Of a stretch of 54,651 nt of DNA, positions 1 to 54,651 are shown in pieces. Both the position numbers and the translations under genes were made by a program. The stretch is from contig JACRIR010000197.1 of NCBI GenBank assembly GCA_016215705.1, positions 1 through 54,651 on the forward strand, given 5' to 3'. Position 1 is the first letter of the stretch; every line of letters begins with the position of its first letter. This DNA is from Candidatus Poribacteria bacterium (lineage in GTDB: Bacteria > Abyssobacteria > SURF-5). The notes beneath the pieces were generated by a model. It saw only the letters and a program-made list of their open reading frames with translations. It was not told where the DNA came from and ran no database searches.

Positions 1-706
1 AATTATGCGAATTACACGAATGAACTCCTTCTTTTTGTCATTCGCGCTAAAGCTCGAATCCGTTTAATAACAATGAGTTATGCCCTCATGTTCATGAAAA
101 TCACGACGGAAATTAAAGAAAATGCAATGAAGTAGTACGGAGAGCCGTGGTTTCTCTTCGGTTTCCTCTGCGACCTTTGCGCCTCTGCGGTGAATAAACG
201 GCGTCTTGGACAGCAGTGATCCGCAGTCCAAAATCCAAAATCGGAAGATTCGTCACATTCTTAACCCATTTGTGTTCCTGAAATCATCATCTTTGTGCCA
301 TAACTCTAAACTCTAAACCTTGAACCACTTCTGTCATTCGCACGATTTGTTAACAAAAAGGCCGTTGCTCGGCTTCCCCCCGCCATGTACGATATGCATC
401 AGAGCATTGGCGCCGCTGCGCAGAGTCTCGACTCCCGGGTTCCGAGTCTCGTGTCAACCGGCACAAAGCACGAAAAAGAAAGGGACCAATCCGTCATGAA
501 AACCACGCCGAAACGTCGCAACCACCCGTTGCGCCTTTCTCCTCTTTCCGGACTCGCAACTCGTGACTCGCAACCCGCAACTCTTAAGAGTGCTTCCCCC
601 TCTTTCAACCAGAAACGAGAAACGCCGCGCCTTGCGCAACGCCTTTCACCTTGCTCTTTTCGCCTGCTCTCCCCCGAAGGTACCCGTGTTAAAGAAGAGA
701 AAGTTC
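1..706. repeat. Gene-free mosaic of short periodic repeats
   Basis: I see no credible gene here; the possible reading frames overlap each other and consist of repeat sequence. Nine-base-period phrases occur at 7-24 (gcgaattac, acgaatgaa) and, with an 8-9 base period, around 165-193. Seven-base-period phrases occur at 226-253, 302-329, 423-450 and 551-585; in the last, five consecutive heptamers are variants of gactcgc/aactcgt. 34-61 resembles the dispersed 'gtcattcgcg...cgaatcc' palindrome type. 96-142 matches two other blocks at about 16715 and 16786. The region ends where the TetR promoter begins. Confidence 0.7.
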
Positions 707-735
707 TTGACAGAGCGCTGGTCATATGATACAAT
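707..735 (+). promoter_or_regulatory. Sigma70-type promoter of the TetR gene
   Basis: TTGACA at 707-712 is followed after 17 bases by TACAAT at 730-735, a near-consensus promoter for the gene starting at 775. The -10 overlaps the left edge of the operator-like palindrome at 733-760, which is the usual arrangement for an autorepressing TetR protein. Confidence 0.7.
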
Positions 736-760
736 TTGGACTAACCGGTTAGTCCTAATT
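733..760. promoter_or_regulatory. Putative TetR operator (28-bp dyad)
   Basis: A perfect 18-bp palindrome, ggactaaccggttagtcc, lies at 738-755. Complementarity continues on both sides (aatt at 733-736 with aatt at 757-760) with a single mismatched pair. It overlaps the -10 and the expected transcription start of the TetR gene 15 bases downstream, so autorepression is the simplest reading. Confidence 0.65.
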
Positions 761-774
761 CAGCGAGGAGCCCA

Positions 775-1359
775 ATGGACAGCAAACAAAAAATCGTATC
801 CGAAGCCGCTAAACTCATTCATACCAAGGGATTCAATAACACCAGCGTGCAGGATATCCTCGACGCGACCGCTGTGACCAAGAGCAATTTTTACTATCAT
901 TTTGAGAGCAAAGAACAGCTCGGATTCGAGGTGCTTTCGCAGAGAATGCAATGGTTCTATGACAACATGATCGAGCCTCCTTCGCAGGCCGAGCTCGGAC
1001 CGGCAGAACAAGTGGACGCCTTTCTGGATAGAATCCTCGCTCTCGGCATCTCGCCCCTGGGCGAACTCGGCTGCCCATTCGGCAACCTTGCGCAAGAGAT
1101 GAGCGCTATCCATGAACCTCTGCGCCAGGCCCTGAGCGAATTCTTCAAAAACGGCGCTGAAAGACTGGAACAACGCTTTGAAGAGGGCAAGAAGGCGGGT
1201 GTGTTCAAACAGGACTTACCCTCGCGGCAGTTTGCCGAGTTCGTGCTCGCGCAAATCCAAGGGTCGTTCCTGCTGCGCAAAACTCATAAAGACCCTCATA
1301 TAATGGAACGCAACATCGAGATGCTGCGCAAATTGATCGAAGCTTACAAGCAACACTAG
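775..1359 (+). CDS. TetR/AcrR-family transcriptional regulator
   Basis: A 194-residue cytoplasmic repressor of the TetR family. The N-terminal helix-turn-helix spans about residues 20-48 and includes the TSVQDILDATAVTKSNFYYHF-type stretch. The C-terminal ligand domain contains a GCPFGNL motif near residue 100, which recalls the LmrA/YxaF-like TetR subgroup. The ATG start has a good Shine-Dalgarno sequence (gaggag at 765-770). A consensus promoter and an 18-bp perfect dyad immediately upstream suggest self-repression, and the two Fe-S proteins downstream in the same orientation are candidate targets. The stop codon (TAG at 1357-1359) lies inside the terminal repeat of an inserted element, so the original C-terminus may have been different. 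The ligand is unknown. Confidence 0.9.
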   Translation: MDSKQKIVSEAAKLIHTKGFNNTSVQDILDATAVTKSNFYYHFESKEQLGFEVLSQRMQWFYDNMIEPPSQAELGPAEQVDAFLDRILALGISPLGELGCPFGNLAQEMSAIHEPLRQALSEFFKNGAERLEQRFEEGKKAGVFKQDLPSRQFAEFVLAQIQGSFLLRKTHKDPHIMERNIEMLRKLIEAYKQH

Positions 1360-1464
1360 TGTCATGTCACACTTGAGCCTGCAAGTGTGAGCGTATGGTT
1401 TTGTAGGGGCACGGCGCGCCGTGCCCCTACGGGAACCGACAAAAGAGAGTTGACAGAACACTAG
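1356..1464 (+). mobile_element. MITE-like element, CTAG-ended family, copy 1
   Basis: A 109-bp non-coding element. Its left end, CTAGTGTCATGTCA (1356-1369), matches the reverse complement of its right end (1451-1464) at 12 of 14 positions. Both ends carry CTAG, which may be a 4-bp target duplication or part of the repeat. A perfect 28-bp palindrome sits in the centre (1403-1430). Two further copies lie in inverse orientation at 20922-21040 and 21037-21147. No transposase is encoded, so mobilisation would be in trans. The left end supplies the TAG stop of the TetR gene. Confidence 0.7.
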
Positions 1465-1468
1465 GGTC

Positions 1469-1591
1469 ACGAATCGCGCGAATGCCATGAATTACGAGAA
1501 TAAGGCAAAACGGATATTCACCTCAGCGGGAATGCCGTGATGCTTTCTGTTTCTTCGAGTTTTGACCATGAACCAGGAACCATGAACCGAG
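1469..1591. repeat. 9-base and 7-base periodic phrases before the Fe-S genes
   Basis: Four nonamers (acgaatcgc, gcgaatgcc, atgaattac, gagaataag) run from 1469 to 1504, directly abutting the end of the MITE-like element. Four heptamers (ttgacca, tgaacca, ggaacca, tgaaccg) run from 1562 to 1589, just before the ribosome-binding site of the next gene. A further heptameric phrase lies at 2696-2718, between the two Fe-S genes. Confidence 0.6.
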
Positions 1592-1609
1592 TTTCTTAAG
1601 GAGGAGCAC

Positions 1610-2698
1610 ATGAGTAAGGACGTTTATCAAAAGTTGGCCGAACATCTCGACGCGATGCCGCAAGGCTTCCCAAAAACCGCGAGCGGGGTTGAGATAAAAA
1701 TCCTGAAGAAGGTTTTCGACGAGGCGGAGGCCGACGTAGCCGCGCAGATGAAGCTTGTGCCGGAGGGTCCCGAGCAAGTGGCCGAACGCCTGGGCCGAAA
1801 CCCTAAAGAAATGGCCGAATTCCTTGAGAAGATGGCGTCGAAGGGCCAGATAATGGGCATGGGCCCGCGTGAGGGCCGCATGTACGCTGCGTTCCCGTTC
1901 CTCGTCGGCATTCACGAATTCCAGCTCGCGCGGATGGATAAGGAATACGTCGAACTGTTCGAGCATTATCTCGAGGAGGCGTTGGCCGAACAGTTGGGAA
2001 AAACACTGCCGGCCCAGGTGCGCGTGTATCCGGTGGAACAAGCGATCCCGAACGAGCTCACGATCCTTCCGTTCGAGAAAGTGTCAAACATGATTGAGAA
2101 GGCGCAATCCTGGGCGGTCTCCGACTGCATTTGTCGCAAAGAGATGAAGATGATCGGCAAGGGCTGCAACAAGACAATGAACAATTGCATCGCCTTCTCC
2201 GACGACCCGTCCGGATTCGACATCGAGTACCGAGGCGCAAGAAAGGCCACGAAGCAGGAGGCGCTCGACCTGCTGAAAAAGGCTGAGGAAGAAGGCCTGG
2301 TGCACAATTCGTGGAACATACAGGACAATCACGTATTTGTGTGCAACTGCTGCACGTGCTGCTGCGCAATCCTTCGCAGCGTGAAGATGGCCAAATCGCC
2401 CCATTTTCTGGCTAAATCGAATTACTTCGCGAAGATCGAGTCCGACACATGTGTCGCATGCGGCGTGTGCGCCGACGAGAGATGTCCGATGGGCGCCATC
2501 GAGGCGCGTGGCGAATACTATGAGGTGAATCCGGATCGCTGTATCGGCTGCGGTGTGTGCGTGGTCACGTGCCCGAGCGGCGCGCTTTCGCTCCAGCGTA
2601 AGTCTGAGGACCAGATCGACATTCCGCCGGATAACATAGTCGCGTGGACGATGGAGAAGGCGCAGAAGACCGGCCGCACGATGGAAGGGCTCATCTGA
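1610..2698 (+). CDS. Winged-helix, cysteine-rich 4Fe-4S protein (paralogue A)
   Basis: A 362-residue soluble protein in three parts. Residues about 30-85 look like a winged-helix domain (EQVAERLGRNPKEMAEFL). A middle region carries C173, C175, C186 and C193 and then an unusual CNCCTCCC cluster at 245-252. The C-terminus is a 2[4Fe-4S] ferredoxin with C281/284/287/292 and C311/314/317/321; the first cluster motif has one extra residue before its fourth cysteine. The start has a strong aaggagg site at 1598-1604. The next gene is a paralogue with the same layout. An electron-transfer or redox-sensing role is inferred from the cysteines and the DNA-binding-like fold. The partner is unknown; I recognise the ferredoxin part with confidence but not the biochemical role. 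Confidence 0.85.
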   Translation: MSKDVYQKLAEHLDAMPQGFPKTASGVEIKILKKVFDEAEADVAAQMKLVPEGPEQVAERLGRNPKEMAEFLEKMASKGQIMGMGPREGRMYAAFPFLVGIHEFQLARMDKEYVELFEHYLEEALAEQLGKTLPAQVRVYPVEQAIPNELTILPFEKVSNMIEKAQSWAVSDCICRKEMKMIGKGCNKTMNNCIAFSDDPSGFDIEYRGARKATKQEALDLLKKAEEEGLVHNSWNIQDNHVFVCNCCTCCCAILRSVKMAKSPHFLAKSNYFAKIESDTCVACGVCADERCPMGAIEARGEYYEVNPDRCIGCGVCVVTCPSGALSLQRKSEDQIDIPPDNIVAWTMEKAQKTGRTMEGLI

Positions 2699-2742
2699 TT
2701 CTTGATTTTGGATTCGTGCTCCGATCTCTTAAGGAGAACATC

Positions 2743-3867
2743 ATGCAGAAATCACCATTCAGAAAACTTGCTGAGCGATTCGACATGAACTTGACGGGTA
2801 TGCCCAAGAAGGATGGCGATTTTTCGCCCTCCTTCCTTCAGTACCTCGAGATTCTTTTTACGCCGGAAGAAGCCGAGGTTGCCTCGTTCTTGTCGGCTGA
2901 GCCAAAGCGTTTGACCGCCGAGGAAGTGGCCGAAAAGGCGGGACGCCCCGTCGGAGACGTCGAACAAGTCCTCGGTCGCCTTGTCGAGAAGAATGCGATC
3001 CTCGGATTCGGCGGCCAGTACATGCTGCCAATGACCCCACTGCTTCTCAATATTCACCAATTCAGGACGGCCGTTGATCAAGATGCCCTGAAAGCCAGCC
3101 AACTGTATCAGGATTTCTACATAAAGGACGGCTTCTATCGGTTCTATGAATCGTCCGCGCAGGGGACGCCCGTGCGCCGCGCAGTGCCTGTCGAGCAATC
3201 GATCTCCGACGGCCAGCATATATTATCGCATGAAGAGGTCAAGCTCTTCCTCGATGAAGCCAATATGGGGGCGATGGCGCTCGTGCCGTGCCCCTGTCGC
3301 AACCGCACAGAGAAGATGGGAAGACGCGAATGCAAAGACAAGCACGGTGTGGAGTCGTGCCTGTTTCTCGGGATGCCTGCGGTACTCATGGTCGGGCGTG
3401 GCGAAGGCAAACAGATTTCTCGCGAGGAAGCGGAAAGCTATGTCAAGGAGATGCGAGAACTGGGCCTCGTCATGATGACCGACAACGCAGCCGTCATGAA
3501 AGACGGCGTCGTCTGCTTCTGCTGCGGCTGTTGCTGTTCAATCACGCGGGGCCTCACTCGATGGAGCAATTCCCGGGCGTTTGCGCGCTCCAATTTCGTC
3601 GCGCGCGTCGGCGACGATTGCGCGCTATGCGGAACGTGTGTTGACCGCTGCATGTTCAAGGCTATATCCGTGCCCGACGGCGCCGGCAAGTTGCAGATCG
3701 ATGAGAGCAGATGCATGGGCTGCGGCGCCTGCACCGTCACGTGTCCGACCGAAGCGCTCCGGCTCGAACGCCTCGAACGAGAACCCATCTATGCGACGCA
3801 GTCGGAACTGCGCTCGAAGATAGCCGTCGAGAACGAGGCCGCAGGCCAGAAACGACGCCTGCAATAA
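2743..3867 (+). CDS. Winged-helix, cysteine-rich 4Fe-4S protein (paralogue B)
   Basis: A 374-residue paralogue of the upstream gene. The predicted winged helix lies around residues 55-90. The middle cysteines are C183, C185, C197 and C206, followed by CFCCGCCC at 258-265. Two standard ferredoxin motifs follow at C293/296/299/303 and C324/327/330/334. I place the start at the ATG at 2743, preceded by aaggag at 2731-2736; an in-frame upstream extension to 2644 would overlap gene A and has no homology to it. The 44-bp gap and shared orientation suggest co-transcription with gene A. Conservation of the middle cysteine pattern in both copies argues for a third metal site besides the two ferredoxin clusters. 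The function is not known to me. Confidence 0.85.
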   Translation: MQKSPFRKLAERFDMNLTGMPKKDGDFSPSFLQYLEILFTPEEAEVASFLSAEPKRLTAEEVAEKAGRPVGDVEQVLGRLVEKNAILGFGGQYMLPMTPLLLNIHQFRTAVDQDALKASQLYQDFYIKDGFYRFYESSAQGTPVRRAVPVEQSISDGQHILSHEEVKLFLDEANMGAMALVPCPCRNRTEKMGRRECKDKHGVESCLFLGMPAVLMVGRGEGKQISREEAESYVKEMRELGLVMMTDNAAVMKDGVVCFCCGCCCSITRGLTRWSNSRAFARSNFVARVGDDCALCGTCVDRCMFKAISVPDGAGKLQIDESRCMGCGACTVTCPTEALRLERLEREPIYATQSELRSKIAVENEAAGQKRRLQ

Positions 3868-3875
3868 GTCCGGCG

Positions 3876-3893
3876 AAAGGGAAATCCCCTTTT
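3876..3893 (+). terminator. Weak terminator-like hairpin after the Fe-S pair
   Basis: aaaggg (3876-3881) pairs with cccttt (3887-3892), and the hairpin runs into a stretch of four T. The stem is only six pairs, so this is a weak candidate for ending the Fe-S transcript. Confidence 0.3.
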
Positions 3894-3894
3894 A

Positions 3895-4024
3895 GAGACT
3901 GTCCCATAATTGGCGAACCAGGATGGGATTCTGTAGGTGCGAATCCATTCGCACAATATTGTCGGGTTCTTTCCGCTTCGCGCCCGCGAATAAATTCGCG
4001 CCTACAGAATTACGGGACAGTCTC
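3895..4024. mobile_element. 130-bp inverted-repeat element (family A, best copy)
   Basis: The outer arms gagactgtccc (3895-3905) and gggacagtctc (4014-4024) are perfectly complementary. Inner arms at 3928-3944 and 3994-4010 (attctgtaggtgcgaat against attcgcgcctacagaat) pair with one mismatch over 17 bases. There is no coding capacity. Related copies are at 39290-39368 (good), 38305-38395 (degenerate) and about 19064-19125 (partial). This is consistent with a non-autonomous mobile element. Confidence 0.65.
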
Positions 4025-4029
4025 AAATT

Positions 4030-4140
4030 CCCGCTTTTACCCTCATTTCTCCCGTCTTGCCCCTTTCTTGTCTGCCTCTTTGCGCTCTCTGCGCCTCGGG
4101 TCTGCGACCTTTTACCGTTTGATGATTCCCTTTTCCGTTT
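4030..4140. repeat. Pyrimidine-rich periodic phrases
   Basis: A run of 7-9-base units of the ccctttcttgtctgcc and ctctttgcgctctctgcg type. The stretch from about 4091 (gcctcgggtctgcgacc) onward closely resembles 15699-15750, which forms the first codons of a LolA-like gene. With the preceding inverted repeat it fills most of the gap before the GT39 gene. 4141-4237 should hold the promoter of that gene, but I see only a weak candidate there (TTCAAA, 17-base spacer, TATCGT). Confidence 0.5.
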
Positions 4141-4237
4141 TCTCCTATAGCATGAAACTTCAAAAAATGCGGGATTTATGCTATCGTAGTGTAGATTGGT
4201 CTCTCTATAGACTAATTGGAAAGAGTTCAAGGAATCA

Positions 4238-6013
4238 ATGATTGAGCAACAAAAAGCGATTTATTGCTGCAACGAGATACGATGGGGCGAAATCCAAGCG
4301 CAGAGCGACCATGGACCACCATCCCGGTTAGCGTGGGTGGTTGCCCTTCTTTTTGTGGCTGCCGTAACGGTGAGAGCGTGGGCGCTGGGTAGCTACGGTA
4401 TCAACAATGACGAGAATCTCTGGCATATTCGGAGCGCCGAATTTGTGAAGTCTCTGCTTGGACCTTTCGCTCCCGGAGACATTGCGGTCCCGAAGGATTT
4501 TGGAGACCATATCAACCTGGCCGTAAATCTGCTTGAGGGCAGCCGGAGAGTCATATCCCGCGAATATCCTTTTACGGCGCATATTGACACAGTGCACCCG
4601 GGTACGCCGATATCTTTCTTGATGGGGTTGAGCCATATCCTTCTCGCTCGAGGAAGCTCGTCATGGAGCCTGAATTGGCTTTCCGTCATCGCGGCCTCGC
4701 GCTTGCCCAATGTCATCGTCGGAGCTTCCATAGTTTTCGTTTTCTTCTACCTCGGCAAAGCGCTCGTCGGTTGGCGCGCGGCGTTGTTCGCCGCCGCCTT
4801 CGGGGCATTCGAGCCTTTCCTGGTCGGCTACAGCCGCGAGGCGCAATTGGACATGTCTGCGACGGTTTTCATCGCCGGCTCTCTGCTCTGCTATTTCAAT
4901 GCGCGCTGTGGCTCGGGCAAACAAAGACAATTGGCGATCTTCGGGGGCATATTCGGAGGGCTGGCTCTTGCGACGAATCCGTATGCTGTCTACATCTTTC
5001 CCGCGCTCCTCGCGGCCAGGTTGCTGTGGCAGCCACGGCGAGAAGAGAAGACGGGCGGAAAGCTGTTGTCCAGAGCCCTTCTTCCGGACGAGACGGATGT
5101 GTTTTACGCTCTGAGTTGGGCGTTGACTTTTGTCCTGGTGTATCCGAACATCTGGCCGAATCCGATATTGGGAGTGCGCGAGTGGTTTCGACTCGTCAAC
5201 GAAATGCCCCATCTGCAGACTGGCTCGGCGCTGAAACATTTTGCATTCTTGATTCATGGACCGATACACGTGCTGCCGTGGACGCTGCTCCTCGGACTCT
5301 TCGGCGGATATATGGGTATCAAGACGCGAGACCGTGCGGTCGTCGCCATTCTCGCGTGGCTGGGCAGTTATCTGCTATTTCTTTCAGTTCTCGCCGGGGA
5401 CATCAGTCTGAAGAGGATGCTCTTTCTTCTGCCCGCGTTGGTTCTGCTGGCGGGATATGGTCTCGATAGAATCATCCGGCGCATGGAAAGCAGAAATCGG
5501 AAGCCCAATCCCGGTATGGCGTACCCAGCGGCAATTTCTTTGTTGGTTGTCGCAGGACTCGCCGTAAACATATGGTGGTGGCCTTATCCCGATCTGTTCA
5601 CCTGGCCATGGCTTCCCGACCCGCAAAAGTGGTCTCCCCCAACTGAGGTCAGCGTGGGTGAAGGCATGTACCATGCAGTGGAATACATACATCAGTCCGA
5701 CGGAGAGAAAGCCAGGATCGCATGTTTGTCAGGCGCTAATAATGCCGCCTACTTCCATGACTCTTCTTTGGTGCACAACGCTCCCTCGACACTGCAGGAA
5801 TTGAAAGACCTGAATTGCGATTGGCTGGTTGTTCTCCCAAAATACGTTTATCGGGTCCCGCCTGTGAATGAAGTAATACGGTTTGCGAAGGATAATCGCC
5901 CGACACATATGACATGGCATCATCAGATTGAGACCACGCGCATGTTCGATTTGCGAGAATTCGGCCTCAGTGGGTCGCCGGCAAAAGCAAACGTTGTCAA
6001 CGGAATGAAGTGA
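4238..6013 (+). CDS. GT39-family (ArnT/PMT-like) membrane glycosyltransferase
   Basis: A 591-residue polytopic inner-membrane protein of the GT-C fold. A conserved acidic pair (D58-E59, in NNDENLW) lies in the first periplasmic loop after TM1, where PMT/ArnT-type enzymes hold their catalytic acid. About ten further hydrophobic segments follow up to residue 450, then a soluble C-terminal domain of about 130 residues. Family members transfer a sugar from a polyprenyl phosphate to an acceptor on the periplasmic side. The downstream GT2 of the DPM1 type is a plausible maker of that donor. The ATG start has aagga a few bases upstream. The end lies 12 bp before the amidotransferase gene, consistent with an operon. 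Donor and acceptor are not predictable. Confidence 0.8.
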   Translation: MIEQQKAIYCCNEIRWGEIQAQSDHGPPSRLAWVVALLFVAAVTVRAWALGSYGINNDENLWHIRSAEFVKSLLGPFAPGDIAVPKDFGDHINLAVNLLEGSRRVISREYPFTAHIDTVHPGTPISFLMGLSHILLARGSSSWSLNWLSVIAASRLPNVIVGASIVFVFFYLGKALVGWRAALFAAAFGAFEPFLVGYSREAQLDMSATVFIAGSLLCYFNARCGSGKQRQLAIFGGIFGGLALATNPYAVYIFPALLAARLLWQPRREEKTGGKLLSRALLPDETDVFYALSWALTFVLVYPNIWPNPILGVREWFRLVNEMPHLQTGSALKHFAFLIHGPIHVLPWTLLLGLFGGYMGIKTRDRAVVAILAWLGSYLLFLSVLAGDISLKRMLFLLPALVLLAGYGLDRIIRRMESRNRKPNPGMAYPAAISLLVVAGLAVNIWWWPYPDLFTWPWLPDPQKWSPPTEVSVGEGMYHAVEYIHQSDGEKARIACLSGANNAAYFHDSSLVHNAPSTLQELKDLNCDWLVVLPKYVYRVPPVNEVIRFAKDNRPTHMTWHHQIETTRMFDLREFGLSGSPAKANVVNGMK

Positions 6014-6025
6014 GGGGGTAGCTCT

Positions 6026-7987
6026 GTGTGTGGGATATTCGGAGTCGTAGCCGGTGAAGGCTGTGTTCTCCCGAAACAATCTCTGACGGACATCCTTGAG
6101 TTTCTCTTCCTGCGGTCCGAGTTTCGAGGGAAAGAAGCCAGCGGGCTCGCTTTTTACGCCGGCGGCGAAGTCGACGTCCACAAATGCTCGATGCGGGCCG
6201 CCAAAATGCTGCGCAACCGCGAATTCCAGAGCTTCCTTGATAGTTGTCTGAAGAGCGTCTATTCGGACGACGCCGCTCCTGCCAGACCATTTGCATCTCT
6301 CGGACATTCACGGCTGGTGACCAACGGCATAGAAATACTCGACCGAAATAATCAGCCGGTGCTAGCAGATGCAAGTCTTGGCGTTCACAACGGCATTGTC
6401 GTGAACGTGGACGAACTCTGGCAACACCACCCTGAGTTGGTTCGAAAGGCCGAAGTCGATACGGAGATAATCTACTCGCTCATTGACAAATACCGGTCTC
6501 TGTATGGGTCTGAAGAAGACGCCCTTCGGGCTGCTTTCGCAGAAATTGCCGGTTCCGCATCGATTGCCTACTTCCATGAGGGGGCAGAAGAACTGTGCCT
6601 GGCCACGAATACCGGCTCTCTCTACATATGCCGCAATGTCGGCGCCGGGGTCTTCTTGTTTGCTTCCGAAGGGTATTCTCTTCGGCTTCTCGCAAAACAA
6701 GAATTCATCAAAGAACTCGGCGCATCTGCGGAAATAAGAAATGTTCACGCGGGGCACGGAGTCGCCGTCGATATTCGATCCTGCGTTGACAGAGGATTCT
6801 CACTGCTAAGACCATTGCCGGGTCTGAAGAAGCCTGCCGCTGAAAGCAAGCCCGGCGGCAGATCATTCGGGGCAAAGGTGCGCGCCCGCGAACGCGTCAA
6901 CCTGCGCCGATGCACCCGCTGCGTGCTTCCCGAAACGTTTCCTTTCATTGAGTTCGACGATAAGGGCGTGTGTAGTGTCTGCAATCAATACGAACGGAAG
7001 ACGCTGTATGGGCGACAGGCGATCGAACAGGCCGTCGAGAAGTACCGGAGCAAGAATGGCGAGCCCGATTGCCTGGTAGCCTTCAGCGGCGGTCGCGACA
7101 GCGCATACGGGCTTCACTACATAAAGAAAGAACTGGGGATGAACCCGATCGCGTTCACATACGATTGGGGATTGGTAAGCGACCTTGCGCGGCGTAACCA
7201 AGCCAGAATGTGCGCAAAGCTGGGGGTGGAGCACATCATTCGCTCACCGGACGTTCGCGCGAAAAGGCGGTACGTGAGACAGAACTTGAACGCCTGGTTG
7301 CATCGACCGGACCTGGGAATGATTCCCCTGCTCTCCGCGGGCGACAAACAGTTCTATCACTATGGAAGGCAGCTACTCAAAGAGACAGGCATAAGACTCA
7401 CATTCTTCTGCGCCGATGATATGGAGCGAACCGAGTTCAAGACCGGATTCTGCGGGGTCCGCGAAAACCAGCACAGGATGCGCCTGAGCGCCTATTCCTG
7501 GAAAAACAAGCTGGCTTTTCTTTTTTACTATATGAAGCAATACACGCTGAATCCACGCTACTTGAACTCCTCGCTTCTGGACACGCTGCTTTCCTACTAC
7601 TCGACTTACGTTGCGAAGGATGATTTCCTCTACCTCTACCATTATATCCCGTGGGATGAGAAGACCATTGTGACGACACTGATGGAGGAGTACGGATGGG
7701 AGATAGACCCGGAGAGCAAGAGCACCTGGCGCATCGACGACGCCTACATTCCATTCCACAACTACATCTACTACACTGTCGCCGGTTTCTCGGAGCACGA
7801 CACTTTCAGGAGCAACCAGATACGCGCCGGGGTAATCACGCGCGAAGAAGCCCTGGCGATAGTGGAACGCGACAATCAACCACGAATCGGAGCATTGCGG
7901 GACTATGCAAGCCGCATCGGCATCAACCTCGAGGAGGTTATGCTTGTAGTGAATTCGATTCCGAAACTATACGAAAAACGCTCATAG
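6026..7987 (+). CDS. Fused class II glutaminase / PP-loop N-acetyl sugar amidotransferase
   Basis: A 653-residue two-domain protein. Residues 1-250 are an Ntn-type glutamine amidotransferase: the GTG start places Cys2 at the mature N-terminus, and R96 (GHSRL), N122-G123 (HNG) and D145 match GlmS/PurF-type active-site positions. Residues 290-653 form a WbpG/PseA-like N-acetyl sugar amidotransferase with a four-cysteine zinc site (C296, C299, C316, C319) and an ATP PP-loop, SGGRDS, at 354-359. Known relatives convert an acetamido sugar to an acetamidino sugar using ammonia, usually from a separate HisH-like glutaminase. Here the ammonia source appears fused and of the other glutaminase class. 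A purine-rich site (gaggggg) precedes the GTG. Cytoplasmic; probably tailors a sugar for the adjacent glycan genes. Confidence 0.85.
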   Translation: MCGIFGVVAGEGCVLPKQSLTDILEFLFLRSEFRGKEASGLAFYAGGEVDVHKCSMRAAKMLRNREFQSFLDSCLKSVYSDDAAPARPFASLGHSRLVTNGIEILDRNNQPVLADASLGVHNGIVVNVDELWQHHPELVRKAEVDTEIIYSLIDKYRSLYGSEEDALRAAFAEIAGSASIAYFHEGAEELCLATNTGSLYICRNVGAGVFLFASEGYSLRLLAKQEFIKELGASAEIRNVHAGHGVAVDIRSCVDRGFSLLRPLPGLKKPAAESKPGGRSFGAKVRARERVNLRRCTRCVLPETFPFIEFDDKGVCSVCNQYERKTLYGRQAIEQAVEKYRSKNGEPDCLVAFSGGRDSAYGLHYIKKELGMNPIAFTYDWGLVSDLARRNQARMCAKLGVEHIIRSPDVRAKRRYVRQNLNAWLHRPDLGMIPLLSAGDKQFYHYGRQLLKETGIRLTFFCADDMERTEFKTGFCGVRENQHRMRLSAYSWKNKLAFLFYYMKQYTLNPRYLNSSLLDTLLSYYSTYVAKDDFLYLYHYIPWDEKTIVTTLMEEYGWEIDPESKSTWRIDDAYIPFHNYIYYTVAGFSEHDTFRSNQIRAGVITREEALAIVERDNQPRIGALRDYASRIGINLEEVMLVVNSIPKLYEKRS

Positions 7988-8056
7988 AGAGTTTGCGCCG
8001 TCTGCTCTAAACATGGTTCGCCTTTGCCCTGCGCCGGACGCGATGAGGGGAAAACG

Positions 8057-9067
8057 ATGCGAAAGCTCGTGTCAATCGTGGTCCCGATTTACAATGAAGA
8101 ACGAGTGCTGCCTGAACTGATAAGCCGAATGTCCAAAACGGTCAGCGCATTGATCGGCAGATACGACTTCGAGATACTGTTCGTGGATGACGGCAGCTCC
8201 GACGGAAGCGTGGAGGTTGCCAGGTCTTTGCTCGCACAAGAAGAACGACTGCGAATCCTCGAATTGCGCCGGAACTACGGCCAGACCGCAGCGCTTCAGG
8301 CAGGGATAGATGAATCGCACGGTGAATACGTCATCACCATGGATGGAGACCTGCAACACTTCCCCGAAGAGATACCATCTTTTCTGGCCAAATTGGAAGA
8401 GGGATACGACGTGGTCTGCGGCTGGCGGCATGACCGCAAGGAGAATCTCCTTCGCAGGTGGCCTTCTCAGGCAGCAAATGCAATGATTCGACGGCTCACG
8501 GGACTGACGATTCGCGACGTTGGAACTACCTATCGCGCATATCGGATGGTAATCCTGAAAGATATACGCTTGCTGGGAGAGAACCATCGTTTCATCCCGG
8601 TGTTCGCATATATAGCCGGCGCCAGGATCGGTGAGATCAAGATTCAGAACATAGTGCGGCCTGTGGGAGAATCGAGCTATGGATTGACCAGATCGCTCAA
8701 TGTCTTTCTTGATATTCTGTTCGTTTACTTCTACACTAAATACTTCGACCGTCCGATTCGCATTTTCGGCAAGATTTCGCTGCTCCTGTTCGCTGTAGCC
8801 ATGATTATTGCCGGCACTCTCATCCTGGGCTCAATTATTATGGACCGTCCCATTCCTGGGCGCAGCGGATGGGCCAGCATGACTTTCTTCCTTACGGCCC
8901 AAGCCATTCAAATCCTGCTTATCGGAATACTGAGCGAGGTATTGGCGCGGCTGTTTTATTCCTCGAAAGAGCGTATGCCTTACCACATCAGGAATGAGTG
9001 GAACCGAAACAGCGTATCTTCACCGGAGTTGGCCCGAAACAGCGATAATGACACGGCCTCCAGTTGA
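8057..9067 (+). CDS. Polyprenyl-phosphate glycosyltransferase, GT2 (DPM1/GtrB/ArnC type)
   Basis: A 336-residue protein with an N-terminal GT-A domain beginning VSIVVPIYNEE, an early DDGSSDGS motif and the metal-binding MDGDLQH motif near residue 100. Two C-terminal transmembrane helices lie at about residues 235-300. This layout is typical of enzymes that load a sugar from a nucleotide donor onto polyprenyl phosphate at the cytoplasmic face. The product would be a donor for a GT-C enzyme such as the GT39 protein encoded upstream. I chose the ATG at 8057 because gagggg lies seven bases before it and the preceding in-frame codons carry no family sequence. Its end overlaps the start of the flippase gene. 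Confidence 0.85.
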   Translation: MRKLVSIVVPIYNEERVLPELISRMSKTVSALIGRYDFEILFVDDGSSDGSVEVARSLLAQEERLRILELRRNYGQTAALQAGIDESHGEYVITMDGDLQHFPEEIPSFLAKLEEGYDVVCGWRHDRKENLLRRWPSQAANAMIRRLTGLTIRDVGTTYRAYRMVILKDIRLLGENHRFIPVFAYIAGARIGEIKIQNIVRPVGESSYGLTRSLNVFLDILFVYFYTKYFDRPIRIFGKISLLLFAVAMIIAGTLILGSIIMDRPIPGRSGWASMTFFLTAQAIQILLIGILSEVLARLFYSSKERMPYHIRNEWNRNSVSSPELARNSDNDTASS

Positions 9068-10385
9068 CATCGACACGCCCTCCGACCGCGGGACCGTGCA
9101 GACGGGTCTCCCTAAAGAACGAGCCTTCCGGACCCATCTTCTGTGGAATTACTTGTCTTTCGCGGTCGTCGGCGGCTGCGGGTTTCTAATACAATTCATG
9201 ATTGCCGCATTTATGGATGCCGCCGCGCTGGGAGTCTTCAATCAGGTGTACGCCTGCTTCGTCGTAATGTCGCAACTGGCGGTCGCAGGCGTGCATCATT
9301 CCGTCTTGAAGTCAGTGGCCGAATATCCGGATGAATCCTCTGAATGGACTGACGCTGCCGTGAGCGGCATCCTTTTGGCGGGAATACTCGGGTTTCTCGT
9401 GGCCGCGGCAGCCCTTTCCGCCAGTTCTCTCGCCGGCGCCGCGATGGACAGCGCCGAAGTGGGAATCGCATTATCATGGGCCGCCCCCGGCCTGTTGTTC
9501 CTGGCCATTAACAAAGTCTGCATGGCCGTTCTGAATGGCAGACGCATGATGATTGCGTTCGCCGCTATGCAAGCCATACGGCCATTGTTGCTGCTCGGTT
9601 TTGTGGCCACTGCCTGCTTCTTGAAATGGCCGGTGGCGTTACTGGGAGCGGCATTCACATTCTCGGAAGTGACCCTATGTGTCGTTCTGATAGCATACGT
9701 GCTTTGGCGCTTGCCGACACATTCCGCGCGGAATATCAAGCATTGGCTGCGCGCTCATGCTTCTTTCGGATTCCGCGGAGCGCTCAGCGGGCTCCTTATG
9801 GAAGTAAACGTTCGCGTCGATGTTCTCATTCTCGGCCTGTTCGTGTCAGACGCAAAGGTGGGGTTATATAGTTTCGCCGCTGTTTTCATGGAAGGCTTGT
9901 TCAATCTGCTGCAGGTTGTCCGGACCAACATGAATCCGATTCTTGTTCGCTTGGTTATGGAGAAACGGATCGGGGATTTGCACAATATCGTGAAGCGGAC
10001 CCACAGGAGAGTCTATCCGGCGACAACTGCCCTTGTTCTGGCGCTTCTAGGGGTCTACCCGCTCATCGTCAATTCTCTTCTGCGCAACGCAGAGTTCATG
10101 AAGAGCTGGCCGATACTCGCCATTCTGATGTTTGGCGTGGTGATATATTCCGGGTTTGTGCCTTTCGACTTCCTTCTTCTCGTCGGCGGCAAGCCGGGAA
10201 GTCACACGTTGCTGATGCTTGTTGAGGTGGGCACAAATGTATGCCTCTGTTTTGTCTTTGTGCGACTCTGGGGAATATGGGGAGCCGCAGCGGCAATGTC
10301 GGCCTCCGCAGCGCTGGGAGCGCTCTACTTGAATATGATTGTGAATTGGCGGCTGCGTTTCCCTCTGCTTCCCGCACTTCGCTGA
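9048..10385 (+). CDS. Wzx-like polysaccharide flippase (MOP superfamily)
   Basis: A 445-residue very hydrophobic protein with about 12 predicted transmembrane segments starting near residue 40, as in MOP-family Wzx/RfbX flippases that move lipid-linked saccharides across the inner membrane. The start is uncertain: ATG 9048 gives a 20-bp overlap with the GT2 gene, and an upstream in-frame start at 8994 would lengthen the N-terminus by 18 residues. Neither has a clear Shine-Dalgarno sequence. A flippase in the same locus as a Wzm/Wzt ABC exporter means two alternative export modes are encoded within 10 kb. The substrate is unknown. Confidence 0.75.
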   Translation: MTRPPVDIDTPSDRGTVQTGLPKERAFRTHLLWNYLSFAVVGGCGFLIQFMIAAFMDAAALGVFNQVYACFVVMSQLAVAGVHHSVLKSVAEYPDESSEWTDAAVSGILLAGILGFLVAAAALSASSLAGAAMDSAEVGIALSWAAPGLLFLAINKVCMAVLNGRRMMIAFAAMQAIRPLLLLGFVATACFLKWPVALLGAAFTFSEVTLCVVLIAYVLWRLPTHSARNIKHWLRAHASFGFRGALSGLLMEVNVRVDVLILGLFVSDAKVGLYSFAAVFMEGLFNLLQVVRTNMNPILVRLVMEKRIGDLHNIVKRTHRRVYPATTALVLALLGVYPLIVNSLLRNAEFMKSWPILAILMFGVVIYSGFVPFDFLLLVGGKPGSHTLLMLVEVGTNVCLCFVFVRLWGIWGAAAAMSASAALGALYLNMIVNWRLRFPLLPALR

Positions 10386-10468
10386 GCTATCGACCACTGT
10401 ATCAACAACGTGCTCGCGCATAGCCATTTGACGCGACGGGATTCGTCGGTTAGGGAGGCCGGTGACAA

Positions 10469-11335
10469 TTGGAATCATTCACGCTTGAACATTGTCGTAT
10501 CTGCCGAAGCAATCGATTGCAGCATAAGTTCGATGTGAGAGAGAATCCCATTGTGTTCTGCGCGGAGTGCGGCTTTGTGCAGCTCGGCAGGCATGCGAAC
10601 GAGGCACAGATCAGGCGTGAGTATTCGCGCGCTTATTTCAAAGATGCAAAATATCTGCTTGATGCGGCAGCCCGGCGCGAGCAGAAGCGAAGGCTCAGTT
10701 TCATGAAGGAATGTGGCGTCTCTTCGGGGGCAACCGTATTGGACGTGGGATGTGCAACCGGCGATTTTGTCCTGATGGCAAAGGAGACGTATTCGGTTTG
10801 GGGCACGGATATTTCAGAAGATGCGCTCCAAATTGCTCGCGATAGAAATCCGGAGATTGCCGAGCGATTCGTCTGCATGAGCGGACGGAATAGCGGGGTC
10901 CCGAACCAGCATTTCGACGCCATTACGATGTGGGACGTAGTCGAGCATCTGGATGATCCCGTCGCATTGCTGACTCAGATGGCCGGCAAATTGAAACGGG
11001 GAGGCATGCTGTTTCTTTCGAGCCCGAATATCGGTACTTTTATTGGAAGAGTAATGGGCAAGCGATGGGCTTTCATGACACCGCCCGAGCATATCGGCTA
11101 TTTTTCCAGGGAGACCATGAGAAAGCTCCTCGGCGTTTGTGGATTGCGCGACCTGAAGTGGAAGACCAAAGGAAAATGGATCAGTGCGGGGTTTCTTGTT
11201 TACAAGGCAGGGCGGGTATTCCCGGAAATGATTCCACCACGGTTCGTAGCTTCCACTCTCAAGGTTGGAATTGGGAGATTCCCACTCTACATTCCCACCG
11301 GTGACATTCAATATGCTGCGGCAGTGATTCAGTGA
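10469..11335 (+). CDS. SAM-dependent methyltransferase with N-terminal zinc ribbon
   Basis: A 288-residue class I methyltransferase. An N-terminal CxxC...CxxC zinc ribbon (C9, C12, C31, C34) is followed by SAM motif I, LDVGCATGDF, at 91-100 and a WDVVEHL acidic-loop motif. This arrangement is common among sugar or lipid methyltransferases in surface-glycan clusters. Translation begins at a TTG (10469) preceded by gggagg about ten bases upstream; no in-frame ATG precedes the zinc ribbon. It is the last plus-strand gene of the left glycan locus and converges with another methyltransferase 28 bp away. The acceptor is not predictable. Confidence 0.8.
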   Translation: MESFTLEHCRICRSNRLQHKFDVRENPIVFCAECGFVQLGRHANEAQIRREYSRAYFKDAKYLLDAAARREQKRRLSFMKECGVSSGATVLDVGCATGDFVLMAKETYSVWGTDISEDALQIARDRNPEIAERFVCMSGRNSGVPNQHFDAITMWDVVEHLDDPVALLTQMAGKLKRGGMLFLSSPNIGTFIGRVMGKRWAFMTPPEHIGYFSRETMRKLLGVCGLRDLKWKTKGKWISAGFLVYKAGRVFPEMIPPRFVASTLKVGIGRFPLYIPTGDIQYAAAVIQ

Positions 11336-11363
11336 CGCCGCTTCGCGACCCAGGGATTACCTA

Positions 11364-12203
11364 TTATTCCCCCTTCCTGCATATGTACAGGTCCGCGAAG
11401 CAGAACAGTTGAATAAGCAGTATATTGCTGAAATAGGTTGCCAATCTTCGTTTCTCTATAGTGAATCCCGCCGAGAGGATCATGTCGTGGAGTTGCTTTC
11501 GGCGAAGGAGTACATCATACGGCTGTGCGCCGACATTCGGATTAATGACCGGCACGTCCGGCCTCAGACGCTGTATAACTGTGTCAAGCGAGCGCATCGT
11601 CTTCGACCTGTTGTATATCTTCGCGGCGACGTCTTTCAATCGCGAAGCCTCGATCGTAGGCGTTTGAAGTATCATGGTGCCTCGCGGTTTCAGCACCCGG
11701 TTGGCTTCGAGCAGGAGTTTTTCGGGGTTGGGAAGATGCTCGATCACGTCCATCATGGTTATGGACGAAAACGAACCGTTTTGAAAGGGCAAATGTCTCC
11801 CATCCGCATGGAAGACATGGGGATTTTTTTCCTTTGCAATCCGAAGAGAATCGAGGCCGTAGTCAACACCGATGGTTTGTTTCTTCTTCCCCACCAGATA
11901 TGTTCCGTCGCCGCGACCCGTTCCAATGTCGAGGTGGGTTCCTTCGTGGTTGATGTATTTCAGCACCTTTTTCATACGGGTGGCGCCATGAGCTTCCTCT
12001 ACGAACTTCCATTTATATTGATCCCAATGTTCGGGCTTTACCGGATACATGTTTTCGCCCGGCAGCAAGCTGTAAATTCCGTCGATAGCCTGAAAGCGGG
12101 AATTACATGACACGCATTCCAGATCGTCACCGGCCAGCCTCAGCTTTGTCTTGCACTCGGGGCAGGCCAGATAACTTTGAATCAATTGGTCCTTGCTCAA
12201 CAA
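11364..12203 (-). CDS. SAM-dependent methyltransferase with Trm112-like N-terminus
   Basis: A 279-residue protein. Residues 10-40 hold a small zinc ribbon (C14, C17, C30, C33) of the Trm112p/YcaR kind, and SAM motif I, LDIGTGRGDG, lies at 91-100, with MMDVIEHLPNPE as the acidic-loop region. This is probably a class I methyltransferase acting on a glycan or a lipid intermediate. The ATG start overlaps the 3' end of the Wzt gene by 7 bp, which implies translational coupling in the minus-strand MarR-wzm-wzt-methyltransferase operon. In O-antigen systems with Wzm/Wzt, terminal methylation can set chain length and act as the export signal read by the Wzt C-terminal domain. That role is a plausible inference here. 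Confidence 0.8.
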   Translation of the reverse strand: MLSKDQLIQSYLACPECKTKLRLAGDDLECVSCNSRFQAIDGIYSLLPGENMYPVKPEHWDQYKWKFVEEAHGATRMKKVLKYINHEGTHLDIGTGRGDGTYLVGKKKQTIGVDYGLDSLRIAKEKNPHVFHADGRHLPFQNGSFSSITMMDVIEHLPNPEKLLLEANRVLKPRGTMILQTPTIEASRLKDVAAKIYNRSKTMRSLDTVIQRLRPDVPVINPNVGAQPYDVLLRRKQLHDMILSAGFTIEKRRLATYFSNILLIQLFCFADLYICRKGE

Positions 12204-13498
12204 TTATATTTCTCCTGTGCATCCTTGTGGGCAACCGCATGGTTCCTTTCCAGTTCCCACACACTCTTGCAGTTGACAATCGCCCTGGAGACTTTGTTCC
12301 CGCGAATTATGAAAGACGCAAACTTCTTCTGTACAGTCAAGACCTCGCACGAATCCACATCGATGAGCGCGAAGTTGACTTTATAAAGGCCGGGCACGAG
12401 CGCCAACTGCTTGAGCACAATCTTCAACTGATAGCTGCCCGGTTCAAGTTTTTCAAAGCGCACTCCGTTATCGTGATCCCTCTGGGTCATTACCTCGATG
12501 TCTCTGTCATCGCGGATTCCAATAGTGAACTGAGGCCTCGATATCTCTCGCTCCAGCGAGAATCCAAGTTTTATGACGACGTCATCCCCTTCGCGTATTT
12601 CGTCGTCGACGCTCTCTCGCGGACTTCCGATCTCGATTTTTTCCAGCTTGGCATCTGCCTCGAACGAAGCGGCCCCAGGGAGTCGGGCCTTTTCGCCTTC
12701 AATATCGGCGCTTCGTTTTTTCAAGTCGTCCGTGTGAGCCTGATACCGTATAATGCCTTCTTCGACATCCCCACAATACTTGATCTTCCCGGCGTCGAGC
12801 ATAATCACGCTGCTGCATACGTTTCGTATATGGTCCAGATTGTGGCTGACGAAGATGACGGCGTCAACTGACTCGCGCAGTTCCTTCAATTTCCGAAAGC
12901 ATTTATTCTGGAACGTCAGGTCGCCGACGGACAGGACCTCGTCGATGACGAGGATATCCGGCCTGATGTTGACGGCGATCGAGAACCCGAGCCGCACGTA
13001 CATACCCGTAGAATAGAATCTGACCGGTGTATCGATGAACTCACCCAGTTCGGCGAACTCAACTATCTCCTCCAGCTTCCTATCGATTTCTCTTTTTCTC
13101 AAACCGACGATCGCGCCGTTCAGATATATATTTTCCCGGCCGGTCATGTCCGGATGGAATCCTGCGCCGGCGGCGATCAAGGCCCCGATCGTGCCTTTTA
13201 CGCGGACTTTTCCCGCGTCGGGCGGATAAATGCCGGATAAAACGCGCAGAAGGGTCGATTTGCCCGCTCCGTTGACTCCGACAATCCCGAGCGTTTCGCC
13301 ACTCTTAACCTCGAAATTGATGTCCTCGAGCGCCCAGATTTCCATGTTGCGAAGCGTGTCGCGTCTTTGAGGAAACCCGATCATGCTGCGAAATACGTCG
13401 AGCCCTCCGTAGAGCATGCTTTTCCGCTGATTGATACAGAATTTCTTGTAGAGGCCCTCGACCTTGATAACGCTGTCGCCGTTCACCAGACTACTCAC
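12197..13498 (-). CDS. wzt: O-antigen ABC transporter ATP-binding protein (Wzt type)
   Basis: A 433-residue ABC ATPase. Walker A (VNGAGKS) is at 75-81, the signature region reads YSTGMYVRLGFSIA as in Wzt/TagH proteins, and Walker B is VIDEVLSVGD. A further 150 residues at the C-terminus form a Wzt_C-like beta domain (IRDDRDIEVMTQRD region), which in characterised Wzt proteins binds the modified non-reducing end of the polysaccharide. It pairs with the permease encoded upstream, 115 bp away; a small palindrome lies in that gap. The first in-frame ATG is used. Located at the cytoplasmic face of the inner membrane. Confidence 0.9.
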   Translation of the reverse strand: MSSLVNGDSVIKVEGLYKKFCINQRKSMLYGGLDVFRSMIGFPQRRDTLRNMEIWALEDINFEVKSGETLGIVGVNGAGKSTLLRVLSGIYPPDAGKVRVKGTIGALIAAGAGFHPDMTGRENIYLNGAIVGLRKREIDRKLEEIVEFAELGEFIDTPVRFYSTGMYVRLGFSIAVNIRPDILVIDEVLSVGDLTFQNKCFRKLKELRESVDAVIFVSHNLDHIRNVCSSVIMLDAGKIKYCGDVEEGIIRYQAHTDDLKKRSADIEGEKARLPGAASFEADAKLEKIEIGSPRESVDDEIREGDDVVIKLGFSLEREISRPQFTIGIRDDRDIEVMTQRDHDNGVRFEKLEPGSYQLKIVLKQLALVPGLYKVNFALIDVDSCEVLTVQKKFASFIIRGNKVSRAIVNCKSVWELERNHAVAHKDAQEKYNC

Positions 13499-13530
13499 TC
13501 CCGGTTTCCTGAATCTCTATTGCGATCACA

Positions 13531-13550
13531 GGACGGTTCGCGAACCGCCC
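13531..13550. repeat. Small intergenic palindrome
   Basis: ggacggttcgcgaaccgccc is palindromic with one mismatch (perfect core 13534-13547) and is followed by ctacaa, as in the other GCCCCTAC-ended palindromes of this window. It sits in the 115-bp gap between the permease and ATPase genes of the O-antigen exporter and could form a hairpin within that transcript. Confidence 0.5.
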
Positions 13551-13613
13551 CTACAAGACGTCAGCATTTCTCACGTCGCCGTTTATCTGCGTCTATCGAC
13601 GGTTCCCGTTACC

Positions 13614-14468
13614 TCATATCTTCTCTGCGACCAGCGGCTCGGAAACGTAGAAGAGCCGCAATGCCGTCAAGAACAGAACAATCGTGAGCGCCGAGACGAC
13701 CAAATAGCCGTTGAACTGTTGTATGCTTCCGACGGTGAGGATATCGCGTGAGGCCGCAATCAAATAGCTGAGCGGATTCCATTTCACAAGGAGTTTCAAG
13801 AGCGGATGGCGGAAATCGGTCGTGTAAATGACCGGTGTAATATACATCAAGAAACCGATGAACTCGCCGACGATTCGAGCGGTGTCGGAAATCACCGACG
13901 CGAACACGGAAACGACAATACCCATTGCCGCCCCCAGGAAGAACAAGGGAAGGATGACAACGGGGAAGAAGACGGCCTGCCACGGCGGCACAACCCTGAA
14001 TATGACCATGACCAGAAAAACGACGGCAAGCGTAATGAAGAAATTCGCCACCACGAGACCGGCTTGTTTTACCAGCAAGACCTCGTGTTCGAACTTGATT
14101 TGCTTCATCAGGCCGCTGCCCGACCCAAGCGATTCCGCCGCCGATTTATAGAACCCGATGAAAAGGCCCCACATCTGACTTCCGAGCAAAACGAAAACCG
14201 GGTAAGGCATACCAACCTCGCCCGGATGCAGGATGCCGGCATAGTTCATGAAGACCCACGTTATGATGCCGGTAACAGGGCCCGCGAGAATCCAGAAATA
14301 GCCGAGGATAGAACGGCGGTAAACGACAAAAAAATCGCGCTTGAACATCTGCCAGATGAGTTCGCGCCCCTCGACAATGTTTCCGAGCACAACGAGAAAG
14401 GTTTTAAGAAGGCTCGCCTCCGCCCTCTGGTTCGGATAGTAAATGACGCCTTTCGAATCATGACTCAT
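13614..14468 (-). CDS. wzm: O-antigen ABC transporter permease (Wzm type)
   Basis: A 284-residue inner-membrane protein with about six transmembrane helices, of the ABC-2 polysaccharide exporter family (Wzm/KpsM/TagG). An N-terminal amphipathic stretch (ELIWQMFKRDFFVVYRRSILGY) matches the family's typical start before TM1. It forms the translocation path for the ATPase encoded next. The gene begins 24 bp after the MarR-type regulator, so the regulator, permease, ATPase and methyltransferase probably share a transcript. The ribosome-binding site is weak. Confidence 0.9.
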   Translation of the reverse strand: MSHDSKGVIYYPNQRAEASLLKTFLVVLGNIVEGRELIWQMFKRDFFVVYRRSILGYFWILAGPVTGIITWVFMNYAGILHPGEVGMPYPVFVLLGSQMWGLFIGFYKSAAESLGSGSGLMKQIKFEHEVLLVKQAGLVVANFFITLAVVFLVMVIFRVVPPWQAVFFPVVILPLFFLGAAMGIVVSVFASVISDTARIVGEFIGFLMYITPVIYTTDFRHPLLKLLVKWNPLSYLIAASRDILTVGSIQQFNGYLVVSALTIVLFLTALRLFYVSEPLVAEKI

Positions 14469-14492
14469 ATTTCATCATTCACTTCATCTTCC

Positions 14493-15086
14493 TCACGTCG
14501 AAGGATTCAGCAGCCAGCATACCTTTTCCTGTGCGATGCCGGCTCCCTTCAGAGCGGATTTCACTTCCTCATGCCCGTCCATTTTGGCGACTATGATCTT
14601 GTCGAAGTTCAAGCTCGGAAGGAGGTCGGGAGGGACCACAGGATATCCGAAAAACCTTGCGCTCTCGGCTTTGCCATCAACAATCGCGACGACGCGCATA
14701 TCGAACTCTTTGATGAGAAGCAGGCACATCTCGGCTGACTCTCCCGAGCCGTAGACGACCATTTGCGTCTGGCGGGCCTGTTCCATTTGCTTGAGTTTTT
14801 CCCGCATGTCGTCGGTTGCGCTCTTGAAGTATTTGTAGGAAATCAGGGCAAATTCGTAGGTCAGTCTCGTTTTTTCGGCAATCCCATGCGGTGTGAGCAA
14901 ATATTTCAGCCGACGTGGTTTGATTCCGGTCACCTTGATGTAACCCTTACGGGCCAGCCGTCTCAGATAGAGATTGACCAGTCCCGCCGCCATATCCAGC
15001 TTTTTGCTCAAATGCCGCTGGTTTACTTGTTCACTTTTTGAAACTTCGTGAAGGATTTCCAGTTCTTTTATCGCTTTCGGGTCCAT
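14493..15086 (-). CDS. EPS-associated MarR-type regulator fused to a Rossmann-like sensor domain
   Basis: A 197-residue protein. Residues 5-75 form a winged helix ending in YLLTPHGIAEKTRLTYEF, which closely resembles the small EPS-associated MarR family regulators found at the head of exopolysaccharide clusters. A coiled linker (about 85-105) leads to a second domain beginning MVVYGSGESAEMCLLL, a Gly-rich beta-alpha-beta start followed by VVAIVDGKAESARFFGYPV. This looks like the nucleotide-binding half found in PglD-like and CoA_binding_3 proteins. The inferred role is transcriptional control of the following wzm-wzt genes, with an effector bound by the C-terminal domain. A strong promoter lies upstream at 15125-15153. 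The effector is unknown. Confidence 0.8.
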   Translation of the reverse strand: MDPKAIKELEILHEVSKSEQVNQRHLSKKLDMAAGLVNLYLRRLARKGYIKVTGIKPRRLKYLLTPHGIAEKTRLTYEFALISYKYFKSATDDMREKLKQMEQARQTQMVVYGSGESAEMCLLLIKEFDMRVVAIVDGKAESARFFGYPVVPPDLLPSLNFDKIIVAKMDGHEEVKSALKGAGIAQEKVCWLLNPST

Positions 15087-15124
15087 GATTTCACTCTGTC
15101 ATTCATTTGGTCAATTTATGAATA

Positions 15125-15153
15125 ATAATATCACCACAATTGAACAATGTCAA
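15125..15153 (-). promoter_or_regulatory. Promoter of the MarR-wzm-wzt operon
   Basis: On the minus strand TTGACA (15153-15148) and TATTAT (15130-15125) are separated by 17 bases, one mismatch from the sigma70 consensus. The leader before the MarR-type start codon is about 35 bases. Confidence 0.7.
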
Positions 15154-15164
15154 GCGGCAAAGAG

Positions 15165-15342
15165 CCTACGAACCTCGCAGCGCGGCATAGCCACAACTGG
15201 ACAGCGCGCATCGGGCGCGATCAATCGCGCCCCAGAAAATAGGGGACACGATGCGAACATCATGTCCCCGATTTTATTGATTCATGGCTGTAGGGGCACG
15301 ATTCATTGCGCCCGTGTGATCAATACTCGTTAGGTTCGTGCA
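15165..15342. repeat. Nested palindromes, including a GGGGACACGATG hairpin
   Basis: This part of the gene-free 15087-15670 gap holds nested inverted repeats. Outer arms acgaacct (15168-15175) and aggttcgt (15332-15339) enclose gggcgcgat/atcgcgccc (15213-15221, 15224-15232) and a hairpin aggggacacgatg/catcatgtccccg (15241-15253, 15258-15270). The last belongs to the same hairpin family as those at 17712, 21814 and 27151. The structure looks like insertions of small palindromic elements into one another. The rest of the gap (15343-15670) holds 9-base-period phrases around 15428-15460 and a possible promoter at 15473. Confidence 0.6.
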
Positions 15343-15472
15343 AGAAACCACCACACGAACTCCTGATCTTGGACGCGAGTAGCGCAGAAGCGTTGCATTT
15401 ATGATTCATGTTCCCCTTTTTCGTTCTACTTTGCGCACGTTGCGTCTTTGCGGTGACGGTTGGTTCGTTTGT

Positions 15473-15502
15473 TTGCCATTTTCAAACCGGACATGCTAAA
15501 AT
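15473..15502 (+). promoter_or_regulatory. Possible promoter of the first LolA-like gene
   Basis: TTGCCA (15473-15478), an 18-base spacer and TAAAAT (15497-15502). The predicted leader of about 160 bases is long, and no other signal supports the call. Confidence 0.4.
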
Positions 15503-15670
15503 AACAAAATTTTCTGTGTGGAAATGTGTCTCAAGTGGGCCGCGCATCCGACATTTGCATGCGCCAACCCCGCAGCGCATTCCACCGGGATGGAATTCGC
15601 CGATTTTGGCTCACCGTCTGAGTGAGGCCTGAAAAGAAACCAGGAACTCTTTTAAAGGAATCAGGAACCA

Positions 15671-16411
15671 ATGCACTATTTTCGCCTCGGGCCTGCGGCC
15701 CTTCGCCGTTCTTTCTTTCGCGTCAGTTTCCCCTTTTCCGTTCTTAACTTTTTCCCGTCTTATCCCTTATTCAGGGTTGTCATGCTGGGAATGATTGCGC
15801 TCACACTCGGCTCGGCAAAACCACCCTCGTCGGGGCAAATGACTCCTGAACAACTCGTGTCCAGGGCGTTCGATAATTATCAGACCCTCCGCTCGTACCA
15901 GTGCCGACTGATTCTGCATGCGACGAAGGGCGAAACAGTGCAGGATAGCGAGTATCTTTTTTATTATATGAAGCCGAATATGGTTCGCATGCACGTAAAG
16001 GAAGGAAGAGGCAAAGGCGACACGGTGGTCATGCGCAGTGACGGCACAGTCCGGGGCAGGCGGGAAGGAATTCTCTCGATGGTTGCAATAACATTGAACC
16101 CGGAAGACGAACGCCTGCGAGATCTTTGGGGTCAGCGGTTCCACAAAACGGACTGGGGAACGATTCTGAAAGAGACGGAAAAGAGGATGAATGAGCATCC
16201 TTCACGCCGGGTCGAGCTCGCGCCGGGCGGCAAAAGATACATCTTGACTATCGAAGGAAAGGACGGCTATCTGGATCAAACGTGGCTGGAAAAAGACAGC
16301 ATGGCCCTCACAAAGAAACAGGTCTTGATGGGAAACGGCGACAGACTCGAAGCCACATGGACCGATGTCGCCCTGAATCCGCAATTCGATAAGCATTTCT
16401 TTGATTTCTAG
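15671..16411 (+). CDS. LolA-like / outer-membrane lipoprotein-sorting-type exported protein (copy 1)
   Basis: A protein of up to 246 residues. The mature part, from about residue 55 (MTPEQLVSRAFDNYQTLRSY), has the pattern of LolA/DUF1571-like beta-barrel-like folds: 'YQCRL' strand, 'MKPNMVRMHV', 'GRREGILS' and a C-terminal 'TWLEKDSMALTKKQV'. Such proteins carry hydrophobic ligands or lipoproteins in the periplasm. The first about 35 codons are made of pyrimidine-rich periodic phrases also seen at 4091-4140, so the native start could be the internal Met near residue 38 (MLGMIALTLGS), which would give a short signal peptide. A tandem paralogue follows at 16852. The family call is moderate and the substrate unknown. 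Confidence 0.7.
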   Translation: MHYFRLGPAALRRSFFRVSFPFSVLNFFPSYPLFRVVMLGMIALTLGSAKPPSSGQMTPEQLVSRAFDNYQTLRSYQCRLILHATKGETVQDSEYLFYYMKPNMVRMHVKEGRGKGDTVVMRSDGTVRGRREGILSMVAITLNPEDERLRDLWGQRFHKTDWGTILKETEKRMNEHPSRRVELAPGGKRYILTIEGKDGYLDQTWLEKDSMALTKKQVLMGNGDRLEATWTDVALNPQFDKHFFDF

Positions 16412-16432
16412 AAGAAAAAGGAACGAAAAGAA

Positions 16433-16840
16433 TTCACCGCAGAGGCGCAAAGGGAGACGCTGAGCCGAAGAAGAAACATTATTAGCCACAGATGCACACT
16501 GCGCGGCGAAGCCGCAATCAAAGAGGAAGAGGGAATCCGCAGATTTCGCTGATTTGCACAGATTCAGGGAAGAAGAAGAAGAAGAAGAAGAAGAAAGAGA
16601 AGAAAGAGAAGAAAAAGAGTTGGATCACGAATGACACGAATTTTGCGAATTACGCGGATAAAGAAGTCCCTTGATCTAGACTGATTTACGCAGATTTCAG
16701 GGAAAAGAAGAAAAGAAAATCACGACCAAAATTGACGATTTCGAACGTGAGTAGTACAGATAAACACGGATTAAGAAGAAGAAAAGAAAATCGCGGCAAG
16801 AATTCAGGATTTTGAAGGTGATTAGCGCAGTGGATACGGA
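16433..16840. repeat. Gene-free mosaic of periodic phrases between two paralogues
   Basis: Contains ttcaccgcagaggcgcaaag (16433-16452), the reverse complement of a phrase at 174-193; nonamers of the cgcagattt/cgctgattt type at 16538-16564 and 16680-16700; acgaatgac, acgaatttt, gcgaattac, gcggataaa at 16627-16662; an (AAG)n-rich run at 16569-16620; and two tandem copies of a block starting gaaaatcacg/gaaaatcgcg (about 16715-16764, 16786-16839) also found at 96-142. No gene is visible; a lysine-rich frame through the AAG run is an artefact. Confidence 0.65.
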
Positions 16841-16851
16841 GGGCACGCAGA

Positions 16852-17580
16852 ATGAAACCAGTTATTCCCTTTCGTCTCGCTTCACGTTCCGCCTTTCGCC
16901 ATTTCCTCGTTTCACCTTGTCGCTTCACTGATTGGCTCTTAATGCTGGTGGCAGCGGCGATTCTCTCTACCTTATGTTCCCGGCCCCTGCCCGCAGAGGA
17001 ACAGGTGACGCCTGAAGCGCTCCTTTCAAAGGCGATCGAGAGTTTCCAGAACCTCAATTCATATCAGTGCCGCATGGTGGTGCATCTGACCAGGGGAAAA
17101 GAGGCGCAGGACAGTCAGTACCTCTTTTCGTACCAGAAACCGCGTCTCATGCGCATGTACGTCGAAAAGGGAAGAGACAGGAAAAGCACCGTGATCTTGC
17201 GTGAGGACGGAATCATTCGCGGAAAACCCGGAGGGATGCTTTCCGTAGTTCCGCCTTTGACACTCAATCCCGATGACAAACGCCTGCGTGACCTCTGGGA
17301 TCGCCGGTTCTATCAAGCCGACTGGGGAACGCTCCTGAAAGAAATCCAGAGCTCACTGAAGGGTTGCGCCTCGACCAAAATCGAGATGCTGAACTCCGGC
17401 AAAGAGTATCTCCTGACGCTGCAAGGGAACAATGGCGACGTGGATCAGGTTTGGTTTGACCACGAGAATTGGTCTCTTTTCAAGAGGAGAATCCGCCTTG
17501 CAAACGGTGACACACTCGACGCGAAATGGTCCGATATCAAGCTGAATCCCAAGTTCCCCGGCAAATTCTTCGATTTTTGA
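16852..17580 (+). CDS. LolA-like / outer-membrane lipoprotein-sorting-type exported protein (copy 2)
   Basis: A 242-residue tandem paralogue of the gene at 15671. They share the QxTPEALLSKA start of the mature domain, SYQCRMVVHLTRGKEAQDSQYLF, the LTLNPDDKRLRDLW motif and the ending K/HFFDF. A signal peptide is plausible, with a hydrophobic core at about residues 27-45 (DWLLMLVAAAILSTL) and processing before AEEQ. The ATG has ggaggg eight bases upstream. The first 25 codons consist of ttcgcc/ttcacc-type periodic phrases, as in copy 1, but the sequences differ in detail. Probably periplasmic; the ligand is unknown. Confidence 0.75.
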   Translation: MKPVIPFRLASRSAFRHFLVSPCRFTDWLLMLVAAAILSTLCSRPLPAEEQVTPEALLSKAIESFQNLNSYQCRMVVHLTRGKEAQDSQYLFSYQKPRLMRMYVEKGRDRKSTVILREDGIIRGKPGGMLSVVPPLTLNPDDKRLRDLWDRRFYQADWGTLLKEIQSSLKGCASTKIEMLNSGKEYLLTLQGNNGDVDQVWFDHENWSLFKRRIRLANGDTLDAKWSDIKLNPKFPGKFFDF

Positions 17581-17594
17581 GGGGTCGCGTCTTG

Positions 17595-17672
17595 TTTGTC
17601 ATTCTCGCGCGCAAGCGAGACCCCATATTCAATGGTGTAAGGAATGGTTTCCGCTTTTGCGCGAATGACAAA
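17595..17672. repeat. Imperfect inverted repeat, 'gtcattc...gaatgac' type
   Basis: tttgtcattctcgcgcgcaagcg at 17595-17617 pairs with cgcttttgcgcgaatgacaaa at 17652-17672 with a few mismatches. A fragment of the same type is at 34-61. The form recalls dispersed 'attccc...gggaat' elements known in several bacteria, for example the neisserial dRS3 type, but I claim only the resemblance. Confidence 0.5.
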
Positions 17673-17711
17673 CGGTCATGTAAAAGGATGGGGACACCTT
17701 GCAGCAGGTTG

Positions 17712-17754
17712 AGAAAATGGGGGACACGATGCTGCATCGTGCCCCCCATTTTCT
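17712..17754. repeat. GGGGACACGATG hairpin (family C)
   Basis: 20-base arms (17712-17731 and 17735-17754) pair with one mismatch around the loop ctg. Partial copies flank it (gggacacc at about 17691, tgtccccg at about 17762). It lies between the 3' ends of convergent genes, so it could also act as a bidirectional terminator-like structure, though no T-run is present. Confidence 0.6.
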
Positions 17755-17779
17755 GACACTGTGTCCCCGATTTTCGCTG

Positions 17780-18934
<1,155 letters not shown>

Positions 18935-18970
18935 TCGAAGTCCCTCCGGTTGTGAAGCGTGCTTCTTGGT

Positions 18971-19125
18971 GGGCGACATGCGTCCTGTCGCCCCCGAATA
19001 GGCCTTGTTGCGAAAACGCCGTTGTATCGCTTTCTCCGCAAACGCCCCTCATGAAACTGTCCCCAATTCTGCAGGTTCGGATTTATGGCGCCTACAGAAT
19101 CCTGCACGTGTCCGCCAATCACGCG
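18971..19125. repeat. Hairpin plus family A relic between MaoC and ACAD genes
   Basis: gggcgaca/tgtcgccc (18971-18978, 18986-18993) forms an 8-bp stem with a 7-base loop. About 19064-19125 (actgtccccaattctgcagg ... ggcgcctacagaat) resembles the ends of the 130-bp element at 3895-4024 with most of the middle missing. Both lie in the 214-bp spacer of the minus-strand fatty-acid operon. Confidence 0.45.
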
Positions 19126-19148
19126 ACAGATTCCGGGGGAATTTCGCC

Positions 19149-20006
19149 TTATGCGTTCAACGTCACCGCAGCGTTGGTAATCACGTCGAGCCCTCGTTCG
19201 GCGGTCTTTGCCTTGAGGATTATCTGGTTTCCTTCTTTCCACATCTCGGTCACAATCGTTTCGCCCGGAAACACATGGCTCGCGAAACGGACCTTGATGC
19301 TCTTGAACTTCGCGGGATCGTTGCCGCAGAATTCCCTCAAAACGACGCGCCCCACAAAACCGAACGAGCACAGTCCATGCAGAATCGGTCTCTCGAATCC
19401 CGCGATAGCGGCCATATTCGGGTCAGCGTGCAGCGGGTTGCGGTCGCCGCAAAGACGATAAATGAGAGCTTGCTGCGGAAGCGTCTTTTCCTCGACGACC
19501 TTGTCAGACGGCCTCGAGGGCGGCAGATTTCCGGGTTTCGGACCCGACTCGCCGCCGAATCCGCCCTCACCGCGAATGAACACGGAGAACGTATTGAAGA
19601 AGACATCAGCGCCTTCTTCATCCGTCGTCACAGCGTCGAGCTGCACGAGCGCGCCTTTCCCCTTGTCATAGATCGCGGCTATCCTCGGGTGTGTGGTCAA
19701 TGTCCCGCTAGTCGGAATCGGATGTTTCCTTATCTCGAGGTACTGCTCCCCGTGCAGCAGCATCATGGGGTTGAATTCCATTCCCGGGGCGTTCATGAGA
19801 CCCACAAGAGAAGGGAATGGCGGGATGACCCCGAAAGTCGGCAGCACTTTGAGTTCACTCTCGTAGCAGAATTGCAGTTGTTGCTCATCCGTCGGTGGAA
19901 CGCCGGCGCCGATCGCGAGCGCATACAGCATGACATCACGGTCGGTGTACTCATACGGAAGCGACGCTAATTTTGCGCCAAGAGCTTGCTTCGGATCAAT
20001 AGGCAT
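19149..20006 (-). CDS. MaoC-like enoyl-CoA hydratase 2
   Basis: A 285-residue double-hotdog protein. The N-terminal half is a degenerate hotdog ([17 protein letters not shown]). The C-terminal half has the hydratase-2 motif [14 protein letters not shown] followed by FERPILHGL, where the Asp and His hydrate a trans-2-enoyl-CoA. The architecture matches the bacterial relatives of the peroxisomal multifunctional enzyme type 2 hydratase domain. The start has aaggaga seven to eight bases before the ATG. With the acyl-CoA dehydrogenase it supplies two consecutive steps of acyl-CoA oxidation, possibly of branched or bulky acyl chains. Co-regulated with the TetR gene upstream by inference. Confidence 0.88.
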
Positions 20007-20097
20007 TGTCGTCTCTCCTTGTTGGTTTTGTCTATTCTTGTACAGGTTCCCCTATTCCCCTGTGTCTCTTCCTTTCGCCTTTGCCCTTTCGCCCTCT

Positions 20098-20802
20098 CTA
20101 CCCCGGACGCATACCGCGAAGACAGAAGCGGATTATCTCTTCCTCGATGGCGTCCGCATTCTCCGGTGGCTGCGGCGAGAGCAACCAGCGCCCCATTACG
20201 ACAGATATTCCCATTATGACCGTCGCCAGCACCGCCGGCTCTATCTCGCTAACGCGTCCCGATTCAATGCCGTCCTTCAACAACCCGTGCAGTTCCGCCC
20301 CGACGCCGGAGTGAAGCCGCATCGTGTACTCGGCGTCGACCGGTGGCCCCTCGATCAATATCAGCCGCGCAAATGCGGCATTGCTCCTGAAGTAGTCGAA
20401 CGTGGCCCTGAGAGCGGCAACCACCTGTTCTTCGACCGACATCCCCGGCCTCCGCGCCTCAATCCACATGCGGTGCATCTCCCGGTTGGCCCGGCGCACG
20501 AGCGCGTCGTACACCTCACGCTTGTCCCGGAAGTAGACGTAGAACGTGCCCGCCCCCAGGTCGGCCCGCTCAGTAATTTCGCGGGTGGTGGCATCGTCAT
20601 AACCTTCCTCGAGAAAGATTGACTGAGCCGCGTTAAGCAGCCTCTCGCGTGTCTCACGGCTTCGCCGCTCGGACCTGTTCTCACCCGGAGTCAGGCCTTG
20701 GAATTCGACTTTGGGGCCTGTCGACTCCGAACGGCGCACCTCCCGTTTGCGGGGCTGCCTCTGCTGTTTCTTTTGAGATGATTTGATGCGTTTAACGGCC
20801 AT
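20098..20802 (-). CDS. TetR-family regulator of the fatty-acid module
   Basis: A 234-residue repressor. A basic N-terminal tail (KRIKSSQKKQQRQPRKR) precedes the TetR domain (RERLLNAAQSIFLEEGYDDATT), whose helix-turn-helix ends in GAGTFYVYFRDKREVYDAL. The ligand domain resembles FadR/PaaR-like TetR proteins that sense acyl-CoA; that is an inference from the neighbouring acyl-CoA dehydrogenase and MaoC genes. I take the ATG at 20802: a consensus promoter at 20846-20874 would start transcription near 20840, so the upstream ATG at 20874 lies inside the -35 and cannot be used. No good Shine-Dalgarno sequence precedes 20802. Confidence 0.88.
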   Translation of the reverse strand: MAVKRIKSSQKKQQRQPRKREVRRSESTGPKVEFQGLTPGENRSERRSRETRERLLNAAQSIFLEEGYDDATTREITERADLGAGTFYVYFRDKREVYDALVRRANREMHRMWIEARRPGMSVEEQVVAALRATFDYFRSNAAFARLILIEGPPVDAEYTMRLHSGVGAELHGLLKDGIESGRVSEIEPAVLATVIMGISVVMGRWLLSPQPPENADAIEEEIIRFCLRGMRPG

Positions 20803-20834
20803 GAGAGTAGGTTGTTGACAATTATTCAATCCTG

Positions 20835-20874
20835 AGATATGCTCAATTATATGAGCGCATCTTCGCTTTGTCAA
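20835..20874 (-). promoter_or_regulatory. Consensus promoter and dyad operator of the TetR/MaoC/ACAD genes
   Basis: On the minus strand TTGACA (20874-20869), a 17-base spacer and TATAAT (20851-20846) make a perfect sigma70 promoter. An imperfect dyad centred on the -10 (about 20835-20862; gctca/tgagc core at 20841-20845 and 20852-20856) is a likely TetR operator. Confidence 0.7.
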
Positions 20875-20921
20875 GCGAAGGAAGCCTCTCTCTAGTCAGT
20901 CGTTGCGCTCCCCTGCAATGG

Positions 20922-21040
20922 CGGGTGTTCCGTCAACTCTGTTTTGTCGGTTCATGAAAAGGGCGCAGTCCCGCCGAGGCGGGACGCCCCTACAAAAGTA
21001 TACGCTCGCACTTGCAGGCTCGAGTGCGAACTGACACCAG
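20922..21040 (-). mobile_element. MITE-like element, CTAG-ended family, copy 2
   Basis: This 119-bp copy is in inverse orientation to the element at 1356-1464. Conserved blocks are gtcaactctgttttgtcgg (20932-20950) and tacgctcgcacttgcaggct (21001-21020). The central palindrome has changed sequence to gtcccgcc/ggcgggac but remains self-complementary. CTAG is replaced by CGGG at one end and CCAG at the other. The last four bases are shared with the adjacent copy 3. Confidence 0.65.
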
Positions 21041-21147
21041 TGTCAGGTCAAGTTAATCTTGTCGGTATTTGTGGGGGCACGGCGCGCCGTGCCCCTACGA
21101 AGAACCATGCGCTGATCCCAAGAGATCTTGTCATGACAGTATACTAG
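21037..21147 (-). mobile_element. MITE-like element, CTAG-ended family, copy 3
   Basis: A 111-bp copy in tandem with copy 2, sharing CCAG at 21037-21040. It keeps the 28-bp central palindrome of copy 1 (21071-21098, one mismatch) and ends in CTAG (21144-21147). The half beyond the palindrome is more diverged (aaccatgcgct ... tgtcatgacagtatactag). The remainder of the gap, 21148-21340, shows no gene or clear signal. Confidence 0.6.
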
Positions 21148-21340
21148 ACGGCAGCTTGTTCCCCGGAAGGCCGTCACCCTACATTACGGGTCCTTGGGGA
21201 AAGGGTGTGGGAGGTTTGATTGTCGGCAGACGAGATGATATAGTGAATCAAATCAAGGAATCTTCGCGTCGCTCAGGATAAAGTTGAGGATATTGATCAT
21301 GCAGTTTTCGACAGCCACGTGAATGCGGAGAGAAAACGCC

Positions 21341-21655
21341 ATGAAGAGAATTTTTGCAAACGTGCGCGACCTCGAATGGGTGGACGGCCCGTATCCAAGC
21401 GTTAAGATGAAGGTTTTCCCGTCGGAAATAGACAGCGGCACTTACAGCATCTTGCTCGATGTGCCGCCCGGCGCAACGCTGCAGCAACACGACGAACCGC
21501 TTAACGAGGTGTTCTATATAATCAAGGGGACGATCAGCATCGAGGGGAGACAATACGGTGAGGGCACCTACTATTTCACGCCTGCCGGCATGTCCCATGG
21601 CCCGTTTGAGAGCCAAGAGGGCTGTCTGATACTTGTGACAAAGTTCTCAAGGTAA
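21341..21655 (+). CDS. Small cupin-domain protein
   Basis: A 104-residue single-domain cupin. The two cupin motifs are recognisable (QQHDEPLNEVFYIIKG, then PAGMSHGPF), with H, E and H ligands for a metal. It could bind a small molecule or act as a dioxygenase or isomerase; this short form cannot be assigned. The ATG at 21341 is preferred over one 18 bases upstream because ggagag is eight bases before it. It stands alone, with repeat-rich DNA on both sides. Confidence 0.75.
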   Translation: MKRIFANVRDLEWVDGPYPSVKMKVFPSEIDSGTYSILLDVPPGATLQQHDEPLNEVFYIIKGTISIEGRQYGEGTYYFTPAGMSHGPFESQEGCLILVTKFSR

Positions 21656-21773
21656 GACCCCCAAGTCGCCGGCGGTTCACAGTTCATGGTTTGCGGTTAT
21701 CTATGGGCTCCGTTTGCAAAAACGTGAATTCCTGTCGTGATTTACTGCGCGAAACTGATGCACATTAGTCGCC

Positions 21774-21981
21774 GGGCGCAATGAATTGCGCCCCTACAGA
21801 CGCGGATGAAGAAAATCGGGGACACGATGTCGCATCGTGTCCCCGATTCTCCCAAACAGTTTGTTGCCGAAATGTCCCGGCCGTAACAAAAATGGATTCC
21901 CGAGTTCGCGGCAATGATAGAAGTCGCGGAATTCCTGAAATATGATGCCCTCTCCAAGGGGAACTGTACAGGAATCCATTT
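21774..21981. repeat. Cluster of three inverted repeats
   Basis: In the gene-free 21656-22054 gap: gggcgcaat/attgcgccc (21774-21782, 21785-21793) followed by cctaca; a family C hairpin with perfect 16-base arms (21814-21829, 21833-21848) around tcg; and aaatggattcc/ggaatccattt (21890-21900, 21971-21981). I see nothing else in the gap. Confidence 0.6.
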
Positions 21982-22054
21982 GGGCAACACACCGTAGAGG
22001 CTTTTGTTCACTCAAGCCGCTCCGCGTTTTCGTCTCGTGTTTCGCCGCTTTGGC

Positions 22055-22387
22055 TCAGGTTTTCACATTGCGAGCGAGGCGAAGGAGCCCGATGATGATC
22101 ACGATCATACCTAAGCGCAGCACATAGCTGACAAAGTACATAATCGTGGAACTGTCCAGCACACCCACCCTGGCAAAGGCGCTGAAGTAGCTTCCTGTGA
22201 ACCCCGGACCGGCGAAAGCAAGCATACCGTATATGCCATAGAGTAGGAATCCTATGCCCAGGATATCCGCTCCGGGCATAGTCTTTGACTGTTTTATGTT
22301 GATATAGGCGCCATACGCGCAAGCAAGGAATATGATAACGTATGAAGCATTCTCGATTATCAAGGAAAGAATAACACCCGCTGTCAT
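22055..22387 (-). CDS. Small integral membrane protein, unknown function
   Basis: A 110-residue protein with three predicted transmembrane segments (about residues 10-28, 42-62 and 84-104) and almost no soluble part. I do not recognise a family. Its start overlaps the end of the next upstream gene by 4 bp (ATGA), so the two are translationally coupled and probably work together. No charged motif or cysteine pattern suggests an activity. Confidence 0.65.
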   Translation of the reverse strand: MTAGVILSLIIENASYVIIFLACAYGAYINIKQSKTMPGADILGIGFLLYGIYGMLAFAGPGFTGSYFSAFARVGVLDSSTIMYFVSYVLRLGMIVIIIGLLRLARNVKT

Positions 22388-22758
22388 GCTTCCCCTCCAG
22401 TCTTTCCGCCACCTATCAGCGAGATGAACCTCTTGCCTACCAGCACAAAGATGATCGCTGCTGCAACCTCAAAGACGTTTCCCACTTGAGCAATGTTTCT
22501 AATGAACATCACCTTTTTCACGCTTCCCGGCGGCGCCTTTCCAAACATTTCGCCGGCAAAGGCGAGTTCGTACATCTTGGAGACTTTCAGACAGAATGAA
22601 TAGACTCCCCCCGTAAGGATTATCAGGATGAAGGCGATAATCAGCAGAATTCTCGCCCGTCTATCGGGTACAAACTTGAATATCAGGAGAATCGAAAGCA
22701 GGCTCACCACTGCCAGAGTCAGATTCACTGCATTGAACAGAGTCGTTGCGGACAACAT
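22384..22758 (-). CDS. Small integral membrane protein, unknown function
   Basis: A 124-residue protein with three predicted transmembrane segments (about residues 8-28, 35-55 and 90-110) and a short loop (KMYELAFAGEMFGKAPPGSVKK) between the last two. I do not recognise a family. The start at 22758 is chosen because gggagg lies six to eight bases upstream; an extension to 22833 adds a basic, non-hydrophobic tail without support. Coupled to the following gene by an ATGA overlap. The two may form a small membrane complex. Confidence 0.65.
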   Translation of the reverse strand: MLSATTLFNAVNLTLAVVSLLSILLIFKFVPDRRARILLIIAFILIILTGGVYSFCLKVSKMYELAFAGEMFGKAPPGSVKKVMFIRNIAQVGNVFEVAAAIIFVLVGKRFISLIGGGKTGGEA

Positions 22759-22897
22759 CAGGCCCTCCCTTCGAAGCTTCCGCCTTCCATTTGCCTTGAC
22801 AGCCGAACACCCTGAACCCAACGAGCCGGCCAATCCGCATCGTCTGCGAAAAAGCCGGCAGCCGATACTCTATCCGACATTTGCCGGACGGAGTCAT

Positions 22898-23152
22898 TTA
22901 CCATAGAATCCGGATCACGACAGCCTTGAGAATTTGTATGAGAAAAAGCGCGACAATCGGTGAGATGTCTATCGCGCCCCCGATCGGAGGCACAATTCTT
23001 TGAATCGGAACGAGCACAGGGTCGGTCACAGAATTGAGAATCCGGACAAGCTGATTTCCCGGGTCAATCCCCGTCCACGACACAACGGCGCGCACGATGA
23101 TGAGAAGAGAATAAATCTGAAGAATATCAATGAAGAGATTGCCGATTATCAC
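22898..23152 (-). CDS. yggT: YggT-family membrane protein
   Basis: An 84-residue protein with two transmembrane helices and the YggT signature around VRAVVSWTGIDPGNQLVRIL and LNSVTDPVLVPIQRIVPP. Family members are implicated in membrane or osmotic homeostasis and sit near cell-division or pyrroline-carboxylate reductase genes in many bacteria; their mechanism is not settled. Translation begins at a GTG. The L28 gene lies 54 bp upstream on the same strand, so they may share a transcript. Confidence 0.88.
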   Translation of the reverse strand: MIIGNLFIDILQIYSLLIIVRAVVSWTGIDPGNQLVRILNSVTDPVLVPIQRIVPPIGGAIDISPIVALFLIQILKAVVIRILW

Positions 23153-23206
23153 AGTGGTGGAAGCCCCCTCCCGACCTCGATAGTCGACACGTCGATAGAA
23201 GGCGGC

Positions 23207-23398
23207 TTAGAATGCTTTCCGAACCTTGCCGGCTTTCAGGCAACTTGCGCACACTCGAATCGTCCGGACATTGCCACCCTGCGCGATTTTGGTGGTCTGC
23301 AAGTTCGGGTTCCACCGCCGCTTAGTCTTATTGTGAGCATGGCTGACGTTACAGCCGACGATCGGCTTCTTACCGCATATATCACAAACCCTGGCCAC
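23207..23398 (-). CDS. rpmB: 50S ribosomal protein L28
   Basis: A 63-residue L28 of the zinc-binding (C+) type, with CDICGKKP near the N-terminus and [10 protein letters not shown] near the C-terminus. The basic central segment ([11 protein letters not shown]) is typical. The GTG start has aggagg six bases upstream. A zinc-type L28 without a visible zinc-free paralogue in this window says nothing about zinc regulation. Transcribed divergently from the DUF1858-hisS-aspS genes. Confidence 0.95.
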
Positions 23399-23498
23399 CT
23401 GGCGCCTCCTACATTGACGAAAAACCCTATGTCATCGAGTCTTTACTTTTCACATTCATTTATGCTATACTGCCGCAACGCAACGGCCACTTACAATA

Positions 23499-23519
23499 GC
23501 ATAATTGACGTAATTATGC
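23499..23519. promoter_or_regulatory. 21-bp dyad between rpmB and the hisS operon
   Basis: gcataatt and aattatgc are perfect 8-base arms separated by gacgt. It lies in the 171-bp divergent intergenic region, 51 bases before the DUF1858 start. It could be an operator for either direction. No known regulator consensus is matched with confidence. Confidence 0.45.
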
Positions 23520-23569
23520 AAGTGAATTCGTAATCTTCGACGCCCCTACGGGCGTAATTCTTATTTATC

Positions 23570-23785
23570 ATGAAAATCAGCAAAGACATGAAAATAGCCG
23601 ATGTGCTGAAGAAATTCCCTTCGACCAGGGAAGTCTTCGAGACACGACTTCCCGCCTGCATAAGATGCGGCGGCTCATCGACTGACACCATCGAGCGCGG
23701 CGCCCGGATGCACGGAATCGACTCCGACGCGCTCATTGAAGAACTCAACCGCGCCGTAAAGCCGAGCAAGAAAAGCGATGTCTAA
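23570..23785 (+). CDS. DUF1858-domain protein
   Basis: A 71-residue protein with the DUF1858 pattern: KISKDMKIADVLKKFP, then PACIRCGGSS with a CxxC pair, and a helical C-terminus. Members occur alone or fused to hybrid-cluster and other Fe-S proteins and are thought to bind a cofactor or protein partner; the function is not established. The stop codon overlaps the hisS start by 8 bp, so it is co-translated with histidyl-tRNA synthetase. A short hairpin (acgccc/gggcgt, 23539-23554) lies in its leader. Confidence 0.85.
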   Translation: MKISKDMKIADVLKKFPSTREVFETRLPACIRCGGSSTDTIERGARMHGIDSDALIEELNRAVKPSKKSDV

Positions 23786-25055
23786 GACTATCATCTCGGC
23801 CCTGCGCGGAATGTACGACCTCCTGCCCGACATTGTCCCTCAGTGGCATCACATCGAGACGACTGCGCGCGGACTCTTTCAGCGGTACGGATACTCCGAG
23901 ATGAGGACGCCCATTGTCGAGGACACCCAGCTTTTCGCGCGAGGAATCGGCGAATTGACCGACATTGTTACAAAAGAGATGTACACGTTCGCCGACCGGA
24001 AGGGCCGCAGCTTGACGTTGCGCCCGGAGGGGACAGCATCGATCGTGAGGGCATACGTCGAGCACAAACTGTATTCGCGTCAGCCTTTCTCGAAGCTCTA
24101 CTACATCGGGCCGATGTTTCGATATGAGCGCCCGCAAACCGGGCGAAACAGACAGTTCTTCCAGATTGGCGCGGAGGCCATCGGATCATCGAGCCCGCTG
24201 ATTGATTTCGAGATCATCGAGGTAGCGAACTCATTCTTCCGCAGCATCGGCTTCAAGAAACTCGTGCTCATATTGAACAGCCTCGGCTGTTCGAAAGACA
24301 GGCCCCGGTTCGCTGAATCGCTCCGCAACTACTTCGCGGATAAGTTGCCGATGCTGTGTCCCGACTGCCGCGAACGGCTCGACAGAAACCCGCTGCGCGT
24401 CCTCGACTGCAAAGTGGAGAACTGTAAAAGGTTGGCCGCCGGAGCGCCAACAACGGAGCAACACCTCTGCGAAGACTGCAAGAGGCATCTGGATACTCTG
24501 CGCGAACTCCTGAAGCGCAGCGCCATAGAGCACGTTCTCGATCCGCGTCTCGTGCGCGGACTCGACTACTACACACGGACGGTATTCGAGTTTCAGCATC
24601 CGGCCCTTGGCGCGCGAAGCGCCGTGTGCGGCGGCGGCAGATATGACAACCTCGTTGAACAAATCGGCGGCCCGCCGACCCCCGCCGCGGGTTTCTCCAT
24701 CGGAATGGAAGCAACACTCATCGCCATGGAGAGAGAAGAGTTACACGCGCCGCCCGCGCCAATGCCTGCGGCCTTTATATGTTCGGTCGGCGAAGCGGCG
24801 TTGACCGAAGCCGCGCTTCTAACCGCCAAGTTGAGAAATACAGGACTGTCGGTTGAAATGGACTACGAAGGGCGCAGCCTCAAAGCGCAAATGAAGCTGG
24901 CGAACAGATCAGGAGTAAGACTCGCAATAATACTCGGAGATGAAGAGTTGGCCCAAGGGTCCGCCCGAGTGCGCGAAATGGCCACAGGAGAGGAATCGAT
25001 CATCCCCCTGGCGGACCTGGAATCGAGCCTCCCGGAGAAGCTGAATCAGAAATAG
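23778..25055 (+). CDS. hisS: Histidyl-tRNA synthetase
   Basis: A 425-residue class II synthetase charging tRNA-His. It shows motif 1 (GYSEMRTPIVED), motif 2 (FRYERPQTGRNRQFFQIG), the histidine-binding LVRGLDYYTRTVFEF and motif 3 (GFSIGMEATLIAM), then an anticodon-binding domain from about residue 330. A Cys-rich insertion (CPDCRERL ... CEDCKRH, residues about 193-234) is common in this branch. It overlaps the DUF1858 gene by 8 bp and precedes aspS by 74 bp; the hisS-aspS pair is a frequent bacterial arrangement. Confidence 0.97.
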   Translation: MSKTIISALRGMYDLLPDIVPQWHHIETTARGLFQRYGYSEMRTPIVEDTQLFARGIGELTDIVTKEMYTFADRKGRSLTLRPEGTASIVRAYVEHKLYSRQPFSKLYYIGPMFRYERPQTGRNRQFFQIGAEAIGSSSPLIDFEIIEVANSFFRSIGFKKLVLILNSLGCSKDRPRFAESLRNYFADKLPMLCPDCRERLDRNPLRVLDCKVENCKRLAAGAPTTEQHLCEDCKRHLDTLRELLKRSAIEHVLDPRLVRGLDYYTRTVFEFQHPALGARSAVCGGGRYDNLVEQIGGPPTPAAGFSIGMEATLIAMEREELHAPPAPMPAAFICSVGEAALTEAALLTAKLRNTGLSVEMDYEGRSLKAQMKLANRSGVRLAIILGDEELAQGSARVREMATGEESIIPLADLESSLPEKLNQK

Positions 25056-25129
25056 GCGTCTGCGGTTGCCGGCAATCATCTGCGGCTAGTGACTCTTTCT
25101 GAAACAACACGACAATACGGAGAAAACAA

Positions 25130-26902
25130 TTGACAGTCTCGTATAAACGCACCAACTATTGCGGCGAACTCAGGGCCGAGCACGTCAACAAGACGGTCAC
25201 GCTCGCAGGCTGGGTACAGCGAAGACGCGACCACGGCAACCTGATCTTCATCGATCTGCGGGACCGCGCCGGCATCGTGCAAGTAGTGTTTAATCCTCAA
25301 GTCGACCCGGTGTCCCATGACCTCGCACAAAAGCTTCGGAATGAATATGTCATGGCATTGAGCGGAACGGTCCGGCTCCGGCCCAAGGACGCCGTGAACC
25401 CCAGATTGGCGACGGGCGAAGTGGAAGTCTACGCATGCAGCCTTGACATACTGAGTCAGGCGGCGACGCCACCGTTCGCGATCGAAGACGAGACCGATGC
25501 CAGTGAGGATATTCGCCTCAAATACCGTTATCTGGACTTGCGCCGCTCGTCCATCCAGAAGAATTTCTTCATCAGGCACAGGGCGACCATAGCCGTGAGA
25601 AACTACTTTGACAAGCTCGGCTTTCTCGAAATCGAGACGCCGTTCCTCACAAAGAGCACGCCCGAAGGAGCCCGCGATTTCCTCGTGCCCAGCCGCTTGA
25701 GCCGGGGTGAGTTCTATGCTCTGCCCCAATCGCCTCAACTTTTCAAGCAGATACTTATGGTTGCCGGCATGGACAAGTATTTCCAGATCGTGAAATGTTT
25801 TCGCGACGAAGACTTGCGCGCTGACCGCCAGCCCGAGTTCACACAGATCGACGTCGAGATGTCCTTTGTGACGCGCGAAGATATCATCTCGCTGGCCGAA
25901 GGTATGATGGTCGAGATATACCGCTCGACCCTGGGAATTGATCTTCCGACTCCTATACCGCGGCTTTCCTATGCCGAGGCGATGTCGCGCTTCGGAAAGG
26001 ATGCGCCCGACCTCCGGTTCGGGATGGAACTCAAAGACGTGTCAGACCTTGCCGCTCGAACCGAGTTCAAAGTGTTCAAGAGCGCGCTGGAATCCGGCGG
26101 CTGCGTGAAGGCCATAGCCGTCTCCGGGATGAAGGAATTCCCGCGAAGTCGCCAGGACGAGCTCGTCGATTACGTGAAAGTTTTCGCCGCCAAAGGGCTG
26201 GCATGGCTTCACCACACTCCCAGCGGACTGACATCGCCGATTGCGAAATTCATTGACGAAGGAATCCTCCGAGAAATTGCCACGCGCATCGGCTCAAACG
26301 CCGGAGACTACATCATGTTTGTCGCCGACAAACCAAAGGTCGCACACGACGCTCTCGGCAACCTTCGCTTGAAGCTTGCGCGCGAACTTGGACTGATTCC
26401 GGCGGATAAGCTGGCGTTCACCTGGGTGCTCGATTTCCCGCTCTTCCACTATAACGATGAGGAACAACGACTGGAATCGGAGCACCACCCGTTTACCTCT
26501 CCTCTGCCGGAAGACTTGCCATTGCTCGACAAAGACCCTCTCAAGGTACGGGCGCAGGCGTACGATCTGGTATTGAACGGCACGGAGATCGGTGGCGGAA
26601 GCATCCGTATCCATGACTCGGAGCTTCAGACGAAAATATTTGCATTGCTGAATATCGGCGAGACGGATGCGCGCCAGAAATTCGGGTTTCTGCTCGATGC
26701 GCTTTCTTATGGCGCCCCCCCGCACGGGGGTATAGCGATGGGATTTGACCGCATCATCATGCTCTTGTGCGGCGCGACTTCAATCCGTGATGTCATCGGT
26801 TTCCCGAAGACGCAAAAGGGCATATGTGCGATGACGGACGCGCCGTCGCCGGTCGACCTAAAACAACTTCGCGAACTTGGCATAAAAGTGGACCTCGGCT
26901 AA
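25130..26902 (+). CDS. aspS: Aspartyl-tRNA synthetase (possibly non-discriminating)
   Basis: A 590-residue bacterial-type class II synthetase: N-terminal OB-fold (LAGWVQRRRDHGNLIF), catalytic core with motif 2 (CFRDEDLRADRQPEFTQID), the GAD insertion domain around residues 290-420 and motif 3 (GGIAMGFDRIIML). Residue 35 in RRRDHG is His. In studied bacterial enzymes His at this position goes with non-discriminating AspRS that also makes Asp-tRNA-Asn, whereas Leu is found in discriminating enzymes. This would imply a GatCAB route elsewhere in the genome. Translation starts at a TTG (25130) after a purine-rich cggaga; the protein aligns fully from there. Confidence 0.95.
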   Translation: MTVSYKRTNYCGELRAEHVNKTVTLAGWVQRRRDHGNLIFIDLRDRAGIVQVVFNPQVDPVSHDLAQKLRNEYVMALSGTVRLRPKDAVNPRLATGEVEVYACSLDILSQAATPPFAIEDETDASEDIRLKYRYLDLRRSSIQKNFFIRHRATIAVRNYFDKLGFLEIETPFLTKSTPEGARDFLVPSRLSRGEFYALPQSPQLFKQILMVAGMDKYFQIVKCFRDEDLRADRQPEFTQIDVEMSFVTREDIISLAEGMMVEIYRSTLGIDLPTPIPRLSYAEAMSRFGKDAPDLRFGMELKDVSDLAARTEFKVFKSALESGGCVKAIAVSGMKEFPRSRQDELVDYVKVFAAKGLAWLHHTPSGLTSPIAKFIDEGILREIATRIGSNAGDYIMFVADKPKVAHDALGNLRLKLARELGLIPADKLAFTWVLDFPLFHYNDEEQRLESEHHPFTSPLPEDLPLLDKDPLKVRAQAYDLVLNGTEIGGGSIRIHDSELQTKIFALLNIGETDARQKFGFLLDALSYGAPPHGGIAMGFDRIIMLLCGATSIRDVIGFPKTQKGICAMTDAPSPVDLKQLRELGIKVDLG

Positions 26903-26931
26903 TGTCGCGTTTCCTAAGTCTTGCTGCAATG

Positions 26932-27037
26932 CTCCCCCTTTGAAAAAGGGGGACAAAGGTGGATTTGAGAAGTCGTAGAAGTCTTTACGACACAAGAAGC
27001 TAAATCCCCCCTTACCCCCCTTTGCAAAGGGGGGGAG
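26932..27037. repeat. Imperfect 106-bp inverted repeat with CCCCCTTT arms (family D)
   Basis: ctccccctttgaaaaaggggg (26932-26952) and the complementary ccccctttgcaaagggggg (about 27016-27035) are each internally palindromic. The flanking aaggtggattt and aaatccccccttac also pair across the element. This form (two self-complementary ends and a short core) is typical of small palindromic elements. It could also help end the aspS transcript. The surrounding gap, 26903-27423, otherwise holds a family C hairpin and a promoter, and no gene. Confidence 0.6.
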
Positions 27038-27150
27038 AACGTCGCCGAATCAATGCATCTTATTTAGGAAGCGCTCTACTGGTGTCGTGGCGCAGAAACG
27101 CCGGACCAGATTCCATTTCAGCGCTGGTGGACTTTTCGGAGAGCTGACGC

Positions 27151-27193
27151 AGAGAATCGGGGACGCGATGCGGCATCGTGTCCCCGATTCTCT
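27151..27193. repeat. GGGGACACGATG hairpin (family C)
   Basis: 20-base arms (27151-27170 and 27174-27193) pair with one mismatch around the loop cgg. Same family as 15241-15270, 17712-17754 and 21814-21848. Confidence 0.6.
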
Positions 27194-27324
27194 GAGACGG
27201 ATCAGTCAACCGCCGAATCCTTCCGGACCTGCGCGGTGGTTCCATTGATCGTCATTTCGAGTTCGGCGGAGAATCTTTTGGGACATGATGGGTTGCGTTG
27301 CGGACGGCGGTGACTTATGGTCTC

Positions 27325-27352
27325 TTGACAAATTGAGATTTATCATTACTAT
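27325..27352 (+). promoter_or_regulatory. Probable promoter of the PEP carboxykinase gene
   Basis: TTGACA (27325-27330), a 16-base spacer and TACTAT (27347-27352). This places the transcription start near 27360, some 65 bases before the ATG at 27424. Confidence 0.5.
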
Positions 27353-27423
27353 ATCCTACAAAACTATGGCAACTGTACTTGGATTCAAGGCAATATCGGG
27401 GGGTCGAGAGGACGGCAGGTAAC

Positions 27424-29016
27424 ATGACTTTTGACATCAACTTATTTTTGGAGAGCGCTCAACGAATCTTTCAGAAAGCCCAGGCCGAAGGCAGACTGGC
27501 ACACAATCCGGAAGCCGGCATTTTGAGACGGATGGTCGAACAAGAAAAGGGCATAACCGTTTCAGCCTACGGGAATCTCTGCATCGATTCCGAGCCGAAT
27601 TCCCGCGCGGCGCAATTCACCAAGAACAACATCGATGATCCATTTGGCGACGACGAAGTAAAACTCTTGCGGGAATGCGAGAAGTATCTTGGGCGAGAAG
27701 AGCTTGTCAGCATCGACCTACTGGTCGGCGACGGCTCTTTGGGCACCACGGCCCGCGCGATCGTCCCAAAGCGCTTAGCCCATCTGGCGTATGCCGGCGA
27801 GAACCAGTTCGGCCGGGCTCAGGGCCAGGTAGAGAATCCGACATATATCGTCATCTTCTTCACAGACGACGCTTTTGAGTCAAATCCGACAAAGCCATTG
27901 CCAAAGAAGGACATAACCATTCGATTGGCTTTCTTCGATGGCCGGATGGTGAAGATCATCCGCAACAGCAATTATTTCGGTGAACTGAAGAAGGGAATAT
28001 TTGCGGCCGAGGATTGGGCGGGCAAGAAGAAACGCGGCGGCATATTTCTCCATGCGGGCTGCCGAGCGGATTATCTCCAGCAGACACATGGCGACTATCA
28101 ATGGGTTCGATCTTTGCTGATTGCATTGTCCGCCAACGGCAAGACGACCACGACAAGCCGCGTGCTGGCGTGGAAAGATCATGAGGAGTCCTGGCTGATA
28201 CAGGATGACGGCGGCACTTTGTTGCCTGACGGCTCGTTTCACGGTTTTGAAGCCGGCGGCATCTTTGTCAAGACCGACGGACTGAACCCTCGTGATCAGC
28301 GTGAAACTTACTATGGAGCGCTGAAGCCGGCTACATTCTTTGAGAACGTGTGGCTCGACGAGAAGGGTGTTTTTGACTTTTACAATTCCGAAAAAACCTC
28401 GAATGGAAGGGCCATAATCGTCCGCCGCGACTTCATGCACGCCGGCACACAGATCAGTGTCAACAACGTCGAAAACCTCGTTCTGATAACTCGCGGGCCG
28501 ACCATCCCGGCAATTTGCCGGCTGAGCCCGGAACAAGCGGCAGCCTTCATGGTCCTTGGGCAGGCGATGCAATCCTCAGCGGGAGACCCAACCCAGGCCG
28601 GTAAGATAATCAGCGAGTTCTTCTATGACCCATTCGTTGCCGGCGACAAAGCCGAACACGCAAACATTTTCTATGAAATCATCAAGAATCTCAAGAATTT
28701 GCGATGCTTCCTGATCAACACCGGCGGCGTCGGCGAAGGCATGCGCTATCATGACATCACCCTGAACGACACGATGGGGATTCTCGACTCGCTTTGCAGA
28801 GGTGGCCTGGAAGATTGGGAAATGAACCCGAACATAGGCTTTGAAATACCGAAGGCAATCCGGATGGTTGACCCTATTCTCGTTCATCCGGAAAGACTTT
28901 TCTCGGCTGCCGATTTCGCCACGCGGAAAGAAGAACTTAAGAAGGCCAGGATTCAGGCGATAGAAGAGGTCGGAACCGGCCTCAATCCTACAGTCCGCAA
29001 AGTCTTTGTGCCTTAA
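27424..29016 (+). CDS. Divergent ATP-type phosphoenolpyruvate carboxykinase
   Basis: A 530-residue protein, the usual length for ATP-dependent PEPCK, which interconverts oxaloacetate and PEP. Family landmarks appear in order: YFGELKKGIF (184-193, the metal-binding Lys region), FLHAGCRAD (209-217, with the His), a P-loop SANGKTTTT (236-244) and the metal-binding DD pair (261-262), then FEAGGIFVKT and NGRAII near the substrate Arg. The P-loop is altered from the usual SGTGKTTLS and the acidic motif reads IQDDGG rather than IGDDEHGW. These changes suggest a separate subfamily whose nucleotide or substrate preference may differ. The ATG at 27424 follows a promoter at 27325; an upstream TTG (27379) is possible but weaker. 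Confidence 0.8.
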   Translation: MTFDINLFLESAQRIFQKAQAEGRLAHNPEAGILRRMVEQEKGITVSAYGNLCIDSEPNSRAAQFTKNNIDDPFGDDEVKLLRECEKYLGREELVSIDLLVGDGSLGTTARAIVPKRLAHLAYAGENQFGRAQGQVENPTYIVIFFTDDAFESNPTKPLPKKDITIRLAFFDGRMVKIIRNSNYFGELKKGIFAAEDWAGKKKRGGIFLHAGCRADYLQQTHGDYQWVRSLLIALSANGKTTTTSRVLAWKDHEESWLIQDDGGTLLPDGSFHGFEAGGIFVKTDGLNPRDQRETYYGALKPATFFENVWLDEKGVFDFYNSEKTSNGRAIIVRRDFMHAGTQISVNNVENLVLITRGPTIPAICRLSPEQAAAFMVLGQAMQSSAGDPTQAGKIISEFFYDPFVAGDKAEHANIFYEIIKNLKNLRCFLINTGGVGEGMRYHDITLNDTMGILDSLCRGGLEDWEMNPNIGFEIPKAIRMVDPILVHPERLFSAADFATRKEELKKARIQAIEEVGTGLNPTVRKVFVP

Positions 29017-29047
29017 GAATAGATTACGGACCAACTCTCTTCGTTCT

Positions 29048-29911
29048 ATGGAGAAAAGACCAATCAATTTCGAGTTTGGGCTGCAGTCCGACCTCTTCTG
29101 GGACCAGTTGGGGGACGCCGAAGTTCAAGCTGCGGCCAAGCGCGGCTTTTCTTTCTTCGAGATATGGGGTCACATCCCGTGGTTCGACATATATTCTCCG
29201 ACAATGGCGTCCGAAGTCAGGCTTCTCGTCGAAACCCACGGAATGCGCGTCCGGTCTTTTCATGCGCCATGCGAGGCTGATTGGGACATCTCTTCGGAAG
29301 ACGAAAAGATCAGGCAAGAGAGCGTTCGCGAGACCATTCTGTCCATAGAGAATTGCCGCCGCATGCGAGGCGAACTGGTTGTTGTGCACGCGGGCCGGAA
29401 TCTGAGGGCTGAAGGAGAGTCTTCCGACAACGAGCATACCCGTCGTCTCAAGAAGAGCATCATCAGCTTTCAAGTGATCCAGCAAGCAGCCCGTGAGAAT
29501 GGTGTTTTGATAGCCGTGGAGAACCTGACGGCGAACGAAGTTGCTTGCCCGCAGGATCGTTTCTTGGAACTGCTCGACTCGCTTGACCCAACGGTCGTCG
29601 GGGTATGTTTCGACTCAAGTCATGCCAATATCACGCCTGGCACATTCGAGATGTTCCAGCACTTCCGCCATAAAATAATCACAACCCATCTCTCAGACAA
29701 TCACGGCGTTTACGACGAACACAGGCCACCGTTTACCGCTTCGATCGATTGGAGTAAGGTCCTTCGCCTCTTACTCGCAAACGGTTTCCGCGGCCCCTGG
29801 CTCATGGAAGTCACCAACGGGGGGAATGACCCGCTCGAAGTTCTCGCCCAAATGGAGCTCTCGGCAAAAACCATGAAAGACCTGCTCCAAAGGCTCGCAA
29901 ACGACGATTGA
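29048..29911 (+). CDS. Sugar phosphate isomerase/epimerase-like TIM barrel
   Basis: A 287-residue protein of the xylose-isomerase-like/AP endonuclease 2 fold. The landmarks are VVVHAGRN, AVENLTANE, GVCFDSSHANI, TTHLSDNHG with metal-ligand Glu, Asp and His positions, and a final PWLMEVTN strand. Family members isomerise or epimerise keto sugars or inositols, or act as endonuclease IV relatives; which applies cannot be said. It begins 31 bp after the PEPCK gene, probably in the same transcript. The ATG at 29048 lacks a clear ribosome-binding site; a TTG inside the PEPCK end (29006) is an alternative. Only 18 bp separate it from the convergent cydB, with no terminator visible. Confidence 0.8.
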   Translation: MEKRPINFEFGLQSDLFWDQLGDAEVQAAAKRGFSFFEIWGHIPWFDIYSPTMASEVRLLVETHGMRVRSFHAPCEADWDISSEDEKIRQESVRETILSIENCRRMRGELVVVHAGRNLRAEGESSDNEHTRRLKKSIISFQVIQQAARENGVLIAVENLTANEVACPQDRFLELLDSLDPTVVGVCFDSSHANITPGTFEMFQHFRHKIITTHLSDNHGVYDEHRPPFTASIDWSKVLRLLLANGFRGPWLMEVTNGGNDPLEVLAQMELSAKTMKDLLQRLANDD

Positions 29912-29929
29912 GATTCCCGGCAGTTGCCG

Positions 29930-30955
29930 TCAATACAAGTCTCCGAAAGCTGTTCCTTTGCCGGTCGCCTTCCCCTTAAACAGATTATACACCCACCCCT
30001 GGTAAAGAATAACGACGGGTATAAATGTCAGCGCCACGCCGAGCATGATCTTAAGCGTCAGAGGACTCGAAGCTGAATTGTGAATCGTCATGCTGTAGGC
30101 ACTGTCGAGACTCGAGGGAAGCAACACCGGGAAGAGCCCGACAACGCCAAACAATGTGGCTGATACTATGACCAAGCTCGATGCGAACCAGGCTCTCCAC
30201 CACGCGGCTTTGGCGATGAACACGCGAGTCGTCAGAAGACTCGCCACTGCGACGGCAGGAATTACAAACAGAACCGGGTTTTTCAGGTAGTTGTCATACA
30301 GGCCTGTCCTGAACCATGTCACGACGAGAAAGACGACGGCCCCAACCAGCAGCACCGGCCAGATCGTCCTTGCTGCCGAGCCTGCTCGCTTCTGAAGATC
30401 ACCATCTGATTTCACAGCCAGCCATATGGCCCCATGCTCCAGAAATAGAGCGAGAAAGAAAACTCCTCCCAAGAGCCCGTACGCATTCAGCAAAGTAAGA
30501 AGTGTGCCCCGATAAATCCCCTCTGCATCGATCGGGATTCCCTGAAAAATATTGGCAAACGCCACTCCGAACAAAATCGCTGGAAGCACGCTGCCAAACA
30601 CCATACAAACGTCCCACACCTTCTTCCATGCGACGCTGTCCGCGTTGTTTCTGAACTCCAACGCCACGCCCCTCACGATGAGCGCGAACAGAATCAGCAT
30701 CAGCGCCGAATACAGCGCGCTGAACATAACGGCATACGTGCCGGGAAAAGCCGCGAATGTTACACCGCCCGCCGTTAGGAGCCATACCTCGTTTCCGTCC
30801 CAGAACGGGCCTATCGCGCCATACACCACTTGTTTGTCGGACTCGTTCTTAGCGAGCGCCGGCATCAAGGTCCCGAGCCCCAAGTCAAAGCCGTCGAGCA
30901 TGAAGTAGACGGCCCACAGGATTCCCCAAAGAACGAACCAAATGGTTTCCAGCAT
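29930..30955 (-). CDS. cydB: Cytochrome bd oxidase subunit II
   Basis: A 341-residue inner-membrane protein with eight to nine transmembrane segments. The N-terminus has the family hallmark WFVLWGILWAVYFMLDGFDLG, then GPFWDGNEVWLL. With CydA it forms the quinol-oxidising, oxygen-reducing bd oxidase, which has very high oxygen affinity and serves scavenging in anaerobes and microaerophiles. It starts 2 bp after the cydA stop, with a gaggag site inside the cydA end. Last gene of the oxygen-defence operon. Confidence 0.95.
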   Translation of the reverse strand: MLETIWFVLWGILWAVYFMLDGFDLGLGTLMPALAKNESDKQVVYGAIGPFWDGNEVWLLTAGGVTFAAFPGTYAVMFSALYSALMLILFALIVRGVALEFRNNADSVAWKKVWDVCMVFGSVLPAILFGVAFANIFQGIPIDAEGIYRGTLLTLLNAYGLLGGVFFLALFLEHGAIWLAVKSDGDLQKRAGSAARTIWPVLLVGAVVFLVVTWFRTGLYDNYLKNPVLFVIPAVAVASLLTTRVFIAKAAWWRAWFASSLVIVSATLFGVVGLFPVLLPSSLDSAYSMTIHNSASSPLTLKIMLGVALTFIPVVILYQGWVYNLFKGKATGKGTAFGDLY

Positions 30956-30957
30956 GC

Positions 30958-32289
30958 TTACTCCTCCCTCTTATGCGTGTCAGCAGTCGCATCCACAGGC
31001 CCCTTGCGGGCATGCGTGAACAGCAGATAGATGTTAGCGACCCCTAATAGCGTGTATAGAACCGTCAGGGCAATGAGTGAGACCATGACCTGCGATGAGG
31101 CAATGGGCGAAACCGCATCACCCGTCCGCATCAACCCATACACTATCCACGGCTGCCTCCCCACCTCAGCCACAACCCAGCCCGCCTGGCCGGCAATGAA
31201 TGGGAGGGGAATCGAGTAGAGCGCTATTCTCAAGAAAACCGGGCTCGAGTCGAGTTTACTGCGTTTGAGCCATCCGACAACCGTCAGCAACACGAAAAGG
31301 AACCCAAGCCCAACCATCAGACGGAATGAAATAAACGTTAAGGCCACCGGGGGCCTCTCATCTTTCGGAAAGTCCTTGAGACCCTTCACGATGGCGTCCG
31401 GTGAGTGGAACGCGATTATACTAAGAGCGCCGGGTATACGAGCGAATTCGAGGGAATTCCGTTCGTTTTTTTCGTCCGGCACGGCCAGGAGATGAATGGG
31501 CGCCGCCGCACTCGTCTCCCAGTGGGCCTCCATTGCGGCCAGTTTGGTTGGCTGTTTTTCGGCGACCTCGGTCCCATGCACATGGCCTTGTATCACTTCG
31601 ACAATGGAGAAGATGAGCGCAAACACCACCGCAATCCTGAAGGACTTGACAAACAATTCCGTGTTCTGCTTTCGAAGTATGTGAAATGCGCTGATTCCCA
31701 TCACAAGAAAGCCGGATATGATATAACAAGCGCTCGCCGTGTGAACAACCTCGAGAACTGCGAATTTCTGCGTCACAACCGCGAAGAAATCAGTGAGCTC
31801 GGCGCGCCCGTTGCGAATCACATATCCCACCGGATTCTGCATCCAGGCATTTGCGATGAGTATCCACGTTGCCGACACGTTCGAGGCTATAGCTACAATC
31901 CAAATAGTGGCAGCGTGTGCCTTGCGTGACAGTCGGTTCCAGCCGAATGCCCAAACGGCCACGAAAGTCGATTCGAGAAAGAATGCGACCGAGGCCTCGA
32001 TGGCAAGGAGCGAGCCGAACACGTCGCCAACGTATTTGGAATACCTCGACCAGTTTGTGCCGAACTGAAACTCGAGCGTTATTCCGGTAACGATTCCGAT
32101 GGCGAAATTTATCAGGAAAAGCTTGCCCCAGAACCTGGCCATTCTCTTATAATCCTCGTCACCGGTGGTGACATACTTTGTCTCCATTATGGCGATGAGG
32201 ATCGAGAGGCCGAGGGTCAGAGGAACAAACAAGAAGTGGAAAAGCGTCGCCGCGGCAAATTGCAGCCGCGACAAGAGCAAAACGTTCAT
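30958..32289 (-). CDS. cydA: Cytochrome bd oxidase subunit I
   Basis: A 443-residue protein with about nine transmembrane helices. The N-terminal LSRLQFAAATLFHFLFVPLTLG includes H18, corresponding to the axial haem b595 ligand. GRQPWIVYGLMRT is the conserved region near helix 8. The quinol-binding Q-loop is of the short type, judging from the total length. A strong ribosome-binding site (aaaggagaa) precedes the ATG. A 76-bp gap separates it from the rubrerythrin gene upstream, so it may have its own promoter, but orientation and function fit one operon. Confidence 0.95.
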   Translation of the reverse strand: MNVLLLSRLQFAAATLFHFLFVPLTLGLSILIAIMETKYVTTGDEDYKRMARFWGKLFLINFAIGIVTGITLEFQFGTNWSRYSKYVGDVFGSLLAIEASVAFFLESTFVAVWAFGWNRLSRKAHAATIWIVAIASNVSATWILIANAWMQNPVGYVIRNGRAELTDFFAVVTQKFAVLEVVHTASACYIISGFLVMGISAFHILRKQNTELFVKSFRIAVVFALIFSIVEVIQGHVHGTEVAEKQPTKLAAMEAHWETSAAAPIHLLAVPDEKNERNSLEFARIPGALSIIAFHSPDAIVKGLKDFPKDERPPVALTFISFRLMVGLGFLFVLLTVVGWLKRSKLDSSPVFLRIALYSIPLPFIAGQAGWVVAEVGRQPWIVYGLMRTGDAVSPIASSQVMVSLIALTVLYTLLGVANIYLLFTHARKGPVDATADTHKREE

Positions 32290-32365
32290 AGGGTTCTCCT
32301 TTTAGAAAAGTAGTCGTTCAGGACAGTATCTGACTTCTGAAATCGAGTCACGCGCAGTCTTCTGT

Positions 32366-32980
32366 TTACGTGATGCGGCGGAACGTCTGTTTCTTGCTCT
32401 TGCACACGGGACATTCTTCCGGAAGCTCCCGGTTAAACACATATCCGCATACTCCGCAAACATAGTAGTCAGGTTCCTGTTCCGCCACCATGGCATTCAG
32501 CGCCTCTTTGTAAAGGACCGAATGCCTCTCTTCCACGTCTTTCGCCCGGATGAAACTCCATGCGACATCCTCGCGTCCGAGCGCCATCGCCTGCTTTATG
32601 AGGGGCGGATAAATCTGTGTGTTCGCCTTGATCTCGTTCTCGAAAGCAACCTTGAGGTTCTCCTCGGTGTCGCCGACAACGCCTTCAAGATACCTGAGGT
32701 ACTCGGCTGCGTGGATTTTCTCGGCTTCGGCGACGGCCCGGAAGAGCTTCGCAATCTGATCGAAACCATCTTTTTCCGCCTTCCGGGCAAAAGCCGAGTT
32801 TCTCATATATGCCTTCGATTCTCCCGCGAGCCCCTGTTTCAGGCTCTTTTCCAGATCTTCCGGCACTTTCTCATAGAGAATGAACTGATACATGAAGGCC
32901 CCGCACGAAGGACACGTCCCCGGCGGTCTTTCGTCTTCATGCATATAACCGCATACCGTACAAACCCATTTCTTCTCCAT
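32366..32980 (-). CDS. Rubrerythrin with rubredoxin-like domains at both ends
   Basis: A 204-residue peroxide-reducing protein. An N-terminal rubredoxin-like knuckle pair (CTVCGYMHEDERPPGTCPSC, residues 8-27) is followed by a ferritin-like four-helix diiron domain (ESKAYMRN, EAEKIHAAEYL, ENEIKANTQI, KDVEERHSVLYKEAL) and a C-terminal CGVCGYVFNRELPEECPVC rubredoxin. Classic rubrerythrin carries only the C-terminal one; a reversed form carries only the N-terminal one. Having both gives two candidate electron entry sites. It reduces hydrogen peroxide to water with electrons from NADH-rubredoxin oxidoreductase or similar donors. Located between ferritin and cydA in the operon, 11 bp after ferritin. 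Confidence 0.92.
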   Translation of the reverse strand: MEKKWVCTVCGYMHEDERPPGTCPSCGAFMYQFILYEKVPEDLEKSLKQGLAGESKAYMRNSAFARKAEKDGFDQIAKLFRAVAEAEKIHAAEYLRYLEGVVGDTEENLKVAFENEIKANTQIYPPLIKQAMALGREDVAWSFIRAKDVEERHSVLYKEALNAMVAEQEPDYYVCGVCGYVFNRELPEECPVCKSKKQTFRRIT

Positions 32981-32991
32981 GCGGCCCCCGG

Positions 32992-33507
32992 TTACGCCTG
33001 CGTCGTCTGAGCGGGCGGCGTAAATACGCGTTGAGCCAGTTCCCGATCGAGCATGAACAAGCCGCCACCATCGCCCACTAGCTTCAGTTTCTGAACCACG
33101 TCGTTGGCAGAATCTTCCTCCTCGACTTGCTCATTTACGAACCACTGAAGAAAAGTGTTTGCGGCATGGTCGTGTTCTTCCAGCGCCAGGTTGACGAGGT
33201 TGTTAATTCGCCCGCTTACCATCCGCTCATGCTCATATGCGTGCTCAAATACCGCCAGCGGCGACTTCCACTCGGAAGGGGGGCCTTCGACCGCACGAAG
33301 CGCGGTTCTCCCGCCCCGACTATTAATGTAGTCGTAGAATTTAATTGCATGCACAAGCTCTTCTTGCGCTTGCACGCGCATCCAATTCGCGAAACCTCTC
33401 AAGTTGATGGAATGGAAATACGCAGACATTGACAAATAGAGATAAGAAGAGTAGAACTCCGCATTGCATTGGGCATTCAGCGCACCTTGCACCTTCTCGC
33501 TCAGCAT
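32992..33507 (-). CDS. ftnA: Non-haem ferritin (FtnA type)
   Basis: A 171-residue ferritin subunit: [28 protein letters not shown] holds the ferroxidase Glu, and [18 protein letters not shown] holds the ExxH pair. It forms a 24-mer that oxidises and stores iron, which limits Fenton chemistry. I start at the ATG at 33507, preceded by an exceptionally strong aggaggagg; the frame continues upstream to 33582 but would overlap the rubrerythrin gene in an unrelated arginine-rich stretch. Probably de-repressed together with its neighbours by the Fur-type regulator. Confidence 0.93.
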
Positions 33508-33520
33508 ATCAATCCTCCTC

Positions 33521-34093
33521 CTAGTAATTCTCCGCCAACAGCTCGAAGTGCGCCTGGGGGTGCGCGCACGCCGGGCACTCATTAGGCGCCGCTACTCCCT
33601 CGAGCAGATATCCGCAGTTGCGGCAACGCCAAACAACGGGACTGCTCTTTGTGAAAACCGTGCCGTCCTCGACGTTCGCCATGAGGGCGCGGTAGCGTTT
33701 GTCATGCTGTTTCTCGGCGATGGCGATGGACTCGAATATTCGCGCGATATCGGCAAAACCCTCCTGCTTCGCGACCTTGGCAAACGACGGGTACATCTCT
33801 TTCCACTCATAGCTTTCGCCCGCAGCGGCAGCCTTGAGGTTTACAGCCGTCGAGCCTATGACCCCGGCCGGAAAAGCGGCCTGAATCTCGACGTCGCTAC
33901 CTTCGAGCAACTTGAACAACCGCTTCGCATGTTCCTTCTCCTGATTCGCGGTCTCGTCAAAAATTCCCGATATCTGCTCGAGACCTTCCTTCTTCGCCTG
34001 GCTCGCGAAGTAAGTGTAACGGTTGCGGGCCTGTGATTCCCCCGCGAACGCTGTAAGAATATTCTTTTCAGTGACAGATTCTCTAAGACTCAT
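33521..34093 (-). CDS. rbr: Rubrerythrin (classic layout)
   Basis: A 190-residue protein with a ferritin-like diiron domain first ([39 protein letters not shown]), then a C-terminal rubredoxin ([10 protein letters not shown] ... CPACAHP). It is a peroxide reductase in anaerobes. Two in-frame ATGs lie close together; I prefer 34093 because aaggag is seven bases upstream, whereas the ATG at 34099 overlaps the regulator stop (ATGA) and leaves almost no spacer. Second gene of the operon; it differs from the dual-rubredoxin protein downstream in lacking the N-terminal knuckles. Confidence 0.93.
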
Positions 34094-34095
34094 CT

Positions 34096-34545
34096 TCATT
34101 CTCCTTCCTCATGTTTTGCCGACATCTTTGTGCGACCCCTTGTCATAGTCCCCCGCCCTTGCCTGCATTCGGGACACAAACCCGTGAACTCCAGCCGATG
34201 ACCGACAATCGTGTAGTCGGTCATGCCGCAAAAAGCATCTTCGAGACCGCTGACCTGCTCAGCCTCAATGTCGCCGACTCTGCCGCACCGCAGGCAGCGC
34301 ACATGATAGTGATTATTGGCGTTCCCATCAAAACGCATTTGAGAGCCCGCGAGCTCGAGCTTTTGTATTTCCCCGGAATCCGACAAACTCTCGAGATTGC
34401 GGTAGACCGTGCCAAGACTGATGTGCGGCAGCTTGCGCCGGACCATTTCATAGATTTCATCCGCCGACGGATGCGAATCGACTTTTCTCAATTCATCAAG
34501 GATGGTCAGTCGCTGGCGTGTCATTCTCAACTGCTGTGAGGACAA
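34096..34545 (-). CDS. Fur-family regulator (PerR/Fur-like)
   Basis: A 149-residue metal-dependent repressor. The winged helix includes PSADEIYEMVRRKLPHISLGTVYRNLESL. The dimerisation half has HYHVRCLRCGRVGDIE (regulatory His plus CxxC) and a second CPEC pair, giving the structural zinc site. A PerR-like role is suggested by its place at the head of a peroxide- and oxygen-defence operon; the family cannot be split by sequence alone here. Translation probably begins at a TTG (34545) after aggggatgagg; an ATG 21 bases later (34524) is the alternative. An operator-like dyad overlaps the promoter. Confidence 0.9.
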   Translation of the reverse strand: MSSQQLRMTRQRLTILDELRKVDSHPSADEIYEMVRRKLPHISLGTVYRNLESLSDSGEIQKLELAGSQMRFDGNANNHYHVRCLRCGRVGDIEAEQVSGLEDAFCGMTDYTIVGHRLEFTGLCPECRQGRGTMTRGRTKMSAKHEEGE

Positions 34546-34570
34546 TGTGCCTCATCCCCTTTCTTGCAAA

Positions 34571-34613
34571 TAGTAACCATTACCAATATGTCGCTTTTGT
34601 TTCTGCTTCGCAA
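34571..34613 (-). promoter_or_regulatory. Promoter and Fur/PerR-type dyad of the oxygen-defence operon
   Basis: On the minus strand TTGCGA (34613-34608), a 17-base spacer and CATATT (34590-34585) form a plausible promoter. An inverted repeat, gtaac-c-attac (34573-34583, one mismatch), partly matching 7-1-7 Fur boxes, lies just downstream of the -10. This position would let the regulator repress itself and the operon. The rest of the gap (34614-34695) shows nothing clear. Confidence 0.5.
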
Positions 34614-34695
34614 GAGGTAAAATGGAAAATCGAGAAGAAACTGCAAGTGGGAGGATAAGCGATAGGTCCGATGCGTGTCAGTCTTCTGAGCTATC

Positions 34696-35916
34696 TCATT
34701 CTGTCTGCCTGATTCTCTTTTCGTAAGGCGCCAGCACTGCATCTTTAGGAAGGTTCTTGATGGCGTATTCACGCGCTGTTTTGCCGAACTCTTCCCTGGC
34801 AATCCCGTTGCGATACAGGAACATTAAAGCATCCAGCATTTCAACCGCGTTCTCTGGTTCGACTACAAGTCCACATCTGTTACCCGCTATTACCTCATTC
34901 ATTTCGCTGCCCCGGTCAGCAGCGGCTATTACCGGTCTGCCACTGGCAAGTATTCCTGTAAGCTTTGATGGCATGACCACCTCGGTCACAGCCTTCTGTT
35001 GGGGGACAACAGATACATCGGCGGCTGATAGAAGATAAGGCAGCATCTCTGGTTCCTGCACCGGCAGGAATCTGACGTTTCCAAGACTCATTTCATTGTA
35101 CCTTCGGATAAGTCTTTCCTTGTCAGCTCCGTCTCCCACAATAAGATAAATTATGTCACGCATGTCTCTTGTTTTCTCGGCAACATCAAGGATAACATCG
35201 AGTCCCTGTTTGACACCGATGTTGCCGGAGTATATAACCAGGAATTCGCCATCCAGCCCATGCTCTTTTCGAAAAACATTCTCTCGTTCCATTGGATAGA
35301 TGAACTTTGTGTCCACCCAATTGGGAAAGAGAACCACTTTTTCAGGCTCAATGCCCTTTGCGATAATTTTTCGCCTCATGGTCTCGCTGATTGTGGAAAC
35401 AAATGCGGCTTTTCGATAAATGAACTTCTCAATCCCGTACAGCAATCGGACAAATGGTCCGTTCTTGATCATTCCTAGATCCACGGCAGTGTCAGGCTGA
35501 AGATCATGCACGTGGAAAGTAAAGGGGATTCTCTTGATTTCGGCTATAAGATGCGCAACCAACCCGATGCCCAGTGGGGGCGAAATGGCAATCAGAACGT
35601 CCGCATTCCCTGCCATCAACAGATTGAGAAAAGAAAACAAGATGAATGAGAGTTCATGGAGCATCCTTGTGCGAGCAGTGACTTTCGAGGGAACATATAG
35701 ATACGCGCGTTTTACCGTGACCCCCTTGATTCTCTCCGTCAAGAAGAATCTGTTCCTGTACGCGATAGGGACCCTCCACTCAGGGTAATACGGGAATGAA
35801 GTCACCGCTGTAACTTCATGCCCGCATCCAACAAGATGTTCGCACATCTCGGTGGTGTATTTCCCGATGCCCACACGCTCCGGAGAATAATTAATACCCA
35901 CAACGAGAATTTTCAA
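34696..35916 (-). CDS. GT4-family glycosyltransferase (WcaI-like)
   Basis: A 406-residue GT-B enzyme. Its N-terminus, KILVVGINYSPERVGIGKYT, and the downstream FTFHVHDLQPDTA, IYSGNIGVKQGLD and PSKLTGILASGRPVIA (C-terminal nucleotide-sugar site) resemble the WcaI type of colanic-acid transferases. It would add a sugar to the lipid-linked repeat unit at the cytoplasmic membrane. I prefer the TTG at 35916, with aggggt just upstream, over the TTG at 35940, because homology begins at KILVVG. Last gene of the exopolysaccharide operon. Confidence 0.85.
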   Translation of the reverse strand: MKILVVGINYSPERVGIGKYTTEMCEHLVGCGHEVTAVTSFPYYPEWRVPIAYRNRFFLTERIKGVTVKRAYLYVPSKVTARTRMLHELSFILFSFLNLLMAGNADVLIAISPPLGIGLVAHLIAEIKRIPFTFHVHDLQPDTAVDLGMIKNGPFVRLLYGIEKFIYRKAAFVSTISETMRRKIIAKGIEPEKVVLFPNWVDTKFIYPMERENVFRKEHGLDGEFLVIYSGNIGVKQGLDVILDVAEKTRDMRDIIYLIVGDGADKERLIRRYNEMSLGNVRFLPVQEPEMLPYLLSAADVSVVPQQKAVTEVVMPSKLTGILASGRPVIAAADRGSEMNEVIAGNRCGLVVEPENAVEMLDALMFLYRNGIAREEFGKTAREYAIKNLPKDAVLAPYEKRIRQTE

Positions 35917-35989
35917 ATCAACCCCTGCAAGCTCTGGCAAACAATGAGATTCAATGCGGCTCCGTCCTATTCAGCCTCTTCTGTGCCTG

Positions 35990-37264
35990 TCAACCGCTGC
36001 TTCCTTCCAGACCTTCAACCTTCAACTCTTGACTTTCGACTTCCGATCCATGAATAGCCAGCCATCCGATGCTTGCCCACAACAAGAAAGCAGTCACAGG
36101 ATCACCAAAAACCGGAGTGAAAAACGAGTAGAGCACAATTGTGGATATGAACGAGAGAACGGCAAATGAACGATTGCTTTCAATATACACTGACCTTACA
36201 AAGAAGAAGAAGCACAGAAGCAGGAAGACCCCGCCCGTTACATAGGAAGACAGAATCTGGTTGTGTATCATCCAGAAAGGATACAAATCCCATTCGTTCA
36301 AGCCCCACGGGTCCAAGAAGAGGTACCGGCCAAAACCCATGCCAAAGCAGCGAGTTGTCCAGTTGTCATGCATTTCATCCAAAGCCATCTGCCAGAAAAG
36401 CAACCTCAGTTTAAGGGTTTGGTCTCCGGACAACGCTTCCGCTCCCAGCAGGGGAACATCGGATAGAGCCGCATACCGCTCGGATAGAAACTCCGAACGA
36501 GCTGCAAACAAAGAAAACAGAATTATGACGATAGCCAGGACACCGAGTATCTTCCACCGCGATTGGACTCCCCTCTTCAGCGCGTAGTACGCGCCATGAG
36601 TGAATAATGTCCAAACCACAGCCAGATGGAATCCTCGTGTTCGGATACTGATCATGTATACTGCGAAAAACACGGCGAAAACGATGTGCCACATTCTTAT
36701 ACGGCGATTCTGAAACAGGTCGTTCAGGATTGCGCAGAAGACAAACAAGAGCGGTATCCGCAAGTTGAAGGCAATTTCAGTGCTCATCGTTGTTCCGAGG
36801 TAGCGGGGCGTTTCTTCTATTCCATAGACCAACAGGATCGGCGTCGCGAGCACAAAAATGCCGGATATCAAGCCAGGCAGGTTTATCTTTCGGAAATACA
36901 CTCCAAAAAGGATCGAGGCAACAAAGAAAATCTGGGAAAAATCGCGCAGCACCGATTCCATTGGATTCTTCAGCAATGAGTATGGCAACAATACGCCGGC
37001 AAAAACAAAGAAAACAATCGTATTCCGCGCCATCTTTCCATTCCTGTAAAAAATTAGCAGGAGAAGATTGCAGCCGACCAGCGCGATCTCGAAGACGGAC
37101 GTCGAAATGTCGGAAAGCGTGAAACCGGCCACCCGCCCTGATATGGCGGCCAGCCACAACAGGGCGGCCGCAGCGTACAGCGGCAACACGGAAACATCTA
37201 TGCGCTGATGTAGATTGAGCAAATCAACAGGTTTCTTTGCCATATCCATTGTTGGTGTCAGCAT
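35990..37264 (-). CDS. O-antigen ligase/polymerase-like membrane protein (Wzy candidate)
   Basis: A 424-residue protein with 10-12 predicted transmembrane segments and a large periplasmic loop late in the sequence (about residues 280-345; QTLKLRLLFWQMALDEM ... GMGFGRYLF). This is the layout of the Wzy_C/O-antigen ligase family. In a Wzx/Wzy system it would polymerise repeat units in the periplasm. The last 18 residues (GSEVESQELKVEGLEGSSG) are encoded by five consecutive heptamers (36012-36046) of the same type as the intergenic phrases, so the C-terminus appears to have been extended by repeat DNA. Short spacing to the sulfotransferase gene upstream (16 bp). Confidence 0.8.
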   Translation of the reverse strand: MLTPTMDMAKKPVDLLNLHQRIDVSVLPLYAAAALLWLAAISGRVAGFTLSDISTSVFEIALVGCNLLLLIFYRNGKMARNTIVFFVFAGVLLPYSLLKNPMESVLRDFSQIFFVASILFGVYFRKINLPGLISGIFVLATPILLVYGIEETPRYLGTTMSTEIAFNLRIPLLFVFCAILNDLFQNRRIRMWHIVFAVFFAVYMISIRTRGFHLAVVWTLFTHGAYYALKRGVQSRWKILGVLAIVIILFSLFAARSEFLSERYAALSDVPLLGAEALSGDQTLKLRLLFWQMALDEMHDNWTTRCFGMGFGRYLFLDPWGLNEWDLYPFWMIHNQILSSYVTGGVFLLLCFFFFVRSVYIESNRSFAVLSFISTIVLYSFFTPVFGDPVTAFLLWASIGWLAIHGSEVESQELKVEGLEGSSG

Positions 37265-37280
37265 TGGTTTCCTCAGAACA

Positions 37281-38261
37281 TTAGTTGTAGTAGGGAAGAT
37301 AGGATAGAGACTTCTCCGTCAGTCCGGTTCTCAAAACGTAGCCATTCAAGTTGGCATTAAGTTTGTTAATCACCAAATCGAAACGGTCAAGAAAGCCAAA
37401 GCTTTTCGGTCGAATACGTCCAATCCTTTCAAGTAGGGCCTCCCTCCTCAGGTTGCACTTTCCCAGATAAAGATCGCTCACGGATAGTAAGTAGTCCTGT
37501 AGAAACCCTCTCTTGGTGGAACTTTCTTCTGCGAAACTTTGCCAACTGTCTATCGACAAAGTCTTTACCTCGTTCAAATCGGCGAACCTGCCTCGGTCCC
37601 CCATTACTCCGGGAGGACGTTTCCCAATCACAAATGCCGCATCCTTTTTGTCGAGAGGCTCAAGAGACAAATAGTTGAAAAGCTTCTCCCGTGTGGAGGA
37701 AGAGTCGGTCACCAGCGTTTTGTAGTCAATCGAGAAAGCGCGTTCAGCATATTTCTCGCTTGCCTCGGCGAGGATGCCGGGAGCACGGAATAGGTCATTG
37801 TAGAAGTACGGAATGCCTCTGAGTCTGCCGTGTAACCATGTCCTTGACACCGAAGTCACTACTTCCAAGGGATTGCGGAACAAAAACACGAATTTGCCGT
37901 CCGGAAATATTTCAACAAGACGATCTATAATATAGTAGTAGCGAGGGGTCTTATCAATGAAATGACTGGTTTCCCGCGTCGAGAGGCTTCCATAGATGCT
38001 CAGCGCAAAATTCTTGATTGCCTGATCATAGTCTTTCAATCCGTTCGGTAGTTGCTTTACGACATCATAGACTGCTTCTATCGAGGTGTGATGCCCGTAC
38101 AGACTCATATTCAAGCCGGGCATTGTGCTGGTTACCATCGGAAGCAAAAACCATGGTTCCGCAACCGTGGACACCTGCGGGTGAGCGGAAATCAAGCGCT
38201 GAAGCAAGGTCGAGCCTGCTCTGGGCATACTGAAGATGAAAACCGGAACTATGTCTTTCAT
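37281..38261 (-). CDS. Sulfotransferase-family protein
   Basis: A 326-residue PAPS-dependent sulfotransferase-like protein. The 5'-phosphosulfate loop is FIFSMPRAGSTLLQRLIS near the N-terminus, and the 3'-phosphate loop region is VFLFRNPLEVVTSVSRTW. It would sulfate a sugar of the polysaccharide. I place the start at 38261 (MKDIVPVF): the frame upstream to 38381 translates a degenerate copy of the dispersed 130-bp element and has no protein homology. The ribosome-binding site (ggtggt) is weak. Within the exopolysaccharide operon, between a GT2 and a polymerase-like gene. Confidence 0.82.
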   Translation of the reverse strand: MKDIVPVFIFSMPRAGSTLLQRLISAHPQVSTVAEPWFLLPMVTSTMPGLNMSLYGHHTSIEAVYDVVKQLPNGLKDYDQAIKNFALSIYGSLSTRETSHFIDKTPRYYYIIDRLVEIFPDGKFVFLFRNPLEVVTSVSRTWLHGRLRGIPYFYNDLFRAPGILAEASEKYAERAFSIDYKTLVTDSSSTREKLFNYLSLEPLDKKDAAFVIGKRPPGVMGDRGRFADLNEVKTLSIDSWQSFAEESSTKRGFLQDYLLSVSDLYLGKCNLRREALLERIGRIRPKSFGFLDRFDLVINKLNANLNGYVLRTGLTEKSLSYLPYYN

Positions 38262-38304
38262 CGGACCACCATTGAACCTGTTCCGCAATTGCAGCTTTGA
38301 ATCA

Positions 38305-38395
38305 GAGCCCCGCAGACGTGAATTCATGCGCACAGGAATTCCAGCCTGCTTCAGGCCCCGCGCCTGAGAACAAGTTGACACCTGCAGAATTGCCG
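38305..38395. repeat. Degenerate family A element
   Basis: The stretch cagacgtgaattcatgcgcacaggaattcc ... cccgcgcctgag ... acacctgcagaattg follows the same order of blocks as 3931-4010, with many substitutions. It occupies the gap between the sulfotransferase and GT2 genes and explains an apparent N-terminal extension of the former. Confidence 0.45.
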
Positions 38396-38411
38396 GACAG
38401 ATTCTGTTGCA

Positions 38412-39251
38412 TCATTGCAGCGCGACATCACGCAGGAGAGGTTGTGTCGCGCGAAGTACATACCTTTGAAAATAATACGATAGGCGGCGATACCTAATGG
38501 AACTAACCAGAATCTCGGCCAAGCCTACAAGCTTCTGTCTGCGGGTCTTTCTTACTCCATAGTGCTCATACACCAGCTTCATCTCAGACGCCCACTTTAG
38601 CCCAAGATCGGAGCCAAACTTAGCTTTGTCGTGTATCCGGTATGCGCCCCATAGCGAAGGAACATATTTGAAACGAATTCCCTTCGACAAACACCTCAGG
38701 TAAAACTCGACGTCCATTGCGTAGTGCAACGATTCGTCAAAACAACCGATCTTCTCGACGACGGTTCTCGACATGAACGCACTCTGGTTCGCAATGAACA
38801 TTCGGTAGTTGATGAAGAACGGTAGTGACGGGGGCATGCCGTACCGCATCCTGATGACTCTGGATCGCCCATCAATAATGGCAGTATCTCCGTAAACAAT
38901 ATCGGCGTTACCGGATCGGATTGCTTCTTCGGCTTGCTGGAAAGCGTTCTGATCGACGAATACGTCATCGCTGTTTTGCCAGGCTATTATTGATCCGCGT
39001 GCGAGTCTAATGGCTTTGTTGATAGCATGGGATTGCCCCTTGTCAGGTTCTGAAACATAGATGGTGACCATGTCTCCGAATGATCCGACTACGGACGAAG
39101 TGTCGTCCGTCGAACCGCCGTCCATGACAATAACTTCTATGGCCGCATACCGTTGTCTTCTGATCGATTCCAGAGTTTCCCCGATGAAATCTCCCTGATT
39201 GAACGACGGAATAACCACGCTTATTGTCGGCTTCATATATGAATCAGGCAT
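38412..39251 (-). CDS. GT2-family glycosyltransferase
   Basis: A 279-residue GT-A enzyme: ISVVIPSFNQGDFIGETL, VIVMDGGSTDDT, the DxD-equivalent WQNSDDVF, and the late MDVEFYLRCLSKG motif common in GT2 transferases acting on lipid-linked oligosaccharides. No transmembrane segment, so it is cytoplasmic or peripheral. The start at 39251 has aagga ten bases upstream; Met6 is a possible alternative. Bordered by family A elements on both sides, which suggests that this part of the operon has been rearranged. Confidence 0.87.
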   Translation of the reverse strand: MPDSYMKPTISVVIPSFNQGDFIGETLESIRRQRYAAIEVIVMDGGSTDDTSSVVGSFGDMVTIYVSEPDKGQSHAINKAIRLARGSIIAWQNSDDVFVDQNAFQQAEEAIRSGNADIVYGDTAIIDGRSRVIRMRYGMPPSLPFFINYRMFIANQSAFMSRTVVEKIGCFDESLHYAMDVEFYLRCLSKGIRFKYVPSLWGAYRIHDKAKFGSDLGLKWASEMKLVYEHYGVRKTRRQKLVGLAEILVSSIRYRRLSYYFQRYVLRATQPLLRDVALQ

Positions 39252-39289
39252 CCGGATCTGTCCTTCAATGCGCGTTCAGACCATGCCAT

Positions 39290-39368
39290 TGTAGGCGCGA
39301 ATCTGTTCGCACAGTATCTTCAGCCCTTTTCTGCGCCGCGCCTGCGAATGAATCGTCGCCTGCGCAAT
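39290..39368. repeat. Family A element, truncated copy
   Basis: tgtaggcgcgaatctgttcgcacagtatcttcagcccttttctgcgccgcgcctgcgaat... aligns over about 80 bases with 3932-4010 and lacks the outer gagactgtccc arms. It fills the gap between two glycosyltransferase genes. Confidence 0.6.
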
Positions 39369-39389
39369 CAAGAGACAGACTCATTTCAC

Positions 39390-40580
39390 TCATTCGATCC
39401 GAGCGCGTCCTGTGGCGACATCAAAAAGCAGTTCCCCGCTTCTTCCCCAATCAAACTTGTCCCTGCAAACGTCGAAGGCGTTCTTGCTGATTCTGTTGAG
39501 CCGGTCAATGTCATCAATAGCTTCTATGACTCCCCCCACAAGATCCTCGATGCTGTCGAATTCCAGGTAATCCCGATTCGGAACCAGCGGCAATCCCGCC
39601 ATTGTCCCCTTCAGGGCAGCAATGGGAACTCGATGAAACACGTAATCCAAGGATTTAAGCTTAAAACCTCCGCCGGCTTTCTCAGCCACTATTGCTACCC
39701 GGGATTCCAGCAGTATCTCCTTCAAAGATTCCACCCACCCTATAAACTCGACGGCCTTCGTTCTGCCGGCAATTTCCTTGAACAATCCAGCCGGTCCTGT
39801 TCCGACTATTTTGAGCGACACGCCCGAACTCGCAAACCTGGAACCAGCGGCCAGGGCAAGTTCCCTGAGATTGATTTGCTTCGCTTGCCAGAAGAAACTG
39901 CCGAGCATTACGGCCTGCCTTCTTGTGCGGCAGGAGATTTGGCGGTCAGCAAGCACGGTTCCTGAGTAGCCCGGGGTGACAGTCGTCACTTCTTTTTCAT
40001 AGGCGCGGTTGAGCGTGCGGGCATCGTCGGCGGTAATCGCGGTAATCCTGTCAAAATCCTTGATGGCTCTTTGCTCGTGATGCTTCACTTTCCGCGCGTC
40101 CCACCGGAGTGCCCATCTCTTCATGATTCCGCTCTCTTCTTCAGCCATCGATTGTCTCGCCAGGGTTTCATGATTCTGCATAACCAGAACCGTTCTGGGC
40201 AGCCCATTTCCTGATTGCCGGAATCTCTTTTTCAGCTTCTCGATCGCCCAATATGTTCTTAGATGATCGCAGATGACGGCATCGACGCCATCCACAGGAA
40301 CGACTCTTTCCAACAACCGGAACATTCCGGCAGTCCTGTCCTGGTAAATGATATTCGGATACAATGAAAAGAGGCTCGCTGCCTTGGATCTTTGAGCCGC
40401 TGTAGCCGCGAACTGCTTGTGACCAAAATCGCCAAGACAAGGTTCCCCATTGTCGGAGTGCCCAACGACCAATACTTCCGCAAAGCTCATAAGCGACTTG
40501 ACAAGATGATATATATATACCCTATCGCCGGCAGATAGCTTTGCCGGAAGAACTGTGGTGATAAGAATAATCCTCTTCAT
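39390..40580 (-). CDS. GT4-like glycosyltransferase
   Basis: A 396-residue GT-B-fold protein. The N-terminal RIILITTVLPAKLSAGDRVYIYHLVKSL is like the start of GT4 enzymes, and the C-terminal half contains SLKIVGTGP, VEFIGWVESLKEIL and a GGGFKLKSLDYVFHRVPIAA stretch equivalent to the E-x7-E sugar-nucleotide site. The first acidic residue of that motif is replaced (AEKAGGGFKLKSLDY), as in several GT4 subgroups. Cytoplasmic; it adds one residue of the repeat unit. ATG start. Part of the exopolysaccharide operon. Confidence 0.8.
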   Translation of the reverse strand: MKRIILITTVLPAKLSAGDRVYIYHLVKSLMSFAEVLVVGHSDNGEPCLGDFGHKQFAATAAQRSKAASLFSLYPNIIYQDRTAGMFRLLERVVPVDGVDAVICDHLRTYWAIEKLKKRFRQSGNGLPRTVLVMQNHETLARQSMAEEESGIMKRWALRWDARKVKHHEQRAIKDFDRITAITADDARTLNRAYEKEVTTVTPGYSGTVLADRQISCRTRRQAVMLGSFFWQAKQINLRELALAAGSRFASSGVSLKIVGTGPAGLFKEIAGRTKAVEFIGWVESLKEILLESRVAIVAEKAGGGFKLKSLDYVFHRVPIAALKGTMAGLPLVPNRDYLEFDSIEDLVGGVIEAIDDIDRLNRISKNAFDVCRDKFDWGRSGELLFDVATGRARIE

Positions 40581-40665
40581 TCCGAATCTGCCTGCGCAAA
40601 GGTTTCCTTGCCATTAGGCGTTCGGCCTGTCAGCACGCAGATTCGGGATAACATTCCAGAATGCA

Positions 40666-42021
40666 TCAAACTCTCCTTTGAGAGATAAACACAGGCTTAA
40701 GCATATTGATGCCCATTGAATTCCGGACAAGTATCAGACAAATAATGTTCAAGACCGCCAGGCTCATTGCGGACGCAATTGCCGCTCCGATGAATCCATG
40801 TCGGGGTATTAGTAGGATGCACAGCAGTACGTTGATGACCGCTGAAACAAGAACACCATTTCTTAGCAAATGGCCATTCCCACTCATCATGAGTAAATAT
40901 CCGACGGAGCCGGCCGCAACATTTATCAGTTGCCCGGCCGCCAGGATGGACAGAGCAACACCGCCTTCCCCGAATTGGGGCCCAAACAATCCCATCACAA
41001 ATGTTGGAGCAAGAATGAATAGGGCACAGAGCGGACTAACTATCAGTATCATTAACCTCGCTGACTTCCTGGCGGTCGAACCCAGGGCCTCCATATCACC
41101 CAGCCGGTGGAGAGCGGCAAACTTGGGCGCTGCTATGCTGTTAACGGCAATCAGGACGTAACCCATGAGCGAGGCAGTTCGGGATGCAATCCCAAAGACA
41201 CCGACATCTTCACTTGGTCTGAGAATGCCCAACAACAGAGTCGAGCACCAAACCATGACGAGATTCGTGAAAGCAATCCAGAAAAGCGGTGTGGCGCTGC
41301 ATAGCAGCCGGCGTGTGTCAAAACGGCCCTTTACGTCTCGCAGTTTCGGAGTGGCAATTCGCCAGATGCCATAGGCCAAAACCCCGGTAAGCGTCACAGC
41401 CAATGTATAAGCCCATACCGCTCCTTTTACGCCCCACGACTGTCCGAAAAAATAGAGCGCAACCAAGGAAAAAATGGGCGTCCCTGCGGCCTGAACCAAT
41501 TGGGAATCACGAATGCGCTTGATACCTTTCAAAGCTTCGGCATGAAGTGTCAGCAATACCATCGGGACAACTGCCGCCGCCATCCAACGCAACGGTTCTT
41601 CTGTCTCAGGTTTGGATAATACAGCCGTGGCCAGCCATGGAGCCAACATAAAAAGAACGAGCCCTGATGCAACTGCCGCTCCTGCCGCAAATGTTACTGC
41701 TTTCCGATAAACACCCTTAACGGAGGCCCAGTCGTCGACGGCCGCGCCGGCAGCGACGAAACGCAGCAATGCATTGTCCAACCCCATCGTTCCGAAAACC
41801 GCAACGATTGTGGCTAGGGTGAGCGCAAGATAGTAGACGCCGGAACCGCCGGCCCCTAGCATCCGGGCGAGAACAACATTGAATGCAAAAGCAAACCCGG
41901 CGCCAAACACCTTCAGCACAAATGCGACGGACGCGCCTTTCACCACTTCGAGCATGTGGGCGTCGAGAATGTCCGCTGCAAACGGCAGCCCATTGAACGC
42001 AGTTCTCAAATTCACTTGCAA
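40666..42021 (-). CDS. Wzx-like polysaccharide flippase
   Basis: A 451-residue MOP-superfamily protein with about 12-14 hydrophobic segments; the early GAGGSGVYYLALTLATIVAVFGTMGLDNALLRF region is typical of RfbX/Wzx-like proteins. It would flip the undecaprenyl-linked repeat unit made by the neighbouring phosphoglycosyltransferase and GTs. Translation starts at a TTG preceded by aaggaa. A second flippase is encoded at 9048 in the other glycan locus, consistent with two separate products. Confidence 0.87.
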   Translation of the reverse strand: MQVNLRTAFNGLPFAADILDAHMLEVVKGASVAFVLKVFGAGFAFAFNVVLARMLGAGGSGVYYLALTLATIVAVFGTMGLDNALLRFVAAGAAVDDWASVKGVYRKAVTFAAGAAVASGLVLFMLAPWLATAVLSKPETEEPLRWMAAAVVPMVLLTLHAEALKGIKRIRDSQLVQAAGTPIFSLVALYFFGQSWGVKGAVWAYTLAVTLTGVLAYGIWRIATPKLRDVKGRFDTRRLLCSATPLFWIAFTNLVMVWCSTLLLGILRPSEDVGVFGIASRTASLMGYVLIAVNSIAAPKFAALHRLGDMEALGSTARKSARLMILIVSPLCALFILAPTFVMGLFGPQFGEGGVALSILAAGQLINVAAGSVGYLLMMSGNGHLLRNGVLVSAVINVLLCILLIPRHGFIGAAIASAMSLAVLNIICLILVRNSMGINMLKPVFISQRRV

Positions 42022-42042
42022 GTCGGAATTCCTTGGAATTTG

Positions 42043-43455
42043 CTAGACCCCTGTCCCCATGAACACGGCAGGTATGGTTTTCAATATAATTTTGAAATCG
42101 AGTGACAACGACAGATTATCGATATATTCCAGGTCAAGGCGCGCCCATTCATCAAAATCAACATTGTTCCTTCCACCCACCTGCCACAAGCACGTGAGCC
42201 CGGGCCTCACGGAAAGCCTGCGCCTCTGCCAAATGTCATATCCTTCAACTTCCGATGGTATCGGCGGCCTTGGGCCAACGATGCTCATGTCGCCTTTGAG
42301 CACGTTTATGAATTGGGGCAACTCATCGAGGCTGTATCTTCTAAGAAGTCTGCCGATTGCCGTGATCCTCGGGTCCTCCTTTATCTTGAACACCGGCCCT
42401 GACATCTCGTTCAGATGCGCAAGCTCCCTTTTCAACAACTCGGCGTTGTCGACCATTGTTCGGAACTTGAGCATGCTGAATTCTCTTCCATTCAGGCCAC
42501 ACCTCTTCTGTTTGAAGAAGACGGGGCCTTCGGACGTGAGCTTGATCCCCAAAGAGATCGCCAATAGCAGAGGCCCTGCAAGCACAAGAACGACCGCCGA
42601 TACGGCAATATCCACGATCCTCTTTGTGGCAGCGACTTCATCTAATCGCGATATCGGATTGAAACTCAAGAACGACCATTCTCTCAGCTTCTCCATCTTC
42701 GTATGCGCAATCTCATGAGCGTAAAAGTCGGCGGCAATGCTGGCCTTTCTGCCCATCTGCTCACAAACGAGAACGGCCTTCTCGATTTTGTCAAGCCATT
42801 TTCGAGGGACCACAAAGATCACTTCGTCAACCGGCATAGCCGTGAGGGCTTCCTGGATTCCGTCAAGTGTGCCGATGACTGTGCCGCTGTCAAGCTTTCT
42901 CCCAACTAAAGAGACATCTCTATCAAGAAAGCCAAGAATCCTGAGTCCCCACTCTTTATGATGTTGTATGAGAGCGGCAAGTCTTTGCGCCCTCAGCCCG
43001 GTTCCGACGATGAGAATACCTCTGTAATTGAGACCCCTTTTGCGGATGTTATGCAGAAACACATAGAGAGAGAGCCTTTCTCCCATTAGTAAAACGGCGT
43101 TGAGAATAAGAAATAAGAATATCAGAGTTCTGCTTATGGCTTGAATCTTGAAAATGAAGAGAGAACTCATGAGTATTATTCCGCCCAGAAAGACGGTCTT
43201 CACAGGCGGGAGGAGAACATGCCCGATGGCCAATGTCCTGATAGGTGAATACGCCTTGTTCCCGTACAGGAGAACCGCCCACAAAGGCAGAACAATATAC
43301 AAAAGAAAAAGGTAGTGTGAAATCGGGCTTAGAGGAGCCAGGGATAAGGTCGCGCTATGTCTAAGAAAATACGCAAGGAAGAAGGAGGCCACGGTGCTCG
43401 CCAGATCAAGAGACAACTGTATCCTCCGCAGGAGGCTATGTTTCTCTTTGAGCAT
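42043..43455 (-). CDS. Polyprenyl-phosphate phosphoglycosyltransferase (WbaP-like)
   Basis: A 470-residue enzyme that starts repeat-unit assembly by transferring a sugar 1-phosphate onto undecaprenyl phosphate. There are four N-terminal transmembrane helices, a CoA_binding_3-type Rossmann domain ([17 protein letters not shown], about residues 148-260), then a re-entrant helix and the catalytic domain with [36 protein letters not shown] and WQVGGRN. The ATG start has gagg a few bases upstream. Located 21 bp after the flippase start-side neighbour in the operon order wzy/TPR - this gene - wzx. Confidence 0.93.
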
Positions 43456-43549
43456 GAATCCTCAACGCCCTTTCGCGCTATTGCTGCTTCCGTCGCCAAC
43501 GACAGATATACGAGCGGGATTGGCTCCTCGCACATACATCTTTTGTATT

Positions 43550-46500
43550 CTATGATTTGATCCTGGTATGAGACTCATTGGTCTCAACCGTGTCTTGCAC
43601 TTGTCGCAGCATCAGCGTGGCATACTCGTTTCCCGCGTCGCAGCACAAAGCCTTGTCAGTCTGCTTCCGCGCAGAGCCCGCGACAATTCCTACCTTGAGG
43701 AATTGGGCAGAAGTCAAGTCGCCCTTTATACGAATTCTCACAGCCACAACTTCCCCGCAACGCGGGAAATCCGTCGGATAGGCTCTGCCTTCGCTGTAAA
43801 TCCTGTGGTCGTGCCGAAAGACGATTTGCCAATCTTCGTCGCAGAATTGAACGCTTGGGTGATAGTCCGGAGGTAATCGGTCGCTGAACCGCCAATAGTA
43901 GGTGATGAATCGCGCCTCTTCGGCAAGTTCCATGCCCTCGACAAAAACGGGAACCCTCTCACTGCTCAAGGTATAGCCAACCAGCGTAATTTTTCCGCCA
44001 AAGTCAACGTTACATGGAACCTCGGGAGTCAATGCCGCCAGGCGAGCGGACCATGCCTTTGACTGCGAGCCGGCAAGCTCACACAGGCGTACTAGAGAAG
44101 AAGCATGCGCAGGAAGAATCTCAACAGCCTTGCCATAAGCGTCGATAGCGTCATCTTTCCGTCCCATCTTCTCGAATCCCATCCCGAGATAGTGCCATAT
44201 GAGATGTTTCTGCCGCCACAGGCGCACTGTTTCGTCGTGTCGAGCCGCGAGAGCGCCGAGAATGGCTGTCCCTTCTTCTTCCCGACCACCCAGAATCGCC
44301 CCGGCGCCACGAATAAAGTCGGCTGTGAGTTTGTCAGAATCTGTGCGCAATGCCACGGTGTTAAGGATTCTCCTGGCGCGATCATATTCGTCGGCTGATA
44401 GCCGCGAGTTATTGATGACTAATCGATAAAGGTGGTCTATTGATGCGTTCCATTGCGGGGCGTCGTCAAACGCACCCGCCGCGGAGGAGAGCTCGGCGGC
44501 CCCAAACAGAGCCTCAGAATTCGCCCAGTCCTGGCGCAAAACGCTTAAATACTCGCGCATCGCTTCTCGGTTGCGTCCGCGTCCCCTGAGACGACGCGCC
44601 TCCGCAATCTCATCGACAAGCCGCTGGCGCAGAAGGGCCTGGTGCTCCGAAGCCGCCTCTTCTCGCGCCTGCCAATCGCCCAATATGCCAAAGACTGCAC
44701 AGCGCCTCCGCGCGACTGAAAGCTTGATTTGGAGAGGGGCACGGTTATCATAACCGCGCGCGCCCTTGAGCGAGGGCGCTGCCTCATAGTCGGCGAAGAC
44801 CACGCTCCTGAAGAAATGCGGCCGCCACGCCGGAAACCCCGTTGGCTGCGGCCCGAGACGTTGAGCGTCCGCCAACTCCTCTATTACTTCGAGACATGCA
44901 ATGACGCCCTCCCAATCGCCCATATCCCAAAGGATACTGCACAGGCGTTCATAAGCCCCCTGTGTTTTGGGGGTCACGGAGAGCAGGTCTATGTCGCTGC
45001 CGGCGAATGCCCGCTTTGGGGGCCCGATCTCATTCGCGAATGTGGATGTGCCTCCGTTTGCGACAAACGAATACACCCGGTCGGCATAATCCGGATCGGA
45101 GCGCAATGCGGCTCGAAAATACTTACGGGCCATGTCCACTGGGTCCTCCTCGAGGCCATGCCGCCGGCCGACGTTCCCGGCGAGCATGAGTTGACCGGCA
45201 TCGAAAAGTATAGCGGGCTTGTTGGGCGCAAAGGCCACCCCTACTTCCGCTCGATGCGCGGCCTGTTCCGACGTCTGATTGAGTTCGCCAAACACGCGGC
45301 CAAGCGCCAAATGATACCGGGCTACGGTTGGAGCGCCATCGATTGCGCGCCTCAAGAAGTTCTCCGCCTGCAAGAGCAATGGCCGGCGCTGGTCGTGCAA
45401 CTGAGGAGTCAGGCTCTTCACGAGAGCAAACACGACCTTCTCCATTTGGCTTGTGTCCTCTTGCCCTTCTGCCGACGCGAGCAGCGGCGCTCTCTTCGCC
45501 GCTTCCTGCGTCGCTATTTCATCAGCGCGTCTGAGCGCATTGTCAGCGGAATAATAGAGGTAGCGGGGATTGCGAGGATCCAGATCCACCGCGTTTCTTA
45601 GGAACACTCGACTCCGTTCCGCGGGACTGCTTGGTAGAGAAAGGGCCCCATTCAGTTTCGGATTTTGGACTTTAGACTCTCTTAGGAGGCCGTTTCCCGT
45701 CTCCCCATTTCCCGGTTTTCCAGTTTCCCCGCTACTCATGAGAAAGAAGTAGTCATCCGGCCCTTCTTCCGGAAACGCGAGCGCCAGATACTGATTGAAA
45801 TAGACGTCCGCCACCGCGTTTCTGAGAAGAGGGCGTGAAGCAAATGCGGCAAGGGCGAGCACAAACACCGCCGTGGCAACTCGAATCGGGCGTGGGCCAA
45901 GCGGCAGAATCCAGCGCCCTGCGATGGAGGATGAATCTTCCCCCCTCCTTGGAATGCGGGGAACCGCCAATGCAAGGCCGGCCACTGTCGCAAATATGAT
46001 TCCGTTCGACGTTATCTTGCTGAGGTTATAGTCAACAAAACTGTGAAGCAGCATCGCTGAAGCGCCAAGCGAAGCGCCAAGCGCGACCCATCGCTTAAAC
46101 GGATCTTCTGTTCGCATGGCGGAGCGGAAAGAACTTGCCGCGAGCCAGAAACTGCCGATAGCAAGCACGACTCCGCCCGCGATACCCGTTTCACAGAATA
46201 CTTGCAGCCAGTCGTTGTGCAGGTAATCCGCCCATGCGTCGCCAAACCGAGGAGATTGATACGCGGGGAAAACCGTCCCGAAGGACCCCAACCCCGTCCC
46301 GAAGAGCGGATAATCGCGAATGAGAGTGAGCGCGCTACGGGCAAGGTCCGCGCGGTCGATCCATGATGTGGATTGACCATTCACCGCATCCTCGATGCGA
46401 CTGATCGCCACTTCCATCCCGATGCCGGCGGCAACAAGGAACATTGCGCCCACAATTAGGAGCACCGCAAGCGTGTAGCGGCGGAATCCGGACCCGGCTG

Positions 46501-47389
46501 CGAGAAAAAGAACAAAACCTATGAGAGAGATAAACAGACAAATGCCCCCCGCCCGCGAAAGCGAGAAGAAAACTGCGGCAAGCATGACGACGGAGAAAGC
46601 TGCGATGATTACTTGCTGGTAGACAGTAGAAGAGGAAAGCGCCAGGACAATGCGCTGTCGAAAGGGGATTCCCCTGAACCGAGTCCTCATTCTTTTTTCA
46701 GGTCGACCCCCAATTCCTACGAGTAGTCCAAGCAAAACAGGGATCACCATCTCCAGCAGACCGGCAAAGTGGTTCTTATTGTGAAAAGTGCCGGTGACAG
46801 CTTCCAGATGGTATTGCCGGAGGACCCAGAAAATGTGTTTGTGTCCGGAGAACTGTTCGGCAAAACCGTAAAGCGCCTCAAATGAGCCCACTGCCGCCAG
46901 CGCGAGGACTATTCCAACTGTTTGCCGGCGCGTGCGTGTAAAATTGGCGACAACAAAGAACACAGCCATCAGCGTGGCCACACGAACGATTTCCATTCCG
47001 GTAGCGTAAGGAAAGAGCGATAGGGTCCTTGCTTGTTCCGATGCGGGATAGTCCGTAATGGCTTGGCAATATACCCGCCATGTGCTTGGAGATATGCTGT
47101 TGAGAACGTCGGGTGAGAAAGGCGTGAGTTGGAATAGCGCCGTCCCCAGGAAAAGCAGAAGAAACCCCCAAGCGGGACTTCGGATGACACTCACGCTGCC
47201 GCGCCATGCGCCTTGCGCCAGCCAGCAGACCATAAGCAAGAGTCCAAGGAAAGCAAGCGAAAATCTCGCCCACGGCGCCACTCCTCCTAGTGCAAGCGGA
47301 GGAAGCGTTATCATGGCGATCAGGATAGCTTCGATTAGTATGTCGAATTCGTCGGCGCGCCGGCGCTCTTTCTTGTATCCTTCAGACAT
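43550..47389 (-). CDS. Giant O-antigen ligase/polymerase fused to TPR repeats and a C-terminal beta domain
   Basis: A 1279-residue protein. Residues 1-520 have about 12 transmembrane helices with Wzy/WaaL-family motifs (TGTFHNKNHFAGLLEM, LFGTGLGSFGTVFPAY, HNDWLQVFCETGIAGG). A linker at about 548-590 (GKPGNGETGNGLLRESKVQNP) is encoded by 7- and 8-base periodic DNA (45654-45730). Residues about 590-1120 are degenerate TPR helices (FLRRAIDGAPTVARYHLALG, DAIDAYGKAVEILPAHASSL). The last 150 residues form a beta-rich domain (ITLVGYTLSSERVPVFVEG, ITYYWRFSDRLPPDY) like those attached to some membrane glycosyltransferases. It probably polymerises or ligates glycan in the periplasm, with the TPR part organising partners. 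Such triple fusions are uncommon. Confidence 0.85.
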   Translation of the reverse strand: MSEGYKKERRRADEFDILIEAILIAMITLPPLALGGVAPWARFSLAFLGLLLMVCWLAQGAWRGSVSVIRSPAWGFLLLFLGTALFQLTPFSPDVLNSISPSTWRVYCQAITDYPASEQARTLSLFPYATGMEIVRVATLMAVFFVVANFTRTRRQTVGIVLALAAVGSFEALYGFAEQFSGHKHIFWVLRQYHLEAVTGTFHNKNHFAGLLEMVIPVLLGLLVGIGGRPEKRMRTRFRGIPFRQRIVLALSSSTVYQQVIIAAFSVVMLAAVFFSLSRAGGICLFISLIGFVLFLAAGSGFRRYTLAVLLIVGAMFLVAAGIGMEVAISRIEDAVNGQSTSWIDRADLARSALTLIRDYPLFGTGLGSFGTVFPAYQSPRFGDAWADYLHNDWLQVFCETGIAGGVVLAIGSFWLAASSFRSAMRTEDPFKRWVALGASLGASAMLLHSFVDYNLSKITSNGIIFATVAGLALAVPRIPRRGEDSSSIAGRWILPLGPRPIRVATAVFVLALAAFASRPLLRNAVADVYFNQYLALAFPEEGPDDYFFLMSSGETGKPGNGETGNGLLRESKVQNPKLNGALSLPSSPAERSRVFLRNAVDLDPRNPRYLYYSADNALRRADEIATQEAAKRAPLLASAEGQEDTSQMEKVVFALVKSLTPQLHDQRRPLLLQAENFLRRAIDGAPTVARYHLALGRVFGELNQTSEQAAHRAEVGVAFAPNKPAILFDAGQLMLAGNVGRRHGLEEDPVDMARKYFRAALRSDPDYADRVYSFVANGGTSTFANEIGPPKRAFAGSDIDLLSVTPKTQGAYERLCSILWDMGDWEGVIACLEVIEELADAQRLGPQPTGFPAWRPHFFRSVVFADYEAAPSLKGARGYDNRAPLQIKLSVARRRCAVFGILGDWQAREEAASEHQALLRQRLVDEIAEARRLRGRGRNREAMREYLSVLRQDWANSEALFGAAELSSAAGAFDDAPQWNASIDHLYRLVINNSRLSADEYDRARRILNTVALRTDSDKLTADFIRGAGAILGGREEEGTAILGALAARHDETVRLWRQKHLIWHYLGMGFEKMGRKDDAIDAYGKAVEILPAHASSLVRLCELAGSQSKAWSARLAALTPEVPCNVDFGGKITLVGYTLSSERVPVFVEGMELAEEARFITYYWRFSDRLPPDYHPSVQFCDEDWQIVFRHDHRIYSEGRAYPTDFPRCGEVVAVRIRIKGDLTSAQFLKVGIVAGSARKQTDKALCCDAGNEYATLMLRQVQDTVETNESHTRIKS
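45654..45730. repeat. Periodic phrase DNA inside the polymerase/TPR gene
   Basis: Four heptamers (agtttcg, gattttg, gacttta, gactctc; 45654-45681) are followed after nine bases by five octamers (cgtttccc, gtctcccc, atttcccg, gttttcca, gtttcccc; 45691-45730). Both lie in frame in the linker between the membrane domain and the TPR domain. The heptamer type recurs in intergenic DNA, for example gtccaaa/atccaaa at 226-239 read on the other strand. Confidence 0.75.
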
Positions 47390-47428
47390 TGGGGCTCACT
47401 TTGTTTCTCGCTCCCCGACCTGAAACAA

Positions 47429-48232
47429 CTAGCAGGTTCTCCCGCTCCTGACCGTCCACCCCCATGACAGTCTCTTTCTCCTATCAGTGTTCGGCTTTCT
47501 CGGTTCCGGCAAATTGATATATTCACCGGCAAGTATCCTCAACGGACGGTGAAAGAGAATATCTTCGACTTCCTCGGGCGGCAGAAGTTTTTGCATACGC
47601 GCGGCTGCTTGAGACAGTCCTGGCGGGCGACCATGAATCGAGTGCGCATCGCTTGCAACGAGATGCGCCAAGCGCCCGGATATGAGCGCAAAGGCGCACT
47701 TCTGAGGACGGTCACCAAGATCGCCGGTTATGCTGGCAGCGGTCAATTGAACCATGTTGCCGGCTTCAACGAATTCGATCATTACAGATGGGTCTTCCTG
47801 CACATCCAGTATCCTCTCGGGATGCGAGATTATCGGCGTAATTCCCAAGAGCTGAATCGAGAAGAGCAACTGCGACAAGCCCATCGGCAGCACGTCTTGC
47901 GGCAACTCCACCAAGAGATATTTTCCGGAGTTGCCTAAGGTCATGACCAAGCCTTGACGCAGAAGCCCATCAAGATCGGGAACAACACGCACGTCCGCGC
48001 CCGGTCTGATTGTCAGGCGAACATTTTCAGCCTGAAGACGCCGCTGCAAAAGGGCTACACCCCTAAGAATGTCCTCGCGGGTTACATTGTATGCGTCGTT
48101 GAACATGTGAGGCGAAACCACGATTGCAACCGCGCCGTCCTCAGCCGCCATGCGACACATGGCAAGGGATTCTTCCATATGGACAGGACCGTCATCCAGA
48201 CCCGGCAAAATATGAGTATGAATGTCAATCAC
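47429..48232 (-). CDS. CpsB/YwqE-type tyrosine-protein phosphatase (PHP family)
   Basis: A 267-residue metal-dependent phosphatase of the PHP fold: MIDIHTHILPGLDDGP (His5 and His7), VVSPHMF, ISHPER and LVASDAHS supply the metal ligands. Members dephosphorylate the tyrosine cluster of the partner BY-kinase and so control chain length and export. The gene follows the Wzc-type kinase by 18 bp, the expected pairing. GTG start with aggtg upstream. The last 25 residues (PNTDRRKRLSWGW) are basic and not part of the fold. Confidence 0.92.
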   Translation of the reverse strand: MIDIHTHILPGLDDGPVHMEESLAMCRMAAEDGAVAIVVSPHMFNDAYNVTREDILRGVALLQRRLQAENVRLTIRPGADVRVVPDLDGLLRQGLVMTLGNSGKYLLVELPQDVLPMGLSQLLFSIQLLGITPIISHPERILDVQEDPSVMIEFVEAGNMVQLTAASITGDLGDRPQKCAFALISGRLAHLVASDAHSIHGRPPGLSQAAARMQKLLPPEEVEDILFHRPLRILAGEYINLPEPRKPNTDRRKRLSWGWTVRSGRTC

Positions 48233-48250
48233 CAGCGCACCTGAAATCCT

Positions 48251-50566
48251 TTATCCTTTTCTTACTTTCAGCCGTTCAAGAGCTTCCCGGCACATTCTCT
48301 TCGTCGAGTCGCTCGCAAGCGCGGCGGATTTTCGAATTCGGGCATACGGGGCAACTGCAAGCGGACGCTCAAGACTGCGCCGCGATTTGTGGCGCCGGCG
48401 CTTGTGTGTTCCATCACCATCATCGTCATCGGCGCCGTAACCATAGCCATAGTAATCGCCATAGTAGTAGCTATGATATGTGCCCCGTGGCACATCGGCA
48501 TTATTCAGCACAATCCCGAGCACCCTGCTCTGCGTTTCGACAACGATGTCTCTGGCCCTGGACAACAACTCCTTCTGAGTGGAGAAACTGCGCACAACCA
48601 TAACTATATTCCGGACATGCTGGGAGAGCACGGCTGCATCGGTAACGCTTACAAGAGGAGGAGTGTCAAACACCACCACATCAAACTCTTTATCCATCTC
48701 CTCAATGAGACTCTTCATGCGCGGGTTGTTCAGTAGCTCCGCCGGATTCGGCGGCAAAGGCCCGCACGTCAGCAGCTTGAGCCCATCAATCCCCGCCACG
48801 GGCTGAATGGCTTCGCGCAGGCCCGACACCCCTTCGCCCGCCAGGAGGTTGCTTAATCCCGGACTGGAGGGCGCCGAAAATATCTTGTGGAGCCGCGGCT
48901 TCCTCATGTCGGCGTCAATGAGAATCACTCGCTTTCCGGTTTGCGCCATCATGACTGCGATATTCACGCTACTCAAGGATTTGCCTTCCCCTCGAGACGC
49001 GCTGGTTACCAGAACGTTCTTGAGACTCCCGTTCATTCCGGAAAAAGCGAGCGCAGTGCGAATTGAGCGAAATGCTTCGGCCACGGGAGACCGCGAGTCT
49101 CTCAGCAAATGCAGTTCTGGCGGAGCTTGTCCGACTCCACCCGCGTCGTCTTCTTCAATTGCGGGAACATACCCGATCACGGGAACCCCAAAGAGCGACT
49201 CCACGTCATCCTTGGTCTTAATCGTTGTATCAAGATACTCCACGAAGAAACAGAGCCCTAAGCCGAGCGACAGGCCTACAAAAGATGCCAGCATGAGTGA
49301 GAATGCTTTCCGCGGCTTCACAGGTTTGGCCGGGACACGCGGATGGGTGATAATGAAGATATTGTCCCCTTTGGAGCCGGCCGCAGTGGCGATTTCTATT
49401 TCCTCGATTCTTTTGGCGACTGCATTGTAGGTTTTGCTCAGAGTTTCGGATTCATCAGTAAGGACTTTGTACTGGACAGCGATCTTGTTGAAGTCCATTA
49501 CTTCCTCTTCTTGCTTCTTCAACTCGGCGCGCAACTGGCGCTCTTGCCTGAGCGCGCGATCGTATTCGGACTTGACAGAGCCGAGTATGCTGAGCATTTC
49601 CGTCTCGGTCTTCTCCTTTATGGCGTCCAGCATTGCCTGGGCCGCTTTCACTTCCGGATGGTTGGGACCGAACGATTTACCCAGGTCGCTAAATCTCTGT
49701 TTCGTCTTTATGTATTCAAGCTTCAAATCACGGATAGTCTCGCTGCGGGCGATCTCGGGCAAATTCTCCACTTTGATGTCTCCCCGCAGAGCACGCTCAA
49801 TAGACCGATAGTCGCTCTCCACTTCGATACGTTTCTTCTCGACATCGATCAGGTTCTTGTTGATCTCCTTCAAACGCTCAACGACGATGTTCTGCGTCTT
49901 TTCCAGGGATACCATGTTGTATTTGACCATGAATTTCTGGAGCTCATTCGCCTTCGTTTCCACTTGCGGCCGTAGCTCCTCGTTCTTCTGTCGCAGGGCT
50001 TCAAGACCCTCGCGTGTTACCCCAAGCGCTCTGTTGCGATAGTCGGAAATATATCCTGTGACGAGAAAATTCAGAACACGGGCCGCCAATTCCGGATCCT
50101 TCCACTCGAAGGTCACTGCAGCCAGCCTCGAACGGCGCGCCGGAACCACGGAGAACAGCTTAGCAAACGCTTCAATCGGCTCTTTCTTGTCCCGGAACTC
50201 CTCCATGTCGCCAAAATGAAACTCCTCAAACGTTCTCTCGAGAATTGGTCGGCAGACAATCAACTTGTACTGGGTCTCCAGGAATTCCTGATTTGCCAAA
50301 TGGCCGCCCGCTTCTCCAAGAGTGGGATCGTAGACCTCCTTGAATTCCGTCAGGTTTACCTTGGCCGGCTCTATCAAGAGCAAACTTTCGGCGCGATAAA
50401 TCGGGGCCCTAACAAAAACCCATACGGCAACGCTCAATACCACCAGCGCGAACACGGAGATGGGAATCCATCGTCGCACGCTGACCACCCTCAAATAGTC
50501 CTTCAGGTGCAGACTGATTTCGGACGGACGTATCCATGGCGCTGCTGAGTGGTTATTCATTGCCAC
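48251..50566 (-). CDS. wzc: Wzc-like polysaccharide co-polymerase and BY-kinase
   Basis: A 771-residue inner-membrane protein. There is a TM at about residues 35-55, a long periplasmic coiled-coil region (about 180-390), a second TM at about 415-435, then a cytoplasmic tyrosine autokinase with Walker A SASRGEGKS (about 525), Walker A' LIDADMRKPRL (about 549) and Walker B VVFDTPP (about 632). The tyrosine cluster YHSYYYGDYYGYGYG lies at about 697-712 and is followed by a DDDDGDG stretch and a basic tail of about 55 residues; in Wzc of enterobacteria the cluster is at the very end. It controls polymer length and export together with Wza. GTG or ATG start at the same site. Confidence 0.95.
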   Translation of the reverse strand: MAMNNHSAAPWIRPSEISLHLKDYLRVVSVRRWIPISVFALVVLSVAVWVFVRAPIYRAESLLLIEPAKVNLTEFKEVYDPTLGEAGGHLANQEFLETQYKLIVCRPILERTFEEFHFGDMEEFRDKKEPIEAFAKLFSVVPARRSRLAAVTFEWKDPELAARVLNFLVTGYISDYRNRALGVTREGLEALRQKNEELRPQVETKANELQKFMVKYNMVSLEKTQNIVVERLKEINKNLIDVEKKRIEVESDYRSIERALRGDIKVENLPEIARSETIRDLKLEYIKTKQRFSDLGKSFGPNHPEVKAAQAMLDAIKEKTETEMLSILGSVKSEYDRALRQERQLRAELKKQEEEVMDFNKIAVQYKVLTDESETLSKTYNAVAKRIEEIEIATAAGSKGDNIFIITHPRVPAKPVKPRKAFSLMLASFVGLSLGLGLCFFVEYLDTTIKTKDDVESLFGVPVIGYVPAIEEDDAGGVGQAPPELHLLRDSRSPVAEAFRSIRTALAFSGMNGSLKNVLVTSASRGEGKSLSSVNIAVMMAQTGKRVILIDADMRKPRLHKIFSAPSSPGLSNLLAGEGVSGLREAIQPVAGIDGLKLLTCGPLPPNPAELLNNPRMKSLIEEMDKEFDVVVFDTPPLVSVTDAAVLSQHVRNIVMVVRSFSTQKELLSRARDIVVETQSRVLGIVLNNADVPRGTYHSYYYGDYYGYGYGADDDDGDGTHKRRRHKSRRSLERPLAVAPYARIRKSAALASDSTKRMCREALERLKVRKG

Positions 50567-50599
50567 AATTCATCCTTTCGCGCAGATGCCTCAAATCAA

Positions 50600-51733
50600 T
50601 TAGAAAGTATATCCAACGTTAAAAATGTATTTGAAGCCGTCCATGACATCGAGGAATGCCTTCTTGCCCGGCGTTTGCCTGACTTCGATCACGTCATTCG
50701 GCGCAAGGTAGAAATTCGGCGACTTGCCTTCCGAGATCGCAATGAAGTCGAGTGGGATGATGGACTCGCCGCCGGACACATATCGCCTGAGGACGCATGA
50801 GCGGGGTGAGGCCTCGGGATTCTTGAATCCTTTTGCAAACGCAAGACCCTCCAGGACGGTCATGGGTTTCTTAAGCGGGAAACTGCCGGGTTCTCGCACA
50901 TACCCCAACACGGAAAACCTCTTTGCTTCCGGAACGTTGACGACGTCCCCGTCGCATAACACAGCGTTAAGGGCAAGGTTTCCGGTCTCCATAAGTTCAT
51001 AGAGATCGATAGCGATTACCTCCTGGTTCGAAGCCGGTGGGGGGTCCGCCATCGACGGCAGTGTAATTGCGCTGACCAGCGTTTCGGTTCCAGATCCGCC
51101 GGATTCCTCCGAGCGCTTTGCCAGCAATCCTTCGGCGCCTGGAGCGGAAGTCGCGCTCCGTGTGCGAACTATGTACACCACGTATCCGGCCTTCTCATTC
51201 GGACCTCCTGAGAGAGAAAGAATGTCCAGTAACGTCGTGACATTCTGACGCAGTGTATAGACCCCCGGGTCCACGACGGAGCCGACGACAGCGATTTTCT
51301 TGCTCCTGAACTCCTTTACGGTTACACTCACGCGGGGTTCCATGATGAACCCACCGTTAACCAGGCGGCTCTCGACCTCCTTCTTCACTTCAGCCACTGT
51401 CAGCCCCCGCGCCACGACGTCGCCGATCACGGGTAATGAAACAACTCCGCTCTCGGCTACCCGCGTTTCTACCGTTTTGGTCTCCTCCCTGAGCTCCCAC
51501 TCGAAGATCGTCACGTCGAGGACGTCCTCCGGACCGATTCGGTAGTCTTCCGACCGCTCCGACAGCATTTTCTGGGTATCCAGCGCCCGCAACCGGCTCG
51601 CTTCGTCTGTGAAAGAAACATATCGGGTCGTTGCCACAACACCAGGATTCTGCGCGCGTGTCGCCACACATCCCGATAGCAAGCCGGACGATACGGCGCA
51701 CATCAAGACCAGCCTCAGCAAATCCTTCCTCAC
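50600..51733 (-). CDS. wza: Wza-like polysaccharide export lipoprotein (SLBB domains)
   Basis: A 377-residue outer-membrane lipoprotein: the signal peptide ends in LLSGC (lipidated Cys22). A Poly_export domain follows (YRIGPEDVLDVTIFEWEL ... VTVKEFRSKKIAVVGSV), then two SLBB-type segments (PGVYTLRQNVTTLLDILSLSGG; PGSFPLKKPMTVLEGLAFAKG). The C-terminus DGFKYIFNVGYTF ends in an aromatic residue, as in outer-membrane proteins. It forms the export channel that docks with Wzc, encoded 33 bp downstream. GTG start at 51733 after aaaggtgaga. Confidence 0.93.
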   Translation of the reverse strand: MRKDLLRLVLMCAVSSGLLSGCVATRAQNPGVVATTRYVSFTDEASRLRALDTQKMLSERSEDYRIGPEDVLDVTIFEWELREETKTVETRVAESGVVSLPVIGDVVARGLTVAEVKKEVESRLVNGGFIMEPRVSVTVKEFRSKKIAVVGSVVDPGVYTLRQNVTTLLDILSLSGGPNEKAGYVVYIVRTRSATSAPGAEGLLAKRSEESGGSGTETLVSAITLPSMADPPPASNQEVIAIDLYELMETGNLALNAVLCDGDVVNVPEAKRFSVLGYVREPGSFPLKKPMTVLEGLAFAKGFKNPEASPRSCVLRRYVSGGESIIPLDFIAISEGKSPNFYLAPNDVIEVRQTPGKKAFLDVMDGFKYIFNVGYTF

Positions 51734-51879
51734 GTTCTCACCTTTTCAGTAATGCGAGACCACTTCGATGAGTAGACACGAACATCAAAAGCCCGGCATA
51801 GCCACAACCAATGTGTCTGACATCAGATTACGCTCGCGAATATTGAGAAAGAAGTGAAGAGAATCCCATCGTGGCCAGG

Positions 51880-52389
51880 TTACGGACTGACCGTATGACT
51901 GCTGCCGCCACCACCGCCACCGGAAGCTGCGGCGGCAATCCCGGCGACAACGGCCACAACGACACCGCCCACGAGCACTGGCGACACGGTATATGCTTGT
52001 TTCACTCCGGCAGTCTCGGGAATAACCACCTTCATCTCGGACGATTCAGCCTGTTCCTGCAAAGCAAGCTTTAAATCATAGTTGTACTTATCACCAACGG
52101 AAAGAGTGTAGTTGCCCGCCTCCAACTTTTTGAAGCTGAACTTCCCAACCTTGTCCGTGATGTCCTTGGCGACAGTGGCGCCGTTCTTGTCGAGCACCCG
52201 TACCGATATTTTGGGCAAGGGTTTCCCCGCTGTGTCAACTAAGGTTCCTTCCAAGGCCCCGGGTTTCAGGATCAATACCTCGTCTCCCGCAGATGCAGCT
52301 TGCACGATTCCCGGCGATGCCAGAGGATAAATCATGATGCTAAGAACCAGCAGAATGGAGATGCAGCCACTCAACCTCTTTGTCCTCAT
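51880..52389 (-). CDS. Exported carboxypeptidase-regulatory-like domain protein
   Basis: A 169-residue secreted or membrane-anchored protein. The N-terminal signal (LSGCISILLVLSIMIYPLASP) contains a Cys, but the residues around it (SGCI) come too early for a typical lipobox cleavage. Residues about 45-110 form a prealbumin-like CarboxypepD_reg fold (LEGTLVDTAGKPLPKISVRVLD ... FKKLEAGNYTLSVGD). A C-terminal hydrophobic helix (LVGGVVVAVVAGIAAA) is followed by a Gly/Ser tail. It lies between an unknown exported protein and the Wza gene, so a role at the cell surface in polysaccharide attachment or export is inferred. A 146-bp spacer follows before wza. Confidence 0.72.
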   Translation of the reverse strand: MRTKRLSGCISILLVLSIMIYPLASPGIVQAASAGDEVLILKPGALEGTLVDTAGKPLPKISVRVLDKNGATVAKDITDKVGKFSFKKLEAGNYTLSVGDKYNYDLKLALQEQAESSEMKVVIPETAGVKQAYTVSPVLVGGVVVAVVAGIAAAASGGGGGGSSHTVSP

Positions 52390-52510
52390 CTTCGTTCCCC
52401 TTTAGGTATGTTTCCCCAGTTCCATTCTCCCTCGAACTTCCTGCGAACCGAAACAATTTATCTGCATACCAATATCCGCCCTTCACATCACCTCCTCCAC
52501 ACGACCTGCT

Positions 52511-52972
52511 CTACCGAAGTTCAATCCCGAAAAAATCCCGCTTGCCCTGTCGCATGAGGACCTCTTGTGCCATACTGGCAGCTTCAGCGAGCTCCTCGTC
52601 CGGTCTGCGCAGCTTTTCTTCCTCCAGCTTGGCCTCTTCTCGCCCTCTTTGCGTCTCAGCCGAAAGATATTTTTGATCCCTGATCCTCGAATCGGGAAGC
52701 TTGTTTGCGGATGCCTCGACCTTGTAATCCAACCGCGACTTGTCACGGGAGAAATCTTTCCGCGATGACTCCTGCACTTTCTTCTGCTCGTCCCGCCGAA
52801 TCATTCGTCGGATTTTCTGCCTATGTCCCCGGTCCTGTCGCAGACGCGCTGCCTCTGTTCGATTGATATCATTTGCTGCGGCAAAGGATGAGCAGAATAG
52901 GAACAGCAGCAGAATCAATGATCCTGTAGCAATGAGGACACGCCTGCCACCTGAATGCCACGACATCTTCAT
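52511..52972 (-). CDS. Exported, highly charged coiled-coil protein, unknown function
   Basis: A 153-residue protein with an N-terminal signal or anchor (VLIATGSLILLLFLFCSSFAAA). The rest is very rich in Arg, Lys, Glu and Asp (RRMIRRDEQKKVQESSRKD, REEAKLEEEKLRRPDEEL) and probably helical or disordered. I recognise no family. It is the first gene after the strong promoter at 53111-53138, so it is made at the head of the exopolysaccharide operon. Two starts are close together (Met1 and Met3). It could be a periplasmic partner of the export apparatus, but that is a guess from position. Confidence 0.6.
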   Translation of the reverse strand: MKMSWHSGGRRVLIATGSLILLLFLFCSSFAAANDINRTEAARLRQDRGHRQKIRRMIRRDEQKKVQESSRKDFSRDKSRLDYKVEASANKLPDSRIRDQKYLSAETQRGREEAKLEEEKLRRPDEELAEAASMAQEVLMRQGKRDFFGIELR

Positions 52973-53110
52973 CTGAAATCCCTTGAAGGTCTCTAATTAC
53001 ATTCGGAAGATTGCAAGCGTAAAGCGAAAACAACGTGACAGACCGACTAATCTTCGCCGTGAGCGATTGAATTTCCCTTCAAAGCATCAGATTAATCGTT
53101 CTGAAAGTCC

Positions 53111-53138
53111 ATTATACCATATATTGTGTCTTTGTCAA
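53111..53138 (-). promoter_or_regulatory. Strong promoter of the exopolysaccharide operon
   Basis: On the minus strand TTGACA (53138-53133), a 16-base spacer and TATAAT (53116-53111), a perfect-match pair. The transcript would start near 53104 and carry a leader of about 130 bases before the first gene (start 52972). No riboswitch or attenuator is evident in the leader. Confidence 0.75.
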
Positions 53139-53454
53139 GAAAAAAATCTATAAGATGGGATGAGGACACTATTAGTCCATCTCGATATCAGGGAATCCCG
53201 GAAGGAGGAGATATTCTTCGGATGTATTTGTTTGTATATCTAGAAGATGATGAGTTGGTTCAGAAAGAGGGAGGAGTAGCACAAGATATTGTATGGGGGG
53301 TGTGCCACAGATTCATTGTTCACACGAGTCCTTCACATGCGACGGTTCCAACTAAAACACAAGACATCGCTGGTGGCGATGAGTTTCTCACCATGGTACG
53401 TGCTGGCACCAGCACATCGTTTCGTAGTATCCTGGGCTCAGTCGTCAAAAGGCG
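53139..53454. other. AT-richer spacer between the rRNA terminator and the EPS promoter
   Basis: No convincing gene. A plus-strand frame runs from 53126 through the spacer but continues into the rRNA terminator and 5S gene, so it is rejected. Two hairpins are present: catcgc/gcgatg (53365-53370, 53376-53381) and gtgctgg/ccagcac (53400-53406, 53409-53415). Read on the minus strand, the first is followed by tcttgtgtttt and may be a secondary terminator. Base composition differs from the flanks, which may reflect a remnant of foreign DNA. Confidence 0.4.
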
Positions 53455-53480
53455 AAGGGCTCCGCAGGTGCGGAGCCCTT
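53455..53480 (-). terminator. Rho-independent terminator of the rRNA operon
   Basis: aagggctccgca (53455-53466) and tgcggagccctt (53469-53480) form a perfect 12-bp stem with a 2-base apex. On the minus strand the stem is followed by cgcctttt. It lies 10 bases beyond the 5S 3' end. Confidence 0.85.
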
Positions 53481-53490
53481 CTAAAATTAA

Positions 53491-53606
<116 letters not shown>

Positions 53607-53708
53607 AAAAAATATCAAGTGAGCTCAGGCTGGATAATACTGCGACACGCGCAAAATAGAGCGCAAAAGTCTCCTCGGTAATGTCCAATTGGGAATAAAT
53701 CCAAATTG

Positions 53709-54651
<943 letters not shown>

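What the first reader, a model, noticed from the sequence alone, without database searches (positions are those of the whole stretch)
1..47389. Dispersed 'phrase' repeats with strict 7-, 8- or 9-base period
Many intergenic stretches are built of consecutive variants of a heptamer or nonamer. Heptamers: 226-253, 302-329, 423-450, 551-585, 1562-1589, 2696-2718, 20071-20098, 36012-36046, 45654-45681. Octamers: 45691-45730. Nonamers: 7-24, 1469-1504, 16538-16564, 16627-16662. Period and register are kept while the bases drift, and the same words recur in unrelated places. This is not ordinary microsatellite DNA. It resembles the heptameric STRR repeats of cyanobacteria in form but mixes several periods and words. 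A slippage-prone copying or template-switching process is a possible source (inference).
Basis: partly seen in the sequence, partly recalled or inferred. Interest (0 to 1): 0.72.

Follow-up and report, generated by a model that had tools for sequence, protein, structure and literature searches.

The report
Dispersed 31-base repeat-built intergenic modules
The gaps between genes of this bacterium are strewn with short DNA blocks of about 31 bases, each built from 3-5 copies of a 7-10 base word; some of the same words occur in distant bacterial phyla and often sit in pairs that can fold as hairpins, so they look like tiny spreading elements rather than random copying stutter.

Summary
Intergenic DNA of this genome has sharp lag peaks at 7 (with 14, 21), 9/18, 10/20 and 8, 24-300 times above shuffled DNA; coding DNA has little. 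Some listed intervals are individually weak and the 45.65-45.73 kb pair lies in frame inside a gene. The arrays are not ordinary slippage tracts. The best-studied word (AATCCAA) ends in one fixed phase and is mostly 31-33 bp long in this genome, in Nostoc and in other phyla; arrays of every period peak near 28-35 bp. An exact 25-mer of it occurs in at least eight named phylum-level groups; a second word (CGCAGAG, period 9) gives 106 hits against 1 in its control over 23 genomes. Each word is patchily distributed. In many genomes, less so here, arrays form inverted pairs that fold as hairpins. Sister genera lack the arrays at the orthologous sites compared, or carry other words there. Most likely these are REP/BIME-like dispersed modules, whole or decayed hairpin arms, with later in-register homogenisation. 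The enzyme is unknown: reverse transcriptases are missing from three of six array-bearing genomes, and RAYT is only a candidate. Related known cases: heptameric repeats of cyanobacteria, Xanthomonas and Beggiatoaceae.

The parts
226..242 (.). truncated AATCCAA-family module (period 7, 2.3 units)
   Evidence: TRF; genome-wide search lists C137:225-238
302..329 (.). period-7 array AACTCTA/AACCTTG
   Evidence: 15/21 lag-7 matches, (borderline after window-wide correction)
423..450 (.). period-7 GAGTCTC words arranged as an inverted pair
   Evidence: 13/21 at lag 7, weak alone; inversion seen directly in sequence
551..585 (.). period-7 array GACTCGC/AACTCGT, about 33 bp
   Evidence: 19/28, beyond all shuffles
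1562..1589 (.). period-7 AACCATG array just upstream of a ribosome-binding site and start codon (gene 1610-2698)
   Evidence: 16/21, beyond all shuffles; genes
2696..2718 (.). AATCCAA-like array directly on the stop codon of gene 1610-2698
   Evidence: 11/16, weak alone; word match seen in sequence
20071..20098 (.). CCTTTCG/AGGCGAA-word array
   Evidence: 13/21 at lag 7, weak alone; word is frequent in own arrays
36012..36046 (.). period-7 array ACCTTCA...GACTTCC, 35 bp, at the 3' end of the predicted ORF 35990-37264(-)
   Evidence: 21/28, beyond all shuffles; ORF
45654..45730 (.). two adjacent arrays (period 7, then about 7/8) inside the 1279-aa ORF 43550-47389(-), in frame
7..24 (.). ACGAAT-word fragment (period 9) at the contig end
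   Evidence: 6/9, weak alone
165..194 (-).
   Evidence: sequence; word family
1469..1504 (+). period-9 ACGAAT-word array
   Evidence: 16/27; CACGAAT 170 vs 31 reversed control in 707 kb
16436..16464 (+).
   Evidence: sequence
16538..16564 (+). period-9 GCAGATT-word array
   Evidence: 10/18, weak alone; same word elsewhere in own genome and in G041
16627..16662 (+). period-9 ACGAAT-word array, 36 bp
   Evidence: 18/27, beyond all shuffles

Best explanation
The 'phrases' are short dispersed modules of about 28-35 bp whose inside is 3-5 copies of a 7-10 bp word. Shown: for the best-studied word the module has defined ends and a preferred length; words recur at dozens of unrelated loci and in other phyla; modules lie between genes in either orientation; in many genomes they form inverted pairs around unrelated loops and can fold as hairpins; sister genomes lack them or have other words at the orthologous sites compared. 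Inferred: they spread as units into tolerated gaps like REP/BIME or MITE elements, by an enzyme supplied in trans or by host repair, and travel rarely between phyla. Also inferred: within an array, slippage or template switching later homogenises and replaces words without losing register, giving the drifting look. In this genome most copies are single or decayed arms.
For: AATCCAA arrays, seeds free of phase bias: last base in phase 2 (...GGATT|) in 9/12 unselected own arrays, 22/31 in other phyla, 5/5 in Nostoc; lengths pile up at 30-34 bp in own, G030, Acidobacteria, Nostoc and others, with a second own peak at 15-18. Arrays of all periods peak near 28-35 bp. Genome-wide recurrence 56 vs 0. 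Named phyla. CGCAGAG 106 vs 1 over 23 genomes. Patchy: 12/60, 16/149 Acidobacteria of which three have 5 or more, 8/60 for CGCAGAG; G049 is rich in one word and lacks the other, G030 the reverse, so families spread independently. Inverted vs direct partners: Acidobacteria 13:0, Latescibacterota 5:0, Chloroflexi 18:5, G041 8:1, Nostoc 10:2. Hairpin folds z -4.6 to -13.5. Unrelated loops between similar arms in one acidobacterium. Absent or replaced at orthologous sites. About nine in ten of 140 word hits are intergenic, few in divergent gaps, no strand bias against genes.
Against: No transposase or target-site duplication was tied to the modules. A single module is not itself a hairpin. In the window's own genome inverted partners are few (4 of 45; direct 7). 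Apart from AATCCAA and CGCAGAG, sharing of heptamer words with other phyla is significant only for G041 (z 5.0), not for cyanobacteria. Orthologs show word replacement at the same site, which insertion alone does not explain.
Confidence: 0.5

Rival explanations
1. Replication slippage alone: local seeds expand because 7 bp (and 8-10) suits the polymerase, and mutation makes them drift (the proposal of Mrazek and colleagues, as cited in PMC4679880 and PMC4692102).
For: Heptamers dominate here as in many genomes; longer arrays exist in cyanobacteria; units within an array are homogenised (G030 AATCCAA vs G232 AATCCGA at one site).
Against: Does not predict shared words at unrelated loci (56 vs 0), fixed end phase, a 31-33 bp length peak or the same 25-mer in eight phylum-level groups.
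Confidence: 0.12
2. Ectopic template switching or short gene conversion between existing arrays and hairpin arms is the main engine: arrays are old fixed features whose words are copied from other loci in register.
For: In Nostoc orthologs with about 85% identical flanks every species has arrays after the same stop codon but with different words and kept register; word changes in register inside arrays; arms of pairs carry independent variants.
Against: Does not explain empty orthologous sites or how words reached distant phyla.
Confidence: 0.2
3. Binding sites kept by selection (a DNA- or RNA-binding regulator, translational control near start codons, as suggested for TAACTGA repeats).
For: Some modules abut start or stop codons.
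Against: No strand bias relative to genes, promoter-rich divergent gaps avoided, lineage-specific presence and in-frame copies inside proteins.
Confidence: 0.08
4. Fossils of tandem-repeat DNA made by a telomerase-like reverse transcriptase (DRT10/UG17 type), whose template boundary would fix the end phase.
For: DRT10 makes repeats of 9 nt and other lengths with a template boundary (PMC12632851); AATCCAA arrays have a fixed end phase.
Against: RVT_1 is absent from array-bearing G002, G041 and G059. The two own RTs are a group II maturase (over its cut-off) and an unclassified RT that scores best on the generic RT model; the UG17 model scores both about equally. DRT10 cDNA is protein-primed.
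Confidence: 0.05

Closest known systems
GGGAATC heptameric repeats of Xanthomonas and GGGGATT of Nostoc (PMC4692102)
   Same: Intergenic heptamer arrays, most often four units, paired in convergent inverted orientation in Xanthomonas, found between the same genes but variable between related species.
   Different: Different words, G-quadruplex theme; restricted there to those genera, no shared word across many phyla reported.
TAACTGA direct repeats of Beggiatoaceae (PMC4679880)
   Same: Heptamer repeats near start codons, patchy across distant lineages, horizontal transfer suspected without a mechanism.
   Different: One exact word, 2-6 copies in the main genome; regulatory role proposed; no fixed-length module described in the passages read.
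STRR repeats of heterocystous cyanobacteria (own knowledge; cited in papers)
   Same: Tandem heptamers in gaps between genes.
   Different: Here several periods (7-10), many phyla, defined module ends.
REP/BIME elements, GTAG- and CGTC-tagged (PMC3733652, PMC2817692)
   Same: 20-40 bp, many copies, intergenic, inverted pairs, several phyla.
   Different: REPs are single palindromes with a GTAG or CGTC tag; these modules are periodic and not palindromic alone.
DRT10 tandem-repeat cDNA (PMC12632851)
   Same: Short repeat units with a defined boundary.
   Different: Protein-primed cDNA in phage defence; no genomic insertion known to me; RT missing in several genomes here.

Membership tests
Slippage microsatellite/SSR | Array length varies freely with no preferred length, ends in any phase | tested here: not met
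   AATCCAA arrays: fixed end phase, 30-34 bp peak
Heptameric intergenic repeat class (STRR / GGGAATC / TAACTGA) | Tandem 7-mers mainly between genes | tested here: met
Heptameric intergenic repeat class (STRR / GGGAATC / TAACTGA) | Mostly about four units, inverted pairs | tested here: met
   Length mode 28-35 bp; inverted pairs in other phyla, few in own genome
Heptameric intergenic repeat class (STRR / GGGAATC / TAACTGA) | Period 7 only | tested here: not met
   Periods 8, 9 and 10 also present
REP/BIME | 20-40 bp, dispersed, extragenic | tested here: met
REP/BIME | Each unit a palindrome with GTAG or CGTC tag | tested here: not met
   A single ACGAAT module folds no better than shuffles (z -0.6); no constant tag seen at module ends
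REP/BIME | Mobilised by a RAYT flanked by the repeats | tested here: inconclusive
   RAYT present (L325, NF047646 over cut-off) and Y1 in all six array-bearing genomes, but also in most others (41/60); flanking repeats not examined
MITE | Terminal inverted repeats plus target-site duplication | tested here: inconclusive
   Inverted arms yes; no consistent target duplication seen by eye at junctions
DRT10/telomerase-like products | Cognate RT and template RNA in the genome | tested here: not met
   No RVT_1 in G002, G041, G059; template RNA not searched

The most novel reading that the evidence does not exclude
Each word family is an independent lineage of about 31-bp mobile DNA modules that has crossed at least eight bacterial phylum-level groups with word, ends and length conserved, copied by an enzyme not yet recognised and distinct from known REP/RAYT and reverse-transcriptase systems.
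Probability: 0.22. Interest if true: 0.85.

Novelty: new variant of a known kind. Interest (0 to 1): 0.6.

Why it matters
About a quarter of the intergenic bases examined here lie in gaps that carry these modules. Heptamer repeats have been reported genus by genus and put down to slippage or regulation. Fixed length, fixed ends and the same word in distant phyla turn this into a testable question of what copies a 31-bp block. It also warns genome readers: such blocks can open in-frame extensions of proteins (QNPKSK-type peptides).

Tried and rejected
A general shared heptamer vocabulary across phyla was tested and found only for AATCCAA-type words and with G041. Co-clustering of modules with GTAG/CGTC REPs beyond gap length: none (13 observed, 14.1 expected). 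Co-clustering of different word families: overall not significant (16 vs 13.3), a few pairs suggestive. Reverse transcriptases as required enzyme: rejected. Y1/RAYT as discriminating gene: not discriminating. Mirrored copying between the two arms of a pair was looked for by eye and not seen: variants differ between arms. Rfam: only rRNA in the window. Literature search for the words themselves: no hits. Viral contigs hold the words (38 stretches for AATCYAA; at least 120 for CGCAGAG) but the reversed control also hits (15, partly the same arrays) and host contamination cannot be excluded.

Full report
What was checked. The window is one contig (C137) of an unnamed 5.47 Mb draft genome in 270 contigs, 92% complete. 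Only two other genomes of its family came up among 60 relatives. I built a simple hexamer gene finder (44 genes in the window) and used it to separate genes from gaps.

Is the signal real? Yes. Over 74.7 kb of gap DNA the counts of highly self-matching stretches peak at lags 7, 14 and 21, then 9/18, 10/20 and 8, tens to hundreds of times over dinucleotide shuffles, and are low in coding DNA. De novo calling finds 85 arrays where shuffles give about one per period. The word TTGGATTTTGGATT has 56 exact copies in the genome and none read backwards. Several of the fourteen listed intervals are weak by themselves and the 45.65-45.73 kb pair is in frame inside a gene.

What the units are. For the commonest dispersed word, AATCCAA, seeds of any rotation were extended in both directions. 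The array ends after ...GGATT in 9 of 12 unselected own copies, 22 of 31 copies from other phyla and all 5 from sampled Nostoc stretches, and lengths cluster at 30-34 bp in most sets; the own genome has a second peak at 15-18 bp. Many copies outside the own genome were found through a 14-mer or 25-mer of the word, which biases their minimum length but not the phase of further extension. Arrays of periods 7 to 10 peak at about 28-35 bp although unit sizes differ (the detection limit removes arrays under about 18-21 bp). Free slippage should give neither defined ends nor a preferred length.

Across bacteria. In 23 genomes, most of them chosen for that word, the unrelated period-9 word CGCAGAGNNCGCAGAG gives 106 hits against 1 for its reversed control. 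In 60 genomes the two words are each patchy (12 and 8 genomes; 5 shared, three of these one family), and G049 and G030 are each rich in one only. In 149 acidobacteria only three have five or more AATCCAA hits. The claim does not extend to all words: other heptamers are shared beyond composition only with G041.

Architecture. In other phyla arrays have an inverted partner within 150 bp far more often than a direct one; in the own genome this is rare. In the acidobacterium G062 similar arms flank unrelated loops at several loci. The period-9 word forms the same ACCGCAGAG...CTCTGCGGT type of design in the own genome and in a phycisphaeran, and a 28-bp near-perfect stem in G010. Five such structures fold with z -4.6 to -13.5. 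In G041 a CACGAA hairpin is nested inside a CAGAT hairpin. In the own genome neighbouring phrases are often joined by GAAGAAG-like purine runs; this was seen by eye and not tested.

Position and turnover. Of 140 word hits in 707 kb, about nine in ten lie between genes; word strand shows no bias against gene strand and divergent gaps are poor in hits. Orthologous gaps of sister genera lack arrays present in the other genome. In G030 a module follows the start codon of a gene and adds NPKSKIQNPKS in frame; G232 has AATCCGA units there, G233 none. In Nostoc orthologs with about 85% identical flanks the species have arrays or repeat-like stretches after the same stop codon but with different words. 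So both gain/loss and word replacement occur.

Enzymes. RVT_1 is missing in three of six array-bearing genomes. The own RTs are a group II maturase and an unclassified RT. A RAYT with a DnaA-like tail is present in the own genome, and Y1 transposases occur in all six array-bearing genomes but in most others too. GTAG-type REP hairpins are also present but do not cluster with the modules.

Conclusion. The repeats belong in form to the known kind of intergenic heptamer repeats (PMC4692102, PMC4679880) and behave like REP/BIME elements without meeting the REP definition. New here are the module view (fixed ends and length for one word, common length across periods 7-10) and exact word sharing over many phyla with patchy presence. 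The copying mechanism is inferred, not shown.

Noticed in passing
window 1403-1430, 13531-13554, 15290-15316, 21071-21098, 21774-21797 and others: GTAGGGGC...GCCCCTAC hairpins of GTAG-REP type; GTAGGGGC 50 vs 19 in reversed control over 707 kb, GTAGGGGCG 32 vs 6.
   Followed up: partly
L325 56-1030 (G000:C225): REP-associated tyrosine transposase with a C-terminal DnaA-like stretch.
   Followed up: partly
own genome stretches, e.g. L002, L007, L020: TTCGCTTCGCTCAGAATGAC (13 vs 0) and TCATTCCCGCGAA (5 vs 0), resembling CGTC-type REPs.
   Followed up: no
window 1365-1465 and about 20900-21100: A longer dispersed repeat around the GTAG hairpin, with AAGTGTGAGCGTATGGTTTT on one side and AACCGACAAAAGAGAGTTGAC on the other.
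   Followed up: no
window 43550-47389 (-): 1279-aa ORF carrying a phrase-encoded peptide GETGKPGNGETGNGLLRESKVQNPKL in frame.
   Followed up: partly
window 53490-54651: 5S and partial 23S rRNA genes at the contig end.
   Followed up: no
L323 885-1979 (G000:C52): A 364-aa reverse transcriptase that fits no curated class above cut-off; from memory it resembles RTs of diversity-generating retroelements.
   Followed up: no
L169 3920-4290 (G041): Two near-identical CACGAA hairpins in a row, nested within CAGAT-word arms.
   Followed up: partly

Follow-up and report, generated by a model that had tools for sequence, protein, structure and literature searches.

A conserved tetR operon of Abyssubacteria encodes two cysteine-rich ferredoxin proteins that are probable relatives of the putative isoprene reductase IsrA

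What is the function of two neighbouring genes whose products each carry 18 cysteines, most of them in a middle domain that matches no catalogued family? The genes, P1 and P2, lie in a 54,651-nucleotide stretch of DNA (the window; contig JACRIR010000197.1) from the 5.47-Mb genome of a deep-subsurface member of Abyssubacteria (G000; G, C and L numbers are our handles for genomes, contigs and loci), for which SURF_17 (G001) and SURF_5 (G002) serve as relatives (PMC6121073). An earlier note had proposed a redox protein or an Fe-S regulator with a further metal centre, and the analysis below weighs these possibilities against homology, gene neighbourhood and structure models.

The features of the locus are collected in Table 1. 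P2 starts at the ATG at 2743, which has an AAGGAG ribosome site ahead of it, and not at the GTG at 2644, leaving 44 bp between the two genes. The 18 cysteines that the earlier note had placed in each paralogue were counted in both translations (P1: 173, 175, 186, 193, 245, 247, 248, 250, 251, 252, 281, 284, 287, 292, 311, 314, 317 and 321; P2: 183, 185, 197, 206, 258, 260, 261, 263, 264, 265, 293, 296, 299, 303, 324, 327, 330 and 334), and the spacings that it described, CxC-x10/11-C-x6/8-C and CxCCxCCC, are present in the two proteins. The CxCCxCCC motif is not a product of chance, given that P1 and P2 are its sole carriers among the 278 ORFs of at least 60 aa in the window and that it arose in 0 of 200,000 shuffles of P1; a literature text search for the motif returned no match. 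P1 has orthologues in SURF_17 and SURF_5 at 75–81% identity, and the P2 clade takes in Desulfobacterota orthologues. P2 is a diverged paralogue of P1, and since the two share only 28% identity and stand far apart in the family tree, they form an old paralogue pair rather than a recent tandem copy.

Table 1 Coordinates of the features discussed (window positions unless a contig is given)
Feature	Location	Strand	Description
tetR promoter, sigma-70-type	707..735	+	TTGACA-17-TACAAT, 11/12 matches
Probable TetR operator	738..755		perfect 18-bp palindrome GGACTAACCGGTTAGTCC, directly 3' of the tetR promoter
TetR-family repressor gene	775..1359	+	TetR_N and TetR_C_13, Pfam E 8.6e-13 and 8.2e-16
GC-rich inverted repeat	1403..1430		GTAGGGGCACGGCGCGCCGTGCCCCTAC, between tetR and P1
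P1	1610..2698	+	362 aa; ORF read from the window
P1 domains			winged-helix-like 1-133; middle 8(+2)-Cys alpha/beta 134-272; 2[4Fe-4S] ferredoxin 273-330
P1 first Cys arm, CxC-x10-C-x6-C	2126..2188	+	residues 173-193; invariant or 99.5% conserved, 185 homologues
P1 CxCCxCCC arm	2342..2365	+	residues 245-252; C245, C247, C248 and C252 invariant
P2	2743..3867	+	374 aa; domain order as in P1
P2 first Cys arm, CxC-x11-C-x8-C	3289..3360	+	residues 183-206
P2 CxCCxCCC arm	3514..3537	+	residues 258-265
Family gene with hypB, G000:C216 (L093)	HypB 9989-10651; family gene 8903-9970	both minus	
HypA of G000	C216:29549-29884		

Conservation was scored in 185 full-length homologues that are less than 90% identical to one another. 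C173, C175, C193, C245, C247, C248, C252 and the eight ferredoxin cysteines are conserved in 100% of these proteins and C186 in 99.5%, whereas C251 is kept in 93% and C250 in 90%, with Asp in the remainder; Asn236 reaches 96%. Hence, the number of obligatory middle cysteines is eight and not ten, and the full obligatory set is divided evenly, with eight cysteines each, between the uncatalogued middle domain and the 2[4Fe-4S] ferredoxin. The 18 conserved cysteines of the earlier note are thus reduced to 16 (near-)invariant ones, with C250 and C251 facultative. Its ten-cysteine site for a further metal centre has to be narrowed to eight obligatory residues, but a metal centre in the middle domain is supported, both by these invariant cysteines and by the grouping of six cysteines in a published model of the IsrA module (PMC10134865). 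Wing-less relatives and one fusion have a smaller middle set, and CxC...C and CxC-x4-C are kept in nearly all of them.

The AlphaFold2 model of P1, built from a 58-sequence alignment, has a mean pLDDT of 93.3 and a pTM of 0.90. Residues 5–94 are modelled as helices and a wing-like hairpin. The middle domain (~134–272) is alpha/beta and carries the middle cysteines, with C173 and C175 between a strand and a helix and C245–C252 at the end of a later strand that runs into a helix. A winged-helix-like N-terminal fold, as suggested earlier, is plausible from the helix-helix-wing pattern (mean pLDDT 93) and a sub-threshold TrmB match in P2 (21.0 bits, below the 25.6 cut-off; none in P1). The C-terminal domain is a 2[4Fe-4S] ferredoxin, with two CxxCxxCxxxC-type motifs, a ferredoxin fold (VIA Z 10.8 and rmsd 1.2 over 55 residues between P1 and the clostridial ferredoxin 1fca) and Pfam matches to Fer4 in P1 (1.1e-10) and Fer4_7 in P2 (3.8e-8). 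Scans of Pfam and NCBIfam with the whole proteins and with the middle domain alone returned generic Fer4 matches only and none for the middle domain, and a PDB sequence search with a middle-domain profile returned only spurious pentatricopeptide-repeat matches through one helix. With the whole P1 model, the Foldseek and VIA matches were filled by ferredoxins; the middle domain modelled alone (pLDDT 81) matched no solved fold (best Foldseek E 0.21, best VIA Z 2.4), which is no proof of a new fold.

A relationship is found through IsrA of Acetobacterium wieringae, a putative isoprene reductase from clade 9 of the GltD/NfnB-like oxidoreductases whose activity was deduced from proteomics and not from purified enzyme (PMC10134865). 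The first ~270 aa of IsrA have no domain match and align with a 350-aa ‘4Fe-4S ferredoxin’ of the isr operon; in a ColabFold model, six cysteines, including Cys180/182 and Cys254/256, meet where a predicted substrate tunnel ends, and nickel has been proposed for its ‘cluster V’ (PMC10134865). A model built from stand-alone proteins only matches the N-terminal modules of two fusions, from Subdoligranulum (L131, E 1.8e-48) and Desulfobacterota (L255, E 7.1e-61), in which the module is joined to a GltD/NfnB-like FAD/NAD(P)H oxidoreductase. We term these fusions IsrA-type by their architecture and hypA/hypB neighbours, both being located between hypB and hypA, and IsrA itself was matched by architecture and published numbering. 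Counted from first cysteine to first cysteine, the CxC arms are 72 residues apart in P1, 75 in P2 and 74 in both fusions, and those of IsrA, Cys180/182 and Cys254/256, are also 74 residues apart (PMC10134865). The P1/P2 family is almost certainly homologous to the N-terminal module of the IsrA-type oxidoreductases, and the best reading of P1 and P2 is that they are free-standing Isr-family proteins, a kind described in one proteogenomic study (PMC10134865). Whether the middle cysteines come together is thereby answered for a homologue, from the published IsrA model.

The likeness to IsrA covers an N-terminal module of ~300 aa with a winged-helix-like part, the two CxC arms and then ferredoxin-type cysteines, together with family ties to hypA/hypB and sometimes TetR. 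However, IsrA continues into a ~550-aa FAD/NAD(P)H NfnB-like part, whereas P1 and P2 end after a ferredoxin that is a complete 2[4Fe-4S] unit, and they are not beside hypA/hypB, although a stand-alone paralogue in their own genome (C216) is. IsrA has six middle cysteines compared with eight obligatory and two facultative ones in P1 and P2, so the metal site of the family, with its 8–10 middle cysteines, need not be the same cluster. The isr-operon ferredoxin (VUZ27135.1, ENOG4105DQ9), which we compare with P1 and P2 by its description, is likewise stand-alone, can be aligned to the N-terminal part of IsrA, has a ferredoxin domain at its end and is induced by isoprene along with IsrA, but it has a single reported [4Fe-4S] ferredoxin motif and its authors saw no association with hypA/hypB (PMC10134865). 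The same authors liken the Cys6 site of IsrA to double-cubane [8Fe-9S] proteins and to the A-cluster of acetyl-CoA synthase (PMC10134865). That likeness lies in low-potential cluster chemistry, and our PDB-profile, Foldseek and VIA searches gave no sequence or fold match to either. Fusion partners other than the NfnB-like part were not found in the family. As a separate observation, the Subdoligranulum fusion (L131:5857-8634, and L294 on the Subdoligranulum ‘plasmid’ OY725877.1) has a short-chain dehydrogenase and a GntR regulator nearby; it is a putative C=C reductase from a bacterium of the gut type.

For IsrA homologues, hypA and hypB genes are found in the operon in 73% and 56% of cases, respectively (PMC10134865). 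New here is that stand-alone family members are also located in hypA/hypB operons. All three Abyssubacteria have the order hypB–family gene–hypA with gaps of ~10–80 bp (~40 and 20 bp in G000), and in each the two flanking genes are the only hypB and hypA of the genome. The order hypA–hypB–family gene, again with a stand-alone member, is found in two Desulfobacterota (G046 and G061) on distant tree branches. In total, a family gene adjoins 7 of 30 hypB loci, in five independent lineages, compared with ~0.2 expected by our own estimate from ~8 copies per 4 Mb (Poisson ~1e-6 for five), and the hyp-linked stand-alone members come from widely separated tree branches. This linkage suggests that the shared N-terminal module, and not the NADH/flavoprotein part, is the nickel client. 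The hypD gene is present in G000 and G002, so their HypA and HypB may serve a [NiFe]-hydrogenase; no hypD was detected in SURF_17 (91% complete), and in G040 a second hypB beside hypD stands apart from the hypB with the fusion. For P1 and P2 themselves, the linkage leaves nickel a proposal: they perhaps bind it.

Upstream of P1, the palindrome GGACTAACCGGTTAGTCC has no second match in the window when as many as 3 mismatches are allowed (chance expectation 0.01). SURF_17 and SURF_5 have the same promoter–operator layout ahead of their tetR orthologues, with degenerate operators. The repressor, placed in the TetR family by its TetR_N and TetR_C domains and the palindromic operator, is weakly AcuR-like (NCBIfam AcuR 77.7 bits, below the 247 cut-off). 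In two other genera, orthologues of the repressor gene immediately precede those of P1, and the order tetR–P1–P2 is kept in all three Abyssubacteria genera, with an additional P1 copy in SURF_17. The conservation of promoter, operator and operon in three genera points to TetR as the likely regulator of the operon, in agreement with the control of the pair suggested earlier. Given that no copy of the palindrome precedes P1, we infer that control of P1 and P2 would be by read-through across a 250-bp gap, which holds the inverted repeat GTAGGGGCACGGCGCGCCGTGCCCCTAC; this repeat has no intrinsic-terminator score. Two further elements of the window are recorded here. A palindromic intergenic element, GTAGGTGCGAAT-NN-ATTCGCAC, occurs in three places (3933-4005 and 39291-39312; 0 expected), and a resembling element follows tetR in SURF_5 (L108, ~7440). 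Downstream of P1/P2, a surface-polysaccharide-like cluster includes a 653-aa fusion (6026-7987) of GlmS/PurF-like glutaminase and WbuX-like N-acetyl sugar amidotransferase domains.

A contig search of genomes gave 222 relatives, from which 79 loci were kept, mostly from Chloroflexota, Asgard and Bathyarchaeota, Ignavibacteria and deltaproteobacterial lineages, a sample biased toward the peptide patterns of the query. At E <= 1e-40, 42 of the 79 sampled Desulfobacterota genomes carry the family, as do 4 of the 81 from Chloroflexota. The distribution is patchy and the copy number strongly expanded. Dispersed copies number 13 in the genome of the window, ~30 in G009 and 25 or more in G086, an expansion that fits substrate diversification. 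Family members also occur as tandem arrays, three to five genes long, in which some members lack the winged helix (L199, G051:C364; G086:C27:25819-29190; G009:C415:7166-10153). Neighbours were counted with ORFs taken as the longest non-overlapping ones, which makes the counts approximate for GC-rich genomes. Short-chain dehydrogenases are enriched beside family genes (10/130 compared with <=2/130 further away; p 0.002 to 0.03). TetR was rejected as a typical family partner (4/130 adjoining, 5/130 further away), and Thorarchaeota synteny so dominated a clustering of neighbours across the first 79 loci that we set it aside. Among single neighbours, a DUF116 protein (Pfam match for the L088 copy) adjoins one paralogue in two Abyssubacteria genera (L088:11781-12404, L120:10251-10835). 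An MtaA/CmuA-like methyltransferase and an MtaC-like corrinoid protein are found near a Desulfobacterota P2 orthologue (L207:1472-3413), and a corrinoid protein also adjoins a family paralogue in L094.

The family may hydrogenate C=C bonds or carry electrons. The explanation that we favour, with about even confidence, is that the locus is a TetR-controlled operon for reductases that are fed by ferredoxin and hold an Fe-S, perhaps Ni-Fe-S, site. Low-potential electrons would enter at the 2[4Fe-4S] ferredoxin of the C-terminus and move on to a cluster that the two CxC arms hold in the middle domain, at the site of ‘cluster V’ in IsrA. This Fe-S or perhaps Ni-Fe-S centre, loaded by HypA/HypB, would reduce an unsaturated substrate, plausibly at a C=C bond in a compound of terpenoid, lipid or acyl type, and TetR would derepress when the substrate or an electrophile is present. 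For P1 and P2 we infer the cluster type, nickel, catalysis, substrate and TetR ligand from their relatives and gene context. A redox role, as the earlier note had it, is supported. The enrichment of short-chain dehydrogenases and the orthologous tetR–P1–P2 loci in three genera count in favour of a reductase; against it count the location of P1 and P2 away from hypA/hypB, their lack of an FAD/NAD(P)H part and the position of P1–P2 just upstream of a Mo/W oxidoreductase in SURF_5, which fits an electron carrier equally.

It is possible, though short of probable, that P1 and P2 are such carriers and non-catalytic: their 16 cysteines would hold four [4Fe-4S] clusters, the winged helix would dock, and the proteins would supply electrons to, or take them from, a cytosolic Mo/W-bisPGD oxidoreductase, or an AOR, HdrD/GlcD-like or TfrAB-like enzyme, replacing the usual FdhB/DmsB-type subunit. 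Sixteen invariant cysteines are exactly enough for four clusters, and the gene order in SURF_5 is tetR–P1–P2–Mo/W oxidoreductase–third family member. In the window's own genome and SURF_17, family genes flank the orthologous oxidoreductase, but these are not P1–P2. The P2 orthologue that is nearest outside the phylum, found in G086 (Desulfobacterota), belongs to a tandem pair, and at a distance of 1.4 kb lies a close relative of the oxidoreductase (37% identical to the one in G000), with a QueG/RdhA-like Fe-S protein between the oxidoreductase and the P2 orthologue. There is one more case of a family gene with this oxidoreductase in G009, and other family genes adjoin AOR/Fe-ADH (L024), HdrD/GlcD-like (L114) and TfrAB-like (L093) genes. 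However, a family gene lies within 1.5 kb at only 4 of 30 loci of the Mo/W oxidoreductase family, which we therefore rejected as a universal partner and regard as a local one, and the hypB–family gene–hypA operons are left unexplained by a carrier. Ferredoxin-type carriers are also seldom kept as 25–30 paralogues, which we count against this role. The number of obligatory cysteines and the gene position in Abyssubacteria recall the four-[4Fe-4S] subunits of the FdhB/DmsB type, but P1 and P2 are ferredoxin-like only C-terminally, the other eight cysteines being in the unrelated uncatalogued domain; the two tandem 2[4Fe-4S] units typical of FdhB/DmsB are not seen, as Fer4 families match the C-terminal part only. 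The Mo/W-bisPGD oxidoreductase family itself (L088:6972-9143, L207:11282-13519) has a conserved QE(Y/H)T roughly where formate dehydrogenases have their Cys/Sec ligand and is often located beside a QueG/reductive-dehalogenase-like protein (L267, L268).

That the middle domain is a carrier or scaffold of Ni or Fe-S for other enzymes, with HypA/HypB as partners, is improbable. The hypB–family gene–hypA operons and the many thiols in succession would fit such a role, but a chaperone would not be expected to carry a 2[4Fe-4S] ferredoxin or to be fused to an FAD/NAD(P)H enzyme, the copy number is very high and no consistent client enzyme adjoins the family genes. The Fe-S or oxygen-responsive regulator of the earlier note is not supported: although the winged-helix-like N-terminus, its weak IclR/MarR/TrmB matches and the many dispersed paralogues, some of which stand alone, would suit redox-sensing transcriptional regulators, this is improbable and DNA binding unlikely, given that the putative recognition helix 64–79 is not basic (mean net charge -0.4, positive in 31% of 185 proteins; whole winged-helix segment, -0.2 in 185 homologues) and its exposed face is not conserved, that wing-less relatives retain the cysteine arms and ferredoxin, that an NAD(P)H-FAD oxidoreductase forms the second part of some other members, and that the operon already has its own TetR, a regulator no more frequent beside family genes than further away.

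A broader reading can be framed, which we consider rather doubtful at present: the module would be both nickel client and catalytic unit of metalloenzymes, of Ni-Fe-S or double-cluster type, that hydrogenate C=C bonds anaerobically and make up a very large class, so far unrecognised, in bacteria and Asgard/Bathy-archaea, with IsrA as one fused branch and P1/P2 as a TetR-induced two-subunit version fed by ferredoxin. The family is large and almost unstudied, with up to ~30 copies per genome in anaerobes, and its middle domain, which has no Pfam or solved-structure match, is nevertheless present in 10–30 copies in many anaerobes and also in Asgard archaea. The hypB–family gene–hypA operons make it directly testable whether the nickel/Fe-S site of the Isr family sits in a small soluble module. 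Such a protein, without the 550-aa flavoprotein part, would be far easier than IsrA to subject to metal analysis, spectroscopy and crystallography, and its study could show how isoprene, terpenes or lipids are hydrogenated by anaerobes at C=C bonds that are not activated.
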